From Salipaludibacillus neizhouensis (lineage in GTDB: Bacteria; Bacillota; Bacilli; Bacillales; Salisediminibacteriaceae): 64,000 nucleotides of DNA. Positions within the stretch are counted from its first letter, which is position 1. The number at the start of each line of letters is the position of its first letter. The stretch spans positions 811,234-875,233 of the forward strand of contig NZ_KZ614146.1 in the NCBI RefSeq assembly GCF_002886185.1. The letters are read 5' to 3'. Of this stretch, positions 1 to 64,000 are shown one piece after another. The position numbers were made by a program, and so were the translations under genes. The notes under the pieces were generated by a model, which saw only the letters and a list, made by a program, of their open reading frames with translations, was not told the origin of the DNA and did not search any database.

Positions 1-1
1 G

Positions 2-784
2 ATTCATCAAGGCGATCTTCCTGATGAGCTTCCAATTCAACCCCAGTTGAGATTAGCCGAAGCATATAGTGCTACAGGAGAATTCGAAGATGCTCTACTT
101 TATTATAAAGAAGGATTAGATGAAGAAGAAACGACAGATGGCCTATTTGGATATGGCTTTACAGCACTTCAGCTGGAAGACTATGAAACGTCAGTTAAGG
201 CTTTTAACAGACTTCTTGAGATGGATCCGGATTACACAACTGTATACTCTTACTTAGCTAAGGCGTTTATTGCGCTCAATCAACGAGAAGAAGCGATGAC
301 CGTATTGCAGGATGGCATTAAGAAAGATGAATTTAACGAAGACTTATATTTGGAACTGGCAAGGCTCCATCTAAAAAGTGGAGAAAATAAAGAGGGCAGG
401 CAGTATCTCGAAAAGGTTATCGCATTAAATCCATCGAATGTTACAGCAGTAAAAGAACTTCTGGCTTATTTTGAGGAAAACGAAGATTTTGAAAGTGTAT
501 TGGAATTGTTGAGTTTTTTGGATGACTACAATGAATATGACCCTGTCTACGAGCGTTATAGAGGTAAGGCGCTATTTGAGGATGACCAAGTCGAGGAAGC
601 TTTGGAGGCCTATGAAGTTGCTCTTAATTCTTTAACAAGAGACGATGCTTTATTGGAAGAAGCTGCTTTTACATTTTTAGCAAGCAATAAAAAAGAAAAA
701 GGAATTAATTTACTTGAAGAATTATTTAAGGCTTATCCAGAACGTTATGATATTGAAGAAAGACTCATTGATCTTAAAGATTAA
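2..784 (+). CDS. ypiA: TPR-repeat protein YpiA, 3' part (5' end outside window)
   Basis: This is the C-terminal part of a tetratricopeptide-repeat protein. The frame is open from base 2, so the gene begins before the window; a TTG at 47 is internal, not a start. About 260 residues are visible, built of repeated 34-residue helical pairs with the usual Gly/Ala/Tyr/Pro spacing (for example GYGFTALQLEDYETSVKAF and LYLELARLHLKSGENKEG). TPR arrays are protein-interaction scaffolds; the partner cannot be read from sequence. The assignment as YpiA rests on its place immediately before ypiB, ypiF and qcrABC, as in B. subtilis, where the gene follows aroE. The protein is acidic and shows no signal peptide in the visible part. 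Confidence 0.85.
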   Translation: MHQGDLPDELPIQPQLRLAEAYSATGEFEDALLYYKEGLDEEETTDGLFGYGFTALQLEDYETSVKAFNRLLEMDPDYTTVYSYLAKAFIALNQREEAMTVLQDGIKKDEFNEDLYLELARLHLKSGENKEGRQYLEKVIALNPSNVTAVKELLAYFEENEDFESVLELLSFLDDYNEYDPVYERYRGKALFEDDQVEEALEAYEVALNSLTRDDALLEEAAFTFLASNKKEKGINLLEELFKAYPERYDIEERLIDLKD

Positions 785-1034
785 TAATGATATTTGGTAA
801 TAAATACAAGATCTTATTTGAGGTTTTCATTTGCTCAATTATAAGTAAAAAACATTACCTCAAATCGTTAAGAAATTATCCAAGGAAACAATAAAAAAAT
901 TATCAAAAAAAAAGGATTTAACGATAATTTCTCGAATAAGTATATATAGCAATACCATTATTACTTATTAGTCATGAAGAAAAGAAATGTAAGCTGTCCC
1001 TAAATTGTTTATAATATAAGAGGGAGGGATTCTG
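785..1034. other. Intergenic region with two inverted repeats
   Basis: This A/T-rich gap holds two inverted repeats. ATTTGAGG (816-823) pairs with CCTCAAAT (858-865). AGAAATTATC (871-880) pairs with GATAATTTCT (923-932). Neither is followed by a clean T run, so they are not convincing terminators. A TATAAT at about 1009 and the strong GGGAGGG ahead of 1035 probably belong to the ypiB promoter and ribosome site. Confidence 0.4.
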
Positions 1035-1583
1035 ATGGAAAATTCAGTTCCTGTCATGGAGAAGCGAGACTTTCTTAAATGGTTTTTAGAGGAATACCAA
1101 TTGAAACGTCGAGAATGTGCATGGTTACTTAATTTCTTAATGAGTGATGATATTTTAATTGAACGTGTTCATTTTGTTGAACAAGCAGAGCATTGTCCTA
1201 AAGCGCTGATGATATCGGCGAATAATGTAGAGCATGTGCCGTTTGCATTTCATAAAAATCAACATGTTACGATGGATGCTGAAAAGTCTTTTCATGATAT
1301 CCGATTGAATAGAAATGAGGATATTTTTATTCAATTGAATTTTAAAAACAAGCAAAAAATACCGCAATACTTAGCTGTGTTAGAAGAAAACCCATATTTG
1401 CCTATCAATGAAGAGGAAGAAAATGTTCAAAGCTTATTAGCCGAGATGATCTTAGACGAGTCGTTACGGCATCACAAAATGAAAATGCTTGAAGGCTGTA
1501 TTGATGAGGCCCTTATGAGTGGTGATAAATTGTCTTTCCGGAACCTGGCTGAACAATATAGTGCACTCAAAGCCCTTGAGTAA
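1035..1583 (+). CDS. ypiB: UPF0302 family protein YpiB with C-terminal IDEAL domain
   Basis: This is a 182-residue cytoplasmic protein of the YpiB (UPF0302) family, conserved in Bacilli next to the qcr operon; its molecular function is not established. The ATG at 1035 follows GGGAGGG at good spacing. The N-terminal 140 residues form the family domain. Residues near 157-176 carry the short C-terminal IDEAL motif (IDEALMSGDKLSFRNLAEQY), a small helical domain found alone or attached to several Bacillus proteins such as ComK regulators. The gene ends within its own terminator hairpin, so it is probably transcribed separately from ypiF. Confidence 0.9.
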   Translation: MENSVPVMEKRDFLKWFLEEYQLKRRECAWLLNFLMSDDILIERVHFVEQAEHCPKALMISANNVEHVPFAFHKNQHVTMDAEKSFHDIRLNRNEDIFIQLNFKNKQKIPQYLAVLEENPYLPINEEEENVQSLLAEMILDESLRHHKMKMLEGCIDEALMSGDKLSFRNLAEQYSALKALE

Positions 1584-1594
1584 AAGGGCTTTTC
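1569..1594 (+). terminator. Rho-independent terminator of ypiB
   Basis: AAAGCCCTT and AAGGGCTTT form a 9-bp stem spanning the ypiB stop codon, with T-rich sequence following. It separates ypiB from ypiF. Confidence 0.75.
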
Positions 1595-1763
1595 GTTATT
1601 GAATAGAGGATATTTCAAAAAAAATAATGACTTTTGACACGTACTTTGAAGCAATCCGTATAGAAGACAGCTTCTTTACGAAGCATCATGGGAAGACCTC
1701 ATTGATGATTAAGAGATTGTGGCTGAAATATTTAACAGGATGTAGATAAAGGAGATTGGAAAA

Positions 1764-2243
1764 ATGAAATGGAAAATGGATCAGATAGAGATGTACTCAA
1801 AGGCAAAAGAATATGTTGACACTGCAATAATACCTCTTACCCCTGTTCAATGGGGAAAGGATGAGAAAAATATTATAAACATGGGAGAATATACAAATTA
1901 TCTATCAGACTATATTGAGAGACAATTTACAGGAAGAGTTTTTTTATTCCCCCCTTTTACATACTTGAAATTTGAATCTAAAGAAGAAAAAATTAGAAGA
2001 CTAGTTGAATGGGACAAGCATTTATATCAAGAAGGTTTTAAATATATTATGTATATAACTGCAGACAGTGAATGGAAAATAGTTGAAAAAAAACTACCTG
2101 GTGAGCTTATTTGGCTTCCAGCAATTTCAACAGAAACAACAAAAACAGATCAATTTAAAAAAACAATTCAAGAGCAGGTTCAGCAGGTTATGCCTTTGTT
2201 TTCCTTGAAGTGGCAAGAAGAGCCAACCGAAAGAGAAGACTAA
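1764..2243 (+). CDS. ypiF: DUF2487 family protein YpiF
   Basis: This 159-residue soluble protein matches the YpiF family (DUF2487) by length and by position between ypiB and qcrA. The ATG at 1764 lies after AAAGGAGATTGG. The sequence is mixed alpha/beta with conserved aromatic-rich stretches (LFPPFTYLKFESKEEKIRR and MYITADSEW). No signal peptide, membrane segment or catalytic motif is visible, and the family has no established function. Its constant association with the cytochrome bc genes suggests a supporting role for that complex, but this is only inference. A sigma-A-type promoter lies between it and qcrA. Confidence 0.85.
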   Translation: MKWKMDQIEMYSKAKEYVDTAIIPLTPVQWGKDEKNIINMGEYTNYLSDYIERQFTGRVFLFPPFTYLKFESKEEKIRRLVEWDKHLYQEGFKYIMYITADSEWKIVEKKLPGELIWLPAISTETTKTDQFKKTIQEQVQQVMPLFSLKWQEEPTERED

Positions 2244-2278
2244 GTTATTATTCTTCTAAAATGATCTTGTGGATTTTG

Positions 2279-2308
2279 TTGACATAGACCGTTTTTTTGG
2301 GCTATCAT
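2279..2308 (+). promoter_or_regulatory. Candidate sigma-A promoter of qcrABC
   Basis: TTGACA (2279-2284) is an exact -35 consensus. TATCAT (2303-2308), 18 bases later, is a good -10. The site lies 69 bases before the qcrA start, in the expected place for an operon promoter. Confidence 0.55.
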
Positions 2309-2376
2309 TATGATGTCTTAGTATGTTTTTTGTGTGTAAAATAATTGGGAAGAACTGTATGTGAGGAGGGAAGATC

Positions 2377-2877
2377 GTGAGTGAAAAGAAGCATCGAGTT
2401 TCAAGGCGTCAATTTTTAACTTATACATTAACAGGCGTTGGTGGTTTTATGGCTGCGGGTATGCTTAGTCCAATGGTTCGGATGGCATTAGATCCAGCAT
2501 TAGAAGCCTCAGGCGGTTCAGATTTTATTTCTGTTGGTATTGGTGAAGATGAGTTGACCGGAGAACCTCAACGCGTAGATTTTAATGTAGAAATAGTAGA
2601 TGCTTGGCATACTTCAGAGCAGTCTCAATCTGCATGGATTTATAAAGAAGGTGATGAAATTGTTGCCCTATCACCAACCTGTACACATTTGGGTTGTACA
2701 GTAAACTGGGATGCTAACGAAGATTATCCAGGTAATTACTTTTGTCCGTGTCATGGTGGTCGTTTTGAAAAAGATGGTACAAACATCGCTGGAACACCGC
2801 CAACGCGACCGTTGGATATTTATGATGTAGAAGTCAGGGACGGTATGGTTTATTTAGGACAAACTAATGAGCGTTAA
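2377..2877 (+). CDS. qcrA: Menaquinol:cytochrome c reductase Rieske iron-sulfur subunit
   Basis: QcrA is the Rieske 2Fe-2S protein of the bc-type complex that passes electrons from menaquinol to cytochrome c. The GTG start follows GAGGAGGG. Residues 9-14 (SRRQFL) are a twin-arginine motif followed by a hydrophobic anchor, as expected for a Tat-exported Rieske protein. The cluster ligands are visible: Cys102 and His104 in CTHLGC, Cys123 and His126 in CPCHGG. Cys107 and Cys125 form the usual stabilising disulfide. At 166 residues it has normal Bacillus length. It heads the operon qcrA-qcrB-qcrC with 17-32 base gaps. The tatA/tatC genes that would export it are also in this window, near 50 kb. 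Confidence 0.98.
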   Translation: MSEKKHRVSRRQFLTYTLTGVGGFMAAGMLSPMVRMALDPALEASGGSDFISVGIGEDELTGEPQRVDFNVEIVDAWHTSEQSQSAWIYKEGDEIVALSPTCTHLGCTVNWDANEDYPGNYFCPCHGGRFEKDGTNIAGTPPTRPLDIYDVEVRDGMVYLGQTNER

Positions 2878-2894
2878 AGGGGGGAAATGAAACA

Positions 2895-3566
2895 ATGCTA
2901 CAAAAAGTATATGATTGGGTAGATGAACGGTTAGATATTACCCCTTTATGGCGTGATATTGCTGATCACGAAGTGCCTGAGCACGTTAACCCGGCTCATC
3001 ATTTTTCAGCGTTTGTCTATTGTTTTGGTGGTTTGACATTTTTTGTTGTCGTTATTCAAATTCTATCTGGAATGTTTTTGACCATGTATTATGTGCCAGA
3101 TATAATTAATGCTTATGAGTCTGTGTATTATTTACAAAATGATGTCACTCATGGGATGATCGTAAGAGGGATGCACCATTGGGGCGCCAGTCTCGTTATA
3201 GTGATGATGTTCCTACATACATTACGTGTATTCTTTACAGGATCATATAAGAAACCTAGAGAATTGAATTGGGTAGTTGGGGTACTCTTATTCTTTGTTC
3301 TTTTAGGTTTAGGTTTTACCGGGTATTTATTACCTTGGGATATGAAGGCATATTTTGCTACTGTAGTTGGACTTGAAATTGCAGAAAGTGCACCAGTTAT
3401 TGGTGGCTTTGCTAAAACGTTACTAGCAGGTGGAGAAATTATAGGGGCACAAACATTAACACGCTTTTTTGCGATTCATGTGTTCTTCTTACCTGGAGCT
3501 TTATTAGGATTATTAGGCGCCCACTTTTTCATGATTAGAAAACAAGGTATTTCTGGACCATTGTAA
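2895..3566 (+). CDS. qcrB: Menaquinol:cytochrome c reductase cytochrome b6 subunit
   Basis: QcrB is the four-helix cytochrome b6 subunit, carrying the two b hemes between which menaquinol electrons cross the membrane. It has 223 residues with four strong hydrophobic helices and paired heme-ligand histidines (HGMIVRGMHHWGAS in helix 2; RFFAIHVFF in helix 4). Cys43 in FVYCFGG matches the cysteine that binds an extra covalent heme in B. subtilis QcrB. The PWDMKAYFATVVG stretch is the family Qo-side motif. As in other Firmicutes, the remaining cytochrome b helices are on QcrC. A GGGGGGAAATG site gives clear translation from 2895. Confidence 0.98.
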   Translation: MLQKVYDWVDERLDITPLWRDIADHEVPEHVNPAHHFSAFVYCFGGLTFFVVVIQILSGMFLTMYYVPDIINAYESVYYLQNDVTHGMIVRGMHHWGASLVIVMMFLHTLRVFFTGSYKKPRELNWVVGVLLFFVLLGLGFTGYLLPWDMKAYFATVVGLEIAESAPVIGGFAKTLLAGGEIIGAQTLTRFFAIHVFFLPGALLGLLGAHFFMIRKQGISGPL

Positions 3567-3598
3567 AAAGGGTGTTTATAAGATAAGGAGGGAAAGCT

Positions 3599-4444
3599 AT
3601 GCATCGCGGGAAAGGGATGAAGTTTGTTGGTGACTCACGTGTCCCAGCAGAGAAGAAACCAAATATACCGAAAGACTATTCTGAATATCCGGGTAAAACA
3701 GAAGCATTTTGGCCGAACTTCTTGCTTCGCGAGTGGATGGTTGGGGCTGTTTTTCTTGTCGGATACTTAGTACTGACAGTTGCCCATCCAGCACCGCTAG
3801 AGCGAGTTGCAGATCCAACTGATTCTGGTTATATACCGTTACCAGACTGGTATTTCTTATTTCTTTATCAGTTATTGAAGTATGAGTTTGCTGCTGGTCC
3901 ATACACAGTAATGGGAGCAGTTGTTATTCCTGGTATTGCGTTTGGTGCATTGTTGTTGGCACCTTGGTTAGATAAAGGGTCAGAACGTCGCCCATTAAAA
4001 CGACCAATAGCTACATCGTTAATGCTTTTAGGTTTTATATCTGTATTTTTCTTAACATGGGAATCTGTAGATCAACATGATTGGGAAGCGGCAGCAGAAC
4101 AAGGTGAAATTACGGATGATGTAGATATGGAAGTTGATGAATCAGCGGAAGGTTATCAAATTTTTGAGTCGCAGGATTCCTGTATCGGATGCCATGGTGG
4201 AGATATGTTAGGTGGATCATCTGGTCCAAACATGTTCGAAAGTGACTACGATACCGAGGAAGTAATTGAGATTATTACTAACGGTAAAGGTGCAATGCCT
4301 GCTGGTCAGTTCGAGGGTTCCGAAGAGGAACTTGAAACTCTTGCTGCATTTATTGCTAACGACGGACAAAGTGCCGACGGTGGCGATGCTGAGGCAGAAG
4401 AAGATGGTAGTGAAGAAGAAGCTGAAGAAGCTACGGAAGAATAA
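3599..4444 (+). CDS. qcrC: Menaquinol:cytochrome c reductase cytochrome b/c subunit with acidic tail
   Basis: QcrC fuses the C-terminal part of cytochrome b (subunit IV-like, three membrane helices, PLPDWYFLFLYQLL motif) to a c-type heme domain on the outer face. The heme site is Cys195-Ile-Gly-Cys198-His199, and the Met in KGAMPAGQ is the likely second axial ligand. At 281 residues it is longer than the roughly 255-residue B. subtilis protein. The extra length is a C-terminal tail of almost only Glu, Asp, Ala and Gly, facing the cell surface. Acidic surface tails of this kind are common in halotolerant relatives. The operon ends at a terminator just after this gene. Confidence 0.97.
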   Translation: MHRGKGMKFVGDSRVPAEKKPNIPKDYSEYPGKTEAFWPNFLLREWMVGAVFLVGYLVLTVAHPAPLERVADPTDSGYIPLPDWYFLFLYQLLKYEFAAGPYTVMGAVVIPGIAFGALLLAPWLDKGSERRPLKRPIATSLMLLGFISVFFLTWESVDQHDWEAAAEQGEITDDVDMEVDESAEGYQIFESQDSCIGCHGGDMLGGSSGPNMFESDYDTEEVIEIITNGKGAMPAGQFEGSEEELETLAAFIANDGQSADGGDAEAEEDGSEEEAEEATEE

Positions 4445-4460
4445 TAGATGTTCCCATAGG

Positions 4461-4494
4461 AAGCTGGCTGAAGAAAATCAGTCAGCTTTTTTTC
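4461..4494 (+). terminator. Terminator of the qcrABC operon
   Basis: AAGCTGGCTG pairs with CAGTCAGCTT (10 bp with one G-T) and is followed by seven T. Confidence 0.85.
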
Positions 4495-4528
4495 TACTAT
4501 CTATTATGAAATTTCTTTGTAAAGGAAG

Positions 4529-5134
4529 ATGATAATGATTTCCTATTTGTTACATATAATTGGTCGGCGATGGTTTATCGCGCTATTGTTAGCAGTGAAT
4601 ATTGGAGGGACGATTTATGGGTATATCTGGTATGAGTCTCAATTAGCAAATACACCTCTAATTTTTCTGTTATTTGTTCCGGATAGTCCAACGGCAAGCT
4701 TATTTTTCTGTCTTGTATTAATTGCATTTCTGTTCGGGAAAAATATACCTATCCTAGAAGCACTGGCAGCTGTAACATTATTAAAGTATGGTGTGTGGGC
4801 TGTAGTAATGATTTTGGCTGCCAAAGTTGCTGGTAGTAATATAGGAATACTCAATTTCATGCTGATAACCTCTCATCTAGGCATGGCAATCCAAGGTCTT
4901 TTGTATACGCCCTATTACAGAATCAGACCATGGCATTTAATCCTTGTAGCTATCTGGACAATACATAATGATGTGATCGATTATATATATAATATGCACC
5001 CCGGAGTGGCTAGCTCTATTCAACCCTATATACAAGAAATCGGCTACTTCACTTTTTGGCTAGGCATTGCCTCCCTTTTCACTGTATATATTCTAAATAA
5101 AACTAGCTTGGAAAGACAAATAGAAGAAAAATAA
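4529..5134 (+). CDS. ypjA: DUF1405 membrane protein YpjA
   Basis: This 201-residue integral membrane protein has about six hydrophobic helices and corresponds to YpjA (DUF1405), which follows qcrC in Bacillus. The ATG at 4529 and a second one at 4535 are both reasonable after AAAGGAAGATGATA. Motifs such as RRWFIALLL, HLGMAIQGLLY and WHLILVAIWTIHNDVIDY, with conserved His and Asp inside membrane segments, are typical of the family. Biochemical function is not established. A terminator separates it from qcrC, and it lies upstream of ypjB, which is linked to sporulation in B. subtilis. Confidence 0.88.
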   Translation: MIMISYLLHIIGRRWFIALLLAVNIGGTIYGYIWYESQLANTPLIFLLFVPDSPTASLFFCLVLIAFLFGKNIPILEALAAVTLLKYGVWAVVMILAAKVAGSNIGILNFMLITSHLGMAIQGLLYTPYYRIRPWHLILVAIWTIHNDVIDYIYNMHPGVASSIQPYIQEIGYFTFWLGIASLFTVYILNKTSLERQIEEK

Positions 5135-5137
5135 CTT

Positions 5138-5195
5138 AATACAGCGTGAGCTTTCGTTACTTAGTTGCACCTTTACAATGCGTGGAGGTGTTTTT
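5138..5195 (-). repeat. Decayed fragment of the dispersed structured repeat
   Basis: Bases TACAGCGTGAGCTTTCG followed by a GCACCT...AGGTG hairpin resemble the reverse-oriented copy at 45208-45364 (TACAGCGTCAGCTTCCG, then a GTAGCACCT hairpin). The hairpin ends in TTTTTT and may now serve as the ypjA terminator. Only about 55 bases are recognisable. Confidence 0.45.
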
Positions 5196-5307
5196 TAATT
5201 TTGAGGATTGCAGCCGCCAGCTGTACATTCTAGCATTAAAAAAAAGTATCGGTCTACTCTTGTCCTACTCATCATAAGATGAAGTAAGAAATAGAGGAGG
5301 GTCGGGC

Positions 5308-6135
5308 ATGAGGAAAGGCAAACAATTACTTATATGGTTTTCATGTTATTTCCTGATTTTTTCTGCACTTTTTTATATAAATGATGGACGAGTATCTGGG
5401 AATACTAACGATGGATGGACGGAATTAAATCATCAAAGTGATACAATTTTAAAATACGTTAAGCAAGAACATTATGAAGAAGCTTCAAAGATCTTAGAGG
5501 GATTTTCCGAACATTTTCTTGAAATGCTAAACGAAGAAAAGTTAACGATGAAAGAGCTTCAAGTGATAACTATGTCCTATGATGATGCACTTGAAGCTGT
5601 CAAAAGTACTTCTTTATCTAAAGCTAAGAGGATTCAATTAGTTTATGAATTAAGACTCTTAATGGATGCTTATATGAAGCATGAGGATCCTTTGTGGAAA
5701 GAGATGGAAGAACCTTTACTTTTATCCTTGCAGAGCCTTCATATATCTTCAGATGAAGCAGATTTAAAAGCAATAGAATCCCCATTACGATCTTTTATTG
5801 GGCACTATAATACTGTTCAGCCAGCCTTAACTGTTGCACTTGAGGAAACGAATCTTCAAATACTTCATTCACAAGTTAAATACTTAGTTTTAATGACAAA
5901 CGATTCGATCAAACCAAATGAATGGAATGCCCATCTTGAAAAAATAGAAGCTCAATTAGTAGTTATTTTTGACGAGGAAGAATCAACATTAGCCGATCCA
6001 TCACTTTATTGGTTAATTATCACGATGAGCAGTGCTATTTTGAGTACTCTTTCGTATGTCGGTTTCAAAAAGTTTCGTGGTCATAAGCAAGAAGTCGTTA
6101 ATAAAAAAAACAGAAGACGGGATCAGGATAACTAA
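5308..6135 (+). CDS. ypjB: Sporulation-associated membrane protein YpjB
   Basis: This 275-residue protein fits YpjB. It has an N-terminal signal or anchor (residues 5-23), a long helical extracytoplasmic region, a C-terminal membrane helix (about residues 228-252) and a Lys/Arg-rich tail (KKNRRRDQ). The ATG follows GAGGAGGGTCGGGC. In B. subtilis ypjB is reported as a sporulation gene under SigE; the sequence alone gives no enzymatic activity. Topology predicts that most of the chain faces outward between two membrane anchors. Order (ypjA-ypjB) is as in B. subtilis. Identity rests on position, length and topology more than on motifs. Confidence 0.8.
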   Translation: MRKGKQLLIWFSCYFLIFSALFYINDGRVSGNTNDGWTELNHQSDTILKYVKQEHYEEASKILEGFSEHFLEMLNEEKLTMKELQVITMSYDDALEAVKSTSLSKAKRIQLVYELRLLMDAYMKHEDPLWKEMEEPLLLSLQSLHISSDEADLKAIESPLRSFIGHYNTVQPALTVALEETNLQILHSQVKYLVLMTNDSIKPNEWNAHLEKIEAQLVVIFDEEESTLADPSLYWLIITMSSAILSTLSYVGFKKFRGHKQEVVNKKNRRRDQDN

Positions 6136-6224
6136 CCAAATCATTTAGATTGACACCAATCAATTATTTGACTAAAATTAATTTTATAATTGAAGAAGAA
6201 GTTAATTCTGGGAGGAATAGCAGC

Positions 6225-6914
6225 ATGATTGAATCTTTTGGAGGTTTTATTCTTTACTTTGCGTTGTTAATGATTATTCCTTGGTGGGCTAGTTCAAGAG
6301 TGAAAAGTACGTATCGAAAATATTCACAAGTTGCTTCATCCTCAGGAATGACTGGTGCAGAAGTAGCTCGGAAAATATTAAATGATAACGGTATATATGA
6401 CGTGACAATAGAGCCTGTTAAAGGTCAACTGTCAGATCATTACGATCCAAGAAAAAAAGTTGTTCGATTATCTGAACATAATTATTATGGGAATTCAATT
6501 GCAGGGGCTGCAGTAGCTGCTCATGAGGTTGGACACGCTATGCAGGATGCAGAAGCGTACAGTTTTTTACGTTTACGATCTACTCTAGTTCCTGTAGCTA
6601 GTTTCGGTTCAAACAGTTCCATTTTCTTAATTATCGGTGGTATACTCTTAACGCAACCGAGTCTGGTATTAGTTGGTATTATCTTCATGTCATTTGCTGT
6701 ATTGTTCCAGCTTGTTACATTACCAGTGGAGTTTAATGCCTCAAACCGAGCAATGGAACAAATTGTTTCAACTGGAGTTATCAGAAATAATGAAGAAAAA
6801 GAAACTAAAAAGGTTCTGAATGCCGCTGCATTAACTTATGTTGCAGCAGCACTAGTAGCTCTAGCAGAATTGATACGATTTGTACTAATGTTTTTAGCAA
6901 TGAACAGAGAATAA
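6225..6914 (+). CDS. YugP-like zinc metallopeptidase, membrane-bound
   Basis: This is a neutral zinc metallopeptidase of the YugP family. The zinc site is His100-Glu-Val-Gly-His104 in AAHEVGHAMQD. It begins with a membrane helix and has further hydrophobic helices near residues 120-165 and at the C terminus, the usual YugP topology. The frame is open upstream to a TTG at 6150, but the ATG at 6225 follows GGGAGG at eight bases and gives a 229-residue protein starting MIESFGG, so I chose it. Conserved family stretches include TGAEVARKIL and LSDHYDPR. B. subtilis carries yugP elsewhere, so its position after ypjB is lineage-specific. Substrates are unknown. Confidence 0.92.
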   Translation: MIESFGGFILYFALLMIIPWWASSRVKSTYRKYSQVASSSGMTGAEVARKILNDNGIYDVTIEPVKGQLSDHYDPRKKVVRLSEHNYYGNSIAGAAVAAHEVGHAMQDAEAYSFLRLRSTLVPVASFGSNSSIFLIIGGILLTQPSLVLVGIIFMSFAVLFQLVTLPVEFNASNRAMEQIVSTGVIRNNEEKETKKVLNAAALTYVAAALVALAELIRFVLMFLAMNRE

Positions 6915-6917
6915 TTT

Positions 6918-6963
6918 AAAGGTGTGTCACTAGGTATAGAAACCAAGTGACACACCTTTTTTA
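6918..6963 (+). terminator. Strong terminator between yugP-like gene and ypjC
   Basis: GGTGTGTCACT pairs with AGTGACACACC and is followed by six T. It stands between convergent genes and may also slow transcription from the ypjC side, though the T run on the minus strand is shorter. Confidence 0.85.
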
Positions 6964-6976
6964 AAATTTTTAGAAC

Positions 6977-7849
6977 CTAAATCTCTAAAGGTTTTTTGTT
7001 TTCATCCAAAGTAAAGCCTTCGCCCATTACATCCTGAACATCACCTAACGAGACGAACGCGTGTGGATCTAATTTAGCAATAAGGTTTTTTAGGCGTACT
7101 AGTTCATTTCGTCCTACCACACAATACAGTACTTCACGATCTTCACCTGTGAAGGTTCCTTTCCCTTTTAATATCGTTGCTCCTCGGTCCATCTCTTGTA
7201 AGATTGCAGAGGCAATATCAGTGGCATGTTCTGAGACAATCATCGCTGCTTTTCCAGAGTATGCCCCCTGCTGCATGAAATCAATAACTTTTGCTGCGAC
7301 AAACACGGCTAACAAAGTATACATTGCTTCACGATAATTCAAATAAATAAGAGAGGTAGTAATTACAACGGCATCGAAAATAAACATTGTTCGTCCCATG
7401 CTCCAACCAAAATATTTAAAACTTAAACGAGCGAGAATATCCACACCGCCCGTTGTGCCACCATAACGAAAGACAATTCCTAAACCAACACCTAGAAAAA
7501 CGCCAGCAAATAAGGCCGCTAATGTCATATCATCATATAGAGGTATAGAAACAAACGTATACGCTTGAAATAACCATAAGAAAAAAGACACAGACAAAGT
7601 TCCAATTAACGTATAGATAAAAGCATTGCGTCCCAGTATTTTCCACCCGATGATAAATAAAGGTATATTCAGAACGAGATTAGAATAAGCTGGATTTATT
7701 TCAAAAATAAAATAAAGAATTAATGTTATACCGGTGAAACCACCATCAGCTAAATTGTTCTCCATATTAAAATAAACTAATCCAAAAGACATGATAGCTG
7801 TTCCCAGGATAATAAATAAAACATGCTTCCATTGTAATTTAGCAGTCAA
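6977..7849 (-). CDS. ypjC: YitT family membrane protein (DUF161 + DUF2179)
   Basis: This 290-residue protein has five to six membrane helices (YitT/DUF161 domain, about residues 10-205) and a C-terminal soluble DUF2179 domain. Typical signatures are FRYGGTTGGVDILARL in the membrane part and GRNELVRLKNLIAKLDP in the soluble part. The start is TTG at 7849, preceded by AAAGGAGAGG at good spacing. It matches YpjC in position, but here it is transcribed opposite to its neighbours. The family is often called a transporter, without proven substrates. The DUF2179 domain resembles a small ligand-binding ferredoxin-like fold. Confidence 0.9.
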   Translation of the reverse strand: MTAKLQWKHVLFIILGTAIMSFGLVYFNMENNLADGGFTGITLILYFIFEINPAYSNLVLNIPLFIIGWKILGRNAFIYTLIGTLSVSFFLWLFQAYTFVSIPLYDDMTLAALFAGVFLGVGLGIVFRYGGTTGGVDILARLSFKYFGWSMGRTMFIFDAVVITTSLIYLNYREAMYTLLAVFVAAKVIDFMQQGAYSGKAAMIVSEHATDIASAILQEMDRGATILKGKGTFTGEDREVLYCVVGRNELVRLKNLIAKLDPHAFVSLGDVQDVMGEGFTLDENKKPLEI

Positions 7850-8055
7850 TCGAACCCTCTCCTTTCTAAAGATAAGACTGTATTAAATGACAGCTTTTTA
7901 AAGACCAGAAGAAGCCTATGCTGATTTTAGTCATAACTGCTATATTATAATTCAAAGGAAAATAGGGTTCAATGAAAAAATATTTGTCAAATACGATTGT
8001 TTTCGCTAGGATAAGCGTATAGGCTTTTGTAAGAGAAAGGATCGTGAGGATCATT

Positions 8056-8394
8056 ATGAGTGAAAAATCAGTACAGGAAATGCAAAAAGAAGTAGATCAA
8101 TATATCTCTCAATTTAAAGAAGGTTATTTTTCACCATTAGCACTAATGGCAAGACTAACGGAGGAAACGGGAGAATTAGCTCGAGAAATAAATCATTACT
8201 ATGGAGAAAAACCCAAAAAAACATCGGAAGAAGAAAAAACATTAGAGCAGGAACTTGGCGACATGTTATTCGTAATGATTTGCATGGCAAACTCTTTAAA
8301 TATTAACTTGGAGGAGTCATTTGATCTCGTAATGGAGAAATTTCAGACGCGTGATAAAGATCGTTGGACTAAAAAAGAAAACTCGGAGGAATAG
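8056..8394 (+). CDS. ypjD: MazG-like nucleotide pyrophosphohydrolase YpjD
   Basis: This short all-helical MazG-type enzyme is expected to hydrolyse nucleoside triphosphates to monophosphate and pyrophosphate, a house-cleaning role. The metal-binding motif is visible as EETGELARE followed by [16 protein letters not shown] (E-x-x-E and E-x-x-D). The ATG at 8056 follows GTGAGGATC and gives 112 residues starting [10 protein letters not shown], matching B. subtilis YpjD; the upstream GTG at 8044 is less likely. It opens an operon: dapB starts two bases after its stop. Coupling to dapB is conserved in Bacillus. Confidence 0.92.
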
Positions 8395-8396
8395 AC

Positions 8397-9191
8397 ATGA
8401 TACATATAGTAATCGCGGGACCAAGAGGTAATATGGGAAAAGAAGCCGTAAAAATGGTAAGTGCAGAAGAGAGTTTTCAATTAACCGCTGTTGTAGACCG
8501 TCACCATGATGGTTTTCAAATGAAAGATGTAGAAGGTATGGAGCCTTTAGATGTTCCGATTTTTGAGGATATGGAGCAGTGCTTCCAACAAGTAACCTGT
8601 GACGTTCTTATAGATCTAACAAGTCCTGAAGTCGGGAAGAAACACATGCTCACAGCTTTCGACTACGGTGTGAGACCTGTAGTAGGAACAACCGGGTTCA
8701 GTGACGAAGATATCAGTCAACTTTCACAAATTGCAGAAGAGAAAAAAATAGGCGCAATTATTGCCCCTAATTTTGCAATTGGCGCTATTTTATTAATGAA
8801 GTTTTCTAAAATGGCCGCTAAATATTTACCTGATGTTGAAATTATTGAGCAGCATCATGACCGGAAATTAGATGCCCCCTCTGGGACAGCGGTAAAAACT
8901 GCTCAAATGATTTCAGAGGTTCGTGAACCAAAGAAACAAGGGCACCCTGATGAAAAGGAACAGCTAAAAGGGGCCAGAGGAGCAGAGTATGATGGAATGA
9001 GGATACACAGTGTTCGTCTGCCCGGATTAGTCGCTCACCAGGAAGTAATATTTGGTGGAGAAGGTCAATCGTTAAAGCTCCGTCACGATTCGTTTAATCG
9101 CACATCCTTCATGCCTGGTGTAAAATTAGCATGTGAAACAGTCATGGGTCTTACTGTCCTTATTTATGGATTAGATCAAATTGTTGAATAA
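8397..9191 (+). CDS. dapB: 4-hydroxy-tetrahydrodipicolinate reductase
   Basis: DapB reduces the product of DapA to tetrahydrodipicolinate in the lysine and meso-diaminopimelate pathway, using NAD(P)H, and so supplies peptidoglycan and spore dipicolinate. The N-terminal Rossmann motif is [10 protein letters not shown]. The catalytic region [15 protein letters not shown] carries the paired histidines and the lysine and PSGTA motifs that bind substrate. At 264 residues it is of normal length. The start is two bases after ypjD and 30 bases precede mgsA, within one operon. Confidence 0.97.
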
Positions 9192-9221
9192 AAAATAGAC
9201 TGATAGAGAGGAGTAAAAACG

Positions 9222-9638
9222 ATGAATATAGCTTTTATCGCTCATGATAAAAAGAAGGATGATCTCGTTCGATTCACGATTGCTTATGAGGGAGTATTAA
9301 AATCCCATACATTATATTCAACAGGAACTACGGGTTTTAGAATTATGGAAGAGACTTCTTTGAACCTTCATCGATATAAATCAGGACCACTTGGAGGAGA
9401 TCAGCAAATTGGTGCAATGATTGCTGAAAATAAAATGGATCTAGTCATATTTTTCAAGGACCCCTTAACAGCCCAGCCACATGAACCAGATATTTCAGCA
9501 TTAATTCGACTATGTGATGTTTACAGTATTCCGCTTGCAACGAATATGGCGACAGCGGAAGTTCTCCTTTCCGGTTTGAAGAGAGGAGAATTCAAGTGGA
9601 GGGAAATTTTAAAAGAGAAAAACAGGAATGAAAACTAA
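9222..9638 (+). CDS. mgsA: Methylglyoxal synthase
   Basis: MgsA converts dihydroxyacetone phosphate to methylglyoxal and phosphate, a bypass that relieves phosphosugar stress. The 138-residue protein has the family signatures [11 protein letters not shown] at the N terminus (substrate binding His and Lys), STGTTG, and [12 protein letters not shown] with the catalytic Asp. The AGAGAGGAG site at 9206-9214 supports the ATG at 9222. Its stop overlaps the next start (TAATG). Linking methylglyoxal production with the bacillithiol genes that follow makes sense, since bacillithiol takes part in methylglyoxal detoxification. Confidence 0.97.
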
Positions 9639-10354
9639 TGGAAGAAAAAATTGATTTTTTAGCAATAGGGGCTCATCCTGATGATGTAGAAATTGGGATG
9701 GGCGGTACAATTGCTAAATTTGTAAAGGCAGGTAAGCGGGGAAAAATCGTTCACTTAACGTATGCTGAATTGTCTTCCAATGGTACAGTCGAGAAACGGC
9801 AGGAAGAAGCGCGGGAAGCCTGCGGGATATTGGGAGTAGGAGAACATATTCAACTCCCATTTGCCGATAGAGGTCTTCTGGAAGCACGGATAGAGATTAT
9901 CGAAGCACTAGTTAAAATCATTCGTACTTACAAACCTAGGTTCGTGTTTGCATCTACTACGAATGATCGACACCCTGACCATGGTCACTGCGGAGTATTA
10001 GTAAAAGAAGCAGTTTTTTCGGCAGGAATTAAAAATTATTTGAGTGAGTTCTCCTTTCGTGCTCATCGTCCAAAGGCATTATATTATTATCAAATAAATG
10101 GGTTGATAAATCCAGACTTTCTGATTGATACGACGGCTTTTATAGATACCAAATTCAAAGCACTATCCTGTTTTGAGAGTCAGTTTAAAGTAACCGAAAA
10201 TGATACAGTAACAACACCACTAAATAGTGGTTATTTAGAAAGATTAAAATCTCGTGATCACTTACTCGGAGCAGAGGTTGGCATTGAGTATGCAGAAGGA
10301 TTCAACAGCGAGAAGCCGATTCTTATACATGACTTACTAGGAGATTCAATATGA
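9638..10354 (+). CDS. bshB1: Bacillithiol biosynthesis deacetylase BshB1
   Basis: BshB1 removes the acetyl group from GlcNAc-malate, the second step of bacillithiol synthesis. It belongs to the LmbE/PIG-L family of zinc deacetylases. The zinc and catalytic residues are seen in [13 protein letters not shown] near the N terminus and HPDHGHCG near residue 110. The 238-residue length is typical. Start and stop overlap the neighbours by one to four bases (mgsA and bshA), showing tight translational coupling in the operon. Confidence 0.96.
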
Positions 10355-11487
10355 CTTTAAAAATAGGTATTACGTGTTATCCCACAGTAGGTGGTTCGGG
10401 CGTTGTTGCTACTGAACTGGGGAAAGCACTTGCTGAAAAAGGACACGAGATTCATTTTATTACATCAAGCATCCCTTATCGACTTGAAAACGGGGCAGCT
10501 AACATCTATTTTCACGAAGTAGAAATTAATCAATATTCTGTTTTTCGATATCCACCTTATGATATTGCTCTAGCAAGTAAAATGGCTGAAGTCATCAAAC
10601 GAGAAGGATTGGATATTTTGCATGTTCATTATGCGATTCCTCATGCAATCAGTGCTTATTTAGCAAAAGAAATGGTTAATGGGGACGTGAAGGTTGTGAC
10701 TACGCTTCATGGGACTGATATTACGGTGTTAGGACATGATCCATCATTATCTGATATGATCCGATTTGGGATAGAAAAATCAGATGTTGTCACAGCAGTA
10801 TCAAATGATCTAGCCGAACAAACAGCAACGTTATTAAATATTGGGAAAAAAATAGAAACCATCTATAATTTCATCGATAATCGTACATATTACCCTCATG
10901 ACACAACGAATATTAAAAAACAGCTTGGAATTAATGAATCAACTAAAGTAGTTGCGCACGTGTCTAATTTCAGGAAAGTAAAGCGGACACCTGATGTGGT
11001 GACGGCTTTTGCTAAAATTCAACAGGAAATTGATGCCGTCATGTTATTCATTGGGGAAGGACCTGAACTCACCATTGTTAGGCAAGAAGTGGAGAGACAA
11101 GGTTTACAAGATCGAGTACACTTCTTAGGGAACCAAAAACGGGTGGCTGAGCTGTTGTCAATTAGTGATGTGAAACTATTACTTTCGGAAAAAGAAAGCT
11201 TTGGGTTAGTGATTTTAGAAGCAATGGCCTGTGGTGTTCCTGTCATAGGAACAAACATTGGTGGTATTCCAGAAGTAATTGAGCATGGGAAAAGCGGTTT
11301 TATATGTAACCTCGGTGATCTTGAAGCAGTCTCTCGTTATGCGATTGATATCCTTCAAAACAATACGTTACAGGAAGAGATGTCAAGAGCTGCGATAGAA
11401 CGTGCTACCAAAACATTTCATCAGGAATTAATTGTTTCACAATACGAAGAAATATACAAAAAAGCTTTGCAAGGAGAGACCGAGTAA
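10351..11487 (+). CDS. bshA: N-acetyl-alpha-D-glucosaminyl L-malate synthase BshA
   Basis: BshA joins UDP-GlcNAc and L-malate in the first step of bacillithiol synthesis. It is a 378-residue GT4-family retaining glycosyltransferase. The N-terminal domain starts with [18 protein letters not shown]. The sugar-nucleotide site is in the C-terminal Rossmann domain, with [21 protein letters not shown] (the E-x7-E signature) around residue 280-300. The ATGA overlap with bshB1 and the TAATG overlap with cca place it inside one transcript. bshC is not in this window. Confidence 0.97.
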
Positions 11488-12626
11488 TGTACACGTCTCA
11501 CGGTGCTTCTCATATTATTAACACATTAAAAACAGCAGGATATGATGCTTATATTGTAGGTGGTGCGGTACGAGATCAGATTATCGGACGTGCTATTCAT
11601 GATGTAGACGTAATAACGAATGCTTCAATCGACGAGATTGAAGCATCTTTTTCGAGAGTTATTAAGGTTGGTATTCAGCATGGCACGATTTTAGTTCCTG
11701 TGGCTGGAACCCTTCCAGTGGAAGTCAGTACCTATAAAGGAGATACATTAGAAGATGATCTGCGTCAAAGGGACTTTACCGTAAATGCGATGGCAATGAG
11801 CTTGACAGGTGATATGATAGATCCATTTAATGGACAGCAGGATATTAAAAATAAAGTATTACGAACAACTGCAGATCCATCTGATGTTTTTTCATCAGAT
11901 CCTTTACGTTTGTTAAGAGCATTGAGATTTGCAGTGCATCTTCAATTCAAAATATCTGAGCACACGCAAAGAATGATGAATGACCTATACCCGCTCATAC
12001 ATCAATCAGCAGTTGAAAGAGTTGCGATGGAAATGGAAAAGCTTAGTCAGGTTAGCCTTACCAATCAGGACTGGGATTTTCTATTAAATCAGAAAGTATT
12101 TCAAGAGCTCCCATATCTTTTTAAACATAGGGAAATCCAGTACCAACTGAAATCTCCAGCACACATGGCTAAACTGACAGATGACCTTGCTTGGTGGAGT
12201 GTTGCCCTTTACCAAAAAGAAATAGAAATTGTTAAAGACGGGTTACGGTACTATAAACTTTCCAATGCGCTCTCCAAAGATGTTAGGTTTATTCATGAGT
12301 TAGTAGGCATTTTTTTAGAATCCAGTTGGACAAGCAAAGATCTTTACATATTAGGCACAGAGCGTCTGCACGTTTCGCTTATACTTATAAACTATTTATC
12401 AGAATGCACAGTGCATAGTACCTTTTGGTTAATGCATTATAATAACCTTCCAATCAAGCATAGGAAAGACCTGGATGTGTCAGGCAAGGAATTAATACAG
12501 GAGTTCCCTGAATGGAAAGGAAGCGAGATTGGCGAAAGGATCAGGGCAGTTGAGACAGCTGTGTTGGAAGCAGTGATTCCAAATGATAAAGCAGAAATTT
12601 ATCAATGGTTAAGAAAGGAGACTTAA
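11487..12626 (+). CDS. cca: CCA-adding tRNA nucleotidyltransferase
   Basis: This enzyme adds or repairs the 3'-CCA end of tRNAs. It is a class II nucleotidyltransferase of 379 residues, slightly shorter than the B. subtilis enzyme (about 397). The head domain has YIVGGAVRDQIIGR and the metal-binding pair Asp-Val-Asp in HDVDVITN. RQRDFTVNAMAM is the sugar-recognition and neck motif. The C-terminal half is less conserved and ends in an acidic helix. The gene overlaps bshA by one base and the birA start by one base. Confidence 0.96.
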   Translation: MYTSHGASHIINTLKTAGYDAYIVGGAVRDQIIGRAIHDVDVITNASIDEIEASFSRVIKVGIQHGTILVPVAGTLPVEVSTYKGDTLEDDLRQRDFTVNAMAMSLTGDMIDPFNGQQDIKNKVLRTTADPSDVFSSDPLRLLRALRFAVHLQFKISEHTQRMMNDLYPLIHQSAVERVAMEMEKLSQVSLTNQDWDFLLNQKVFQELPYLFKHREIQYQLKSPAHMAKLTDDLAWWSVALYQKEIEIVKDGLRYYKLSNALSKDVRFIHELVGIFLESSWTSKDLYILGTERLHVSLILINYLSECTVHSTFWLMHYNNLPIKHRKDLDVSGKELIQEFPEWKGSEIGERIRAVETAVLEAVIPNDKAEIYQWLRKET

Positions 12627-13594
12627 TGATGAAATCTAAATTAGTGCAATTATTGCGGGAGAATCAAGGTTTTTTTCTGTCGGGGGAAAAAATTAGTATA
12701 GAACTCAATTGCAGTCGTACAGCTGTTTGGAAGCATGTTAATGCATTAAGAAAAGAAGGATACGTGATCGAAGCTGTATCTAATAAAGGATACCAACTCA
12801 TGCAAAATGAAGACCTTTTAAGTAAACATGCGATTTTATCTAGAGTAAAAGATAATCCATTGTTTCACCACATCGCCTTTTATGATTCCGTCACTTCTAC
12901 AAATACGATCGCACATAAGCTCATAAATGAAGACGTGAAAGAAGGGGTTGTCGTTGTAGCAGATGAGCAAACTGCAGGAAAAGGGCGCCTTGGAAGGAAG
13001 TGGGCATCCCCGAAAAGATCGGCAATAGCGATGAGTATTATTTTGAAGCCAAAGTTGGATTTTCGCCAGGCACCACAGCTGACACTGGTGGCGGCTGTGG
13101 CAGTTACAAGAGCAGTAAAAATAGTAACAGGTTTAGAACTGGAAATAAAATGGCCGAATGATTTATTAATTAAAGGAAAAAAAGTTTGTGGTATCTTAAC
13201 TGAAATGCAGGCGGATTCTGACCGTATTCAGTCGATTATTATTGGTATTGGACTTAATGTGAACCAACAGCATTTTTCAGAAGAACTAGTTGATCTGGCT
13301 ACGTCTCTGCAGAAAGAGGGAGATCGTGTTTTTGATCGTGCGGAGTTAATCGCAGCAATATTAAAAGAATTTACTTGGTTATATGAAACGTATATAACAA
13401 AAGGATTCAGCTTTATTAAGCCTTTATGGGAAGCACATGAAATAACGATCGGTAAAGAAGTAGTGGCAAGGTCTGCTTCAAATACGAAAACTGGCATAGC
13501 TATCGGAATTGATGAGGAAGGGGTTCTGTTGTTGCAAGACGACGACCAAGATGTTCATCGAATTTATTCTGCAGATATCTCTTTTGAGAATTAA
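12626..13594 (+). CDS. birA: Biotin operon repressor / biotin-protein ligase
   Basis: BirA activates biotin to biotinyl-AMP, attaches it to acceptor proteins such as acetyl-CoA carboxylase, and, with biotinyl-AMP bound, represses biotin genes. A winged-helix domain (residues 1-65, SCSRTAVWKHVNALRKEGY) precedes the ligase domain, so it is the bifunctional type. Ligase motifs are GKGRLGRKWASP (nucleotide loop), KWPNDLLI and GIGLNVN. ATGs at 12626 and 12629 are both possible; AAAGGAG at 12614-12620 fits either. It is the last gene of the ypjD-birA operon. Confidence 0.96.
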   Translation: MMKSKLVQLLRENQGFFLSGEKISIELNCSRTAVWKHVNALRKEGYVIEAVSNKGYQLMQNEDLLSKHAILSRVKDNPLFHHIAFYDSVTSTNTIAHKLINEDVKEGVVVVADEQTAGKGRLGRKWASPKRSAIAMSIILKPKLDFRQAPQLTLVAAVAVTRAVKIVTGLELEIKWPNDLLIKGKKVCGILTEMQADSDRIQSIIIGIGLNVNQQHFSEELVDLATSLQKEGDRVFDRAELIAAILKEFTWLYETYITKGFSFIKPLWEAHEITIGKEVVARSASNTKTGIAIGIDEEGVLLLQDDDQDVHRIYSADISFEN

Positions 13595-13860
13595 TCTACA
13601 CACATAATGATACTTTTTTTGTTATACTTACAGTGGACAGTATCCAATGGAACTGTACCTTAAATATCTTTGCAATGTAGATTTTATAATAGTCTGCCTT
13701 GATCCAAATACGGACAGGGACAGAGGGTAGAGCTTCGAAACTTACTGGTTGCCGATGTGATGAGATTTGTCTGATCGTTATTGGTTACCGTTTTATTTGA
13801 GTAGGCTTTCGAATGACGATGATAATTCAACCTTCTTCCCTTGAAGAGGGTTTTTTGTAT
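13595..13860 (+). ncRNA. Structured non-coding segment ending in a terminator (candidate sRNA or leader)
   Basis: No gene fits the 473-base gap between birA and panB. This first half can form ordered structure. TTCGAAA and TACT near 13735-13747 pair with AGTA and TTTCGAA near 13800-13813. Inside, GGTTGCC pairs with GGTTACC (one mismatch) and ATGAGA with TCTGAT (one mismatch). An upstream hairpin pairs GGACAGT with ACTGTACC near 13635-13660. TATAAT occurs at about 13686. The segment ends in a terminator at 13829-13857. I cannot assign it to a known RNA class; it could be a small RNA, an attenuator for panBCD, or the birA 3' end. Confidence 0.4.
13829..13857 (+). terminator. Terminator or attenuator upstream of panB
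   Basis: AACCTTCT pairs with AGAGGGTT (8 bp, one G-T) and six T follow. It lies about 210 bases before panB. Confidence 0.65.
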
Positions 13861-13884
13861 GCTAAAAACCTCTTTTTTCGGAGA

Positions 13885-13995
13885 AAAGAAGATGCAAAAG
13901 GTGTGGTGACGCCAGTGTGGGAAAGTAATGACGCAAGCCTCACAGGGTCGATGGAGGCGCTAAAGCACTGCCCGTGTATACAAACCGCCTAGAGT
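13885..13995 (+). promoter_or_regulatory. Structured panB leader, candidate pan RNA motif
   Basis: This G/C-rich island in A/T-rich surroundings lies in the presumed 5' UTR of panBCD. It contains two TGACGC elements (about 13907 and 13929), each near a possible short stem, and a GGAGGCGC...GCACTGCCC segment. The pan RNA motif is described as tandem small stem-loops with bulged adenosines upstream of pan genes in Bacillus, so position and tandem form agree. I could not fold it or match it to the consensus, so the class is a guess. Confidence 0.35.
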
Positions 13996-14067
13996 GAATT
14001 TATTTACTGATGTTTTAATCAAAACGAACATTAAGATAAACTAAACCATTATTGAAAGGGGCGTACG

Positions 14068-14901
14068 ATGAAAACAACAGCTGACTTTAAAAAAATGAAG
14101 CAGGAAAAAGAACCAATCGTAATGGTAACGGCTTACGATGCACCAAGTGCAATACTGGCAGAAAAAGCGGGAGTGGACACGATCCTAGTTGGAGATTCAT
14201 TGGGGATGGTAGTTCTGGGATATGATTCGACATTGCCTGTCACGGTGGATGATATGGTCCATCATACGAAAGCAGTGAAAAGAGGAGCCAAAGACACATT
14301 TATTATTACTGATTTGCCATTCCTCAGCTATCACGCGTCAATAGAAGAAACATTTTCCAGTGCGAGACGGTTGATGCAGGATGCTCAAGCTCATGCTGTG
14401 AAAATGGAAGGGAATGGGCCGGTGTTTGAAAAAGCAGAGAAACTTATTCAAGCCGGAGTTCCTGTTGTCTGTCATTTAGGCTTAACGCCTCAAATGGTCG
14501 GGGTTTTAGGTGGTTACAAAGTACAAGGTAAAAAGCAAGGTGAGGCAGAACAGTTACTTAAAGATGCAAAAAGAACGGAAGAAATTGGAGCTTCGATGCT
14601 TGTATTGGAATGTGTTCCGGAAGGGTTAGTAAAAGAAATTACGGCTAGTCTCACGATTCCAGTAATAGGTATTGGGGCTGGAAGGTATACAGATGGTCAA
14701 GTATTAGTTTTTCATGATGTAGTAGGGTACCACTCAGGGCATGTACCAAAATTCGTCAAACAATATGCGAGTATAAAAGATACAATTTATGCTTCATTAA
14801 CAGACTATACGACTGAAGTTAAAGCCCTGGATTTCCCAGAAAAAAAACATGTCTTCCAGCCAGTAGATGAAGAAGCAATCTCTCTTTACGGAAGGAAATA
14901 A
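14068..14901 (+). CDS. panB: 3-methyl-2-oxobutanoate hydroxymethyltransferase
   Basis: PanB transfers a hydroxymethyl group from 5,10-methylene-tetrahydrofolate to alpha-ketoisovalerate, giving ketopantoate, the first step of pantothenate synthesis. The 277-residue TIM-barrel protein has the metal and substrate motifs [26 protein letters not shown] and the PVIGIGAG signature late in the chain. GAAAGGGG precedes the ATG. panC begins five bases after the stop. The long structured leader upstream suggests regulation at the RNA level. Confidence 0.98.
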
Positions 14902-14905
14902 TTCA

Positions 14906-15760
14906 ATGATAGAAATGAAGACACGTCAAGAATTGACAACATGGATAAAAAAGCAAAAGCAATTAGGGTCTACCATTGGATTTGTTCCAACGATGGGCTT
15001 TTTGCATGAAGGACATTTATCACTAGTCGAACAGGCAAAAAAGAAAGCGGATATTGTCGTGATGAGTATATTTGTAAATCCTTTGCAATTTGGGGAAGGG
15101 GAAGATTATGAGTCTTACCCCCGTGATCATGATCGTGATAAAGAGTTAGCAGATTCTCACGGAGTTGACGTCTTATTTAGTCCCGGTGTTGAGGAAATGT
15201 ATCCAAGGCCGATGAGTACGACATTAGTGGTTCATGAAGGAACGGATGTGCTTTGTGGCCAAAGCAGACCTGGTCATTTTAACGGCGTGGCTACTGTTGT
15301 GTTGAAGTTACTGCAAATAACCTCGGCTGATTATGCTTATTTTGGATTGAAGGATGCACAGCAAGTTGCAATTATTCAACGGATGGTGGAAGACTTTCAT
15401 CTAGCAACGGAGATAATTCCAATTGATATTGTCCGGGAAAGCGACGGATTAGCTAAAAGCTCAAGAAATGTTAACTTAAACCTGGAGGAAAGACAGGAAG
15501 CACCTGAAATTTATTCATGTTTAAAAGATGCAAGCCGAAAAACACAAAATGGAGATTTTACCAACAGTACTGACTTGGAAGACTGGGTTCGTTTACAGCT
15601 GCAGAAGAAATTGACAGGGAAAATAGACTATGTACAAGTGCTTGAATTTCCATCATTAAAAGCGCCGAAGCAACTAGAGGGAAAAATACTTTTGGCGACA
15701 GCCGTTTATTATAAACGTGCAAGACTGATAGACAATATTGTGATTGAGATAAAGGGATAG
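14906..15760 (+). CDS. panC: Pantothenate synthetase
   Basis: PanC condenses pantoate with beta-alanine using ATP. The frame is open upstream into panB (from 14867), but the ATG at 14906 follows GGAAGGAA at eight bases and gives a 284-residue protein starting MIEMKTRQEL, like its homologues. Nucleotidyltransferase motifs are FVPTMGFLHEGHLSL (HxGH class), SIFVNPLQFG, YFGLKDAQQ and LAKSSRN. It lies between panB and panD, with an 18-base gap to panD. Confidence 0.97.
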   Translation: MIEMKTRQELTTWIKKQKQLGSTIGFVPTMGFLHEGHLSLVEQAKKKADIVVMSIFVNPLQFGEGEDYESYPRDHDRDKELADSHGVDVLFSPGVEEMYPRPMSTTLVVHEGTDVLCGQSRPGHFNGVATVVLKLLQITSADYAYFGLKDAQQVAIIQRMVEDFHLATEIIPIDIVRESDGLAKSSRNVNLNLEERQEAPEIYSCLKDASRKTQNGDFTNSTDLEDWVRLQLQKKLTGKIDYVQVLEFPSLKAPKQLEGKILLATAVYYKRARLIDNIVIEIKG

Positions 15761-15778
15761 ACTAAGGGGGAGTTTTGA

Positions 15779-16162
15779 TTGTTTAGAGAAATGATGAGTG
15801 GGAAATTACATCGAGCTACCGTTACAGAGGCTAATTTAAATTATGTCGGAAGTATTACAATAGACCAAGATTTATTAGATGCCGTGGGGATGCTGGAAAA
15901 TGAAAAAGTACAAGTAGTCAACAATAATAATGGAGCAAGGCTGGAAACCTATATAATCTCTGGGGTCAGAGGGTCAAAAACAATTTGCCTGAATGGAGCT
16001 GCGGCAAGACTCGTTCAGCCAAATGATAAAGTTATTATTATTTCTTATAAATACCTTGATGAAGCAGAATGTATGAATCACACACCTAAAGTAGCTATAT
16101 TGAATGATACAAATGATATTATTGAAATGATGGGCACGGAGCCAGCAGCAACGATTAAATAG
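15779..16162 (+). CDS. panD: Aspartate 1-decarboxylase proenzyme
   Basis: PanD makes beta-alanine from aspartate. It is a pyruvoyl enzyme produced by self-cleavage between Gly24 and Ser25, visible here in NYVGSITID; Ser25 becomes the pyruvoyl group. The start is TTG at 15779, supported by AAGGGGGAG and by agreement of [16 protein letters not shown] with known PanD N termini. The 127-residue length is standard. It closes the panBCD operon and is followed by a good terminator. Confidence 0.97.
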
Positions 16163-16167
16163 GATTC

Positions 16168-16200
16168 AAAAAACTCCTTTCTTTGAGAAAGGAGTTTTTA
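16168..16200 (+). terminator. Terminator of panBCD
   Basis: AAAAACTCCTTTC pairs with GAAAGGAGTTTTT around a TTTGA loop, ending in a T run. Confidence 0.9.
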
Positions 16201-16314
16201 TGCCATACTTAATACTGGCAGCACTAAACGGAATGCACAGGTGCTTCTGGATTTTAATTTAAATATAATTTATTTCAAGAAACTAGCATACACATGCTAC
16301 AATGGATAATGACC

Positions 16315-16455
16315 TTCGTTTAAGAATTTATATAATTGACAGCTATCTTTACGCCACAAGCATCAAGGGAAGTTCGCCCTTGATGCTTAAATGATGGTGG
16401 CTTTAAAGATCACGCTGTATTTAATAAAAGACGCTACGCGTTCTTCTTAAACGAA
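16315..16455 (+). repeat. Dispersed structured repeat, copy 1 (short form)
   Basis: This complete copy is bounded by a perfect 12-bp inverted repeat: TTCGTTTAAGAA at 16315-16326 and TTCTTAAACGAA at 16444-16455. Internal pairings are ACAGC with GCTGT, ATCTTTA with TAAAGAT, GCCAC with GTGGC, and the core arm AAGCATCAAGGG with CCCTTGATGCTT. The tail hairpin is ACGC-TAC-GCGT. It lies between panD and dinG, ending 28 bases before the dinG start. Confidence 0.85.
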
Positions 16456-16483
16456 TGAGATATTATTGAAGGAAGGTAATGCT

Positions 16484-19348
16484 ATGGAACGATTTGTAGT
16501 CCTCGATGTCGAAACAACAGGAGTTGCCTTTTCTCGGGGGGATCGTATTATTCAATTAGCTTATGCTGTAGTTGAAAATGATAAGGTTATTAATCGCTAT
16601 TCTACATATATCAATCCGGAAAGATCTATTCCAGCTTTTATAAAGTCATTGACCAATATATCGGAAGAAGACGTCATTGACGCACCCTATTTTGGTGATG
16701 TCGCACCAAAATTACTCGAAGATTTAAGTCACTCATATTTCGTTGCTCATAATGCGGAATTTGATTTAGGGTTTATAAATGAAGCATTAGTTGATGCAGG
16801 TTATTCTCCGTTTACGGGACCAATGTTAGACACTGTCGAGCTAGCAAGAATTACTTTTCCTACAGAGGAAAGCTTTCGCTTATCCAGACTAGCTGAAAGT
16901 TTTAATATGGATCATGAAAATCCCCACAGAGCGGACAGCGATGTGGAAGCAACCACGCATCTTCTCAGTGAAATATTCCGTACATTTTCAGAGTTACCTT
17001 TACTGACGCTTCAGCAATTAGAGAAGCTATCAGGGAAACTCAAAAGTGATTTAGGGTCACTGTTGCTCACATGGATTCAAAACAAAAATTTAACTGCTGA
17101 TGAAGCTCATATTGACTCCTTCCAGGGAATTGCTTTGCGGCATGATCAAAAAGTCTACGTGGAAGATGGGTTAACTGGATACGATGAATCGATGAATATT
17201 GATGATTTCCTTTCGTCTACGTTAGGAAATTCGGAGAAAATGAATACGATTATTCCAGCCTATGAAACGAGACAAGGACAGATAGAAATGATTACGTTTA
17301 TTGACGATATTCTATCTAAGGATTGCGTAGGATTAGTTGAAGCGGGTACTGGTACCGGAAAGACACTGGCTTATCTTATTCCGTCAGCTTTTTATGCTAA
17401 AAAAACGGGCGAGCCTGTTGTAGTAAGTACGGAGACCATTCAGCTACAAGAACAAATTATAAAAAATGAAATCCCAACCTTACAAAAAATCTTGCCTTTT
17501 CAGGTGAATACTGCTCTTTTAAAGGGGAGAAGTCATTATTTGTGTCTGCAAAAGTTTGAAAATATGTTAAGGAATGATCCTTTCGATTCTTATGACCGTT
17601 CCCTATCCAAAGCACAAATTTTAATTTGGCTGACAAAAACAGTAACAGGAGATGTAGAAGAATTGAGTCTTGCTTCCGGCAATTCACGTTTTTGGCAAGA
17701 AGTAGCCAGTGATTCTTCTTCGTGTTCTAGTCCATCTTGTCCATGGTTTTCGAGATGCTTCTACCAAAGAGCAAAGAAAAAATCACGGCATGCTGATATT
17801 ATCATTACTAATCATTCCTTACTTTTTTCTGATGTTATGGTCGACCACCAAGTCATTCCAAGCTATTCAACGTTAATTATTGATGAAGCCCATCACTTAG
17901 AAGAAACGGCAACGAAGCAGTTTGGCGACCGGTTAGATTACTTGACGCTCATACAACTATTAAATGATGCAGGGGGTCGCGAGAAAGACGATTGGTTACC
18001 GGATCGATTATCTCAAATACTAGATAAGAATTTATTGGAACAAACTAGTGAAATAGAAGAGTACGCAAAATTATTTAGACAAGAATGGAATGATTTATTT
18101 TTACTGTTAAATCAATATGTAACAAAAGGTACAAATGGTAAAAATGAAACTGGAAGGTTATCTAAGATTATTCATAACGAAGAGACTGTTTGGAAAAATG
18201 TTGAGGAAGCGGCTAAACGCTGTAACCAGTTATTTAAAACGTATCTGTCTCGTATTTCTTCTTTTGTAAGGGAGTTAGAAACATTTTTGGAAACGCAAAA
18301 AGGAAACAAAGGACAAATCGCTCTTGAATGGCTTGCCACGATGAAGTCTCAGCTTGAACATCAATATGAGATGTTTCATCACCTCCTTTTGTATCAAGAA
18401 GAAGGTTCGATATACTGGCTTGAGGTTGAAACTAAGGGACCGAAACAGTCTATCTCTGTGCAAGGTTGTCCAATTCATGTAGCAGAAAAACTGGCCGATG
18501 CTTTTTTCTCAAAAAAGGAACGTGTCATATTAACTTCTGCGACATTAACAGTTAATAATAAATTTGATTATGTAATGGACCGACTAGGATTAAAGGACTT
18601 TCAAGTAGAGACAAAACAAGTAGACTCTCCATTTTCATGGGATGATCAGGTGTCTTTTATGGTTCCGGACGACATGCCACTTATTCAAGAGGTTGGTGAG
18701 GAAGCATATATTGAAGCTGCAGCAATTCAAATCTACCGCATTGCACAAGTGACAAAAGGAAAAATGCTTGTTTTATTTACTTCTTACGATATGCTCAAAC
18801 GAACCTATCATCAATTGAAAAATATGTTTGATGAAACGTTTATGCTTATTGCCCAGGGGGTACAAACTAAAAGTCGCTCGAAGCTAACGAAAAATTTTCA
18901 ACAGTTTGATCAGGCTATTCTTCTTGGAACGAGCAGTTTCTGGGAGGGCGTAGATATTCCTGGAGATGATTTAAGTGCGATCGTGATGGCAAGATTGCCT
19001 TTTAGTCCTCCAAATGATCCAGTATTCAAAGCACGTTCGGACTTTTTAAAGGAGCAAGGTAAATCACCATTCATGCAACTGGCATTACCGCAAGCAATAT
19101 TACGGTTCAAACAAGGTTTTGGACGGTTAATTCGTCGCTCAACGGATCGTGGAATAGTGGTTGTGCTTGATCGAAGAATAGTTACTACAAAGTATGGCAA
19201 GTTATTCACACGCTCTCTTCCTCAAGTTCCAATGTTGGAAGGTCCTATGTCAGATTTGGAAGAACATATTTATCAATGGTTTTACGATCCATCGAGGAAT
19301 GAAGAGGGTAATACAGAGGAGTTAACAAACAATGTTGATGATTCATAA
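16484..19348 (+). CDS. dinG: DinG-type 3'-5' exonuclease / DEAH helicase
   Basis: This 954-residue protein joins an N-terminal DEDDh exonuclease (residues 1-170, start of VLDVETTG) to an XPD/DinG-type superfamily 2 helicase. Walker A is EAGTGTGKT; Walker B is DEAHH; the C-terminal helicase motifs include SATLTV, GTSSFWEGVDIPG and QGFGRLIRR. Four cysteines (354, 414, 419, 425) have C-x4-C-x5-C spacing at the last three, as in the Fe-S cluster of E. coli DinG. The ATG at 16484 after GGAAGG was chosen over the TTG at 16466. Role: DNA repair and removal of unusual structures. It overlaps the next gene by 17 bases. Confidence 0.95.
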   Translation: MERFVVLDVETTGVAFSRGDRIIQLAYAVVENDKVINRYSTYINPERSIPAFIKSLTNISEEDVIDAPYFGDVAPKLLEDLSHSYFVAHNAEFDLGFINEALVDAGYSPFTGPMLDTVELARITFPTEESFRLSRLAESFNMDHENPHRADSDVEATTHLLSEIFRTFSELPLLTLQQLEKLSGKLKSDLGSLLLTWIQNKNLTADEAHIDSFQGIALRHDQKVYVEDGLTGYDESMNIDDFLSSTLGNSEKMNTIIPAYETRQGQIEMITFIDDILSKDCVGLVEAGTGTGKTLAYLIPSAFYAKKTGEPVVVSTETIQLQEQIIKNEIPTLQKILPFQVNTALLKGRSHYLCLQKFENMLRNDPFDSYDRSLSKAQILIWLTKTVTGDVEELSLASGNSRFWQEVASDSSSCSSPSCPWFSRCFYQRAKKKSRHADIIITNHSLLFSDVMVDHQVIPSYSTLIIDEAHHLEETATKQFGDRLDYLTLIQLLNDAGGREKDDWLPDRLSQILDKNLLEQTSEIEEYAKLFRQEWNDLFLLLNQYVTKGTNGKNETGRLSKIIHNEETVWKNVEEAAKRCNQLFKTYLSRISSFVRELETFLETQKGNKGQIALEWLATMKSQLEHQYEMFHHLLLYQEEGSIYWLEVETKGPKQSISVQGCPIHVAEKLADAFFSKKERVILTSATLTVNNKFDYVMDRLGLKDFQVETKQVDSPFSWDDQVSFMVPDDMPLIQEVGEEAYIEAAAIQIYRIAQVTKGKMLVLFTSYDMLKRTYHQLKNMFDETFMLIAQGVQTKSRSKLTKNFQQFDQAILLGTSSFWEGVDIPGDDLSAIVMARLPFSPPNDPVFKARSDFLKEQGKSPFMQLALPQAILRFKQGFGRLIRRSTDRGIVVVLDRRIVTTKYGKLFTRSLPQVPMLEGPMSDLEEHIYQWFYDPSRNEEGNTEELTNNVDDS

Positions 19349-20633
19349 TGTAAACATTTTAACGATGAATAAAGAGGAGGAAAATTTTAACGGTTTTCTC
19401 ACAGTGGAGGGAAATGTCTTTTCAGAGGTAAAAAAGGGGACGCCACCTCAAGAATTAATCGATCAAATGGATGACGTAATGGATGGTAATAATAAATGGT
19501 TAATGCCCGGACTTGTTAATACACACGGCCATTTAGGAAGCTCTCTTCTTAGAGGGGCAGGCGACGATATGCCGTTAATGGAATGGCTGGAAAAAGTGAT
19601 GTGGCCAAATGAAGGCCGCTTTGACAAAGAAACGGTTTCTATTGCTGCGCAGGTGGCAATGATGGAAATGATTAGATCAGGAACAACAACGTTTCTTGAC
19701 ATGTATCATCTTCATATGGATGACATGGCGGAGTTAGTATTGGAAAAAGGAATGCGAGCCGTTTTATGCAGAGGAATGATCGGATTAAGTTCAGAAGAGG
19801 AACAAGAACAGAAAATCCAAGAATCAGTGGACCTGTTTCATAACTATCATGGTACGGGCAATGGTCGAGTTTCAGTGGCAATGTCTCCTCATGCTCCATA
19901 TACTTGTCCCCCTCCTTTTTTACAAAAAGTAGCTTCTGCCGCAGTAGAACATGGGATGATGATTCATACGCATTTGGCTGAAACAAGAGGTGAAGTCGAA
20001 AGGCACGTAAAAGAGTATGGGAAAAGACCTGTTGCCCATTTAGAAGAGTTAGGTATATTTAATCAACCGTGTCTTATAGCTCACGGGGTTCATCTGAATG
20101 AAGACGAGATTCAAATTTTAAAGAAACATCATGTTGCTGTCTCTCATAATCCGATTAGTAATTTGAAATTAGGTTCTGGAATTGCCCCGATACCCGGGAT
20201 GATTTCAGCTGGCTTAACAATAGGTATTGGCACAGATTCTTCAGCAAGTAATAATAATTTAGATATGTTTGAAGAGATGAGAATGGCGGCACTTCTGCAC
20301 AAGGGTGTACATGAATCTCCGAGTGTGACAAACAGTGAAGAAATACTTGCCATGGCAACTCATCAAGGAGCTAAAGCTCTTCGAATTAAAAATGTAGGCA
20401 AAATAGAAGCAGGTTTTAAAGCAGATTTTATATTGATCGATGCAGAACAACCGCATTTAACACCTGCGAACGAGTCTACTATGCAGTCACATCTTGTTTA
20501 TTCAGCTAAGGGGAGTGATGTAACAGATGTTTTTATCGATGGAATAGCTCAATACTCTCATCGAACACTCTTGAAATTTGATGAAGAGAAGATATTATAT
20601 CAGGCTAATCATTTGGCGAAAAATTTTGTCTAA
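19332..20633 (+). CDS. mtaD: Amidohydrolase, probable MTA/SAH deaminase
   Basis: This 433-residue metal-dependent amidohydrolase matches the 5-methylthioadenosine/S-adenosylhomocysteine deaminase (MtaD/SsnA-like) group. Metal-binding motifs are VNTHGHLGSSLLRG near residue 65, HTHLAETRGE near 220, and IGIGTDSSASNNNLDMFEEMR near 300, with His and Asp ligands in the expected order. The C-terminal GFKADFILID is the usual closing beta-structure. The start overlaps the dinG end by 17 bases; ATGs at 19332 and 19338 are both possible. Related guanine or chlorohydrolase-type deaminases share these motifs, so the substrate is the less certain part. Confidence 0.85.
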   Translation: MLMIHNVNILTMNKEEENFNGFLTVEGNVFSEVKKGTPPQELIDQMDDVMDGNNKWLMPGLVNTHGHLGSSLLRGAGDDMPLMEWLEKVMWPNEGRFDKETVSIAAQVAMMEMIRSGTTTFLDMYHLHMDDMAELVLEKGMRAVLCRGMIGLSSEEEQEQKIQESVDLFHNYHGTGNGRVSVAMSPHAPYTCPPPFLQKVASAAVEHGMMIHTHLAETRGEVERHVKEYGKRPVAHLEELGIFNQPCLIAHGVHLNEDEIQILKKHHVAVSHNPISNLKLGSGIAPIPGMISAGLTIGIGTDSSASNNNLDMFEEMRMAALLHKGVHESPSVTNSEEILAMATHQGAKALRIKNVGKIEAGFKADFILIDAEQPHLTPANESTMQSHLVYSAKGSDVTDVFIDGIAQYSHRTLLKFDEEKILYQANHLAKNFV

Positions 20634-20714
20634 CATATCGATTCACGTAAGATCTATGATAAAATAATGAAGTATGCACGAGGTATTGTTTAGAAATCTT
20701 TAGGAGGAATCACG

Positions 20715-20888
20715 ATGGGTGAAAAGGAGATTGAGATGATCGCTACATTAAAAATAGATAAGTGTACCGATTTGTATAAGGTAGTAGATACACTGAATCG
20801 TACCTTGAAAAAAAGAGATTTAATGTTCGGTCTCGCTCTCGATGATAATGAAAAAGAAAAAATGATATTTACTATTTACGAAACGTGA
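20715..20888 (+). CDS. ypmA: Small conserved protein YpmA
   Basis: This 57-residue protein starts at an ATG following TAGGAGG. Its sequence closely follows B. subtilis YpmA: a short acidic N terminus, then LYKVVDTLNRTLKKRDLMF and a closing MIFTIYET. It sits where ypmA is expected, between the dinG cluster and ypmB. YpmA (DUF4264) has no known function. The gap to ypmB is 10 bases, suggesting co-transcription with ypmB. Confidence 0.92.
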   Translation: MGEKEIEMIATLKIDKCTDLYKVVDTLNRTLKKRDLMFGLALDDNEKEKMIFTIYET

Positions 20889-20898
20889 GGGATAAAGC

Positions 20899-21411
20899 AT
20901 GAAAGCTTGGATAATGTCGATCTCTATTATGATCATTGTAGGCTTTTTAGCTTTTGGCTATTATCTCTATCAAGTGACAACGGATCCGTTGGAAGCTCGC
21001 GAAAATGCAGCGATACAATTAGCAGGAGAACAGGTAGACATTGCAGAAGTTAGAGAGGTAGAATATTATCATGGTCGCAGGTCCTATCAGGTAGTTGATG
21101 CTATCGATTCAGAAGGAAATGAGTTGTACATATGGGTAGAAGAAGTAAATCAATCTGATGAGGATGAATCAAATGAATCCGAAGTAGAGCCCACTATTGT
21201 AGTTCGGGATCACACTGAGGGACTGACAAAAGATGAAGTAACTTCCCTTTCTCAAGAAGAACTGTCTATGTCACGTTTAAAATCCGTACGATTAGGAATG
21301 ATTGGTTCAACACCAGTTTATGAAGTGAACTATGTGGACGATACGGACCGCCATTCTTTTTATTATGTTACATTCGAAGATGGAACGTATATCCGACATT
21401 ATAATTTTTAA
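20899..21411 (+). CDS. ypmB: Membrane-anchored protein YpmB (DUF5590)
   Basis: The 170-residue product has one N-terminal membrane helix (about residues 4-24) and an outward-facing region with the two-lobed cystatin-like fold expected of the YpmB family. Conserved patterns include EYYHGRRSYQVVDA and, in the second lobe, RLGMIGSTPVYEVNYVDD. The middle linker is rich in Glu, Asp and Ser. No enzymatic residues are evident. The GAGGGATAAAGC site supports the ATG. It follows ypmA and precedes aspB, as in B. subtilis. Confidence 0.9.
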   Translation: MKAWIMSISIMIIVGFLAFGYYLYQVTTDPLEARENAAIQLAGEQVDIAEVREVEYYHGRRSYQVVDAIDSEGNELYIWVEEVNQSDEDESNESEVEPTIVVRDHTEGLTKDEVTSLSQEELSMSRLKSVRLGMIGSTPVYEVNYVDDTDRHSFYYVTFEDGTYIRHYNF

Positions 21412-21533
21412 TGGTAATCACCATAATCTTTATTTTCAAACAAGTGATGTTACAGACTTATGGTTGGTTTAGGTTAGTTGTCGACTGACAAGGTTCAGTA
21501 ACAAAGCTAATTATATAAAAGGAGAGATAAACT

Positions 21534-22718
21534 ATGGAATTTTCCTCTAGAGTAACATCTATAACTCCATCATCTACATTAGCAATTACGGCAAAGGCAA
21601 AACAGTTAAAAGCAGAAGGGCATGACGTGATAGGTTTAGGAGCGGGGGAACCTGACTTTAATACGCCACAATATATCATTGAGGCAAGTTATCAATCCAT
21701 GCTTGATGGACATACAAAGTACACACCGGCAGCTGGATTACCTGCTTTAAAAGGAGCAATTGCGCAGAAATTCAAGGCAGATCAAGGAATAGAATATGCA
21801 GCTGACGAAATAATTGTGACTAGTGGCGCTAAGCATTCCTTGTCGTTGTTATTCCAAACAATCCTTCAAGAAGGGGAAGAAGTAATTATTCCTTCACCTT
21901 ATTGGGTTAGCTATCCTGAGCAAGTAAAAGTAGCTGGAGGAGTTCCAGTATTTATCGAAGGCAAAGAAGAGCAAAATTTCAAGGTAACGAAAGAACAAAT
22001 TGAACAAGTGATCACAGATAAAACAAAAGCATTTATAATTAATTCTCCTAGTAACCCTACTGGCGTTATGTATAGCAAAGAAGAGTTAAAAATAATTGGG
22101 GATGTATGTTTGGAGCATGATATTCTTATCGTCTCCGATGAAATTTATGAAAAACTAATATATGGCAGAGAAAGTCACGTTTCTATTGCTGAAATATCTG
22201 ATGCATTAAAAGAGCAAACAGTAATCGTGAATGGAGTCTCTAAGTCACATTCAATGACGGGTTGGAGAATAGGTTACACAGCAGGAAACAAAGAAATCAT
22301 TAACAAAATGTCCAATGTTGCAAGCCACACAACATCAAACCCGGCTGTAATGTCTCAATATGGCGCTATTGCTGCCTATCAGGAAGACGATGGCTCCGTT
22401 GGGAATATGAGAGATGCATTTGAAGAGCGTTTAAACAAAGTTTATGACCAATTAAATGGTATCCCTGGCTTTTCGTGTGTGAAACCTCAAGGGGCATTCT
22501 ATTTATTTCCTAACGTGAAAGAAGCCGTGGAAAAGAGTCCTTTTAATTCAACAGATGAGTGGGTAACGGCTTTACTGGAAGAAGAAAAAGTAGCAGTCGT
22601 ACCGGGAAGCGGTTTTGGTTCTCCTGATAACATTCGATTGTCTTATGCAACGAGTCTTGATCAATTTGAAGAAGCACTAGGACGTATTCGTCGTTTTGTA
22701 GATAAGTATAATGGTTAG
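21534..22718 (+). CDS. aspB: Pyridoxal-phosphate aminotransferase AspB
   Basis: This class I aminotransferase of 394 residues is assigned to aspartate:2-oxoglutarate aminotransferase by its position between ypmB and asnS. The pyridoxal phosphate lysine is Lys237 in VSKSHSMTGWRIGY. Other signatures are GLGAGEPDFNTP, SGAKHSLSLLFQ, NSPSNPTGVMYS and VSDEIYEKLIY, plus the substrate arginine in NIRLSYATS. It supplies aspartate, which feeds the adjacent asparaginyl-tRNA synthetase and the lysine and pantothenate pathways nearby. The AAGGAGAG site is well placed. Confidence 0.95.
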   Translation: MEFSSRVTSITPSSTLAITAKAKQLKAEGHDVIGLGAGEPDFNTPQYIIEASYQSMLDGHTKYTPAAGLPALKGAIAQKFKADQGIEYAADEIIVTSGAKHSLSLLFQTILQEGEEVIIPSPYWVSYPEQVKVAGGVPVFIEGKEEQNFKVTKEQIEQVITDKTKAFIINSPSNPTGVMYSKEELKIIGDVCLEHDILIVSDEIYEKLIYGRESHVSIAEISDALKEQTVIVNGVSKSHSMTGWRIGYTAGNKEIINKMSNVASHTTSNPAVMSQYGAIAAYQEDDGSVGNMRDAFEERLNKVYDQLNGIPGFSCVKPQGAFYLFPNVKEAVEKSPFNSTDEWVTALLEEEKVAVVPGSGFGSPDNIRLSYATSLDQFEEALGRIRRFVDKYNG

Positions 22719-22745
22719 ATGAGGGAAGTTTATTATGCTTTACCA

Positions 22746-22777
22746 GAAGCACCTACATATATTTCGTAGGTGCTTCT
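22746..22777 (+). repeat. Isolated palindromic hairpin after aspB
   Basis: AGAAGCACCTAC pairs perfectly with GTAGGTGCTTCT. No T run follows, so it is a poor intrinsic terminator. It closely resembles the inner hairpin (GTAGCACCT...AGGTGCTAC) of the long-form dispersed repeats, and may be a solo relic of that module. Confidence 0.55.
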
Positions 22778-22944
22778 GCGTCGCAGTACCGTTTATTTGA
22801 GATAAGGCTTGAAACGCAGGAATCGAGTACCTCTTTACTAAAGTAAAACAACATTGAATTCAATAGAACCTAAGATAAATGTATAATATGTAGTGAAAAA
22901 TAGAATGCTCATCTTATAAAAAGGAAATTTATGGAGGTAGAATA

Positions 22945-24234
22945 GTGAAAACAACGATTTCAGAAGTAGGTAAGTATGTAGAACAAATCATTACGATGGG
23001 TGTATGGTTAGCAAATAAACGGTCCAGTGGAAAGATTGCTTTTTTACAATTGCGTGATGGTACAGGCTTTATCCAAGGAGTGGTGGTTAAAGCAGAGGTC
23101 GAAGAAAAGATATTTCAACAAGCAAAGGATCTTACTCAAGAAACATCTTTATATGTAACCGGAGTTGTTCGGGAAGATGAGCGGGCACCATCTGGCTATG
23201 AACTATCCGTTCAAAGTATAGAAATTATTCATGAGGCGAAAGATTATCCAATTACTCCTAAAGAGCATGGTACAGAGTTCTTAATGGATCATCGCCACTT
23301 ATGGCTTCGGTCTAAACGACAGCATGCTATCATGCAGATTAGAAATGAGATTATCCGTTCTACATATGAATTTTTTAATGAAAATGGTTTTATTAAAGTA
23401 GATCCGCCCATATTGACAGGTAGCTCAGCAGAAGGAACAACAAATCTGTTTCATACGAAATATTTTGATGAGGACGCTTATTTGTCCCAAAGTGGGCAGT
23501 TGTACATGGAAGCTGCAGCTATGGCGTTCAATAAAGTATTCTCTTTTGGGCCAACTTTCCGAGCAGAGAAATCGAAGACCCGGAGACATCTAATCGAATT
23601 TTGGATGATAGAGCCGGAAATGGCATTTATGGATCACGAGGAGAGTTTAGTGTTACAGGAAAGTTATGTTAGTTATGTGGTACAAGCTGTTTTATCTAAT
23701 TGTAAATTAGAGTTGAAAGCTTTAGATAGAGATATTTCTAAACTTGAAAAAATCAAAGCACCTTTCCCACGTATATCTTATGATGATGCAATTGAATTTT
23801 TAAAAGAACGAGAATACGATATCAAATGGGGAGAAGATTTTGGGGCTCCGCATGAAACGGCTATTGCAGAACATTACGATATGCCTGTATTCATTGTAAA
23901 TTATCCGAAAGATATAAAAGCATTTTACATGAAACCACATCCAACTCGCGATGATGTTGTTCTATGTGCCGATTTAATCGCTCCTGAAGGTTACGGAGAA
24001 ATAATCGGTGGAAGCCAACGAATTGATGATGAGAAGTTATTAAAGGATCGCTATGAAGAGCACAATCTTTCTGAAGACGCTTATCAATGGTACATGGACT
24101 TAAGGAAATATGGTTCGGTTCCTCATTCCGGATTCGGTCTTGGGCTTGAAAGAACTGTAGCTTGGCTCAGTGGAACAGAGCATGTTCGGGAAACTATTCC
24201 ATTCCCTCGTTTGTTAAACCGGTTGTACCCATAA
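22945..24234 (+). CDS. asnS: Asparaginyl-tRNA synthetase
   Basis: AsnS charges tRNA-Asn with asparagine. The 429-residue class II enzyme has an N-terminal OB-fold anticodon-binding domain ([17 protein letters not shown]) and catalytic motifs 2 and 3 ([41 protein letters not shown]). The start is GTG at 22945 after TGGAGGT, matching the N terminus of homologues. No T-box elements are visible upstream. A terminator follows directly. Confidence 0.98.
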
Positions 24235-24247
24235 TACAAGCTTCCAG

Positions 24248-24279
24248 AAGACCTCTTACATTGCTAAGGGGTCTTTTTA
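24248..24279 (+). terminator. Terminator of asnS
   Basis: AAGACCTCTTA pairs with TAAGGGGTCTT (one wobble pair), followed by TTTTT. Confidence 0.85.
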
Positions 24280-24389
24280 TAGAGAATTTTCTTATGATCA
24301 GTTTTATGGGTTATTCATTGATTCCAATCAATAACATCTATTTGAAGAATAGTCTCATGATATAATAAAGGGGAGGTAGGTGGACAAGT

Positions 24390-25115
24390 ATGAGTAACGA
24401 ACTAACATTACAATTACTTAAAGAAAAGCCTTTTACGATCTCAGGGCTTTTCTTTAAACATTATAAAGAGATTGGACTAACCGATCAGCAATTTTTAATT
24501 CTTATGCATATTCAACAATTCCATGCAGAGGGAAATGAATTTCCGACACCAAATGAATTGATTGAGCGAATGACAATGCCTGAACAGCAATGTACACAAG
24601 AATTGAAAGTACTCTTAACCAATCGATTTATTGAGATACTTGAAGGGAAAGGAATAAAAGGGGATGAAAGAATATCGGAAAAGATTTCTATTGACCCTTT
24701 ATTTGAAAAATTGCACTTATTTTTAAATAATAAAAACGTAAAAAAGGAAAGAAATGATACAGTAGCTTTGGAAGGTCGTATTTTTCAACGTTTTGAAGAA
24801 GAATTCGCCAGACCTTTGTCACCAATGGAGATGGAAATGATTTCTATGTGGATTGATGATGATCAACATGCTCCACATATTATTGAAGCAGCCTTGCGGG
24901 AATCAGTCGTTTCTTCACGTCTTAATTTTCGCTATATCGATCGCATTTTATTTGACTGGAAAAAGAACGGAATCAGAACAGTAGAGCAAGCAAAGAAACA
25001 TGGAGAAAAAATAAGACAACATCACGATAAACCTAAATCTTTTCAAACGGCAGGTTCCACTAATGGAAAATCGAAACACCCAGGTTATAACTGGTTAGAA
25101 GGAGAGGAAAATTAA
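24390..25115 (+). CDS. dnaD: DNA replication initiation protein DnaD
   Basis: DnaD acts in primosome assembly and replication restart, working with DnaB and DnaI to load the helicase. The 241-residue protein has an N-terminal winged-helix-like DDBH1 domain (residues 1-100) and a C-terminal DnaB_2/DDBH2 domain (EFARPLSPMEMEMISMWIDDD; LNFRYIDRILFDWKKNGI). The tail ends with KHPGYNWLEGE. GGGGAGGT precedes the ATG. It is followed by nth, as in B. subtilis. Confidence 0.96.
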   Translation: MSNELTLQLLKEKPFTISGLFFKHYKEIGLTDQQFLILMHIQQFHAEGNEFPTPNELIERMTMPEQQCTQELKVLLTNRFIEILEGKGIKGDERISEKISIDPLFEKLHLFLNNKNVKKERNDTVALEGRIFQRFEEEFARPLSPMEMEMISMWIDDDQHAPHIIEAALRESVVSSRLNFRYIDRILFDWKKNGIRTVEQAKKHGEKIRQHHDKPKSFQTAGSTNGKSKHPGYNWLEGEEN

Positions 25116-25120
25116 GAACT

Positions 25121-25786
25121 ATGTTAACTAAAAAGCAAATTGAGCATGTTCTGCATACGATGGATACAATGTTTCCGGAAGCAGAATGTGAATTGACTCA
25201 TTCAAATCCTTTTGAACTCACAATAGCTGTCGTATTATCTGCCCAAGCGACGGATGTTTTAGTAAATAAAGTAACCCCAAATTTGTTTGAAAAATATAAG
25301 TCACCGGAAGATTATATAGAGGTACCACTAGAAGAATTAGAAAATGATATTAAATCGATAGGCTTATTTCGGAGCAAGGCTAAAAATATTAAAAAGCTCT
25401 CTGAATCTGTGATGGAGAATTATAATGGCGAAATTCCAAAGGATAGAGACGAGTTAATTAAGCTTGCTGGCGTAGGTAGAAAAACCGCAAATGTTGTTGC
25501 CTCTGTGGCATTCAATGTACCGGCTATAGCTGTGGATACTCATGTTGAACGTGTAAGCAAACGATTGGGAATCTGTAAGTGGAAAGACTCGGTTCTGGAA
25601 GTAGAAAAAACATTAATGAAAAAAGTACCTAAAGAAGAGTGGTCAGCAACACATCACCGATTAATCTTTTTTGGTCGGTATCATTGTAAATCACAATCTC
25701 CAAGGTGCCTGGAATGTCCACTAGTAGAACTTTGTCGTGAAGGAAAAAAACGCTTGAAAAAGCAAGGTATCGAAGTAGTAGGATAA
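25121..25786 (+). CDS. nth: Endonuclease III
   Basis: Nth is a base-excision repair glycosylase/AP lyase acting on oxidised pyrimidines. The 221-residue protein has the helix-hairpin-helix LAGVGRKTANVV with its catalytic lysine and the catalytic aspartate in AVDTHVERVSKRL. The 4Fe-4S ligands at the C terminus have C-x6-C-x2-C-x5-C spacing (CKSQSPRCLECPLVELC). The start follows dnaD by five bases; its GGAGAGG site lies inside the dnaD end at long spacing. The ypoC gene that usually follows is absent here. Confidence 0.97.
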   Translation: MLTKKQIEHVLHTMDTMFPEAECELTHSNPFELTIAVVLSAQATDVLVNKVTPNLFEKYKSPEDYIEVPLEELENDIKSIGLFRSKAKNIKKLSESVMENYNGEIPKDRDELIKLAGVGRKTANVVASVAFNVPAIAVDTHVERVSKRLGICKWKDSVLEVEKTLMKKVPKEEWSATHHRLIFFGRYHCKSQSPRCLECPLVELCREGKKRLKKQGIEVVG

Positions 25787-25816
25787 GCAAAGAAATTCAT
25801 TAACGCCCTTTAAGCG

Positions 25817-25860
25817 AAAAAAAAGGAGACAAATGAGAATGATCATTTGTCTCCTTTTTG
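25817..25860. terminator. Bidirectional terminator between nth and ponA
   Basis: AAAAAGGAGACAAATGA pairs perfectly with TCATTTGTCTCCTTTTT. Runs of A and T on the two sides allow function in both directions between convergent genes. Confidence 0.9.
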
Positions 25861-25873
25861 CTTTTAACAAGTT

Positions 25874-28567
25874 TTAGGTGTTTGGTTCTTCTTCCGTGTT
25901 GCTCGTATTTACTTCAGGATCAGGAGCTTCATTTCCTGGGTTCCCCTGGTCCCCCGGATTTTCAGGGGGGTTTCCATTCCCACCATTATTTTCAGCAGGT
26001 GGCGGTTCTTCTTGATTATCGCCGCTATTTTCTCCGTCCGCTGGTACTTCCTCGACGGGTTCTTCAATCTCTTCATCTGTTGGTTCTTCTTCGATTGGTT
26101 CTTCTTCGATTGGCTCTTCATTCTCTGGATTTTCTTCCAGCTCTTCTTCCTCTGGTTCTTCCTCTTCTTCGGGAATGACAACTTCTGCGGTTACAGGATC
26201 ACTTTGTATATCGTTGTCTTCATTATGAACGGCAGTTACCTGGAAAGAGTATGTTTCTCCATATTCAGGATTCTCTAATACGTATTGTAACTCTTTCGAT
26301 TCACTAATCGTTGTATAGTCACTGTCTGAACCAGCTCTAACCTCTAATCTAAAGCTAAATTCTTCAAGTGAGTCTTGAGGATAGCTCCATTCTACAAAAA
26401 TAGCATGGGCTTCCGGATCATAAGAAGCTTGAAGTCCTGAAATATTGACGGCTTCGTCTATTTCTTCAACTTCTTCCACTTCAAATTCCTCTGAGACGTT
26501 TGAAGGTTCTGTTCCACGAACAAAATATTCGTAAATAATTTCGCTATCTGGAGTGTAAGAACTAGGAAGCAATCCCGTAGATCTTTCAACACCCACTTCA
26601 ACAACAGAGTCTGGTTGGGGAAAGTCAGAAGTTTCCCGATCTTGATGGGCATAGCTCATTACTTCTTTGAAAATATCTCTCGACACCTGGTGTTCATTAT
26701 TATTTATTATAATCTGACCATCACTTGGATTTTTGTACCCGGTCCATACTGCGGCCGCTAACTCAGTCGTATAACCGGCAAACCAAGCATCCTTGATAGC
26801 TGAGCTAGGTATATCATGGGTCTCCACTTGCTCAGGGGTGAAGTTAGTAGAACCTGTTTTTCCGGCGACAGGGAGTCCGGAGATTTGTGCGGCTGTACCT
26901 GTGCCTGATTGGACGACATCTTTTAACATATCTGAAATCATGAAAGCTGTGTAATCATTCATTGCTTGCACGGGTTCAGGTGCTAAATCAATCACTCGAC
27001 CATCCGGAAATTCTACTTTTCTAACTGTATGTGGCTCATTATATTCGCCTTCATTACCAAAAGCAGCATAGGCGCCTGTGAGTTGAAAAGAAGAAACTTC
27101 ATTTGCACCCAGTGCATAACTCTCATACATATCATCCAATGGAATTCCAAGCTTTTGTCCGAACTGCTGAGCATTATCAAGACCAACTTCATGTAATGTT
27201 TTGACAGCAGGAACATTGATTGATTGCTTTAGTGCCTCACGCACAGAGACGGAACCTTGGAATGATCGGCTAAAGTTTCTAACTGGATCACCTGTGGAGT
27301 AGCTGTATTCCTCATCGACAATTTGATGAAACGTTGACCATTTTAGTTGGTCAATAGCTGGTCCATAATCTAAAATAGGTTTCATTGTTGAACCTGTTTG
27401 ATAATCGGTTGTTGCCATACTCATTGTGCGTGCTGCTTCAGCAGGTTGACGCATTCCACCAATCGCACGAACTTGACCCGTTTGTGTTTCCATCAGCGTA
27501 ATCCCTGCTTGAAACTGATCATCCGGGAAGTTTTCATCATTTTGCAGAACCTGCTCCGTATGACGCTGTAGATCCTGGTCTAAATTTGTATAAATTTTCA
27601 ATCCACTAGTATAAATATCGCTTGCCTCGATACCTTCAATTTCTTCGACTTCATTCAATACTTGATCAATATAGGATTGGAACTCATTTGTTTGTTGTTC
27701 AGCAGTTTCACCAGGGTTAAGTTGTTCTTCTACTGGTATATTTCTAGCTGTTTCAGCTTGTTCACTTGTAATTTTGTTGTTTGATTCCATGCGATTAATA
27801 ACTGTATTTCTTCTACTCTCTGCATCTCTCGGATTGTTAAATGGATTATGTGCATTTGGCCGCTGTGGAATACCAGCTAAAAGAGCAGCATCTTCTATCG
27901 TTAATTCATCTAACTCTTTACTAAAGTAATAATTTGCAGCTTCAACAACGCCATATCTTGAATCAGAGAAATAAATAGCATTTAAATACATCTCAAGAAT
28001 TTGATCTTTCGTAAATTGCTGTTCTAATTTCACTGCTAAATATTGCTCTTGTAATTTACGTGTGATCGTTTTGTCAAAATCAAGAAATAGGTTTTTGACA
28101 ACCTGTTGTGTGATCGTGCTTGCGCCTTCACTGCCGAAACCACCTGTAATATTCGCCAATACAGCTCCACCAATGCGACGTAAGTCCACTCCGAAGTGAT
28201 CATAAAAACGAACGTCTTCCACAGAAATAACGGCATCTAGTAAAACAGGAGGCATGTCCTCTATATCGGCAGATTGTCTGTTTTCTGCAGCTTCCAGATT
28301 GGTGACTGTTTCATCATTCATATCCATAATATCTGGATTTTGAGATAATGTTAAAAGCTCTTCGTCTAACTCAGGTGCATTACTGAAAATAGCAAAAACT
28401 GTAATAGCCCCTACTATCATCATTACACCAGCCATCACAACTAGAGCAACGAAGATCTTTTTAAATGTTCCTCTTTTTTTAGATGTGTTTTTTGATTTAT
28501 TTGTATGACTATTCTTACTATCTTTAGGCTTTTTCCTGTCTTTTCTAGATAAGGACTCATCTGACAT
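25874..28567 (-). CDS. ponA: Class A penicillin-binding protein 1, PonA type
   Basis: PonA polymerises glycan strands and cross-links peptides in cell-wall synthesis. The 897-residue protein has a basic cytoplasmic N terminus, a membrane anchor (about residues 37-62), a GT51 domain with catalytic Glu117 in SVEDVRFYDH, and a transpeptidase domain with Ser393-x-x-Lys396, Ser449-Ile-Asn451 and Lys570-Thr-Gly. A fibronectin-type III-like domain (about 690-785) follows. The last 100 residues are a repetitive Glu/Pro then Gly/Asn/Pro tail. ATG and a GAAAGGAAG site agree. It precedes nothing on its strand but follows recU, the conserved recU-ponA pair. Confidence 0.97.
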   Translation of the reverse strand: MSDESLSRKDRKKPKDSKNSHTNKSKNTSKKRGTFKKIFVALVVMAGVMMIVGAITVFAIFSNAPELDEELLTLSQNPDIMDMNDETVTNLEAAENRQSADIEDMPPVLLDAVISVEDVRFYDHFGVDLRRIGGAVLANITGGFGSEGASTITQQVVKNLFLDFDKTITRKLQEQYLAVKLEQQFTKDQILEMYLNAIYFSDSRYGVVEAANYYFSKELDELTIEDAALLAGIPQRPNAHNPFNNPRDAESRRNTVINRMESNNKITSEQAETARNIPVEEQLNPGETAEQQTNEFQSYIDQVLNEVEEIEGIEASDIYTSGLKIYTNLDQDLQRHTEQVLQNDENFPDDQFQAGITLMETQTGQVRAIGGMRQPAEAARTMSMATTDYQTGSTMKPILDYGPAIDQLKWSTFHQIVDEEYSYSTGDPVRNFSRSFQGSVSVREALKQSINVPAVKTLHEVGLDNAQQFGQKLGIPLDDMYESYALGANEVSSFQLTGAYAAFGNEGEYNEPHTVRKVEFPDGRVIDLAPEPVQAMNDYTAFMISDMLKDVVQSGTGTAAQISGLPVAGKTGSTNFTPEQVETHDIPSSAIKDAWFAGYTTELAAAVWTGYKNPSDGQIIINNNEHQVSRDIFKEVMSYAHQDRETSDFPQPDSVVEVGVERSTGLLPSSYTPDSEIIYEYFVRGTEPSNVSEEFEVEEVEEIDEAVNISGLQASYDPEAHAIFVEWSYPQDSLEEFSFRLEVRAGSDSDYTTISESKELQYVLENPEYGETYSFQVTAVHNEDNDIQSDPVTAEVVIPEEEEEPEEEELEENPENEEPIEEEPIEEEPTDEEIEEPVEEVPADGENSGDNQEEPPPAENNGGNGNPPENPGDQGNPGNEAPDPEVNTSNTEEEPNT

Positions 28568-28609
28568 AGTTCATCTTCCTTTCATATACCTGGTAAAGAA
28601 ATTCTTCAA

Positions 28610-29221
28610 TCACTCAGTGGAAAGAAGCTTGTCAACTATTTTTAAGTAATCAATTCTCGGATGGAAACCGATAGGAATGTGATAACTACAAGCTTCTATT
28701 TGTTTCTTCGTGATAGACTTCCTGTTTTTTTCTTGTCCATCATAATAAAAAATGAGATCCTCTGCTTTCATTAAATATACTTCATCAAGGGCACTAAAAC
28801 GGAGAAGAACAAATGTAATTCCTCCATGTTTGATAACAGCTTTCATATGCTGTATTTGATGATCGTGAAAGTTCTTTAGAGGAAAACTAGTTTTATTTTT
28901 TGTTTCCTTTGCTTCAAAGTCTATGTGTTTACCTTGATAAACACCATTATAGTCGGTGGTGGATGGCTTTTTGAAATATGCCTCCGTAACAACTGCAGCA
29001 CTCCTTTTTGGATAATTGACATTAACAATTTGAAGTGGTGTTGGTTTTTTATGAATAATAGCAAGGTTGTGGGTTCGATAATATTCATTCGTTTCATTTA
29101 TATCTTCTTCTAAACTCATCCCACGATTGCTGAAACGATCATCTTTTATATTGACGTTCTTTTTAACAGAAAGGATTCGGTTTTGTTGAAACTTTTTTCC
29201 GTTAGGATATCGAATTGTCAT
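28610..29221 (-). CDS. recU: Holliday junction resolvase RecU
   Basis: RecU cleaves Holliday junctions and modulates RecA in recombination and chromosome segregation. The 203-residue protein carries the restriction-endonuclease-like catalytic core: [19 protein letters not shown], then [15 protein letters not shown] with the metal-binding Asp, Glu and Lys, then FHDHQIQHM. The ATG follows AAAGGAAG. The gap to ponA is 42 bases, so they are likely one operon, as in B. subtilis, with yppC diverging upstream. Confidence 0.97.
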
Positions 29222-29465
29222 ATTACCAACTTCCTTTGCCTTAAATAGTGCGTGTGAACATTAAAAACGAGCATATTATATGACTTCTGATTATTCATGA
29301 GACCAGGAAAGAAATCATCATTATATCTTATCACATTTTTAATGATTTAAAATGGACTTTATCCCTATTTGCAAGGGAGTAGTTGGCATAAACACGGATA
29401 AACTAAGAGTCTTAACAAATAGACTTGCTTTGAAAAACATCTAAATGTGAGGTTGAAGAAATCCA

Positions 29466-30422
29466 GTGAAAAATGCAGAAAAAATAGATCATTTTATAAA
29501 ATATGAGCTTCAGAAAAATAATCTTGATAATGTTTCACGAACACTTGCCTATCAACAGTTTTACAATCACGTTCCAGAAATAAAATGGGCTTATCTGGCT
29601 AACATGGTTTCAAGAAATGCAGGTTGGTCTATGTCTGATCTCTTACATGATGCGATGGTGCAATTGTTGGATGATGAGTGGAGAAGAAGATTATTTACAA
29701 CTTACGAACGTGCAAATTGGTTGATATTTTCAGATGCCTATCCACAACTTCTAATATACAAATTATCTCATGAAGCGAATTCTGGTTTGTTTGATCATCT
29801 AAAACGTTGGAATGTTTCAAAATGGATGATTAATGAGTGGTGGATATTTTGGTCAGAAAAAGATGAAGAAAGACTTCTTAAAGCCTTAATTATAAATGAA
29901 CAAAATACAATTGAAAAACCTGTTTTAAAAGCTCCGTTTTTCAAAAAGAAGGTTTTTGGTCAATTTCTTTATAAAGTGCAGGATTTTAATCATAATAATA
30001 TCGTTGTTTTTCCTTCTTCAGAAGGAGAATTGTATGGAGCAGCTTCCGCACACTTTACTAAAGTCGCCAAAAGAGTGGAAATTGGTTATAAATTAGCTTG
30101 GATATTGTTCGAATCAAAGGCGAAGGAAAGTATCTATTCTTATTATAAGAATTCAACGTATGTAGGCTGTCGGTCTATCGATATTCCTATACATATGTTT
30201 CAGAATGACCATTCATTGCCATTAAGAAGTGTGTTTCCTATTATTTATCACCACGATGAAGTGAGGGAAGACTGGTCTTTAAAGCATTACCATCAAAGTA
30301 ATATACTGCTGAGTAAAAAGGTTCATCCACCAAAAAATAATCATTTAACTAAATGGTTTGAACGTAAAAGAAAGCATTTATTTATGATAGGAAAACTTGC
30401 TTCCTTTTTCGATAAAAAATAA
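29466..30422 (+). CDS. yppC: DUF2515 family protein YppC
   Basis: This 318-residue protein corresponds to YppC (DUF2515) by position, diverging from recU, and by size. It is rich in aromatic residues and Lys/Trp (WSMSDLLHDAMVQLLDDEWRR; YKLAWILFESKAKE). There is no signal peptide and no recognised catalytic motif. The start is GTG at 29466, with a weak ribosome site (GTGAGG, long spacing); later starts cannot be excluded. Function unknown. It ends in a terminator shared with the small minus-strand gene downstream. Confidence 0.85.
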   Translation: MKNAEKIDHFIKYELQKNNLDNVSRTLAYQQFYNHVPEIKWAYLANMVSRNAGWSMSDLLHDAMVQLLDDEWRRRLFTTYERANWLIFSDAYPQLLIYKLSHEANSGLFDHLKRWNVSKWMINEWWIFWSEKDEERLLKALIINEQNTIEKPVLKAPFFKKKVFGQFLYKVQDFNHNNIVVFPSSEGELYGAASAHFTKVAKRVEIGYKLAWILFESKAKESIYSYYKNSTYVGCRSIDIPIHMFQNDHSLPLRSVFPIIYHHDEVREDWSLKHYHQSNILLSKKVHPPKNNHLTKWFERKRKHLFMIGKLASFFDKK

Positions 30423-30446
30423 GGAAGAGTTTATCTTCCTTATTTT
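30417..30446. terminator. Bidirectional terminator between yppC and the 41-residue gene
   Basis: AATAAGGAAGA and TCTTCCTTATT form a perfect stem at the yppC stop codon, with A and T tracts on both sides. Confidence 0.8.
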
Positions 30447-30456
30447 GAATAAAGTA

Positions 30457-30582
30457 TTAAGTTGAAGGGCGGTCTGGACCACGAAGTTTTTTGTCAATTT
30501 GACCTTTGGTTGGTCTTTCTTCAGGTTCTTTTTCATGTTGTTTTCCCTTGGATTGCGTTCGTTCAACTTCTTTTTTACTCAT
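30457..30582 (-). CDS. Very small hydrophilic protein (41 aa)
   Basis: This short frame is preceded by GAAAGGAGGTG, one of the best ribosome sites in the window, and ends before a bidirectional terminator, so it is very probably a real gene. The product is extremely polar (Lys, Glu, Gln, Arg) with a C-terminal KGQIDKKLRGPDRPST, and lacks hydrophobic or structured segments. The composition resembles small spore or stress proteins of Bacillaceae, but I do not recognise the family. It lies antisense to nothing and is convergent with yppC. Confidence 0.7.
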   Translation of the reverse strand: MSKKEVERTQSKGKQHEKEPEERPTKGQIDKKLRGPDRPST

Positions 30583-30751
30583 CTCTGCACCTCCTTTCTC
30601 TCATTTTGCGCACTAGGTTCAATTTCATACGGAAATTATAGAGGAAAAAGCTTTCTTTGCCGAAAACATACTAGTTTTGTCAAGCATACAGGTATTTAAA
30701 AAAACGAAGAGAATGAAAAGGAATATAAGAATGAAAGGGGCGTTTAAAGCT

Positions 30752-31282
30752 ATGGAAAAAAGAATGTGGAAAACAAAAGAGATTGCAGAAGAATTCGGAG
30801 TGAATCCTTCTACTGTACAACGGTGGGTTAAGTATTTTCAGTTACCTTATACTAGTACGTCACAAGGACATTTTGAAATGGATCAAAAAACATTTCAAAA
30901 ATTGAAGCATATACATCTTGAAACAAAGACAGGTAAAAAATTAAGAGACATATCTTTTACAAATACCAGTCTGTCTGAACCTTCTATTCTTAAAGGCAGA
31001 ATGGTATCAGCAAATCAGTTAGATGAACGATTTGAAAGGCTTGGAATTCAATTGGATCACCTAGACCGCAAGTTGCAAACAAAAGCAGATGAAGTAGTTG
31101 AGTATCAAGTATTACAACAAAGAAAAGAAATCAATGAATTGAATGATTTAGTGGTACAGCTTACAGAACGTTTAACTTCTATGGAACAAGCTTTGATTTC
31201 AAAACATGAAGTGGCAATTTCCATGGATACGGAACATAAACCTATGAAAAAGAGAAGGTTATCAGGAATTTTTAGTTTGTAA
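30752..31282 (+). CDS. RacA-like chromosome-anchoring protein with MerR-type HTH
   Basis: The protein has an N-terminal MerR-like winged helix (WKTKEIAEEFGVNPSTVQRWVKYFQL), a linker, and a C-terminal coiled coil (about residues 90-150). This architecture and the HTH sequence match RacA, which ties the chromosome origin region to the cell pole by way of DivIVA at the start of sporulation. The ATG at 30752 gives 176 residues; AAAGGGG is 11 bases upstream. An ATG at 30731 is an alternative. In B. subtilis racA is at a different locus, so location in the ypp cluster is a lineage feature. No ligand-binding domain of true MerR regulators is present. Confidence 0.75.
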   Translation: MEKRMWKTKEIAEEFGVNPSTVQRWVKYFQLPYTSTSQGHFEMDQKTFQKLKHIHLETKTGKKLRDISFTNTSLSEPSILKGRMVSANQLDERFERLGIQLDHLDRKLQTKADEVVEYQVLQQRKEINELNDLVVQLTERLTSMEQALISKHEVAISMDTEHKPMKKRRLSGIFSL

Positions 31283-31323
31283 AATGGTGTATGTTTGGTA
31301 CAATCACCATGAGGTGAAGGCGT

Positions 31324-31695
31324 ATGACAGATCAAGAGTTAATGGAATTAAAAAAATTAACTAATCAATTACTAGAACTAAATGAGCAAGCTTTCTTATA
31401 TTTCAAGGAATATTCTCAAGAGGGAAAAGAAGCAGATTTCTTTGAAACAGTTAAACCATTTGCGGATAGAGTAAAAGATTCCATAGAAATTTGGTTACCT
31501 AAGGTATCTGTTTGGCTGGCTTGGGAAAAGCCCGATTATCTTCATAAACAGCAAATCGATCAAATGATTGAGAATTTTGAAGTGCTATCTGTTCATTGTT
31601 TTCAAAAAGACACAAAAAAAAAGCGATTTATTGAAAGATATAAATCGATTGAATATACTTTGTCTTTAGTCACTTTTTCGGACAAAACTAATTAA
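31324..31695 (+). CDS. yppE: DUF1798 family protein YppE
   Basis: This 123-residue all-helical cytoplasmic protein matches YppE (DUF1798), which lies near yppC and recU in Bacillus. Visible features are a leucine/glutamate-rich N-terminal helix, an FADRVKDSIEIWLPKVSVWLAWEKPDYLHKQQID stretch typical of the four-helix family fold, and a basic C-terminal segment (DTKKKRFIERYKS). GAGGTGAAGGCGT precedes the ATG. No function is established. It is followed by a gap containing a dispersed repeat. Confidence 0.82.
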   Translation: MTDQELMELKKLTNQLLELNEQAFLYFKEYSQEGKEADFFETVKPFADRVKDSIEIWLPKVSVWLAWEKPDYLHKQQIDQMIENFEVLSVHCFQKDTKKKRFIERYKSIEYTLSLVTFSDKTN

Positions 31696-31722
31696 TTTTT
31701 AAGGTGCGAGAACTTTATTACA

Positions 31723-31853
31723 AGAAAAGAATTTATAAATTAGCAGCTACCTTCACACCGCAAGTATCAAGGGAAACCCACCCTTGATACTTAAAAGATG
31801 GCGGCGGAAGCTGACGCTGTATGTAACAAAAGACGGCTATGCCGTTTTTCTTA
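31723..31853 (+). repeat. Dispersed structured repeat, copy 2 (short form, C/G variant)
   Basis: The core arm is AAGTATCAAGGG with CCCTTGATACTT. The outer pairings use variant bases (CAGC with GCTG; ACCGC with GCGG-type). The tail hairpin is ACGGC-TAT-GCCGT followed by TTTTTC. It fills most of the yppE-lipoprotein gap. Confidence 0.85.
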
Positions 31854-32007
31854 TCTATTGTTGGTTTGTTAGTTATGTCCATAATTTTAAGAAGGTAGTA
31901 TCAAACTGGGAATGAGCCTGTTGATACTGCCTTACTCGTGTGAATTAAATTACCACCGTAAGTATAGTAATATTTTACATAGATAGGTGCAGAAGGGAAC
32001 GAGAGTT

Positions 32008-32457
32008 TTGAAAAAAGTTGTCATGTTTAGCGTATTGATATTCCTATTGTTTGGGTGTGGGGAGGAAGAAATTTGGCAACCAATCTCGGATCAGGACAAG
32101 GAGCAAGAGTTACTTCAATTCATGGAATCATATAAGGACACTTGGGAAAAAAGTCTGGAAGGACAAACATACTCATTAATGGAAACTCATTTTGTACCAA
32201 ATACTCATGTATATCATATGGAAAGAAAACAACATCAAGACTTAATTGCTGAAAGAAGTATTGAATCTTTGGTTGGATTCTCAAATGTCATTGTTGAGGA
32301 AAGTGAGTATGATGATGAGTATCGCGTGCAATGGACAGAAACAATCGCGATTGAAAAAATAGGGTCTTCAGAAGAAGTAACTCGTTTGAGACAATATTAT
32401 ATTTCAGAAGGAAGTTCCGGTTATAGAATTACTGCCATTGAAACTCTCGAAGAATAA
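32008..32457 (+). CDS. Putative lipoprotein (149 aa)
   Basis: This gene encodes a short lipoprotein. A TTG at 32008, in frame and after AAGGGAACGAGAG, gives MKKVVMFSVLIFLLFGCGEEE: a basic N terminus, hydrophobic core and lipobox LFGC. The mature part is about 130 acidic residues with a pattern of alternating strands at the end (YRVQWTETIAIEKIG; RLRQYYISEGSSGYRITAIETLEE), resembling an NTF2-like or lumazine-type beta sheet. I do not recognise the family. The frame is open upstream to a GTG at 31987, but the signal peptide supports the later start. Confidence 0.75.
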   Translation: MKKVVMFSVLIFLLFGCGEEEIWQPISDQDKEQELLQFMESYKDTWEKSLEGQTYSLMETHFVPNTHVYHMERKQHQDLIAERSIESLVGFSNVIVEESEYDDEYRVQWTETIAIEKIGSSEEVTRLRQYYISEGSSGYRITAIETLEE

Positions 32458-32523
32458 GTTTTATCAGTATAGGGAAATGAAGTCTTAATTGGCGAATAAA
32501 GGCTTCTTAAGACTTCTGTACTT

Positions 32524-33153
32524 CTAGATTTTTTCCACATCAAATACTCGAAAGCCTTGGGATTCCAAGTGGTTTGTCAGTTTATCTAGGGTAGTTTTTG
32601 TTGTATCTTTAGGAAGAGTCACAATAATTCTGCGGAAGAAAGTGCTTTCGTTGTCTAATGTCATCAGACTGTGAATATTGGTAAACTTCTTCATGCTCGT
32701 AAGCATCGTACTTAATGCACCTTGGTACTCATGAGTAGACACAGTTAGTGTATAACTCCCAGTTTTAATTCCCCATGAATCCTCCAGTAATTCCATGACA
32801 TTCGCGTGTGTTAAAATACCTGTGAAATGGTTGTTTGAATCTAACACTGCTAAATAAGGATATTTTTTAATGTTACTGAATACTCGAAAGAAGGATGCTT
32901 GTTCTTGTATGTAAACATCTTCATCCGAAATAAGAGTCATAATAGAATCTTCCCACGTAACAGCTTCTTTTACGATTGCTCGGTAAACGTCTTGTAAATA
33001 GATATTCCCTTTAAAACTGCTGGAAAATTCATCTAGAACTGGTATACATCGATAGCCACTTGCCTCCAATTCATCGAGGGCCTCCTTAATAGTGAAGGAT
33101 TCTCTGCAGAAACGAACATTTTTCTTATCGATAATATTATATTTAATCTTCAT
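32524..33153 (-). CDS. cbpA: CBS-domain protein, probable c-di-AMP-binding CbpA
   Basis: The 209-residue protein has two CBS motifs (residues 1-130; ALDELEASGYRCIPVLDE and YLAVLDSNNHFTGILTHANVMELL) and a C-terminal ACT-like domain (residues 140-209). This CBS-ACT layout and its N-terminal MKIKY sequence agree with the cyclic-di-AMP-binding protein CbpA known from Listeria; c-di-AMP controls potassium and osmotic balance in Firmicutes. The ATG lies after AAGGAGAACTTC. It stands alone between convergent lipoprotein and divergent pncA genes. Confidence 0.75.
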   Translation of the reverse strand: MKIKYNIIDKKNVRFCRESFTIKEALDELEASGYRCIPVLDEFSSSFKGNIYLQDVYRAIVKEAVTWEDSIMTLISDEDVYIQEQASFFRVFSNIKKYPYLAVLDSNNHFTGILTHANVMELLEDSWGIKTGSYTLTVSTHEYQGALSTMLTSMKKFTNIHSLMTLDNESTFFRRIIVTLPKDTTKTTLDKLTNHLESQGFRVFDVEKI

Positions 33154-33303
33154 GAAGTTCTCCTTTCTTATACAAGAATAACTTTATTATAAATGAAAAA
33201 ACTCAAGAAAAAAGCAGTCTTTAAAAAACAGTGAATAATTAGATAGATGATTCTTAATAAATGATATAATACTTAATAGAAAAACTAGAGAGGTGTTTAA
33301 AAT

Positions 33304-33879
33304 ATGAAAGCACTTATTGTCATTGATTATACGAACGATTTTGTAGCAGAGGATGGAAACCTAACTTGCGGGGAACGAGGACAGTCTATTGAAGGACGAA
33401 TCACAGAAATTTCCCGACAATTTATTGAATCTAACGATTATACTATATTTGCAGTAGACGCGCATGAAGAGAAAGATCTTTATCATCCGGAAACAAAATT
33501 GTTTCCTGCACATAATGTGAAAGGGACAACCGGACGGAAGCTATATGGTCAATTAGGTCAGTATGTAGATGATATTACCTACTCAGGTGAGCATAGCTAT
33601 GAATGGATGGACAAAACGAGATATAGTGCGTTTGCCGGAACTGATTTAGAAATCAAATTGCGTGAACGACAAATTCAGGAGATTCACCTGGTTGGGGTAT
33701 GCACAGATATATGTATTCTTCATACAGCAGTAGATGCTTATAACAAAGGCTTTACAATCATCATTCACAGAGATGCCGTGGAAAGTTTTAATCCTATAGG
33801 GCACGAATGGGCGTTGGGACATTTTAAAGAGACATTAGGTGCAGTTGTCATAGAAAAATGGTCAAATGAAAAAATCTAG
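33304..33879 (+). CDS. pncA: Nicotinamidase, isochorismatase family
   Basis: PncA hydrolyses nicotinamide to nicotinic acid in NAD salvage. The 191-residue protein has the catalytic triad of the family: Asp in VIDYTNDFV, Lys in the central TRYSAFAGTDLE region and the nucleophilic Cys in LVGVCTDICILHT. The metal-binding Asp and His lie in AVDAHEEKDLYHPETKLFP. It is closely similar to B. subtilis PncA (YueJ) throughout. AGAGAGGTG precedes the ATG. Confidence 0.93.
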   Translation: MKALIVIDYTNDFVAEDGNLTCGERGQSIEGRITEISRQFIESNDYTIFAVDAHEEKDLYHPETKLFPAHNVKGTTGRKLYGQLGQYVDDITYSGEHSYEWMDKTRYSAFAGTDLEIKLRERQIQEIHLVGVCTDICILHTAVDAYNKGFTIIIHRDAVESFNPIGHEWALGHFKETLGAVVIEKWSNEKI

Positions 33880-33938
33880 CATGTTTTTTCTTCTATAAGG
33901 GTATGTAAAATGGTATGTACTTAATAGGAGGGATATTC

Positions 33939-34133
33939 ATGGATTTACGAACAGTACGAAAAAAGTTAGAAGAACTTGCTCATCAGAGTCAAGAACTTAA
34001 AAACTCTTATCACAGGCTGGATGAAATGGAAAAGAAAGAATTTAAAGTTGGTTATTCATTGGACCGCGATGTAGATGAATTAGCAGAACATTTATTTGAA
34101 TGGTCAGAAACACAATTTGAAAGAAATAAATAG
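33939..34133 (+). CDS. Small helical protein (64 aa), unknown
   Basis: The ATG at 33939 follows ATAGGAGGG and gives a 64-residue, fully helical, charged protein with heptad-like leucines (VRKKLEELAHQSQELKNSYHRL) that may form a short coiled coil or helical hairpin. No family is recognised. A longer form from 33915 is open but lacks a ribosome site. It sits 60 bases after pncA and may share its transcript; a strong terminator follows. Confidence 0.7.
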   Translation: MDLRTVRKKLEELAHQSQELKNSYHRLDEMEKKEFKVGYSLDRDVDELAEHLFEWSETQFERNK

Positions 34134-34189
34134 AAATTAAAACGAAAGTGGCTTGATACCAACCGCGGGGTTACTATTACAAAAAAGTC

Positions 34190-34233
34190 AAAGGAGTTAA
34201 AAGATTCTGTTGTTACCTTTTAACTCCTTTTTA
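34190..34233 (+). terminator. Terminator after the 64-aa gene
   Basis: AAAGGAGTTAAAAG pairs with CTTTTAACTCCTTT, followed by TTTT. Confidence 0.85.
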
Positions 34234-34363
34234 TGTATAAGTTTACAAGTGCCCTTACGTCAAGCGTTTTTCTTATGGTTTTATTATCCCACAGAGTGAA
34301 TTTATTTTTTCTGAAAAGGTAAAATGATATAATAATGCAAAAGATAAAAAGGTGGTGGAATAT

Positions 34364-34978
34364 ATGTTAAAGGATATAACGAAAACGATGGAAAATGGTA
34401 TGAAAGTGTGGCCGGGAGATATTCATTTCTCATACACATCTTTAGCGGCAATTCGAGACGGAGACGCGGTCAATGTCGGTAAACTAGAAATGAGTACTCA
34501 TACAGGAACGCATCTAGATGCTCCTTACCATTATGATCAAGATGGAATTGGTATTGATGAAATCCCACTCGATATTTTATGCGGAAACTGTATCGTAATA
34601 GAACTTTTTAATGTACATACGATAACGAAAGATCATTTAACATCTCTGAATTTTAAAGGAGTTGAAAAGGTCCTTTTTAAAACTACTCAATTAAAAGAGG
34701 GGCATAGTTATCAGGATTTCCCCGTGTTTTCAAAAGACTCGGCTCCTTTTTTAAAGGAAATGGGAGTTCATCTCATCGGCACGGATGCTGCTTCTGTAGA
34801 TCCGTTAAATAGTAAAAATTTAGAAGCGCATCATTCTTTTAAGGAAACAAACATCTTTATTTTAGAAGGTCTAGAACTTTTTCAAGTGGAGCCGGGGTTC
34901 TATCACTTGACAGCACTTCCTTTGAAATTAAAAGGCGGGGACGGTTGTCCTGTTAGAGCTATTTTATCAAGTATCTAA
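34364..34978 (+). CDS. Cyclase family protein, kynurenine formamidase-like
   Basis: The protein (204 residues from the ATG at 34364, after GGTGGTGG) belongs to the PF04199 cyclase family of metal-dependent hydrolases. The metal motif is seen in STHTGTHLDAPYHYD (H-x-G-T-H-x-D). Other family features are VWPGD near the N terminus, LIGTDAASVDP and the C-terminal GGDGCPVRAI. The best-known member is KynB, which hydrolyses N-formylkynurenine; no tryptophan-degradation genes are nearby, so another amide or lactone substrate is equally possible. Confidence 0.8.
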   Translation: MLKDITKTMENGMKVWPGDIHFSYTSLAAIRDGDAVNVGKLEMSTHTGTHLDAPYHYDQDGIGIDEIPLDILCGNCIVIELFNVHTITKDHLTSLNFKGVEKVLFKTTQLKEGHSYQDFPVFSKDSAPFLKEMGVHLIGTDAASVDPLNSKNLEAHHSFKETNIFILEGLELFQVEPGFYHLTALPLKLKGGDGCPVRAILSSI

Positions 34979-35098
34979 AGGCTTGCTTTTTGTCAAAGTA
35001 AATTCATGAAAAAGCACACAATATTTTGTTGCATCTTAGCTTGCTTTTCTCACCTTTTACGATATGTTATAGTATATTTAATAGCGGAGGGAAAAGAA

Positions 35099-35434
35099 AT
35101 GATAAAAAAAGAAACCAGAAATAATTTGCTTGAAACATTTGAGAAGCAGCAAAGGACCTTTGTTTATTTTTATGCCCCGATGTGTGGGACTTGCCTGATG
35201 GCGAGAAAGTTTATTGAAATGGTCGAACAGGTTGAAGGAGAAGATTTTGTTTATGAATTTGACTTGAATTTTCTTAAGACGGAAGCCTATGAATGGGAAG
35301 TGCAAAGTGTTCCATGTTTAATACTATTTAATGGAAACAAACCAGAGAAAAAACTATATGCATTTGAATCTGTTACAAAGGTTTTCGAATGGGTAAAAGA
35401 AAATAACAAAACGAGACAAGGAGAGGTACAATGA
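35099..35434 (+). CDS. Thioredoxin-like protein with CGTC active site
   Basis: This 111-residue thioredoxin-fold protein starts at the ATG at 35099, after AGCGGAGGG. The active site is Cys29-Gly-Thr-Cys32 in YFYAPMCGTCLMARKF, with the cis-proline in VQSVPCLILFNG preceded by a normal strand. It resembles the YtpP/YusE group of small Bacillus thioredoxin-like proteins. Its last codon overlaps the next gene by four bases (ATGA), so the two thioredoxin-fold proteins are translationally coupled and may act together. Confidence 0.85.
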   Translation: MIKKETRNNLLETFEKQQRTFVYFYAPMCGTCLMARKFIEMVEQVEGEDFVYEFDLNFLKTEAYEWEVQSVPCLILFNGNKPEKKLYAFESVTKVFEWVKENNKTRQGEVQ

Positions 35435-35853
35435 GCGCACCTGCATTTACACTGAATGACATGCACACAGATAAAGTACATGACTTAGAAGATTATAAAG
35501 GAAAAGCACTGATGATCACATTTTGGTCTTCTTCGTCTCCGGATAGTCAACGAGATCTTGCTAATAAAGAAAAGCTTTATCGAGCCATGCAAACAGATAA
35601 GTTCGACATGTTAATGATTAATGTCACTGGATTAGAGCATAAAGAACAAGCGGCAGAAACGTATTACAAGGAAAATGATTTTACTTTTCCAGTAGCGAAG
35701 GATGACGGGACAAAGATTTACGACAAGTACCAATGTATGTCGGTCCCTACCACATATTTGCTGGATAAAGACCATGAAATTGTATCTCGATTCAATGATA
35801 AAGCATCGTTTCCGCAAATGTTGACAACCATTGGAGAAGTTATTGCAGATTAA
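35431..35853 (+). CDS. TlpA/ResA-like protein lacking active-site cysteines
   Basis: The 140-residue protein has the TlpA/AhpC thioredoxin fold: an N-terminal APAFTLNDMHTDKVHDLEDYKGKALMI region, and the cis-proline VPTTYLLDKD near residue 110. Where ResA has WCxxC, this protein reads FWSSSSPDS: Ser36 and Ser39 stand at the cysteine positions. One cysteine remains, in YQCMSVPTTY. No signal peptide or anchor is visible, so it is predicted cytoplasmic, unlike ResA. A redox role by the normal dithiol mechanism is therefore unlikely; binding or chaperone-like action is possible. It overlaps the CGTC gene by four bases. Confidence 0.85.
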   Translation: MSAPAFTLNDMHTDKVHDLEDYKGKALMITFWSSSSPDSQRDLANKEKLYRAMQTDKFDMLMINVTGLEHKEQAAETYYKENDFTFPVAKDDGTKIYDKYQCMSVPTTYLLDKDHEIVSRFNDKASFPQMLTTIGEVIAD

Positions 35854-35876
35854 ATTACTCTCAAAATAATATCCGA

Positions 35877-35913
35877 AAAAAACCTCTAGTCTAATTATGA
35901 CTAGAGGTTTTTC
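35877..35913. terminator. Bidirectional terminator
   Basis: AAACCTCTAGTC pairs with GACTAGAGGTTT between convergent genes, with A and T tracts on each side. Confidence 0.88.
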
Positions 35914-35936
35914 CTTTTAGTAAGTGTGCTAACTGT

Positions 35937-36668
35937 TCAAGGTTTCAATGCTGTTCTATAAATCCCTTTGACTAATTCCCTCGCTGCGGCTGGATAGTGC
36001 GCTTCATCTAAATCATGACAAGCTTTCTCTATATCGTAACCAACTCTTCGGAATTGGACTTGAATGTCTTTCTCGGCTCTTTCAAACAAAAGATACGAAG
36101 CTCGTGGATCCCCATCAAATGGTAAACCCACACTTCCGGTATTAAGTATTTTTTTTCCTTCAAAACTCCTCATATAAGGAAAATGTATGTGACCATACAA
36201 ATAATAATTGGCACGTGGATTTGCATCGATAAACGGTTTTAAATCATCGTTTGGAACTTGGTTAGAAACTACATCGAATATGCTAGTTGGGGTAGCATGA
36301 AAAGCAAATAATTGCGATTGGTTTGATAATGGAATTTCCAACGTTATAGGAAGCTCATGTAAGTAGTTAATGTCTTCGTCACTGAGTTGCTCTCTAGCCC
36401 AAGCCTGTTCTGTTTGCATTAATGATAATGCCTTGTCGGGAACATCACCTTGTTGCACGCCTCTGACGATCCATTCATCGGCATTTCCTTTAATCACTTT
36501 AGCCTGCAACTCACGAACCAAATTCAAGCATTCTTTCGGTTTTGCTCCACGGTAAGAGATATCACCTAATACGGCTACATGGGTAGCGCCGACCTTGGAT
36601 ACATCATCCAGTACAGATTTCAATGCTTGTTCGTTTCCGTGAATATCTGAAATAACAGCTAATTTCAT
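35937..36668 (-). CDS. Metallophosphoesterase of the YfcE/diadenosine-phosphatase type
   Basis: This 243-residue calcineurin-like phosphoesterase has the dinuclear metal motifs in order: ISDIHGNEQAL (D-x-H), LGDISYRG (G-D), KGNADEW (G-N-x-D), FAFHATP and LYGHIHFPY (G-H-x-H), followed by LNTGSVGLP. The fold is typical of small phosphodiesterases acting on nucleotides or phosphoproteins; the substrate is unknown. AGGAGG precedes the ATG. It is transcribed alone. Confidence 0.88.
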   Translation of the reverse strand: MKLAVISDIHGNEQALKSVLDDVSKVGATHVAVLGDISYRGAKPKECLNLVRELQAKVIKGNADEWIVRGVQQGDVPDKALSLMQTEQAWAREQLSDEDINYLHELPITLEIPLSNQSQLFAFHATPTSIFDVVSNQVPNDDLKPFIDANPRANYYLYGHIHFPYMRSFEGKKILNTGSVGLPFDGDPRASYLLFERAEKDIQVQFRRVGYDIEKACHDLDEAHYPAAARELVKGIYRTALKP

Positions 36669-36813
36669 TGGAAAACCTCCTAATTAATGATCTCTTTTCT
36701 CTACTTTAACAAACAAGAGCGAATATGTGAAATAGGCACGCTCGTTGGGTTCAGGATGACTTTATGATACGATAATAAATACAATATAAACAAAACGAAA
36801 GGGGTATCCAAAC

Positions 36814-37935
36814 GTGAGAGTTATTTCAGTAGAGCCAACACCGAGTCCAAACACAATGAAGTTTACGTTAAGTGAATCTCTCCCTCATGGTACAGCACAT
36901 AATTTTACATTAAAAAATAAAGAAGATTCACCATCTTTTGTTCAAGAAATATTTGAAGTAGAAGGGGTGAAAGGGGTTTATCATGTAGCAGATTTTCTTG
37001 CCGTCGAGAGAAACCCTAAAGTTGACTGGAAAGTTATTTTGCCAAAAGTAAGACAAGTTTTTGGGGAAGAGGCAGAAGAAGAGCAGGGTACTAAAATCGA
37101 TGAGCACTTCGGTGAAGTAACAGTGAGTATTCAAGAATTTAAAGGTATTCCTATGCAAGTAAAAGTATCTGATGGAGAAAATGAAGAAAGAGTAGGGTTG
37201 CCAGAAAGATTTGTTGATTCTGTTAGTAAAGCAACGTTAGAAGAAGATAATGTTGTCCTCATGAGAAAGTGGAAAGAACAGCGACCTAGATATGGAGATT
37301 TAAAAGACGTAGGGAATGAAGTCGCAGAAGAACTTCAGGCAACGTTTACAGAGACAAGATTGAAGGATTTAGTCGAAACTGCTACGCAATCCAATGATAG
37401 CCTTACGCTTGAAAAACCAAAAAAAGAATGGTTAAAAGTTACGGAAGATATGCTGGATGATGAAGATTGGAAAAAGCGTTTTGCTGTTTTAGAACAAATG
37501 AATCCTGAAATCGATGATTTACCTGTTTTAGAAAAAGCCTTGAAGGATGAAAAACCATCGATCCGCAGGCTTGCAACTGTTTATTTAGGGATGATTGAAG
37601 ACGATAAAATTATCCCATATTTAGAAAAAGCCTTGAATGATAAAACAGTTACCGTTAGAAGAACTGCAGGAGATGCGATGTCGGACATTGGAAGTAAAGC
37701 AGGAATACCGGCAATGATAAGATCGCTGCAAGATAAAAGTAAACTTGTTCGATGGCGCGCAGCTATGTTCTTATATGAAGTAGGAGATGAAACAGCCATT
37801 CCAGCTCTGAAGGAAGCAGAGGAAGATCCAGAGTTTGAAGTAAGTATGCAAGTGAAAATTGCATTGGAAAGAATTCAAGGTGGCGAAGAGGCAAGAGGTT
37901 CAGTCTGGAAACAGATGACGGAAGCCTTCGAATAA
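36814..37935 (+). CDS. cvfC: CvfC-like protein: Nfu-N domain plus HEAT repeats
   Basis: The 373-residue protein joins an N-terminal Nfu-type domain (residues 1-85; EPTPSPNTMKFTLS and YHVADFLAVERNPKVDW) to a C-terminal array of HEAT-like repeats (about residues 215-360; DEKPSIRRLATVYLGMIEDDKIIPYLEKALND). This is the layout of conserved virulence factor C of Staphylococcus aureus. The Nfu cluster-binding CxxC is absent, so Fe-S scaffolding is unlikely; the HEAT repeats suggest protein binding. The start is GTG after GAAAGGGG. Function in non-pathogens is not known. Confidence 0.85.
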   Translation: MRVISVEPTPSPNTMKFTLSESLPHGTAHNFTLKNKEDSPSFVQEIFEVEGVKGVYHVADFLAVERNPKVDWKVILPKVRQVFGEEAEEEQGTKIDEHFGEVTVSIQEFKGIPMQVKVSDGENEERVGLPERFVDSVSKATLEEDNVVLMRKWKEQRPRYGDLKDVGNEVAEELQATFTETRLKDLVETATQSNDSLTLEKPKKEWLKVTEDMLDDEDWKKRFAVLEQMNPEIDDLPVLEKALKDEKPSIRRLATVYLGMIEDDKIIPYLEKALNDKTVTVRRTAGDAMSDIGSKAGIPAMIRSLQDKSKLVRWRAAMFLYEVGDETAIPALKEAEEDPEFEVSMQVKIALERIQGGEEARGSVWKQMTEAFE

Positions 37936-37983
37936 AATAATGGATGTCTCAGTTGTCATAGCTTGAGACATCCTCTTGCTTTT

Positions 37984-38116
37984 TAAGAGATAATTTATAA
38001 AAGAAGCAGCTACCTTCTCGCCGCACGTATTCAAGGGAAACCCATCCTTGATACTTAAATGATGGCGGCGGAAGCTGACGCTGGATTTAATAAAGACGGC
38101 TCTGCCGTTTTTATTA
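37984..38116 (+). repeat. Dispersed structured repeat, copy 3 (short form), tandem with copy 4
   Basis: The GCCGC and GGCGGC arms replace the GCCAC/GTGGC arms of copy 1, keeping pairing. The core arm is degraded (GTATTCAAGGG with CCTTGATAC). The tail is ACGGC-TCT-GCCGT plus TTTTT. It is followed within five bases by copy 4. Confidence 0.85.
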
Positions 38117-38120
38117 AGAG

Positions 38121-38250
38121 TTAAGAATTTATAAGTTGACAGCTATCTTTACGCCACAAGTATCAAGGGAAACCCACCCTTGATACTTAAATGATGGTGG
38201 CTTTAAAGATCACGCTGTATTTAATAAAAGACGCTTTGCGTTTTTCTTAT
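38121..38250 (+). repeat. Dispersed structured repeat, copy 4 (short form), reaches the DDAH-gene stop codon
   Basis: Pairings are ACAGC/GCTGT, ATCTTTA/TAAAGAT, GCCAC/GTGGC, core AAGTATCAAGGG/CCCTTGATACTT and tail ACGC-TTT-GCGT. The right end touches the stop codon (38247-38249) of the minus-strand gene, so this copy is the only hairpin available to end that transcript. Confidence 0.88.
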
Positions 38251-39104
38251 TTATCACGTACTAGAGGCATCGTACAGCATCGAAAAGACCCGCCGGATTT
38301 GATAATTTCGGTAATATCAACTTCCAGAACCTCATATCCCCGGATACGAAGTTGCTGGTTCACTTCTCTGTTAATTGGTAAACTAAGAATTTTTTTATTA
38401 CCTATGGACAGAACGTTTGTTCCTAGAGTGAATTGCTCTTCCTCATTTACTTCAATAAGTTCAAAGTGACTAGCTAGTATTTTCTTCTCTTTATTACTAA
38501 AGGCATTAGAATAAATCAACGCTTCTTTTTCGGAAATAATATTGAATACACAATCTAGATGAAGATATTTTTCCAAAAATGGAACAGTGATTACCTCATA
38601 CTCATGTAATATCTTTTGCATATGGTTAATTGCATTTTGGTTCGTCCGATCGCTTAATCCAATAAATAATTGATGGCCATTAATGATGACGTCTCCGCCT
38701 TCAATCATGTCACCTATTAAGTTATAGTAGGAGATGCCGTTTTGTTCCAGCCACGTTTTCAAGACATTTTCTTCTCCAATTCGAGGAGAATGAGCCATAT
38801 CTGCAACAAACGTTGTTTGACCTAAAGTAAAGCCGATATCCCGTGTAAACACTTGTTCAGGAAATTCCTCCATCTCAGGGAGAAGTGTGACTTGGACGTC
38901 ATGCCTTCTTAACGTTTCTACAAGGTTTTGATGTTGTTCCATTGCTTTTTCTATGTGTAATCCTTCATCTTTAAAATGCTTTTGGGTTTCGTTAATTAGC
39001 GATTTGATGGTCATATGTTTTGGTTCACAAAGAACCACATGCTGTAGCTTGTCATATTCAGTACGGCAGTATGACTTCACAGTTTTATTTGATAATAATG
39101 ACAT
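38247..39104 (-). CDS. DDAH/arginine deiminase-type amidinohydrolase
   Basis: This 285-residue protein has the guanidino-group-modifying fold of dimethylarginine dimethylaminohydrolase and arginine deiminase. The key residues occur in order: FTRDIGFTLG (substrate Asp), GDMIEGGDVI (Glu), YLHLDCVFNII (catalytic His) and SGGSFRCCTMPLVRDK at the C terminus, with Cys276 or Cys277 as nucleophile. It is close in layout to B. subtilis YkgA. Likely substrates are methylarginines or a related guanidino compound. TGGAGGTTTACT precedes the ATG. No arginine-pathway genes lie nearby. Confidence 0.85.
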   Translation of the reverse strand: MSLLSNKTVKSYCRTEYDKLQHVVLCEPKHMTIKSLINETQKHFKDEGLHIEKAMEQHQNLVETLRRHDVQVTLLPEMEEFPEQVFTRDIGFTLGQTTFVADMAHSPRIGEENVLKTWLEQNGISYYNLIGDMIEGGDVIINGHQLFIGLSDRTNQNAINHMQKILHEYEVITVPFLEKYLHLDCVFNIISEKEALIYSNAFSNKEKKILASHFELIEVNEEEQFTLGTNVLSIGNKKILSLPINREVNQQLRIRGYEVLEVDITEIIKSGGSFRCCTMPLVRDK

Positions 39105-39346
39105 AGTAAACCTCCAATTGAATTTCTAATTTCACTTAGTATTTCTTGTTTGAACATCTTTATGAGTAATATTAAAACAATTTTGCGGGGATAATTGAAT
39201 TTCACACACTAAGTCGCTCTACTTATAAGTGTATAGTCTCGGAATGCTCGCCTATCATTCACGGAAAGCGGGCGGTAATTGTTTCGGAACAGACTTCAGT
39301 GATAATAAAGCTACAAAATAAGAAAAAAGACGCTACACGTTTTTCT
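39105..39346. other. Intergenic region with decayed repeat remnants
   Basis: No gene is visible. Bases 39260-39295 (ACGGAAAGCGGGCGG, then TTTCGGAACAGAC) resemble the end of the widespread GCGGAAAGCG-type repeat of Bacillaceae. Bases 39319-39349 (AAAAAGACGCTACACGTTTTTCTTAT) are an isolated tail of the dispersed structured repeat with broken pairing. Confidence 0.4.
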
Positions 39347-39466
39347 TATAAGAATTTGACAGCTATCTTTACGCCACGCGCATAAAGGGAAGTTCGCCCT
39401 TGATGCTTAAATGATGGTGGCTTTAAAGATCACGCTGTATTTACCAAAAGACACTACGCGTTTTTG
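39347..39466 (+). repeat. Dispersed structured repeat, copy 5 (short form, partly decayed)
   Basis: The left part and GCCAC/GTGGC and ATCTTTA/TAAAGAT pairings are intact. The core arm has lost some pairing (GCGCATAAAGGG with CCCTTGATGC), and the tail hairpin is broken (ACAC-TAC-GCGT). Confidence 0.8.
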
Positions 39467-39550
39467 GCATCAACTAATAATATGGAAAGTAAAGGTAGTA
39501 TGTGGTAGCATAAAAATAGCTGTAATATACAAAAAAATGGAGGAATACAT

Positions 39551-39763
39551 ATGACACGAGATGAATTAGTAGCTGAACTGGAAAATAAAAAATTGACAGA
39601 AGTAATAGACTTAATTGAAGAAGCCGAAGCAGGATACCTTACAGAATTAGAATTAGCACCTTCCTTAGGATTACTTCGAGACGATACCTTAAATGAAGCA
39701 GTACTAAACTATTTATCCTCACAAGGAGTAGAAATCATTTACGTAACCGAAGACGAGGAATAA
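39551..39763 (+). CDS. Small acidic protein resembling a free-standing sigma-70 region 1.1
   Basis: The 70-residue protein starts at an ATG after AATGGAGG. Its layout (LVAELENKKLTEVIDLIEEAE; LELAPSLGLLRDDTLNEAVLNYLSSQGVEIIYVTEDEE) recalls region 1.1 of primary sigma factors: a helical bundle, then a helix ending with the QGVEII and acidic tail pattern seen in RpoD of Bacillus. No DNA-binding or core-binding region follows. Region 1.1 acts as a DNA mimic controlling access to the polymerase channel, so this could be a polymerase-binding or DNA-mimic regulator; that is inference. The next gene (YdbS-like) begins 23 bases later. Confidence 0.7.
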   Translation: MTRDELVAELENKKLTEVIDLIEEAEAGYLTELELAPSLGLLRDDTLNEAVLNYLSSQGVEIIYVTEDEE

Positions 39764-39786
39764 GTACTTACATAAAGGAGTAAATA

Positions 39787-40266
39787 ATGAGACCAACACC
39801 AGATCAAGCATTAGATGAAAGAACGTTAACTGTCTGGAAAATTGCAGCGGCAATAGGTTCTATCCTTTACTTTGTGTTTCCGGCAGCTTATTGGGGAGCT
39901 TTAAAATTTTGGGAGTTCCCCGATTGGATTTTTTACGCACTTATTTTCGTAGCAATCCTTTTTGCACTAATTAATATTTTTTTTATACAAAAGCTTCAAT
40001 GGAGCAGATGGCGATATAAAATTTACGATAATGAAGTGGAATTAATGCACGGGGTTTTCGTTGTAAGAAGAGTAATTATTCCGATGATTCGTGTTCAACA
40101 TGTAGATACACGTCAGGGACCAATTATGCGTTATTATAAACTTGCAAGTGTAACTATCTCAACTGCCGCTACGACACATGAAATACCTGGGCTTTCTCTT
40201 GAAAAAGCAGGAACATTGAGAGATCATATTGCGCAGTTAGCAAGGGAAGCTGATCCTAATGAATGA
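39787..40266 (+). CDS. ydbS: YdbS-like membrane protein with bacterial PH domain
   Basis: This 159-residue protein has two membrane helices (about residues 18-60) and one bPH2 domain (residues 75-150; YDNEVELMHGVFVVRRVIIPMIRVQHVDTRQGPIMRYY). This matches YdbS, always paired with YdbT. The last eight bases overlap the ydbT start. In Bacillus the ydbST genes were linked to resistance to a bacteriocin (amylocyclicin) and to sigma-W; the molecular action is unknown. TAAAGGAGTAA precedes the ATG. Confidence 0.88.
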   Translation: MRPTPDQALDERTLTVWKIAAAIGSILYFVFPAAYWGALKFWEFPDWIFYALIFVAILFALINIFFIQKLQWSRWRYKIYDNEVELMHGVFVVRRVIIPMIRVQHVDTRQGPIMRYYKLASVTISTAATTHEIPGLSLEKAGTLRDHIAQLAREADPNE

Positions 40267-41851
40267 TTGGAAACGGCAACATCCAGCCTCCATATTTATT
40301 AGTTTTATTAATAATGTTAAACAGATGATTATTACGTTTATCGCGATTTTTATTTTTGGTCAATCGCAAACAACGGGTTCTTTTTATTATTTAATTTTCT
40401 TCGGTGCTATTCTGTTATTTTCTATAGGAAGTGGCTTTATTGGTTGGTGGAAATTCAAATATATATTGAGACAAGATGAACTGCAAATTAAACAAGGACT
40501 TATTTTCAGGAAAAACAGATTTATTCGGAAGGACCGTATACAAAGCATTGATATCAATGCTAAATTATTACAACGACTGTTCGGTTTAGTCGAAGTAAGA
40601 ATTGAAACTGCTGGAGGTGGAAATGAGCCAGAGTTTCGAATTGTTGCTTTGAGAAAAGAAGAGGCAGAACAAATAAAGAAACAGTTGTTAAAAAAGTATA
40701 AAATGAAAACCAAATTAGAATCTGATGAACAATCGGTAAATAATGAAGATTTTAATGAAAAGCTACCTAAGGAAGAGGAAGAAGAGTTCTATTCCTCTGA
40801 TGGAACAGAAACGAAAGAATATCAGCTAGAAGAGGTTTCTGAGGACATGGAGGAAGAAGAGGAAAAAAAGCCTGAATATCAATGGGAATTAGGTAATCGC
40901 CGTCTTTTCGTTGCTGCATTGACTTCTAGTGGAGTTGGGATTGCAGCCACATTTATTGCTGCAATAATGTCGCAAGCTCCTCAGTTTTTACCTGATTGGC
41001 TTTTTGAATCGGTTATCGGGTGGTTTTTAGAGTCAAGTGTCCTACTTATAGGCGGAACTATTGTATTTGTACTTCTAACTGCTTGGTTGTTCACATTAGT
41101 TGGGACATTGCTTAAATACGGTTTATTTAAGTTAACGAAAATCAAAGACGAGATTCATATATCTCGCGGCGTCATTGATCAGCGTCAACTGACTCTAAAT
41201 GCGAGTAGAATAACTGCGGTGAGAATTGTTCAGTCGCCTCTAAGACAGCTGTTCCGATATGTTTCCGTGTATGTGGAGAGTGCTGGTGGTGGCACGAAGG
41301 AAGAAGACCTCTCAACCGTCTTAATTCCTTTATGCAAGAGGATGGATGTACCTGAGATTTTAAATCAAATAATCCCGGATTTTGCATTTACACCTACCTA
41401 TGAAGGAATACCTAAGGAAAGTTTACGAAGATACATGATTAAGCTTATTGTTCCGCCAGTAGTAGTTGCAGGTGTAGCGACATATTTTTTACCATATGGT
41501 TGGATTGCATTTGTTCTTCCTATTGTAGGGGCAGTTATTGGTTATTTTCAATATAAGTCAGCTGGTATCTCACTGCATAAAGAATTTCTGTGTATAAAAA
41601 GCAGAGTCATATCAAAAACAGAGGTTTTTATACCAAGAAAAAGAATTCAGGACATGGAGTCTACTCAAAATGTTCTCCAAAAATTAGATCAATTATATAC
41701 GATTCATGTCTCTGTACTAACTTCAATGATGGGTAAAACATTTTCATTAAGACATATAAGCTTGTCTCAAATTGAAAAAGGGCATATGTGGTATTCCTAT
41801 CAGGAAGAATTTTTACAATCAGCAGATAAAAAGACATCAACCGACCTCTAA
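40259..41851 (+). CDS. ydbT: YdbT-like membrane protein with multiple bPH2 domains
   Basis: The 530-residue protein has about six membrane helices and three bPH2 domains: one after the first helix pair (IKQGLIFRKNRFIRKDRIQSIDI), one central (ISRGVIDQRQLTLNASRITAVRI) and one C-terminal (CIKSRVISKTEVFIPRKRIQDME). A highly acidic linker (about residues 150-205, EEEEEFYSS, then EDMEEEEEKK) separates the first domain from the next membrane pair. It is the obligate partner of YdbS. The gene ends inside its terminator stem. Confidence 0.9.
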   Translation: MNDWKRQHPASIFISFINNVKQMIITFIAIFIFGQSQTTGSFYYLIFFGAILLFSIGSGFIGWWKFKYILRQDELQIKQGLIFRKNRFIRKDRIQSIDINAKLLQRLFGLVEVRIETAGGGNEPEFRIVALRKEEAEQIKKQLLKKYKMKTKLESDEQSVNNEDFNEKLPKEEEEEFYSSDGTETKEYQLEEVSEDMEEEEEKKPEYQWELGNRRLFVAALTSSGVGIAATFIAAIMSQAPQFLPDWLFESVIGWFLESSVLLIGGTIVFVLLTAWLFTLVGTLLKYGLFKLTKIKDEIHISRGVIDQRQLTLNASRITAVRIVQSPLRQLFRYVSVYVESAGGGTKEEDLSTVLIPLCKRMDVPEILNQIIPDFAFTPTYEGIPKESLRRYMIKLIVPPVVVAGVATYFLPYGWIAFVLPIVGAVIGYFQYKSAGISLHKEFLCIKSRVISKTEVFIPRKRIQDMESTQNVLQKLDQLYTIHVSVLTSMMGKTFSLRHISLSQIEKGHMWYSYQEEFLQSADKKTSTDL

Positions 41852-41878
41852 TAGGTATGGTTGACGTCTTTTTTTTTA
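41829..41878 (+). terminator. Terminator of the ydbS-ydbT operon
   Basis: AAGACATCAACC within the last ydbT codons pairs with GGTTGACGTCTT (one mismatch), then eight or nine T. Confidence 0.85.
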
Positions 41879-41995
41879 AAAGGTATTCGAATTCGCCGCT
41901 GTCTTCAGCCTCTTAAACAGAGATATGTCCTGCAAGAACAACTCTATTTCGCTTTAAAGCTACTTTCCACCAACAACAGATTTTAGTCTTATCCA

Positions 41996-42964
41996 TTAAT
42001 CGTTTGAAAACTGAGTGGCATAGGTCGTTAGGACACGTTCCCCTTTATCAGAAGTAAACTCAAATCGGTCAAAGGTAACATCTGGTGAGTCATCATCTTT
42101 TATTTCCCTTTCGTAGTGATGCTGAACAACGAACTGGGTATCGTTATTAGCATAGGAAAGAAAATTAACACCCTCCAGAGATTGTTTTTTAAATGTATCC
42201 AATAACTGGATAAGTAAGGAGTTATGACAATATACAGAATGTTCATGGCCAATCCCAAGCTTCTCTAATCCTCTTTCAAGTGCTAGTAATGAAGGACTCT
42301 CCAGTTCATTAACCAAAATACGATAAGGATCAAATTGCGCTTTATTTAAGCGAATGACCGATCCATGACTTAATTCAACTTCTTCATTATCAGTAGTTTC
42401 AAATAATAGGCCTTTCACGTATAGAGCAGCTTTCCATTGCCCTTCTGTTTTGATTTCGAATTCAAAAGGGCATCCATCAAGACTGAGTGATTCCTTTTTT
42501 TTCTCATCATAGATGAATAGCTTTCTTCCCTTTTTGACAATGTGATAGTAAACATAAACATCCTCAAAAATTAGGTGTTCTGATTTTAATTTTCTGAGCT
42601 CTTGTTGAATTCTTGATAATGTTCTGTCCGATTGATCAATTTCATCTTGAATTTGGGTCCATCTGTTCTTCAATGCATGCGCAATGGAAGCTTCGTACGA
42701 TAGTTTAAAAGGTTCAATTAGGGCTTCTAGCTGTTGTCCTGAGAATTCAATCTCTTGATTGTATGCATGGATCAACGGCTCTACTTCCTCGCCATTTATT
42801 TCAAGAGGAGGGTATTCGAATACCCCAACAATAGTGACAAGTCCTTTCCATGGTGTGTTGGGGGGAGCTATAATTTTATGAAGCACACCAACATATTGAC
42901 CATGATCACGTGTCTTAACCTTAACCTGTTTCCCAATATATTTTTTACCTTGTTGTCGATTCAT
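41996..42964 (-). CDS. Conserved protein of unknown function (322 aa)
   Basis: I do not recognise this protein with certainty. The ATG at 42964, after AGTGAGGTTTG, gives 322 residues without membrane segments. The N-terminal 55 residues (YIGKQVKVKTRDHGQYVGVLHKI) look like a small SH3- or KOW-like barrel, followed by a helix-rich charged middle (WTQIQDEIDQSDRTLSRIQQEL, probably coiled coil) and a beta-rich C-terminal half (FLSYANNDTQFVVQHHYERE). It may belong to a Bacillus-restricted DUF family such as DUF2777. No catalytic motif is visible. It is transcribed alone, away from the sigI operon. Confidence 0.7.
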   Translation of the reverse strand: MNRQQGKKYIGKQVKVKTRDHGQYVGVLHKIIAPPNTPWKGLVTIVGVFEYPPLEINGEEVEPLIHAYNQEIEFSGQQLEALIEPFKLSYEASIAHALKNRWTQIQDEIDQSDRTLSRIQQELRKLKSEHLIFEDVYVYYHIVKKGRKLFIYDEKKKESLSLDGCPFEFEIKTEGQWKAALYVKGLLFETTDNEEVELSHGSVIRLNKAQFDPYRILVNELESPSLLALERGLEKLGIGHEHSVYCHNSLLIQLLDTFKKQSLEGVNFLSYANNDTQFVVQHHYEREIKDDDSPDVTFDRFEFTSDKGERVLTTYATQFSND

Positions 42965-43604
42965 AATCAAACCTCACTTCAATCATTCTTTTTGTCAGAC
43001 AAAGACTAGCTATCACTCTCATATTCCTCTATATCTTTCTTATTATTCTATCATGATTTGTTAACTAACAACAAAGAGTTTTATCAACATAAGTGGATAA
43101 ATAATGGCTATTAGGTAACTAGACAGCAATTAATAAGGCACCGTTCCGCGGGCTCTGCTTATACCGTTGCTTTAAATGATGGAGTCGCCGCATTTCGCTT
43201 CCTTAATTTTCTCTTTCAAAACAAAAGTGTTTCGAATAAATACACTCAATAAAATTTATAACGTACAGAAGAGCAAATTTATGTTAAATTTATTTCGCTT
43301 TCACATGAGCTTTTTTGATAAATTTCTCCTTTTTGTGAGGTGAAGATTTATTCCCCGGAAATTTAATGATTCAAAAGACCCGGACCTTTTACTTGTGGAT
43401 TTTGTTACAAGTTACTCATAAAAAATGTAGCAGCATGATGCAGACCTTTTAAGACAAGGCTTTGTACACTTATTACAATATATCCCACTTGGAATTGTTG
43501 CAAACCGTCATAACTTTGTAAAGCTTCTAACATCTAAATGTAATCCATATTTAGGGACAATGTCTCCTGCTATATACCGAAAAAGTGTTTATGCTGATTT
43601 AATG
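42965..43604. other. Long intergenic region before sigI
   Basis: No gene is supported in this A/T-rich 640-base region; short frames lack ribosome sites. Bases 43135-43205 (G/C-rich, GGAGTCGCCGCATTTCGCTT and CCGCGGGCTC) look like a decayed member of the GGCGACTCC / CCGCGGAA-type repeat seen in many Bacillaceae. The rest is low-complexity. Confidence 0.4.
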
Positions 43605-43634
43605 ACCCCCCTTAAAAATTAAGGGGCACTCGAA
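43605..43634 (+). promoter_or_regulatory. SigI-type promoter of sigI-rsgI
   Basis: ACCCCC (43605-43610) and CGAA (43631-43634), 20 bases apart, match the -35 and -10 elements of SigI-dependent promoters and stand 32 bases before sigI, so the operon is probably autoregulated. The -35 is part of a palindrome: CCCCTTAA pairs with TTAAGGGG across the spacer. Confidence 0.75.
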
Positions 43635-43665
43635 CAAATATACTGCACACATAGCGAGGTGTTTT

Positions 43666-44409
43666 ATGGTGCTGAAAAATCTAATAGTAAAATCAAATCA
43701 AACTGAAGAAATAGAGCAGACTGTTTTATCCATTCAAATGGGCAATCAGGATATTGAAAATTATTTTATAAATAAATATATACCTTTTATTAAAAAAGTA
43801 ACTGCGGGAGTATGCAAAAGGTACATTAATCCATCAAGAGATGATGAATTTAGTATTGCTATGATTGCCTTTAGTGAAGCAATTCATCACTATTCATCTA
43901 ATAAAGGAAGTTCATTTTTATCATTTGCTAACCTTGTCATTCGAAGGAGGGTAATTGACTATATTCGAATGGAGCAGCGAAGGAGAACACCTTTGTCGTT
44001 TGACTATAAAGATGAAGAGAAAGAAAACATGGAGAACCTTGCAGAAGTAGCAGCTTCTTTTCAAACCTACCACACAAAACTTGAAAAAGAATGCCGTCAA
44101 GAGGAAATTTTACATTTTCAAGAAAGACTTCAATCATTTGGAATCAAATTAACGGAGGTTGCCAATCAGTGTCCTAAACATTATGATGCTAGAATAAATA
44201 TGATCGAAATTTCGAGAATTATCATGAAGCATGATGATATACTCCACACACTTTTAGTGAAGAAGAGATTGCCGGTGAATCAACTCATGGCACATATTTC
44301 AATGAGTCGGAAAACCATCGAGCGAAATCGTAAATATATTATTGCGATGGTTATTGTATTTAACGAAGATTATTATTATTTGAAAGATTATTTAAAGGAG
44401 TGGTTTTGA
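43666..44409 (+). CDS. sigI: RNA polymerase sigma factor SigI
   Basis: SigI is an alternative sigma factor linked to heat, cell-wall and iron responses in Bacillus and to polysaccharide sensing in clostridia. The 247-residue protein has a sigma region 2 (INKYIPFIKKVTAGVCKRYINPSRDDEFSIAMIAFSEAIHHY; VIRRRVIDYIRMEQRR), an acidic linker and the SigI-specific C-terminal DNA-binding domain (KKRLPVNQLMAHISMSRKTIERNRKYIIA). AGCGAGGTG precedes the ATG. Its stop overlaps the rsgI start by one base. A SigI-type promoter lies directly upstream. Confidence 0.95.
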   Translation: MVLKNLIVKSNQTEEIEQTVLSIQMGNQDIENYFINKYIPFIKKVTAGVCKRYINPSRDDEFSIAMIAFSEAIHHYSSNKGSSFLSFANLVIRRRVIDYIRMEQRRRTPLSFDYKDEEKENMENLAEVAASFQTYHTKLEKECRQEEILHFQERLQSFGIKLTEVANQCPKHYDARINMIEISRIIMKHDDILHTLLVKKRLPVNQLMAHISMSRKTIERNRKYIIAMVIVFNEDYYYLKDYLKEWF

Positions 44410-45185
44410 TGCAAAGAGGGGTCGTCATGGAGATCACTAAACTCTATATGATCGTCTTGACGAAAGATGGGGAGTTTATCCGTGCTGAATTAAACTTCGG
44501 TGCGGATATTGGGGAAGAAGTGTTGTATTCAAAAATTCCTCTCTACAGTTTTCCTCATTTCTTTAATCAAAAACTATACAGTGTACCATTTGTTTTTCTA
44601 CTAGTATTTTTAATTACATTTCCTATCCCTAATTGGTTTGAATCAAATAAGGCTTACGGAGTTGTCTCACTCGACCTCAATTCCACTATTGAGTTAGCAG
44701 TTGATCGTAATTATGAGGTTCTATCTATGAACGGATATAATAAAACAGGCGAAGAATTAGTAAATTCGATGGATTCGTCGGTAGAGGGTAAAACTTTAGG
44801 TCGAGCAACTACTTTACTATTGAAGGAGGGAATCAAACTCGGAATTATTAAATCCCTTGATTCTATCTTTATTAGTTCATCGGTGGATTTTGATGAAAAC
44901 TCTAACTGGGGTACGAACTTTTATTCTTGGTCTTCTTCAATAGTGAATGAGTATGGCTTTGTAATCTATCCAATTTATGTTGAAACAGAGGTAAGTGAAC
45001 AGGCTAAGCAATTATCAATATCACCTATTAAATATGTGCTCCTCGCTCAGCATGAAGGCGAAATTGATTTTTCTAATATGACAAACACCTCGATTTCAAC
45101 TATTGAAAAAGAAGTTGGGAAGTCCGTGACTCATCTAAAGGAGCTTGTGTTCCTTTCCGATCAAAACGAAAACATAAGTCCTTGA
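44409..45185 (+). CDS. rsgI: Anti-sigma factor RsgI, short form
   Basis: RsgI holds SigI inactive at the membrane. The N-terminal cytoplasmic RsgI_N domain (residues 1-50, starting MQRGVVMEITKLYMIVLTKDGEFI) binds SigI; a membrane helix follows (about residues 57-75); the remaining 185 residues face outward. The ATG at 44409 overlaps the sigI stop. At 259 residues it is shorter than B. subtilis RsgI (about 380) and lacks a carbohydrate-binding or long C-terminal extension. The conserved outer motif normally written DINPSIEL reads DLNSTIEL here, with Asn91-Ser92 in place of Asn-Pro. Confidence 0.9.
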   Translation: MQRGVVMEITKLYMIVLTKDGEFIRAELNFGADIGEEVLYSKIPLYSFPHFFNQKLYSVPFVFLLVFLITFPIPNWFESNKAYGVVSLDLNSTIELAVDRNYEVLSMNGYNKTGEELVNSMDSSVEGKTLGRATTLLLKEGIKLGIIKSLDSIFISSSVDFDENSNWGTNFYSWSSSIVNEYGFVIYPIYVETEVSEQAKQLSISPIKYVLLAQHEGEIDFSNMTNTSISTIEKEVGKSVTHLKELVFLSDQNENISP

Positions 45186-45207
45186 AAAACCCACATCAAT
45201 TAATCAT

Positions 45208-45364
45208 ATAAGAAAAAAGGCAGAGCCGTCTTTTATTAAATACAGCGTCAGCTTCCGCCGGCTTAAGTAGCACCTACTTAGTGCGTGTAAGTGCTACTCG
45301 AAAGGTGGCGGTTTTCCCTTGACAGACGTGGCGTAAAGATAGCTGTCAACTTATACTTTCTTAT
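45208..45364 (-). repeat. Dispersed structured repeat, copy 6 (long form, reverse orientation)
   Basis: On the minus strand the copy starts with GACAGCTATCTTTACGCCAC and carries the extra inner hairpin GTAGCACTTAC/GTAGGTGCTAC in place of the simple core loop. The tail is GGC-TCT-GCC with a T run. It is the only full copy in this orientation and lies between rsgI and the minus-strand TelA pair. Confidence 0.85.
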
Positions 45365-45371
45365 CTCATAT

Positions 45372-45405
45372 AAAAAAAGATGCAACCTTTTGGTTGCATC
45401 TCTTT
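45372..45405 (-). terminator. Terminator of the telA operon
   Basis: AGATGCAACC pairs with GGTTGCATCT; on the minus strand seven T follow, directly after the stop codon of the 308-residue gene. Confidence 0.85.
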
Positions 45406-46331
45406 TAGCTTTTTTCATTTTGTTTATACCTTAGCTCATTTAGTTTTAACAGGTGGTTCATTCTATCCATTCGAGTGGCTTGCAAATCTGATGCCTGTCG
45501 TTTCAAAAACGTATTCATTGTTGACAAAGTATCTAGTAATTCATGATATTTTTCATGTTTATGCGAATCGGATAAAGACTGATATGTTTTCAAAAGATTA
45601 GGAAGATCATGTTGAATCATCCTTTTTAAATGATGCTTCTCTTCCACATTTAGTAGATGATATTCTTCCGTACATCGTTGTAATTCTAAGACTAATTGCT
45701 TTAACGATTTAGCAATAGTATGATCGAGTTTTTGATACTGAGAATACGAATGTTCTGCTGAGCTTAGAAGTGCTTTGACTTGATCTTGAACATCCGGAGA
45801 TGGCGTAATAGATTGCTCGGGTGAAGTAGATTCAGCCAATTGTGACTCACTAGGTACAGGTTCTCCTGATAAAGATAAGTCCAGGCGGTGGATATGATGG
45901 AATAGCGACTGGAACAAGGGATGTCTTCTAATATTTCTTACGGTTGTTGTTTTTCCACCCATTTGATAATAAATAGTAGAGTCGATAATTTTACCGAAAC
46001 CATTTTCTGTTTTTACATTTTGTCGATACGTCGTAATATAGACTCTTTTCTTAATAGTTGAAGAAGATTTGTTCGTATCGATCATTTCGATATGGATTTT
46101 TTTTTCTTTAATTTTAATTTTATAAGCGAAACCTTGAATACTTCTTTTGAATGTTTTATTTAGGCGAGGCAACTCAGAGAGAGAAGACAGGTCTGAAATA
46201 AATTCCTCAAGCTCAAAGATGAATTCTTTGGTTTGTTCATTCATAAAGCTAGGTTCTTCTAAGGGTTTCATATAATTAGGAAGTAAAGGGATCACCCAGC
46301 TTTGCTCTAATAGTCGCTCACGCCAATTCAC
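45405..46331 (-). CDS. TelA-linked protein of unknown function (308 aa)
   Basis: The gene lies 22 bases downstream of telA on the same strand and is surely co-transcribed. GTG start with AGGTG five bases before. The 308-residue product has no signal or membrane helix. The first 130 residues contain beta-strands around IQGFAYKIKIKEKKIHIEMID and a VYITTYRQNV segment; residues 140-185 are a Ser/Pro/Glu-rich linker; the rest is long helices with likely coiled coil (LDHTIAKSLKQLVLELQRCTEEY; LLDTLSTMNTFLKRQASDL). I do not recognise a family. Partner genes of TelA proteins in Bacillus (xpaC, yceG) differ clearly in sequence or size. Confidence 0.75.
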   Translation of the reverse strand: MNWRERLLEQSWVIPLLPNYMKPLEEPSFMNEQTKEFIFELEEFISDLSSLSELPRLNKTFKRSIQGFAYKIKIKEKKIHIEMIDTNKSSSTIKKRVYITTYRQNVKTENGFGKIIDSTIYYQMGGKTTTVRNIRRHPLFQSLFHHIHRLDLSLSGEPVPSESQLAESTSPEQSITPSPDVQDQVKALLSSAEHSYSQYQKLDHTIAKSLKQLVLELQRCTEEYHLLNVEEKHHLKRMIQHDLPNLLKTYQSLSDSHKHEKYHELLDTLSTMNTFLKRQASDLQATRMDRMNHLLKLNELRYKQNEKS

Positions 46332-46353
46332 GTGGTCACCTCATTCTGTTCCG

Positions 46354-47397
46354 TTAGTTAAGAAGTTTTTTTTCCATTTGTTTATTTAACTCATCCATTT
46401 CAGTAATAAACTTTTTACTGGAATCTATAATACGGGTATTCGATTCTTCCGTCATCTCAATCGCTGCGTATACATCTTCGTAAGCCTTTTTAAATGTTTC
46501 TATTGCTATAGCAGGCTCCTCCAATGTTTTAAGTGTTTCTTCTGTATTAGATTTTAGCATTTCAGCATTACTTAAGAGCATGGACTCCGTCGTCTGATTG
46601 ACATTTTTTACAGCATCGATCACCCTTTTTTGATTACTTAGTGATAGTTGAATAGAGGCTGTGACAGTAATAATATTTTTCGTCATCGTGATCGCGTTGA
46701 ATATTGCTTCCTCTAGTTTCTCATTATTTTCAACAATAATATCGACAGATGCTAATGATTGCTGTAAAACAAGGACCGCTTGCTGCATGTTCCTGACCCT
46801 AGCCAAAACCTTTTGTTGTCCTTTTTGGATAGGGGATGGATCTTCCTGCCACTCATCTTTCTTTAATTCTTCTTCAAGCATGCTATTTAAATGCTTTCCA
46901 GTATCAATTTGAGTATTTAACCCAATAATTCTTTCTTTCGCTATATCTTTTAATTGATATAACATGACGGTATCTTCTTGCAAGCGATCTTTGCCGTGTA
47001 AGAGAGCTTCTATGATTGTATCTACTTCTGATTCAATCGATTGGTATTTTCTTGCGTATTTTTCAGCTGGACTCTTACGGATAACTTTTGTCATGAATTG
47101 CTTGAACTTCCCCTGTTTTAAATGGTTTGGCTCCAAATCAGATACAACATCTTTAAGTTTAGATAACTGATCAGGTAAGTCGTGGTTCGGATCATTCATC
47201 ATGTCGCTTACAGGACGTCTAAGGGCTTCCAATGATTCCCCTGCTTTTTCTTGTTCTTTCGTTCCTAACTTTCCAATTGACTCAAGAATTTCATGAATAT
47301 CTTGTTTCTCATATGAGGAGAGATCATTTGGGTTTTGAACATTTTCAGGTGTTTCCTCCGGCTTATTTTCGGCAGTTACTTTTTTATCTTCATTCAT
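46354..47397 (-). CDS. TelA/YaaN family toxic-anion resistance protein
   Basis: This 347-residue protein belongs to the TelA (KlaA/YaaN/YceH) family, named for tellurite resistance but more broadly linked to envelope stress in Firmicutes. The chain is nearly all helical, with family stretches such as GTKEQEKAGESLEALRRPV, QKVLARVRNMQQAVLVLQQ and NAITMTKNIITVTASIQLSL. The ATG at 47397 follows GGAGG; an upstream in-frame ATG at 47412 overlaps that site and is rejected. It forms an operon with the unknown 308-residue protein. The N-terminal 50 residues are acidic and disordered. Confidence 0.88.
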   Translation of the reverse strand: MNEDKKVTAENKPEETPENVQNPNDLSSYEKQDIHEILESIGKLGTKEQEKAGESLEALRRPVSDMMNDPNHDLPDQLSKLKDVVSDLEPNHLKQGKFKQFMTKVIRKSPAEKYARKYQSIESEVDTIIEALLHGKDRLQEDTVMLYQLKDIAKERIIGLNTQIDTGKHLNSMLEEELKKDEWQEDPSPIQKGQQKVLARVRNMQQAVLVLQQSLASVDIIVENNEKLEEAIFNAITMTKNIITVTASIQLSLSNQKRVIDAVKNVNQTTESMLLSNAEMLKSNTEETLKTLEEPAIAIETFKKAYEDVYAAIEMTEESNTRIIDSSKKFITEMDELNKQMEKKLLN

Positions 47398-47672
47398 ATG
47401 CAAAACCTCCATTTTTGAGGGTACTGTTTTTTGAGCTTTCTTATTTACGGTAGATCTATGATAAAAGTTTCATTACTACCCTTGTACCCTAAATTATACA
47501 GGTATGAAACGAAGGAGACAATTCAAGAGATTAAAAAACAAAGGTTTTTTGTATTTAACTGGGATCACTCTATATTCCTCTATACATATTATGTACTATT
47601 AGATAGAATTCTGATAGTAGTAATTTAGAATCCCATAGTGAAATATTGACTATTTATTTGAGGAGTGAAACG

Positions 47673-48440
47673 ATGTGTTTAATAGGCGTCGCCATTAATG
47701 AACACAAGGATTACCCTTTTATCCTAGTTGCAAATAGAGACGAATTATACAACAGACCAACAAAAGAAGCTCATTATTGGCCGGATTACCCTTTGATGCT
47801 AGCAGGGAAAGACCTTGTGAAAGGGGGAACATGGCTGGGAATTTCCAAGGAAGGGAAACTAGCAGCATTAACAAATTACCGAGAATTAGATGAGAAGCAA
47901 TATGCTCATTCCCGTGGACAACTGGTTACTTCTTTTATTAACAGTGCTTCTGAATTTGAAAAAATACTAAAAAATAAAAATTGTTATCCCGGTTTTAATC
48001 TTTTATATGGTACCACAGAAAAACTGGTATATACTTCTAATAGAGACAATCAAAAGAGAAGTATTACTAAGGGGATTCACGCACTAGCAAATGCTAGTCT
48101 GAATTCACCATGGCCAAAAGCTATGGCTTTAAAGAAAGGGCTTCACGAAATATTATCATTATCATCGAATGATGGTTTAGAACAATCATTATTTCAGTTG
48201 CTTTCTGATGAAAAGCATTTTAATGACGAATTATTACCGGATACGGGAGTTGGATTAACACTGGAGAGAAAACTTTCACCAATATTCATTAATATCGAAG
48301 GTTATGGGACAAGATCTAGTACAGTTATTATGGCAGACCGCAAAGGTAACGTTACTTTTACTGAAAAAGCTCATGCACCTAAATCACATATAAATACCTA
48401 TGAATTTAAGATTGGTAAAAATACGTTCAATAAAAGGTAG
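47673..48440 (+). CDS. NRDE/TANGO2 family protein
   Basis: The 255-residue protein belongs to the TANGO2 (DUF833, NRDE) family. It starts MCLIGVAINEHKDYPFILVANRDE with the family's N-terminal Cys and the NRDE motif, followed by GGTWLGISKEGKLAALTNYRE and a C-terminal RSSTVIMADRKGNVTFTEK. The ATG at 47673 follows GAGGAG; the frame is open further upstream without support. Animal TANGO2 proteins have been linked to heme or lipid handling; bacterial function is not defined. Divergent from telA. Confidence 0.88.
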   Translation: MCLIGVAINEHKDYPFILVANRDELYNRPTKEAHYWPDYPLMLAGKDLVKGGTWLGISKEGKLAALTNYRELDEKQYAHSRGQLVTSFINSASEFEKILKNKNCYPGFNLLYGTTEKLVYTSNRDNQKRSITKGIHALANASLNSPWPKAMALKKGLHEILSLSSNDGLEQSLFQLLSDEKHFNDELLPDTGVGLTLERKLSPIFINIEGYGTRSSTVIMADRKGNVTFTEKAHAPKSHINTYEFKIGKNTFNKR

Positions 48441-48499
48441 CTTAAAGTGGTGAAAGCTATGGATAGTTAGATAAATACTGGTAAAAGCTCAACATATCA

Positions 48500-49166
48500 G
48501 TTGAAGTTTATCATATAGATTACATCAATTCAGAAGGACCAAAGAAAATTGTAATATCCTTAATAAATTTGGATGCAGAATTGGATTGCAATAATTCTGT
48601 GAAAAAAATAGACAGTGGGATGATGATAAAGTGGATTCTAAACAAAAGTTTGATAAGTACAGCTCTATTTATGATTTGAGGTCCCGTGGTGTCTTCTTTG
48701 TATCAACTATTGACGGTAACCGTGCTCATTTTCATTTGGCTGCTGGTCAACGCAATGTTCCCATGAACCTCCTCGCATGTTAACTTGTTTTCCAAAGGAG
48801 TTTGAAGGGACAGAAATATTAAAGAAATCCGGTGTGTGGGCATTGAGTATGGTGGCTTCAGATCAGGAAGAATTTCATGATCACTTCTTTTCAGGTGATC
48901 AATCGATCAAAGATATTGGTGAAGATAAATTTAAGTATGCGGAAACTGGCTGTCCTATTTTAAAGGATGCCGTAGCTTATTTTGATTGCAAAGTTTCATC
49001 TTTAATTGACAACGGGGATTTTATTATTGCCATTGGTGATATTGTACAAGGAGAAGCCTTACATCCGGAAAAGAAAACACTTAATGTTGAATATGTCTCT
49101 ACTGAACGAAACCAGCATTCTCGAAAAGGACCTCTTACACTTCCATATAAAGGCTTTGAATTATGA
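48500..49166 (+). pseudogene. Broken flavin-reductase-like gene
   Basis: Two frames together make a flavin reductase-like domain. One part runs from about 48631 (starting VDSKQKFDKYSSIYDLRSRG) to a stop at 48780-48782 after NVPMNLLAC. The next frame continues with LTCFPKEFEGTEILKKSGVWALSMV through TGCPILKDAVAYFDCKVSSL to 49166, the usual C-terminal half of the family. Neither start has a ribosome site. A further piece in a third frame (48500-48680) has no recognisable match. A one- or two-base shift near 48778 would join the main parts. A sequencing error is the alternative explanation. Confidence 0.6.
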
Positions 49167-49503
49167 ATAAAAAACATAGAAGATCAAAAATTTTGAGAAA
49201 TTACAGTATAGTGGTGTACTGATATCAAAATTTTTGTGAGAGTTAACTTCGGATTAGAACATGCATACTTATTTGTCATACATGCTCTTTTTTTGAAAGA
49301 TAGTCAGTAATTAGTGATTTTCGGTTTATCTTAGCATTTTTAGGTTTGCAATGATTGATTTTGCTGATATTTAATCTTTTTATCTTGATATTCTCCCCCT
49401 ATGTATGGTACAAAAGATATAAGTAATATGTCCCTGGTTTTCTGGAACAATGTCGGCGTGTCTTATTTGGATTATATGAGTATATAATAAAAGGATGATT
49501 AGA
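49167..49503. other. Intergenic region, nothing convincing
   Basis: A/T-rich. A weak hairpin (AGAACATG with CATGCTCT, one mismatch, then TTTTTTT) at about 49256-49297 could end transcription from the degraded gene. No frame has a ribosome site. Confidence 0.35.
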
Positions 49504-49920
49504 ATGATAAAATGGATTGGGTTAATAAGTAGTGCTGTGATTGCTGTAACAATTTGGGGTTTGCTGCTATTTACTGTTCTCAAAGATGACAATGTCGAAA
49601 GCCAAGAGTCACAAGTTGAACTGGAAGAAACAGTACAGGAAGAGTTGGAAACAGAAAAAGTAGAAGAAGAAATAGAAGAAGAAATAGTTCCTAAAGAACT
49701 AGATCAAGAAGGACCTATAGTTTCAGAGGATACCCTTGAGATCGATGATAACAATGTTGTTACTGAAGAAACTATGGATGGGTTACCGGAATTATTAAAT
49801 TCAATGAACATAGACAAAAAAGAGACTGTAGTTAAAGTTGTCAAAAACGGCGATGCTATTGCATATGGTAGCGGGGTTTCTATCGACGATATACTCGAAG
49901 GTATCCTTCCGGAAGAATAA
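49504..49920 (+). CDS. Membrane-anchored acidic protein, unknown
   Basis: The ATG at 49504, after AAAAGG at eight bases, gives 138 residues; an ATG at 49495 is an alternative. Residues 3-24 are a membrane anchor (KWIGLISSAVIAVTIWGLLL). Next comes an extremely Glu-rich region (about residues 30-70), which alternates E/V/L and could form a helix. A small conserved-looking C-terminal domain follows (ETVVKVVKNGDAIAYGSGVSIDDILEGILPEE). No family is recognised. The acidic outer region fits other surface proteins in this genome. It is upstream of tatA but separated by 116 bases. Confidence 0.7.
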   Translation: MIKWIGLISSAVIAVTIWGLLLFTVLKDDNVESQESQVELEETVQEELETEKVEEEIEEEIVPKELDQEGPIVSEDTLEIDDNNVVTEETMDGLPELLNSMNIDKKETVVKVVKNGDAIAYGSGVSIDDILEGILPEE

Positions 49921-50036
49921 ATGGTGAATTTTGATGTAAATTAGCTTCTAGGAATAGTAAAATCTCTTTGAACCCTTTATAATGTAGTAGAAAGACAAAA
50001 GAGATTGTTGTCTATGTTTTAAAAGGGAGGTTCAGC

Positions 50037-50216
50037 ATGGCGAATATAGGTTTCCCAAGTTTAATATTAATTTTAGTGATTGCGTTAATTATTTTTGGTC
50101 CGAAGAAGCTTCCGGAGATCGGAAAAGCAATAGGACAAACATTGAAGGAATTCAAAAGTTCTACAAAAGATCTAACAAATGATGACGAATCGTCTAACGA
50201 TAAAAAGTCAAAGTAA
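50037..50216 (+). CDS. tatA: Sec-independent translocase protein TatA
   Basis: TatA forms the pore-like oligomer of the twin-arginine translocation system. This 59-residue protein has the N-terminal membrane helix ([23 protein letters not shown]), the [20 protein letters not shown] hinge and amphipathic helix, and an acidic/Lys tail. AAAGGGAGG precedes the ATG. tatC lies 77 bases downstream. A likely client in this window is the Rieske protein QcrA. Confidence 0.96.
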
Positions 50217-50293
50217 CAAGGAAAATTGCTGATGTAATAGGTGTAAGGTGACTTTCATCTTACATCTTTTTCATGTTTAAGGAGAGAAATATC

Positions 50294-51010
50294 ATGTCAG
50301 AAGAAAACATGAATATGCTGGATCACTTAGATGAACTGCGTAAAAGAATCATGATTGTTGTCGCAACATTTATCGTCTTATTAATTGCCGTTTTTATTTA
50401 TGTACAAGATATTTATGAATGGTTTACGAAAGATCTTGATATGCCATTAGCTGTTTTAGGACCTCTTGATATTATTGTTATTTACTTCACCTTAGCAGCT
50501 GTATTAGCTTTCGCTTTAACTCTTCCTGTACTTGTATTTCAGATTTGGTTATTTGTAAGACCCGGTTTAACCATGAAAGAGCAAAAGGCTTCGCTAATTT
50601 ATATTCCAGCATCGTTTATATTATTTTTAGCAGGTCTTGCTTTTGGGTTTTATGTTGTACTGCCTATTGTTCTAAGTTTCTTATTAGAGCTTGGTAGCGG
50701 GACATTCGAAACAATGTTTACGGCAGATCGTTACTTTAACTTTGTTCTCCGTATGACATTACCATTCAGTATCTTGTTTGAGATGCCTCTCATTGTAATG
50801 TTTTTAACTACAATTGGTTTAATTACACCAGCCGGTATGAAAAAAAACAGGAAATATGCGTATTTTGCGCTCATCGTTTTGAGTGTTTTAATATCTCCAC
50901 CAGATTTATTATCTGATATCCTAGTAATTATCCCACTTCTTTTCCTTTACGAAGTGAGTATTAGTATGGCTAAACTTGTATACAAGAAAAAAACAAAAAG
51001 CGATGACTAG
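50294..51010 (+). CDS. tatC: Sec-independent translocase protein TatC
   Basis: TatC recognises twin-arginine signal peptides. The 238-residue protein has six membrane helices, the N-terminal HLDELRKRI motif and a P-x-LP-like FEMPLIVMFLTTIGLITP region typical of the family. The ATG at 50294 follows AAGGAGAG; the upstream ATG at 50273 is rejected on spacing. It forms the minimal TatA-TatC pair and ends at a terminator. Confidence 0.97.
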   Translation: MSEENMNMLDHLDELRKRIMIVVATFIVLLIAVFIYVQDIYEWFTKDLDMPLAVLGPLDIIVIYFTLAAVLAFALTLPVLVFQIWLFVRPGLTMKEQKASLIYIPASFILFLAGLAFGFYVVLPIVLSFLLELGSGTFETMFTADRYFNFVLRMTLPFSILFEMPLIVMFLTTIGLITPAGMKKNRKYAYFALIVLSVLISPPDLLSDILVIIPLLFLYEVSISMAKLVYKKKTKSDD

Positions 51011-51037
51011 TCAGAGAAACTAGATAATAAATAACCT

Positions 51038-51069
51038 AAAAAGGATGCCGATTATCGGCATCCTTTTTT
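51038..51069 (+). terminator. Terminator of tatAC
   Basis: AAAGGATGCCG pairs with CGGCATCCTTT, followed by T. Confidence 0.88.
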
Positions 51070-51074
51070 AACAG

Positions 51075-51227
51075 ATAAGAATGTATAAGATGACAGCTAC
51101 TTTTACGCCACACGTATCAAGGGAAACCCCACTCGAGTAGCACCTAAACGTACTACGTAGGTGCTACTCGGGGTGGCGAAAGCTAACGCTGTATTTAATA
51201 AAAGACGGCTATGCCGTTTTTTGTTAT
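51075..51227 (+). repeat. Dispersed structured repeat, copy 7 (long form)
   Basis: Pairings: CGCCAC with GTGGCG; the added inner hairpin GAGTAGCACCT with AGGTGCTACTC (perfect); tail ACGGC-TAT-GCCGT plus six T. It ends nine bases before the stop codon of dck (minus strand), so it probably also ends that gene's transcript from the opposite side. Confidence 0.87.
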
Positions 51228-51235
51228 ACAGTGAT

Positions 51236-51907
51236 TTAAGTTAACTTAAGATAGTTCAAATCTTTATTTCTTTGTAATGTTTCCAAAGATTTGACTATTT
51301 CTTTGATAGAATCTACGTCATTACAATCATAATGGTCGATATCCAAATGTAAAATAGGACATTCTTGAAAAGTACCAATCCATTCCTGATACCTGAAATA
51401 TAAATCACTCCAAAATTTATCGGGGGTATTTATTTCCATCTCACGCCCACGAGATTGGATGCGCTGTATAATGCTTTCAAACGAGCCATCGATGTAAATT
51501 AAAACATCTGGTTTTGGAAAATATGGAGACATAACCATAGCTTCAAACAAGGAGCGGTAGGTATCATAGTCGCGGTTTGTCATATTTCCCTGATCATATT
51601 GAAGCTTTGCAAAGATCCCAACATCCTCATAAATACTTCGATCCTGCACATAACCCAAACCTTCTTCGTGCATTTGTTTTTGTTGCTTGAACCTTTCAGC
51701 TAGAAAATACATTTGTAAATGAAAAGACCATTTCTTAAAATCATCATAATAATCTTCTAAATACGGATTTCCATCAACCTTCTCGAATGCAGGTTTAAAA
51801 CCTAGTGCACCCGAAAGTGCGTTGGTTAATGTTGATTTGCCTACACCAACGGTACCGGCTAATGTAATAAGAGATTGTGAATTCAGGTTGTGTTGTATTC
51901 GTTTCAT
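51236..51907 (-). CDS. dck: Deoxyadenosine/deoxycytidine kinase
   Basis: This enzyme phosphorylates deoxyadenosine and deoxycytidine for nucleotide salvage. The 223-residue protein has the P-loop AGTVGVGKSTLT, the DRSIYED motif and the LID arginines in QSRGREMEI. It is very close to B. subtilis YaaG along its whole length. The ATG at 51907 after GGAG was chosen over the GTG at 51916. It lies 23 bases after dgk in the same operon. Confidence 0.94.
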   Translation of the reverse strand: MKRIQHNLNSQSLITLAGTVGVGKSTLTNALSGALGFKPAFEKVDGNPYLEDYYDDFKKWSFHLQMYFLAERFKQQKQMHEEGLGYVQDRSIYEDVGIFAKLQYDQGNMTNRDYDTYRSLFEAMVMSPYFPKPDVLIYIDGSFESIIQRIQSRGREMEINTPDKFWSDLYFRYQEWIGTFQECPILHLDIDHYDCNDVDSIKEIVKSLETLQRNKDLNYLKLT

Positions 51908-51930
51908 AGTTTGCACTCCATAAAATAATT

Positions 51931-52581
51931 TTAGAAAAATGATTGGCGTTTCGTTAAAGCATGGTCGATTTGATCGATTATGCGTTGGAAATCATGGTCA
52001 TTGTGAACAAAATCCATCTCATCGCCATTAAAAGTAAGAATAGGGATATCCGGATAGACCCTCTGGTGATCTTTCATAAATTGTTGATAATCATCAGATA
52101 GTTGCTTTAGGTAATTTGGATCCATTGTTTGTTCCATGCTTCGTCCGCGTAATTTAATACGGTCTAATAACGTTGGAAGACTAGCATGTAGGTGTACAAT
52201 AAGATTTGGTTTAGGTAAATCATCTGTAAGAATATTATAAATGCGATTATATTTATCAAAATGGTGATTAACAAGTGTTTGCTTAGCAAATAAATTATTT
52301 TTAAAAATATGGTAATCGCTAATTACAGGAAGATCTTTTGCCAAATAGTGATTGTATGTATCTTCTAATTGCTTAAATCTATTACAAAGGAAGAACATTT
52401 CTGTTTGAAAACTCCACTCCTCATTGTCTTCATAGAATTTGGTTAAGAATGGATTTTCATCTACTATTTCTTTTAATAAATAATAGTTAAATTTTTCAGC
52501 TATTCGAGTTGCTAATGAGGTTTTTCCAACTCCTATAGGTCCTTCTATAGCAATGAATGGAGCATCAAATTGAGTACTCAC
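51931..52581 (-). CDS. dgk: Deoxyguanosine kinase
   Basis: The 216-residue kinase phosphorylates deoxyguanosine. It has the P-loop EGPIGVGKTSLA, the SDYHIFKN motif (in place of DRS of Dck) and KLRGRSMEQ. The sequence follows B. subtilis YaaF. The start is GTG at 52581, after AAGGGAGG. Order dgk-dck is reversed relative to B. subtilis yaaG-yaaF, and the pair is not next to serS here. Confidence 0.94.
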   Translation of the reverse strand: MSTQFDAPFIAIEGPIGVGKTSLATRIAEKFNYYLLKEIVDENPFLTKFYEDNEEWSFQTEMFFLCNRFKQLEDTYNHYLAKDLPVISDYHIFKNNLFAKQTLVNHHFDKYNRIYNILTDDLPKPNLIVHLHASLPTLLDRIKLRGRSMEQTMDPNYLKQLSDDYQQFMKDHQRVYPDIPILTFNGDEMDFVHNDHDFQRIIDQIDHALTKRQSFF

Positions 52582-52803
52582 AGCAGAAACCTCCCTTCAA
52601 AAATTTTGTCGAATTATAACAGCAACGTTAATTCTACCATATCTGTAGAGTTTTCAAATGCTTTCTAGTAAATTTTTTGCACTAAATGCGATATATTTTC
52701 AAAATGTAGGTCAAAGAATAATATACCTAGGCGTTTTCCTTAACAACTTTTGATATTTATAGTAAAATAGTTATAGAAACTTCTTGATTAAGGGGGCGTG
52801 TAT

Positions 52804-53655
52804 ATGAATACCCAAGTAAAAATAGTAACAGATTCGACATTAGATTTACCTATGGATGTTATTAAAAAACTAGATATTACTATCGTACCTCTAACAGTAA
52901 CTATTGATGGGGAATCTTATTTAGACGGTATTGATATTTCATCATCAGAGTTTTCCAAAATGCTTGTGAACGCAAAAGACGTTCCAGGGAGTTCGCAACC
53001 ATCAACCGGACAATTTCTGGAAGTATATGATCGACTTGGTAAGGATGGGAATCCTATTATTTCGATACATATGACGAGTGGCATGAGTGGAACTTTTAAT
53101 TCTGCTAAAACAGCTTCAGAGATGACAGATCTTGATGTGACTGTTGTAGATTCAAATTTTATATCTGTAGCATTAGGTTTTCAAGTTCGAGAAGCCGCTG
53201 AGATGGCCTTAAAAGGGGCAAATGTTCAAGAAATTTTAGACAGATTAGAACAGGTACGGAAAAATAGTTCACTTTATATCATGGTGGATACATTAGAGTA
53301 CTTGGCAAAAGGCGGAAGAATTGGAAGAGGACGAGCTCTTTTAGGTTCGTTGTTAAAAATAAAGCCAATAGCCTCTTTAGATGATGGTGTTTATACTCCA
53401 ATTAACAAAGTTCGTACATATATGCAAATGATTAAATTTATGAAAAAAAAGTTCGAAGAAGAGACTTCAGGTAAAATAGTAAAAGGAGTAGGAATTGCTC
53501 AAATAGAGGCAAAAGAATTAGCGATTCAATTAAGAGATGTCCTAAGTCAAATGACTGATTTTGAAGACATATTTATTATTGAAACAACACCCATTGTTAG
53601 TACCCACACGGGACCAGGAGCATTGGCATTAATGTATTATTTTGATGATAAATAA
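52804..53655 (+). CDS. DegV family fatty-acid-binding protein
   Basis: DegV (FakB-like) proteins bind a fatty acid and present it to the kinase FakA for use in phospholipid synthesis. The 283-residue protein starts at the ATG at 52804 after AAGGGGGCG. Family features are IVTDSTLDLP at the N terminus, SSQPSTGQFLEVYD, HMTSGMSGTFNSA, YLAKGGRIG and the C-terminal STHTGPGALALMYY, whose His/Thr/Gly contact the carboxylate. Several paralogues usually exist in a genome, so the specific chain-length preference is unknown. Confidence 0.92.
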   Translation: MNTQVKIVTDSTLDLPMDVIKKLDITIVPLTVTIDGESYLDGIDISSSEFSKMLVNAKDVPGSSQPSTGQFLEVYDRLGKDGNPIISIHMTSGMSGTFNSAKTASEMTDLDVTVVDSNFISVALGFQVREAAEMALKGANVQEILDRLEQVRKNSSLYIMVDTLEYLAKGGRIGRGRALLGSLLKIKPIASLDDGVYTPINKVRTYMQMIKFMKKKFEEETSGKIVKGVGIAQIEAKELAIQLRDVLSQMTDFEDIFIIETTPIVSTHTGPGALALMYYFDDK

Positions 53656-53660
53656 TAATG

Positions 53661-53693
53661 AGGTCATGACCATGGTTGGTCATGACCTTTTTT
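53661..53693 (+). terminator. Terminator of the degV gene
   Basis: AGGTCATGACC pairs with GGTCATGACCT, followed by six T. Confidence 0.88.
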
Positions 53694-53694
53694 A

Positions 53695-53848
53695 CAGAAA
53701 GTATAAGATAACAGCTCTATTCATGCTGCACGAATCACAGGGAAACCCACCTCCTTTCGAGTATCACTTATACACACTACGTAGGTGCAACTAGGGGGGG
53801 CGAAATATCACGTTGTATGTAACAAAAGACGCTACGCGTTTTTCTTAA
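53695..53848 (+). repeat. Dispersed structured repeat, copy 8 (long form, decayed)
   Basis: The overall layout is that of copies 7 and 10, but the inner hairpin (GAGTATCACTTA with TAGGTGCAACTA) and outer arms have many mismatches. The tail ACGC-TAC-GCGT plus T run is intact. Confidence 0.75.
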
Positions 53849-53884
53849 CAAAAAAACACAGATGATTAAAAGGAGATGTTAGCC

Positions 53885-54739
53885 TTGGAGAGGACCGGAC
53901 TAGTACTTGAAGGCGGAGGTATGAGAGGTGTTTTTACTGGAGGGATGCTAGAATTTTTTCTCGAAAAAAATATTCACTTTCCTTATATTGTTGGAGTCTC
54001 TGCAGGAGCCTGTAACGCCGCCTCTTATATCTCAAGACAAGCGGGTAGGAATAAATCGATTACTGTAGACTATGCAGACCATCCTGATTATATATCCGTT
54101 AAACGATTAATTCGGTTAGGAGAATTATTCAATATGGATATGATTTTTGATCAGATTCCTAATATCGATAATCCTTTTGATTATAAAGTTTTTTTTGAAT
54201 CAACTCAGAAGTTTGAAATTGGAGTAACGGATTGTCATAGTGGGGAAACGGTTTATTACGAGAAGCAAAAACTAGGAGATAATTTCAATAAAATACTTCG
54301 AGCATCCTCTTCTCTTCCAATGATTGCACCGATTGTCAGTCACGAAGGAAGTTATTATTTAGATGGTGGGATAAGTGATCCGATCCCGATTAACGAATCA
54401 CTTAAACATGATAATCGTAAACATATTATTATTTTGACACAGTGCGAGGGTTATCGGAAAAGCCCATCAAAAAGAGGAATGTGGTATTTTAATCGTAAGT
54501 ACAAAAAGTATCCAGGGCTTATTAATGTAGTAAGAAACCGTTCGAATGTTTATAATACAGCATTAGATAAAGTAAAAAAACTTGAAAAGGAAGGAAAAGC
54601 TTTTATTTTTCGACCGGATCATTTACAAGATGTTGCAAGAGTAGAACGGAATAAAGGGCGTTTACAGGCTTTGTATGATCATGGTTATCAGAAAGCAGAA
54701 GACCGTTTTGAGGAACTGATGAAATTCTTAGATAACTAA
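53885..54739 (+). CDS. Patatin-like phospholipase
   Basis: This is a 284-residue patatin-type serine lipase with the Ser-Asp dyad. The oxyanion loop is LEGGGMRGVFTGG, the nucleophile motif is VGVSAGACNAASY (G-x-S-x-G), and the aspartate is in YLDGGISDPIPI. The frame's ATG at 53876 directly abuts its GGAG, whereas TTG at 53885 is nine bases away from AAAAGGAG and gives MERTGLVLEGGG, so TTG is preferred. Substrates and role are unknown; the family includes RssA-like regulators. Confidence 0.88.
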   Translation: MERTGLVLEGGGMRGVFTGGMLEFFLEKNIHFPYIVGVSAGACNAASYISRQAGRNKSITVDYADHPDYISVKRLIRLGELFNMDMIFDQIPNIDNPFDYKVFFESTQKFEIGVTDCHSGETVYYEKQKLGDNFNKILRASSSLPMIAPIVSHEGSYYLDGGISDPIPINESLKHDNRKHIIILTQCEGYRKSPSKRGMWYFNRKYKKYPGLINVVRNRSNVYNTALDKVKKLEKEGKAFIFRPDHLQDVARVERNKGRLQALYDHGYQKAEDRFEELMKFLDN

Positions 54740-54851
54740 TTGGGATTTTACTTTGAACGGGGTTTTAAAGTGGTTTCCAGTGTTAAAGAGAAGCAAAAAG
54801 GGTATGGAAAAGTGGCTACGGTCGAGATAAATTAAAAGGAGAGGCTGAGTC

Positions 54852-55022
54852 ATGGTATTAACTGACAAAGAGAAAAAATTACTTATACGAGTGTTAAAAA
54901 AAGAAAAAATCAAAGTCTTTGGAAAAAAAGAGAAAAAAGATGATGTATCTGCTTTATTAGACAAATTAGAACAAAGTGCCAGAAACGAGAAGGTAAACAA
55001 AGTTAAGCCTTCTAAACTTTAA
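54852..55022 (+). CDS. Small lysine-rich protein (56 aa)
   Basis: The short frame starts at an ATG after AAAAGGAGAGG, a strong site. The 56-residue product is rich in Lys, Glu and Leu (KEKKLLIRVLKKEKIKVF; DDVSALLDKLEQSARNEK), probably two helices, with a basic C terminus. No family is recognised. Its good ribosome site and isolation suggest a real gene. Confidence 0.65.
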   Translation: MVLTDKEKKLLIRVLKKEKIKVFGKKEKKDDVSALLDKLEQSARNEKVNKVKPSKL

Positions 55023-55206
55023 CTAGGAAAATAAAGACATTTAGCACATGAAAAAGAGAGCGAATCCATTAATAATCCTTTTTTCTTTCTTTTATCTAGA
55101 ATGATTTTCTTGTATACTATAAGTTGGTACATATTGAGAATAATTAAATTTAAATGAGAGTAAATCTTACGCAGGGGATACTTTTAGTTATAAGGAGATT
55201 AAATGA

Positions 55207-55752
55207 ATGAAAAAGTTTTGGGAAAAAATTGTCCATTATCATGTGAGAACAGTGATAGTTGTGACAATTATAGTAAATGTATTAATTGCTATTCTTTCTT
55301 TTTTACCAGGATACGTAGGGGAACTTCCTAATTGGATTACCCGCTTACCCCTATTAAATGCTAGTATGAATTCTCTGACATTTATTTTTTTACTATTGGC
55401 TTTAATAGCGATACTAAAAGGAAAGATTCTACTTCATCAACGGTTTATATACGCAGCTTTTACGACAACCTCGATTTTCCTTATCTCGTATATAACGTTT
55501 CACTTCACAGCAGAATCGACTCCTTACGGTGGTACAGGTATACTTGCAATTTTTTATTATGTCATTTTAATTTCTCATATTATCTTAGCAGTTGTTATTG
55601 TACCATTAGCATTAATGGCCTTTTTCACCGGCATTAAAGATATGCGTGAAACTCATAAAAAATGGGTACACTGGACAATGCCATTGTGGCTTTATGTCAG
55701 TGCAACAGGCGTATTAGTTTACGTCATGATTTCTCCATACTATACCTTTTAA
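55207..55752 (+). CDS. DUF420 membrane protein (YozB/CtaM-like)
   Basis: This 181-residue protein has five membrane helices and belongs to DUF420. Conserved residues include histidines in LLHQRFIYAAFTTTSIF, FHFTAESTPYGG and HIILAVVIVPLALM, and the closing KWVHWTMPLWLYVSATGVLVYVM. The S. aureus member CtaM is needed for maturation of quinol oxidase, and B. subtilis YozB is similar. A role in terminal oxidase assembly is therefore likely. AAGGAGATT precedes the ATG. Confidence 0.9.
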   Translation: MKKFWEKIVHYHVRTVIVVTIIVNVLIAILSFLPGYVGELPNWITRLPLLNASMNSLTFIFLLLALIAILKGKILLHQRFIYAAFTTTSIFLISYITFHFTAESTPYGGTGILAIFYYVILISHIILAVVIVPLALMAFFTGIKDMRETHKKWVHWTMPLWLYVSATGVLVYVMISPYYTF

Positions 55753-55759
55753 TAATTGG

Positions 55760-55800
55760 GCATGTCCAAACGAGTTATTTTACTCGGGACATGCTTTTTT
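55760..55800 (+). terminator. Terminator of the DUF420 gene
   Basis: GCATGTCC and ACGAGT pair with ACTCG and GGACATGC, followed by six T. Confidence 0.85.
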
Positions 55801-55871
55801 CTTGGTCACATATCTTCTTTATTTTTGTGCATGCTATGAAAGTGAATTTGACTAAAGAGGAGGAATCCTGC

Positions 55872-57668
55872 GTGAATCGGACATATCGATTATCTATATT
55901 TTTTAGCGTATTTCTTATAATTCTGGTAAGTATATTCTTTCGTTCAGAACACTTGGAACAGTCTGAAGGTACTTCTTCCAACCAAAAAGCAATGAATAAT
56001 TTACAGGCGGAGGATCTGATAATGACTATCGATTTGTTTATGAATCAAGTCAAGCAAGATTTACTGGGGTGGGAACAGATAAGAAAACAGTCTGATAATA
56101 CAGAATGGATAGTGGAAGAACTGAATCATCATGATCATATTGAAGCATATGCTGTGCTTGATCGGAATACCAAAAAAATAAAAGAAGAAATCGGTGATAT
56201 TTCAGCGGAGTCTCTCGATAAAATACCTAATGATGAGCAAGATTATCTGGATGAATGGTATACCTCTGATCCATATATTATCAAAGGTTCAAAGAAAATG
56301 CTTATCTCCCATCAACAGGAACACGAGCTTATTGTTTCTGAAGTTGATATAAGTTTTGTTGAGCATTTTGTGAAGGATTTTGCGGCTTTATCAGACCGGG
56401 AAGGAAGTTTTGTGCTGGGTAATTCAAATATAGATGTTTCATTCGCCAGCCAAGATATGCAAAGCAATGAAAATATTATAAGTAAAAAAGTTCCTGGTTT
56501 GGATTGGAATCTGTACCTTGAGTCAGAGCCTTCAAATGAGACAAGAACGGAAGAAAAAAAGGGAGAAGTTGTAGTTACTCTATCTGATGGTGTTTCCCCG
56601 GAGCAATGGGTGGAGGATCATGAGGTTGTTTTGTTAGATCAACTTGATAAAACAATCGTTGTTAGAGACTTAACGAAAAATGCAACGGAAATGATGGATG
56701 ATTGGTTTGGGGATTCTTCTGTAAAATATATGGAACCAAATTATGTGTATGAAAAGCAGGCTAGTTACAACCATAGTCCAACGAAGAGAGGTGCTGTCGG
56801 TCAGACAGAAGCAATGTTACCAAATGATGAGTTTTATGATCTCTACCAGTGGAACTTTAAAATGTTGGGTTTAGAAAATGCTTGGGGTTCCACAACCGGA
56901 GCCTTTGATGTCCCTGTTGCAATTTTAGACAGTGGGATTGATCCGACACATCTTGATCTAGAACAGCGAATTTCATCTGGATACAATGCATTCGAAGATA
57001 ATGACTCTTATCAAGATGAAAATGGTCATGGTACGCACGTGGCTGGAATATTTGGGGCTGTGACGAACAATTCCGATGGAGTTGCAGGTGTTACATGGGA
57101 AAATCCTATTATGGCTGTAAAGGTGTTGGATCATGATGCATTAGGAAATTCTTTTTCGATTGCGAAAGGGATAAAGTGGGCAACTGATAACGGTGCGAAG
57201 GTAATGAATTTAAGCCTTGGCGATGCGCATAGCTCCGAAGTATTACATGATGCGATCAAGTATGCCTATAATAATGATGTGGTTATAATTGCAGCCACTG
57301 GTAATGAAAACGTAGAAGATGCAATGTTTCCCGCAGGTTATAAAGAAGTTTTGGCTGTAGGTTCTGTTAATCAACAGAATGAACGAAGTGTGTTCTCTAA
57401 TTATGGAAATCATGTGGATGTTGTTGCTCCTGGTGAACATATTCCTAGTACGTACATGGGGGATGAGTATGTGATGATGAGTGGTACTTCTATGGCAGCC
57501 CCACATGTTACAGGAATAGCAGCCCTGTTAAGATCTAAAGAACCTGACTTAACCAACGAAGAAGTTTACCAACGAATTCGAGATACTGCATTAGATCTAG
57601 GGGCAGTTGGATTTGATCGTTATTATGGCTATGGCGAAATTGATACAAGCCGGCTATTTGCTAACTAA
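55872..57668 (+). CDS. Membrane-anchored subtilisin-like serine protease with N-terminal sensor-like region
   Basis: The 598-residue protein starts at GTG 55872, after GAGGAGG. A membrane anchor or signal occupies about residues 6-25. Residues 30-220 form an extracellular region unlike a subtilisin propeptide. A propeptide-like segment (GEVVVTLSDGVSPEQWVEDHEV, about 240-300) follows, then the S8 catalytic domain with Asp353 (AILDSGID), His386 (NGHGTHVAG) and Ser540 (GTSMAAPHV). The frame continues upstream to 55662 over the DUF420 gene, but this is not used. It ends eight bases inside the convergent Spo0E-like gene. Confidence 0.93.
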   Translation: MNRTYRLSIFFSVFLIILVSIFFRSEHLEQSEGTSSNQKAMNNLQAEDLIMTIDLFMNQVKQDLLGWEQIRKQSDNTEWIVEELNHHDHIEAYAVLDRNTKKIKEEIGDISAESLDKIPNDEQDYLDEWYTSDPYIIKGSKKMLISHQQEHELIVSEVDISFVEHFVKDFAALSDREGSFVLGNSNIDVSFASQDMQSNENIISKKVPGLDWNLYLESEPSNETRTEEKKGEVVVTLSDGVSPEQWVEDHEVVLLDQLDKTIVVRDLTKNATEMMDDWFGDSSVKYMEPNYVYEKQASYNHSPTKRGAVGQTEAMLPNDEFYDLYQWNFKMLGLENAWGSTTGAFDVPVAILDSGIDPTHLDLEQRISSGYNAFEDNDSYQDENGHGTHVAGIFGAVTNNSDGVAGVTWENPIMAVKVLDHDALGNSFSIAKGIKWATDNGAKVMNLSLGDAHSSEVLHDAIKYAYNNDVVIIAATGNENVEDAMFPAGYKEVLAVGSVNQQNERSVFSNYGNHVDVVAPGEHIPSTYMGDEYVMMSGTSMAAPHVTGIAALLRSKEPDLTNEEVYQRIRDTALDLGAVGFDRYYGYGEIDTSRLFAN

Positions 57669-57825
57669 CTATTTGAGTTCGTTCATTTGATAAATCATTA
57701 ATTTGGTGATATAAGATAAGCTCGTCCAATTCTTGCGAACAACGGATGACTCGTCTGGAGGATAAACCATATTTGAATGCAATGAAGTGCAGTTCCTTTC
57801 GTTTCGTTTCAATTAAATCTAACAT
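57661..57825 (-). CDS. Spo0E-like sporulation regulatory protein
   Basis: The 54-residue protein carries the Spo0E signature: MLDLIETKRKELHFIAFKYGL, then SQELDELILYH. Spo0E-type proteins dephosphorylate Spo0A-P and delay sporulation; the SQELD motif supplies the key Asp. The ATG at 57825 lies seven bases after AAAGGAG; in-frame ATGs upstream (57831, 57846) overlap that site. Its stop overlaps the end of the protease gene by eight bases. Confidence 0.88.
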   Translation of the reverse strand: MLDLIETKRKELHFIAFKYGLSSRRVIRCSQELDELILYHQINDLSNERTQIVS

Positions 57826-58283
57826 ACCCATACTCCTTTCCAGCATAGAATATATATATTATCTTACAAAAAAGTGCAAAATGGAAGCCATTCTCCATAA
57901 TATGTCAAAAGAATTGCAAAGTATGTTTATTTTTATCTCTTTCGACATTAATTATAGGGTAAAATCTTAGTATAAGAGGTAATTGTTTATTATCTGTAGG
58001 AAGTATTCTTTAAAAGCCGGCTGTATTTTCAACTCTTTTTTATACAATTGTATAAAGAATGAGTTGATTTTTTAGTTTGGTTGTATTCTCAGCGGATAAT
58101 ATCCTTAAAGGATGAATTTTGTTCAAAATTGCATTACACTTAATGTTAGTAGGAGAACCACTTATTTAAGGCTTCGAGATTTATTGTTAAAATCCCTGCG
58201 GTTTCTACGTTGCTCGTAGGACAAGACCGAACTATGAACAATAGCTTTTGGGATTTCTATTTATAAGAAACCGAGGTGATAAA
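57826..58283. other. Intergenic region, nothing recognised
   Basis: This 458-base A/T-rich gap has no frame with a ribosome site, no repeat copy and no clear RNA. A small G/C-richer patch (58195-58230, CCCTGCGGTTTCTACG) has no pairing partner I can see. The promoter of the aldehyde dehydrogenase gene must lie here. Confidence 0.5.
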
Positions 58284-59705
58284 ATGATTAAACGAAATCT
58301 TTTTATTGGCGGAGAATGGATTGAACCTGAATTTTATCAGGATCGCTACTCCCCATTTACGAATGAGAAAATAGCAGAGGTACCTCTGGCAACAATCCGA
58401 GAAGTCGATGCTGCCCTCGAATCTGCACATAATGTTAAGCGATTGTTTAAGAAAATGCCCGCCCATAAGAGAGCAGATATTTTAGAGAATGTTGTAAATC
58501 TTATAGAAGAAAATAGAGAAGAATGTGCCAGGCTTATTGCAATGGAGGCAGCAAAACCGATTCAAATAGCACGTGGGGAAGTAACCAGAACGATGATGAC
58601 TTATAAATTTGCAAGTGAAGAGGCAAGGAGAATGCCCAATGAATTTATAAATATGGATGCTGCTCCAGGTGGTGAAAACCGTGTTGCCTATACTATAAGA
58701 GAACCTGCGGGAGTAGTCGCTGCAATTACTCCATTCAACTTTCCGATGAATTTAGTGGCCCACAAAGTGGGACCTGCTATTGCGTCAGGTAATCCTATAG
58801 TACTTAAACCTGCTTCACAAACACCTCTCTCAGCATATTTTATAGCGGAACTTTTTGATAAAGCAGGACTTCCTAAAGGGATGTTAAATGTAATAACCGG
58901 AAAGGGCAGTGTTGTGGGGGAGGCATTAGTAACGGATTCAAGGACCTCTGTCGTAACCTTCACAGGAAGTGCTGAAGTGGGAATTGCAATGAGAAATAAA
59001 GCTGGTTTAAAAAAGATGACATTGGAGCTGGGTTCTAATTCGGCAATTATCATCGATGAGGGAGTAAATCTTGCTGAAATTGTTGATCGAATTGTCACTG
59101 GATGTTTTGCATTCCAAGGGCAAGTTTGTATTTCCGTTCAAAGAATTTACGTTCATGAGTCAATTAAGAAGGATTTATTGAAAAAAATGAAAGCTAGACT
59201 AGAGAAGTATATTTTTGGGGATCCATTAGATGATGCAACTGAAATGTCAGCAATGATTTCACCCGAAGATAAAGATCGGGTGTTATCCTGGATACATGAA
59301 GCAGTAGACGAAGGTGCTAATGTGATCACAGGTGGCGAATCCGAAGGTAATATGATCCAACCGACAATCTTGGACAATGTTCACTCTAAAATGAAAGTTT
59401 CTTGTGAAGAAATATTTGGACCGGTAGTAACGGTAACTTCTTTCATAGAATGGCAAGAAGCGATTGACTATGTGAATGAGTCAGAATACGGTCTACAGGC
59501 TGGCGTTTATACTGATAATTTGAAACGAGCCTTTTATGCTTCTGAGGAACTTGAAGTAGGAGGCGTGATGATCAATGACTTTCCATCGTTTCGACTTGAC
59601 CATATGCCGTACGGTGGCGTTAAAAAAAGCGGAATGGGAAGAGAAGGTATTAAATATGCCATCGAAGAAATGACAGAAATGAAACTTGTAACTTTTAAAA
59701 AATAA
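58284..59705 (+). CDS. NAD(P)-dependent aldehyde dehydrogenase
   Basis: The 473-residue protein is a typical ALDH superfamily enzyme. The N-terminal stretch LFIGGEWIEPEFYQDRYSPF, the NFPMNLVAHKVGPAIASGNP segment, the catalytic Glu in LELGSNSAI and the nucleophilic Cys in FQGQVCISVQRIYVHES are all present, followed by EEIFGPVVTVT. The ATG at 58284 after CCGAGGTG is chosen over an open upstream frame. It resembles the lactaldehyde/phosphonate-semialdehyde branch; the substrate cannot be fixed from sequence. Followed by a terminator and a truncated repeat. Confidence 0.92.
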   Translation: MIKRNLFIGGEWIEPEFYQDRYSPFTNEKIAEVPLATIREVDAALESAHNVKRLFKKMPAHKRADILENVVNLIEENREECARLIAMEAAKPIQIARGEVTRTMMTYKFASEEARRMPNEFINMDAAPGGENRVAYTIREPAGVVAAITPFNFPMNLVAHKVGPAIASGNPIVLKPASQTPLSAYFIAELFDKAGLPKGMLNVITGKGSVVGEALVTDSRTSVVTFTGSAEVGIAMRNKAGLKKMTLELGSNSAIIIDEGVNLAEIVDRIVTGCFAFQGQVCISVQRIYVHESIKKDLLKKMKARLEKYIFGDPLDDATEMSAMISPEDKDRVLSWIHEAVDEGANVITGGESEGNMIQPTILDNVHSKMKVSCEEIFGPVVTVTSFIEWQEAIDYVNESEYGLQAGVYTDNLKRAFYASEELEVGGVMINDFPSFRLDHMPYGGVKKSGMGREGIKYAIEEMTEMKLVTFKK

Positions 59706-59728
59706 AAAGACTTTTTAAAGGTTACACC

Positions 59729-59782
59729 AGAAAGTATAAGATGACAGCTCCTTTACGCCACACGCACATCAACGGAATGTGA
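59729..59782 (+). repeat. Dispersed structured repeat, copy 9 (5' fragment)
   Basis: AGTATAAGATGACAGCTCCTTTACGCCACACG matches the left end of copies 7 and 8. The right half is missing and is replaced by an unrelated terminator. Confidence 0.7.
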
Positions 59783-59787
59783 AATGT

Positions 59788-59833
59788 AAAAACTAGACTA
59801 TTGCTTACTACAAGCTTTAGTCTAGTTTTTTTG
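59788..59833 (+). terminator. Terminator of the aldehyde dehydrogenase gene
   Basis: AAAACTAGACTA pairs with TAGTCTAGTTTT, followed by T; loop about 17 bases. Confidence 0.85.
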
Positions 59834-59991
59834 GTTTTTCTGTGTTGATCAGGCAAAGATTCGTGGGCAACTCCCAGTAAATAGAAATTTACCTATTAAT
59901 CTACTAACGACATTCTAATCCTTGCTCTATTAATATATATAAAGTGACCCATCAACATACCTTTTGAAAAAACTTTTAAGGAGATGTTTTC

Positions 59992-60750
59992 ATGAAAAAA
60001 TTTCTTATTCTAAGTATATTAGCAGGTGCCATTTATTTTTCAGTTCCTAGTGAATCTTTTGCATCTTCATACAAAGTGAAAGAAGGAGACAGCCTTTATT
60101 TTTTAAGTCAGCGTTATGGTATATCTATCACTGAATTGAAAAACGAAAATAATCTGTTAACTAACGAAATAATTTCAGGGGACTATCTTGTTATTCCTAC
60201 TAATGCAAAACACTCTCACACGGTTAAACCTGGGGAATCTTTGTGGAGCATTGCGACAAAGTATGGAATGACGATTGCACAGCTACAACAGAAAAATTAC
60301 TTATCATCTTTTATTGTATATCCTGGACAAGCATTAGCTGTATCTGGAAAGGGAGTTAAAATTTCAAATCATGGATTTAGTGAGGAAGAGAGAAACCTAT
60401 TAGCACGCCTCGTTCAATCTGAAGCTAAAGGGGAGCCTTTTAAAGGCAAAGTAGCCGTTGCAGCAGTTGTCTTAAATAGAATGGCGCATAAAGATTTTCC
60501 ATTCAATATTAAAGAAGTCATATATGAAACGCATGACTCAGGAAGAATATTTGCTTTTGAACCCGTTCAAAATGGAGAAATAACTCGTCATGCAGATCAA
60601 GAATCTATCCGAGCGGTCGAAGAAGCAATGAATGGGTATGATCCTACCAATGGGGCAGTTTATTTCTTTAATCCGACTACTTCCACTTCCAAATGGATTG
60701 AATCGAGAGTAGTAAGACAACGTATAGGTAATCATGTATTTAGTTTCTAG
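59992..60750 (+). CDS. Cell-wall hydrolase: two LysM domains plus SleB/CwlJ domain
   Basis: The 252-residue exported protein has a signal peptide (residues 1-24, cleaved near SFASS), two LysM peptidoglycan-binding domains (YKVKEGDSLYFLSQRYGI and HTVKPGESLWSIATKYGM) and a C-terminal Hydrolase_2 domain of the SleB/CwlJ type from about residue 130 (LARLVQSEAKGEPFKGKVAVAAVVLNRM, with the likely catalytic Glu in QSEAKGE). This is the layout of YkvT and spore-cortex lytic enzymes. It may act in germination or growth; sequence alone does not decide. AAGGAGATG precedes the ATG. Confidence 0.92.
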   Translation: MKKFLILSILAGAIYFSVPSESFASSYKVKEGDSLYFLSQRYGISITELKNENNLLTNEIISGDYLVIPTNAKHSHTVKPGESLWSIATKYGMTIAQLQQKNYLSSFIVYPGQALAVSGKGVKISNHGFSEEERNLLARLVQSEAKGEPFKGKVAVAAVVLNRMAHKDFPFNIKEVIYETHDSGRIFAFEPVQNGEITRHADQESIRAVEEAMNGYDPTNGAVYFFNPTTSTSKWIESRVVRQRIGNHVFSF

Positions 60751-60760
60751 AGAATACTGA

Positions 60761-60793
60761 AAAGAGGCATCCAAAATAGGATGCCTCTTTTTA
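60761..60793. terminator. Terminator after the cell-wall hydrolase gene
   Basis: AAAGAGGCATCC pairs with GGATGCCTCTTT, followed by TT. It lies between convergent genes and may serve acsA as well. Confidence 0.8.
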
Positions 60794-60840
60794 AAGGTGA
60801 AAACCTTTTATAATACTAGAATTCTGGTTAAAAGAACAAA

Positions 60841-62553
60841 CTAATCATCCATAGAAGATAAATCTCCGGCAGGTTCGTTTAATTCCCATGCTTTTAATAC
60901 ACGACGCATAATTTTACCACTGCGTGTTTTCGGCAGTTTATCCGTGAATTCAATTTCTTTCGGTACAGCATGTGCGGAAAGTTCAGTTTTTATGAACGTT
61001 TTGATTTCTTTCTCCAATTCTTCGGAATACTCATGCGAGGGATTGAGTACAACGAATGCTTTAATAATATGACCTCTAATTTCATCAGGTTTACCGATAA
61101 CTCCGGCTTCAGCTACAGCTTTGTGTTCGACTAACTTACTTTCAATTTCAAAAGGACCGACACGCTCGCCGGCAGTCATAATTAAGTCATCGTTACGACC
61201 TTGGAACCAGAAATATCCGTCTTCATCCATATATGCAGTATCACCGGATACATACCAGCCTTCAAAGGCAAAATATTCATTGAATTTCTCGTCATTTTTC
61301 CAAATCTTACGCATTTGAGAAGGCCATCCTTTTTTAATGGCTAGGTTACCCATCTCATTTGGCGGCAGTTTTTTTCCGTTGTTATCAATGATGGCTGCTT
61401 CAATACCTGGAAACGGTTTACCCATCGATCCAAGTTTAATAGGCTCACTTAAATAGTTACAAATAAGCATGGCACCTGTTTCTGTCATCCACCAAGTGTC
61501 ATGAATACGGTGCTTAAAGACCTCCCATCCCCAACGAACTACTTCCGGATTTAGTGGTTCACCGACACTCAGGATGTGACGAATGGAACTTAGATCATAT
61601 TTTTTAATGACATCTGAAGGTGTCGACATTAACATTCTAAATGCGGTAGGAGCACTATACCAAACTGTGACATTATTTTTCTCAATCGTATCGTACCAAT
61701 CGTCAGGAGAAAACCTTCCCCCTCGTATGACGTTTGTCGCACCATTTAACCAAGGTCCGAAAATTCCATAAGAGGTACCCGTTACCCAACCGGGGTCGGC
61801 AGTACACCAGTAAATATCATCCTCACGTAAATCCAACACCCATTTTGCGGTTTGGTAATGTTGAATCATTGCTTGATGCACGTGGTAGACACCTTTTGGT
61901 TTCCCGGTGGACCCCGATGTATAATGAAGGATAAAGCCATCTTCTAAGTCCATCCATTCAATCGCAGAATCATCATCTGTACACGCTTTCATTTCTTTGG
62001 AATAAGAAAAATGTTTTTCATCTGTTTTTACATCATCACCTACTAGAATTATCTTTTTAAGGTGAGGGAGTTCGTCAACTGGAATACGGGAGACTAGTTC
62101 AGGAGTTGTTACGATAACACTTGCTTCGCTATCCTCGAGTCTGCTCTTTACGGCATCTTTCATAAACGCTTCAAAGAGAGGACCAACAACTGCACCCATT
62201 TTAATTGCTCCTAGAAGAGCGATGTATAACTCAGGTGCTCGGGGCATGAATATAAAAACTCGATCACCTTTTTCAACATCTAATTTTCGAAACATATGAG
62301 CTGCTTGATTTGTTAGTTTTTTTAATTGCTCAAATGTGTAAGTTTCATTGCGGGAAGGATCGGAATATAATAATGCTTTTTTCGCTCCTCTTCCTTCTTT
62401 AACATGTCTGTCGATCGATTCATAGGCTATATTAATTTTGCCTGTTTTTGACCAGGTAAACACATCTCTTACATCGTCCCATGAAAAAGAATTTTTTGCA
62501 GATTCATAGTTTTGAAGTTGATAGTTACCTTGTTTAGGTTGTAAAATTTTCAT
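60841..62553 (-). CDS. acsA: Acetyl-coenzyme A synthetase
   Basis: AcsA activates acetate to acetyl-CoA by way of acetyl-AMP. The 570-residue protein has the AMP-binding signature HYTSGSTGKPKGVYHVH, the WWMTETGAM adenine-site motif, YVSGDTAYMDEDGYFWFQGR and the conserved C-terminal lysine region PKTRSGKIMRR, a known site of regulatory acetylation. The ATG at 62553 after TTGGAGGTG was chosen; ATG 62568 is in frame but overlaps that site. In B. subtilis acsA is next to the acu genes; they are not visible here. Confidence 0.94.
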   Translation of the reverse strand: MKILQPKQGNYQLQNYESAKNSFSWDDVRDVFTWSKTGKINIAYESIDRHVKEGRGAKKALLYSDPSRNETYTFEQLKKLTNQAAHMFRKLDVEKGDRVFIFMPRAPELYIALLGAIKMGAVVGPLFEAFMKDAVKSRLEDSEASVIVTTPELVSRIPVDELPHLKKIILVGDDVKTDEKHFSYSKEMKACTDDDSAIEWMDLEDGFILHYTSGSTGKPKGVYHVHQAMIQHYQTAKWVLDLREDDIYWCTADPGWVTGTSYGIFGPWLNGATNVIRGGRFSPDDWYDTIEKNNVTVWYSAPTAFRMLMSTPSDVIKKYDLSSIRHILSVGEPLNPEVVRWGWEVFKHRIHDTWWMTETGAMLICNYLSEPIKLGSMGKPFPGIEAAIIDNNGKKLPPNEMGNLAIKKGWPSQMRKIWKNDEKFNEYFAFEGWYVSGDTAYMDEDGYFWFQGRNDDLIMTAGERVGPFEIESKLVEHKAVAEAGVIGKPDEIRGHIIKAFVVLNPSHEYSEELEKEIKTFIKTELSAHAVPKEIEFTDKLPKTRSGKIMRRVLKAWELNEPAGDLSSMDD

Positions 62554-62662
62554 GCAGAACACCTCCAAAAAAATACTTTAAATTACTTTCTATAGCAATC
62601 ATATACCTAATATTCTGATACTTCAAATAAGAACTTATTTAAAGACAGAGATTTTTTTAAGA
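62554..62662. promoter_or_regulatory. Upstream region of acsA
   Basis: A/T-rich 109 bases between acsA and the repeat pair. The GGAGGTG ribosome site of acsA is clear. A CcpA-type site was looked for and not found with confidence. Confidence 0.3.
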
Positions 62663-62819
62663 GATAAGAATGTATAAAATTGGCATCTACCTTCACACCG
62701 CGTGTATCAAGGGAAACCCGCCTTCTTTCGAGTAGCACCTTCACGCATTACGTAGGTGCTACTCGGCGCGGTGGAACTAACGCTGTATTTAAGAAAAGAC
62801 GCTTTGCGTTTTTCTTATA
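62663..62819 (+). repeat. Dispersed structured repeat, copy 10 (long form), tandem with copy 11
   Basis: The outer arms differ from copy 7 but still pair (CACCGCG with CGCGGTG). The inner hairpin GAGTAGCACCT/AGGTGCTACTC is perfect. The tail is ACGC-TTT-GCGT plus T run. Copy 11 starts within about five bases. Confidence 0.87.
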
Positions 62820-62821
62820 GT

Positions 62822-62952
62822 ATAATTTATAAGTTGACAGCTATCTTTACGCCACAAGCATCAAGGGAAGTTCGCCCTTGATGCTTAAATGATGGTGGCT
62901 TTAAAGATCACGCTGTATTTAATAAAAAACAGCAGAGCTGTTTTTCTTATAG
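62822..62952 (+). repeat. Dispersed structured repeat, copy 11 (short form)
   Basis: The body is nearly identical to copy 1 (core AAGCATCAAGGG/CCCTTGATGCTT), but its tail hairpin is ACAGC-AGA-GCTGT followed by TTTTTC, a third, fully compensated tail type. Confidence 0.88.
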
Positions 62953-63012
62953 AATCTCCTTCTTGATTTTTTTCGTAAATCAACGTAGTTTTAAGGGTAG
63001 GGAGTGAATAAA

Positions 63013-63165
63013 ATGGATATTTTTACGATACTCATTCTTATTGTAATTGGAATCATCTTATTAAAAGTTGTAGGAGCAGTTTTCAGAATTGTTATTTTTA
63101 TAGGAGTTATCTTGTTTATTGTTTATATTTTCCAACAATTAGTAAGTTCAGCTGCTGTATACTGA
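63013..63165 (+). CDS. Small hydrophobic membrane protein (50 aa)
   Basis: The 50-residue product is almost wholly hydrophobic, with two adjacent membrane helices (FTILILIVIGIILLKVVG and RIVIFIGVILFIVYIF). AGGGAGTGAATAAA provides a good ribosome site for the ATG at 63013. No family is recognised. It stands 150 bases before fumC. Confidence 0.65.
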   Translation: MDIFTILILIVIGIILLKVVGAVFRIVIFIGVILFIVYIFQQLVSSAAVY

Positions 63166-63260
63166 AGGAATTTTTAACTTTATTGTACGTCCTTGATGTA
63201 ATGGAATGGAAAGACTGTTAGAGAAGTGATTTACTAATAGAGGTCACTGTAATTTATAGG

Positions 63261-63279
63261 TATAATGATAGTCATTATA
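63261..63279 (+). promoter_or_regulatory. Fur-type operator over the fumC -10 element
   Basis: TATAATGATAGTCATTATA is a near-perfect palindrome agreeing with 16 of 19 positions of the classic Fur box (GATAATGATAATCATTATC). TATAAT at its left end is the likely -10 of fumC, so binding would block transcription. PerR or Zur could bind instead. Confidence 0.5.
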
Positions 63280-63317
63280 GAGTATAACCACCCAAATATT
63301 TAAGAGGAGGAATTTAA

Positions 63318-64000
63318 ATGAGCTATAGAGTAGAAAAAGATACATTAGGAGAAGTGAAGGTCCCAAATGAAAAGTGGTGGGGAGCACAAACACAACGCAG
63401 TTTAGATAATTTCAAAATTGGTTCTGAAAAAATGCCAAAAGAGATAGTAGAAGCTTTTACCATTCTTAAAGAAGCAACAGCTGCCGCAAACCTTCGTCTG
63501 GATAATTTAGAGGAAGAAAAAAGTTTAAAAATTCAATCGGTATGCCAAGAACTTCGTGAAGAGGGTACATATGAACATTTTCCTTTAGTTGTATGGCAAA
63601 CAGGAAGCGGCACACAATCGAATATGAATATGAATGAAGTTGTTGCATTTAGAGGGAATGAACAATTGGAAAAAGAGGGAAGCAATGCCAGAATTCATCC
63701 GAATGATGATGTGAATCGCTCGCAAAGCTCCAATGATACCTTTCCAACAGCGATGCACATTGCTGCTTTAAAAGAAGTCGAAGATCGATTGCTGCCTGCG
63801 ACACAACGTTTAAGAAAGACGTTTGAACAAAAAGCGGCTTCATTTGAAAATGTCATTAAAATTGGACGTACTCACCTTCAAGACGCTACTCCGCTCACGC
63901 TTGGCCAAGAGATGAGTGGTTGGGTACATATGTTAAAGCGTTCTGAAGAAATGATTGCACAATCAAAAACACAGTTAATGCATTTGGCAATTGGTGGAAC
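63318..64000 (+). CDS. fumC: Class II fumarate hydratase, 5' part
   Basis: FumC interconverts fumarate and malate in the citric acid cycle and needs no iron-sulfur cluster. The first 227 residues are in the window; the gene runs off the right edge. It starts MSYRVEKDTLGEVKVP after AGAGGAGG. Family signatures are WGAQTQRSLDNF, TGSGTQSNMNMNEV, HPNDDVNRSQSSNDTFPTAMH (active-site loops) and GRTHLQDATPLTLGQE. A Fur-type box covers its probable promoter. It is a single-copy-like, intact gene with normal codon use. Confidence 0.97.
   Translation, partial: MSYRVEKDTLGEVKVPNEKWWGAQTQRSLDNFKIGSEKMPKEIVEAFTILKEATAAANLRLDNLEEEKSLKIQSVCQELREEGTYEHFPLVVWQTGSGTQSNMNMNEVVAFRGNEQLEKEGSNARIHPNDDVNRSQSSNDTFPTAMHIAALKEVEDRLLPATQRLRKTFEQKAASFENVIKIGRTHLQDATPLTLGQEMSGWVHMLKRSEEMIAQSKTQLMHLAIGG

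Follow-up and report, generated by a model that had tools for sequence, protein, structure and literature searches.

A dispersed family of short structured elements in Salipaludibacillus neizhouensis, very probably mobile and targeted to intrinsic terminators

Introduction

The 64,000-nucleotide stretch of the Salipaludibacillus neizhouensis genome analysed here (the window) carries a short structured sequence that recurs between its genes, which raises the question of what kind of element it is and how its copies came to their sites. An initial annotation proposed about 11 dispersed copies and considered a MITE-like element, a REP-like palindrome or a dispersed RNA.

Results

Structure and abundance of the family

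The covariance model R1 recovers 10 near-full copies in the window, all with E ≤ 4.2e-14; the copy proposed at 59729 is a 5′ fragment only. Two further fragments had been proposed, and both called for revision. The one near 5138 is not recovered by R1 and may be a decayed right arm or a chance likeness, and the one near 39319 is the 3′ end of a different family. The copies and their neighbouring features are listed below with R1 scores.

16320–16449, plus strand: copy, short core (136.1 bits)
31725–31853, plus strand: copy, short core, second arm subfamily (131.4 bits)
37942–37984, plus strand: host intrinsic terminator (hairpin and T-tract) of the gene at 36814–37935, directly upstream of copy 37987
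37987–38115, plus strand: copy, short core, whose tail hairpin is the upstream neighbour of copy 38121 in tandem (115.1 bits)
38121–38249, plus strand: copy, short core, best R1 match (151.1 bits)
39246–39348, plus strand: 3′ end of a different ~450-bp family with the tail hairpin in common, copy 39341 directly next (blastn against the L166 copy, E 2e-20)
39341–39469, plus strand: copy, short core, shortened left end (114.0 bits)
45210–45364, minus strand: copy, long core, behind a minus-strand gene (82.7 bits)
45372–45400, minus strand: host terminator (hairpin and T-tract) upstream of the minus-strand copy 45210–45364
51042–51069, plus strand: host terminator (hairpin and T-tract) of the tatC-like gene at 50273–51010 (Pfam), upstream of copy 51075
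51075–51225, plus strand: copy, long core (99.2 bits)
53661–53693, plus strand: host terminator of the degV-like gene at 52798–53655 (Pfam), upstream of copy 53693
53693–53847, plus strand: copy, long core, partly decayed (75.1 bits)
59729–59785, plus strand: 5′ fragment, recognised by eye as the left end with a portion of the left arm (no R1 match at E ≤ 0.01)
62664–62817, plus strand: copy, long core, leading member of a tandem pair (83.0 bits)
62819–62949, plus strand: copy, short core, trailing member of that pair (132.1 bits)

The element is 130–155 nt long and has two core types, short (~130 nt) and long (~155 nt). Its left end is an A-rich segment of ~17–20 nt, (C)AAGATAAGAA..TATAA, its middle is a long bulged core hairpin, and its right end, AAAAGAC-hairpin-GTTTTTCTTA, forms a second, terminator-like hairpin on every intact copy. 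Among 90 rows aligned to R1, an alignment that favours the structure, 30 of the 37 stem pairs are altered on both sides, and the cells changed on both sides number 168, compared with 57.9 ± 5.3 after shuffling and no more than 45 when the partners are slid. Alignment A2 gives no excess of further pair types (22, and 21.9 in shuffles). The window copies sit between plausible genes. One of them, at 38121, is overlapped by a 92-aa ORF, but a real gene in turn overlaps that ORF; among 76 copies of a wider sample, 3 extend by more than 40 nt into an ORF of at least 150 aa. The family is dispersed, intergenic, structured and gene-free, as first described. A same-strand gene lies upstream of 51 of 67 copies, and on contig C1 88 of 100 copies are oriented along the leading strand, as are 407 of 532 genes.

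Genome-wide, R1 finds further copies, at least 150 in all; the model was partly trained on window copies, and the genome matches outside its 36 training rows are independent. The density of about one copy per 5 kb first proposed is approached in the window (one per 6.4 kb) and drops to ~1 per 17 kb in two contiguous 200-kb blocks (23 copies, E < 1e-4), the exception among 40 sampled stretches mostly picked with match positions known. Extrapolation from these 400 kb gives ~300 copies per genome. At least one copy with a long core, near 11949 in L165, escaped R1. No named family was matched: in the window, Rfam at the gathering score detects only the pan motif and no intron, it gives no match at E ≤ 1 over 37950–39500, and the searches matched no described family among those compared by sequence.

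Position relative to intrinsic terminators

We then inspected the upstream flanks of 71 copies, namely the 76 best-ranked of 90 less five that directly follow another copy. Of the 71, 26 have a same-strand intrinsic terminator upstream, and many left ends are a few nucleotides past its T-tract. Random same-strand intergenic points have one in 71 of 1011 cases (Fisher 1.6e-11), mirrored flanks in 0 of 75, and a further control in 12 of 1155. The terminators upstream of the copies are unrelated to one another. About two thirds of copies have no upstream terminator detected by our script, a crude tool that finds 70 of 206 ordinary gene ends and overlooks two thirds. A divergent version of the family in another genus (G017) has a terminator upstream in 20 of 28 copies under a looser T-tract rule and without a control; in two of these 20 the hairpin is a different copy's tail, and in one it is located at a greater distance upstream. 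Most G017 copies directly adjoin the T-tract. The spacer between T-tract and left end varies from 1 to 4 nt.

At the degV-like gene, all six genus-mates fetched have the terminator and lack the element. This comparison of occupied and empty sites, together with the terminator-side insertion, bears out the early view that the family is or was mobile. No target duplication of 3–8 nt was found, and the best 3-mer excess at the flanks is 8 of 90 copies (2.2 expected), or 4 of 27 in G017. Copies are also stacked head to tail, one starting right after the tail hairpin of the one before, with at least six exactly abutting pairs in G017, so that the element re-creates its own target. Judged from sequence, the family is very probably both mobile and terminator-targeted, and the pattern indicates that it has spread mainly through insertion just behind gene terminators.

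Distribution and shared ends

All seven genus-mates are without copies, and copies occur in other genera, under stricter filters that may lose weak matches. Identity to copies in another genus (G025) is 79–87%, compared with 68–74% for orthologous DNA within the genus. Similar ends surround different cores within this genome, and likewise in a second taxonomic family of the same order. Neither this use of like ends by element families whose cores differ nor the terminator targeting figured in the initial annotation. In 864 kb, the 61 exact right ends comprise 58 of family 1, one of family 2, and two solitary ones with no left end within 4 kb; no gene-enclosing end pair that could mark an autonomous partner was seen in the same 864 kb. 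Plasmid searches with one short-core copy and with the G010 and G039 versions gave no match, nor did a phage search with the tandem pair 62650–62965, and two right-end patterns had 0 matches each in IMG/VR. A looser end pattern hit 45 stretches of genome contigs from scattered organisms, mostly by chance.

Discussion

Comparison with known systems

Classical MITEs have terminal inverted repeats of 15–30 bp and a target site duplication. The family resembles them in being short, gene-free, mobile and present in many copies (at least 150), and to that extent the MITE-like reading stands; it departs from them in that its ends share only ~6 nt (TAAGAA/TTCTTA in G000, by eye; none in the G017 version) and 3–8 nt duplications were not found. 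Among the elements similar to it by description is bcr1 of the Bacillus cereus group (with group A, bcr1–bcr3), described as restricted to these bacteria: 147–167 bp, tens of intergenic copies per genome, folded, MITE-like and mobile, with a mobility tied to a TTTAT motif (PMC2267715, PMC6542083, PMC3446304). Size, intergenic position, folding and MITE-like mobility are shared, but TTTAT is not a fixed end here; the left flank is a T-run and the right end is CTTA. PATEs, ends-only derivatives of IS200/IS605 that are short, gene-free and thought to be mobilised in trans (PMC7290912), have in common with the family a hairpin near each end and no target duplication. The family differs in that no IS with its ends was found at the Y1 loci scanned or read, and the right end is terminator-like; its target may differ as well, since a T-tract lies upstream but 1–4 variable nt precede the left end. 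Like group IIC introns (PMC4424553), it is inserted behind intrinsic terminators on the same strand, but it has other ends, is 130–155 nt long, and contains no ribozyme or reverse transcriptase. Pneumococcal BOX, with interchangeable modules between two end modules, resembles it in swappable inner parts and differs by its target duplications and terminal inverted repeats, and SPRITE is likewise a terminator-like repeat near gene 3′ ends (PMC3049150). The part of PMC3049150 drawn on here describes insertion behind existing terminators for neither. REPs span 20–40 bp and are tagged at one end by GTAG or CGTC (PMC3733652); although both are intergenic palindromes mostly downstream of genes, and one 11-mer is common to the long-core stem and the REP-like arrays nearby, the family is too long to be REP-like in size and has GTAG-type arms in the long core only. 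The titles and abstracts listed in the literature searches, mainly of open-access papers, describe no such terminator-targeted miniature family.

Alternative explanations

Insertion might have been untargeted, with copies persisting behind terminators merely through their harmlessness there. Some copies do lack a detectable terminator; nevertheless, random points behind same-strand genes seldom have one so close and the T-tract directly adjoins most G017 copies, and we regard this explanation as very improbable. A functional RNA element at mRNA 3′ ends (a stabiliser, secondary terminator or sRNA), whose repeats are copies of a useful part under selection, would agree with the strong compensatory change, the prevalence of same-strand upstream genes and the terminator-like tail. 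However, an element so often behind a terminator would rarely be transcribed along with the gene; it is also missing from 7/7 genus-mates, even at the same degV-like gene, and its copies may be truncated or tandem, with cores swapped or lost. This makes selection for an RNA function quite improbable. Movement as a REP/REPIN-like palindrome, driven by the RAYTs (REP-associated Y1 transposases) of the genome, is suggested by the 11-mer arms GTAGGTGCTAC/GTAGCACCTAC of the long core, which recur in arrays of 91-nt period beside a RAYT-like gene; 62 of 82 such 11-mers in 864 kb fall within family-1 copies. Against it, the short core is without these arms, the arm order in the arrays is opposite to that of the long core, the RAYT genes read by eye among those listed are flanked by other short palindromes and not by the family's ends, and no RAYT was found in G017. 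RAYT-driven movement thus has a low probability. Separately, the RAYT gene of L107 has a left end of family 2 next to it; this was considered as a link to an enzyme and rejected, as the other flank does not match.

Group II intron reverse transcriptases are the enzyme class known for terminator targeting, and the family could be a SINE-like retroelement, that is, a putative structured RNA ended by its own terminator and copied behind others by such an enzyme. In keeping with this, a terminator-like hairpin closes the element, G-U departures on its strand outnumber A-C ones (194 vs 108), and three group II introns whose 5′ ends can be seen, from G000, G008 and G010, lie directly behind terminators; IIC introns are described as using intrinsic terminators as insertion sites and the replication fork as a source of primers (PMC4424553). 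The carriers G025 and G039, however, gave no RVT_1 match, the non-carriers G002, G003, G005 and G006 did, and the family's ends are unlike those of group II introns. We consider retrotransposition unlikely.

Proposed mechanism

IS200/IS605 elements have a fixed tetra- or pentanucleotide as target and insert on its 3′ side. The preferred reading, to which we give about an even chance, is that the family is a miniature non-autonomous mobile DNA joined behind terminators by a trans-acting enzyme, and by analogy it would work like a non-autonomous IS200/IS605-type (PATE-like) or bcr1-like element. Such an enzyme would recognise the hairpins of both ends on an exposed strand and join the element behind a hairpin and T-tract, where it should do the host no harm. 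The likeliest candidate is an HUH-Y1 (IS200/IS605-like) transposase acting on the single-stranded lagging-strand template, although the probability of this particular mobiliser falls a little below even. In its favour, IS200/IS605 elements have hairpins near both ends and make no target duplication (PMC7290912), and four Y1 elements in related genomes, read by eye, also start behind a hairpin and T-rich tract. Against it, many genomes that lack the family have Y1 genes too, and their presence does not track it (12 of 14 and 8 of 8 genomes have them, carriers as well as non-carriers); G017, whose copies are well preserved, has a single Y1 match, in an IS605 with other ends; and the spacer of 1–4 nt is variable, unlike the fixed IS200/IS605 target. 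No Y1 gene flanked by the family's ends was seen at the Y1 loci scanned or read, among the matches listed. A more speculative and rather doubtful possibility is a terminator-homing cassette system, undescribed so far, in which interchangeable structured cores share one pair of ends, use any intrinsic terminator and restore a target whenever they insert. Such a system may travel as transcribed RNA, like a bacterial SINE, or be moved by a novel recombinase that recognises hairpin and T-tract, much as integron integrases recognise attC hairpins.

Significance

Terminators offer thousands of harmless, structurally similar sites per genome, and an element that recognises them and brings its own would explain how hundreds of insertions are tolerated. 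Through the terminator-like hairpin on every intact copy, the family may also reshape mRNA 3′ ends. Similar ends with swapped cores provide a handle for the enzyme search, and the family would be another class of terminator-targeting mobile DNA beside group IIC introns.

Copy number and structure of family 1

The covariance model R1, built from 36 copies of family 1 (alignment A2), detects ten copies of this gene-free repeat in the window, every one at E≤4.2e-14. The carrier genome (G000; 5.51 Mb, 11 contigs) has at least 150 R1 matches, the weakest among the matches listed having E=4.3e-15. R1 makes 23 matches at E<1e-4 (30 at E≤0.01) in two contiguous 200-kb blocks, and extrapolation from these blocks gives about 320 copies. 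G000 has 202 occurrences of the exact right-end pattern and none of its reversed control; within 864 kb, 58 of 61 exact right ends lie inside family-1 copies. The window also contains a pan motif (RF01749) at 13634-13727, upstream of pantothenate genes.

The left end of family 1 is A-rich, (C)AAGATAAGAA(T/A)(T/G)TATAA. Nested stems (ACAGC/GCTGT, ATCTTTA/TAAAGAT, and GCCAC/GTGGC) surround a core hairpin, and the right part, 3′ of these stems, reads AATAAAAGAC-hairpin-GTTTTTCTTA. The core is of two types: the short core is a hairpin with CAAGGGAAACCC across its 5′ arm and loop, and the long core has the stem GTAGCACCTA...TAGGTGCTAC. In 90 rows aligned with R1, 30 of 37 stem pairs have changes on both sides, and such cells number 168 versus 57.9±5.3 after shuffling and at most 45 with slid partners, in an alignment that leans toward the modelled structure as R1 itself made it. 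The MAFFT-aligned A2 has 33 such cells versus 10.7±2.5 in shuffles, while its further pair types do not exceed shuffles (22 versus 21.9). Among non-Watson-Crick departures on the element strand, G-U outnumbers A-C (194 versus 108; 76 best rows).

Insertion behind terminators

Family 1 inserts behind terminators, on the same strand, well above chance. The 5′ flanks of 51 copies have a T-run at −23 to −28 from GACAGC and little conservation past about −30. A script counted a terminator wherever a T-tract followed a hairpin with a stem of ≥5 and ≥3 GC pairs. On the same strand and within ~22 nt upstream of the R1 start, it scored 26 of 71 G000 copies. Among random intergenic points it scored 71 of 1011 where the gene in front was on the same strand (Fisher p 1.6e-11 against the copies) and 12 of 1155 where that gene was on the opposite strand, and it scored 0 of 75 mirrored 3′ flanks. 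The script's sensitivity is low, with 70 of 206 ordinary gene ends scored within 120 nt. The upstream terminators differ in sequence from site to site, except where they are the tail of a neighbouring copy, and hence belong to the host. Insertion of family 1 re-creates its own target.

The gene in front of the copy at 53693 is degV-like (Pfam), and the copy stands 3′ of its terminator. In all six genus-mates fetched (G001 and G003-G007, thus excluding G002), a hairpin and T-rich tract stand 3′ of the orthologue, and the element is absent there; the region downstream differs in G003, G005, and G007. The junctions of 90 copies showed no target duplication of 3-8 nt, the best excess being a shared 3-mer in eight of them (2.2 expected).

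The upstream gene lies on the element's strand for 51 of 67 copies. Among 100 R1 matches listed on contig C1, the plus strand carries 41 of 50 copies below 1.9 Mb and the minus strand 47 of 50 above it. GC skew likewise changes sign from one sampled arm to the other (+0.114, −0.111), so most copies are oriented with the leading strand. Their bias (88 of these 100) is slightly greater than that of genes, for which 407 of 532 ORFs sampled (≥150 aa) have this orientation (p 0.006). Of seven sampled copies oriented against their arm, five have an upstream gene on their own strand.

Other DNA was seen by eye behind a hairpin and T-tract, namely IS200/IS605 elements and group II introns of relatives (stretches L212, L213, L308, L309; L085, L086, L088).

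Distribution and divergent versions

Under strict filters, R1 matched none of the seven genus-mates and seven of 52 other relatives (G025, G017, G010, G008, G032, G034, and G039). R1 scored 56 of 57 candidates in G025 and 39 in G017. Identity between G000 and G025 copies is 79-87% (3 x 6 copies), above the 68-74% of orthologous DNA within the genus (one stretch), a difference that suggests either horizontal arrival or strong constraint. Two of 35 genomes of the family-level set have the exact right-end pattern, G000 (202) and G025 (33), as do ten of 397 of the order-level sample: G000 (202), G039 (121), G150 (109), G084 (16), G075 (3), and five others (one each). By eye, those five single occurrences are not such ends, and only one of the three in G075 is element-like.

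G017, of another genus, has a 145-nt version of different sequence. A looser script rule, used without a control, placed a hairpin and T-tract upstream of 20 of 28 copies; the hairpin is another copy's tail in two of the 20 and lies farther away in one. Of the remaining eight, three adjoin another copy's tail, two have larger-loop hairpins (by eye), two have a T-run with no hairpin detected, and one has neither. G017 also has at least six head-to-tail pairs whose copies abut exactly. The versions in G039, G150, and G084, whose genus belongs to another family, have both ends in common with family 1 but different cores; an upstream terminator stands at 12 of 17 loci in that genus (by eye, without a control).

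Similar ends around different cores

Family 2, a separate structured repeat of ~450 bp in G000 (GGCGGACGCTTTCCGCGGGC...GACCCCGCAGAGCG...), has a similar left end and a right end of the same type. Left and right ends are also fused without a core at three places (L154 6088, L178 533, L191 15782), the right ends being inexact. Both observations make the pair of ends the apparent mobilised unit, with a core that seems replaceable. REP-like arrays with a 91-nt period also contain the long-core arms GTAGGTGCTAC/GTAGCACCTAC, and one of these arrays adjoins a Y1 gene like those of REP-associated transposases (RAYT). Since the arms stand in opposite order in the arrays, this recurrence is a lead toward REP capture and no proof of it.

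Repeats in the window and in other stretches (L) read
Window 39246-39348: family 2
L154 18390-18473: family 2
L166 18823-18935: family 2
L175 1461-1567 and 10525-10632: family 2
L194 2256-2767: REP-like array
L178 4071-4359: REP-like array
L185 2829-2935: REP-like array
L191 4152-4243: REP-like array
Near L161 1626, L157 1432, L189 12183, and L185 16594, and in front of the L085 group II intron: third terminator-like repeat

The third recurrent repeat reads GGGCACTGAAAAAGT...ACTTTTTCAGTGCCC, followed at several places by a CCTATTAGGAGCG hairpin. Blastn with family 2 gave six records: weak relatives on plasmids of Priestia, Niallia, Planococcus, and Radiobacillus, and one xylB match in Bacillus velezensis that is not family 2.

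Mechanism and related elements

Hairpins near both ends, the lack of duplication, strand bias, and T-rich targets would fit mobilisation by an IS200/IS605-type HUH-Y1 transposase. Four Y1 elements in related genomes also have a hairpin and T-rich tract immediately before their start (by eye). Two points count against HUH-Y1: no Y1 element bearing family-1 ends was found among the Y1 loci scanned or read, and the nucleotides between T-tract and left end vary. The main rival is movement by reverse transcription, because three group II introns, in G000, G008, and G010, likewise stand directly behind terminators; however, two carriers, G025 and G039, lack any match to the reverse transcriptase domain RVT_1. 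Several kinds of mobile DNA seem to share terminators as landing sites.

The closest described elements, compared by description and not by sequence, are bcr1-bcr3 of the B. cereus group. Their described size and copy number are similar to those of family 1, and so is their MITE-like behaviour; the TTTAT motif that they carry was not seen in family 1 (PMC2267715, PMC6542083, PMC3446304). As described, PATEs, the ends-only derivatives of IS200/IS605 (PMC7290912), BOX/SPRITE (PMC3049150), REPs (PMC3733652), and group IIC introns (PMC4424553) each have one aspect in common with it. We file family 1 as miniature non-autonomous elements with terminator-targeted insertion.
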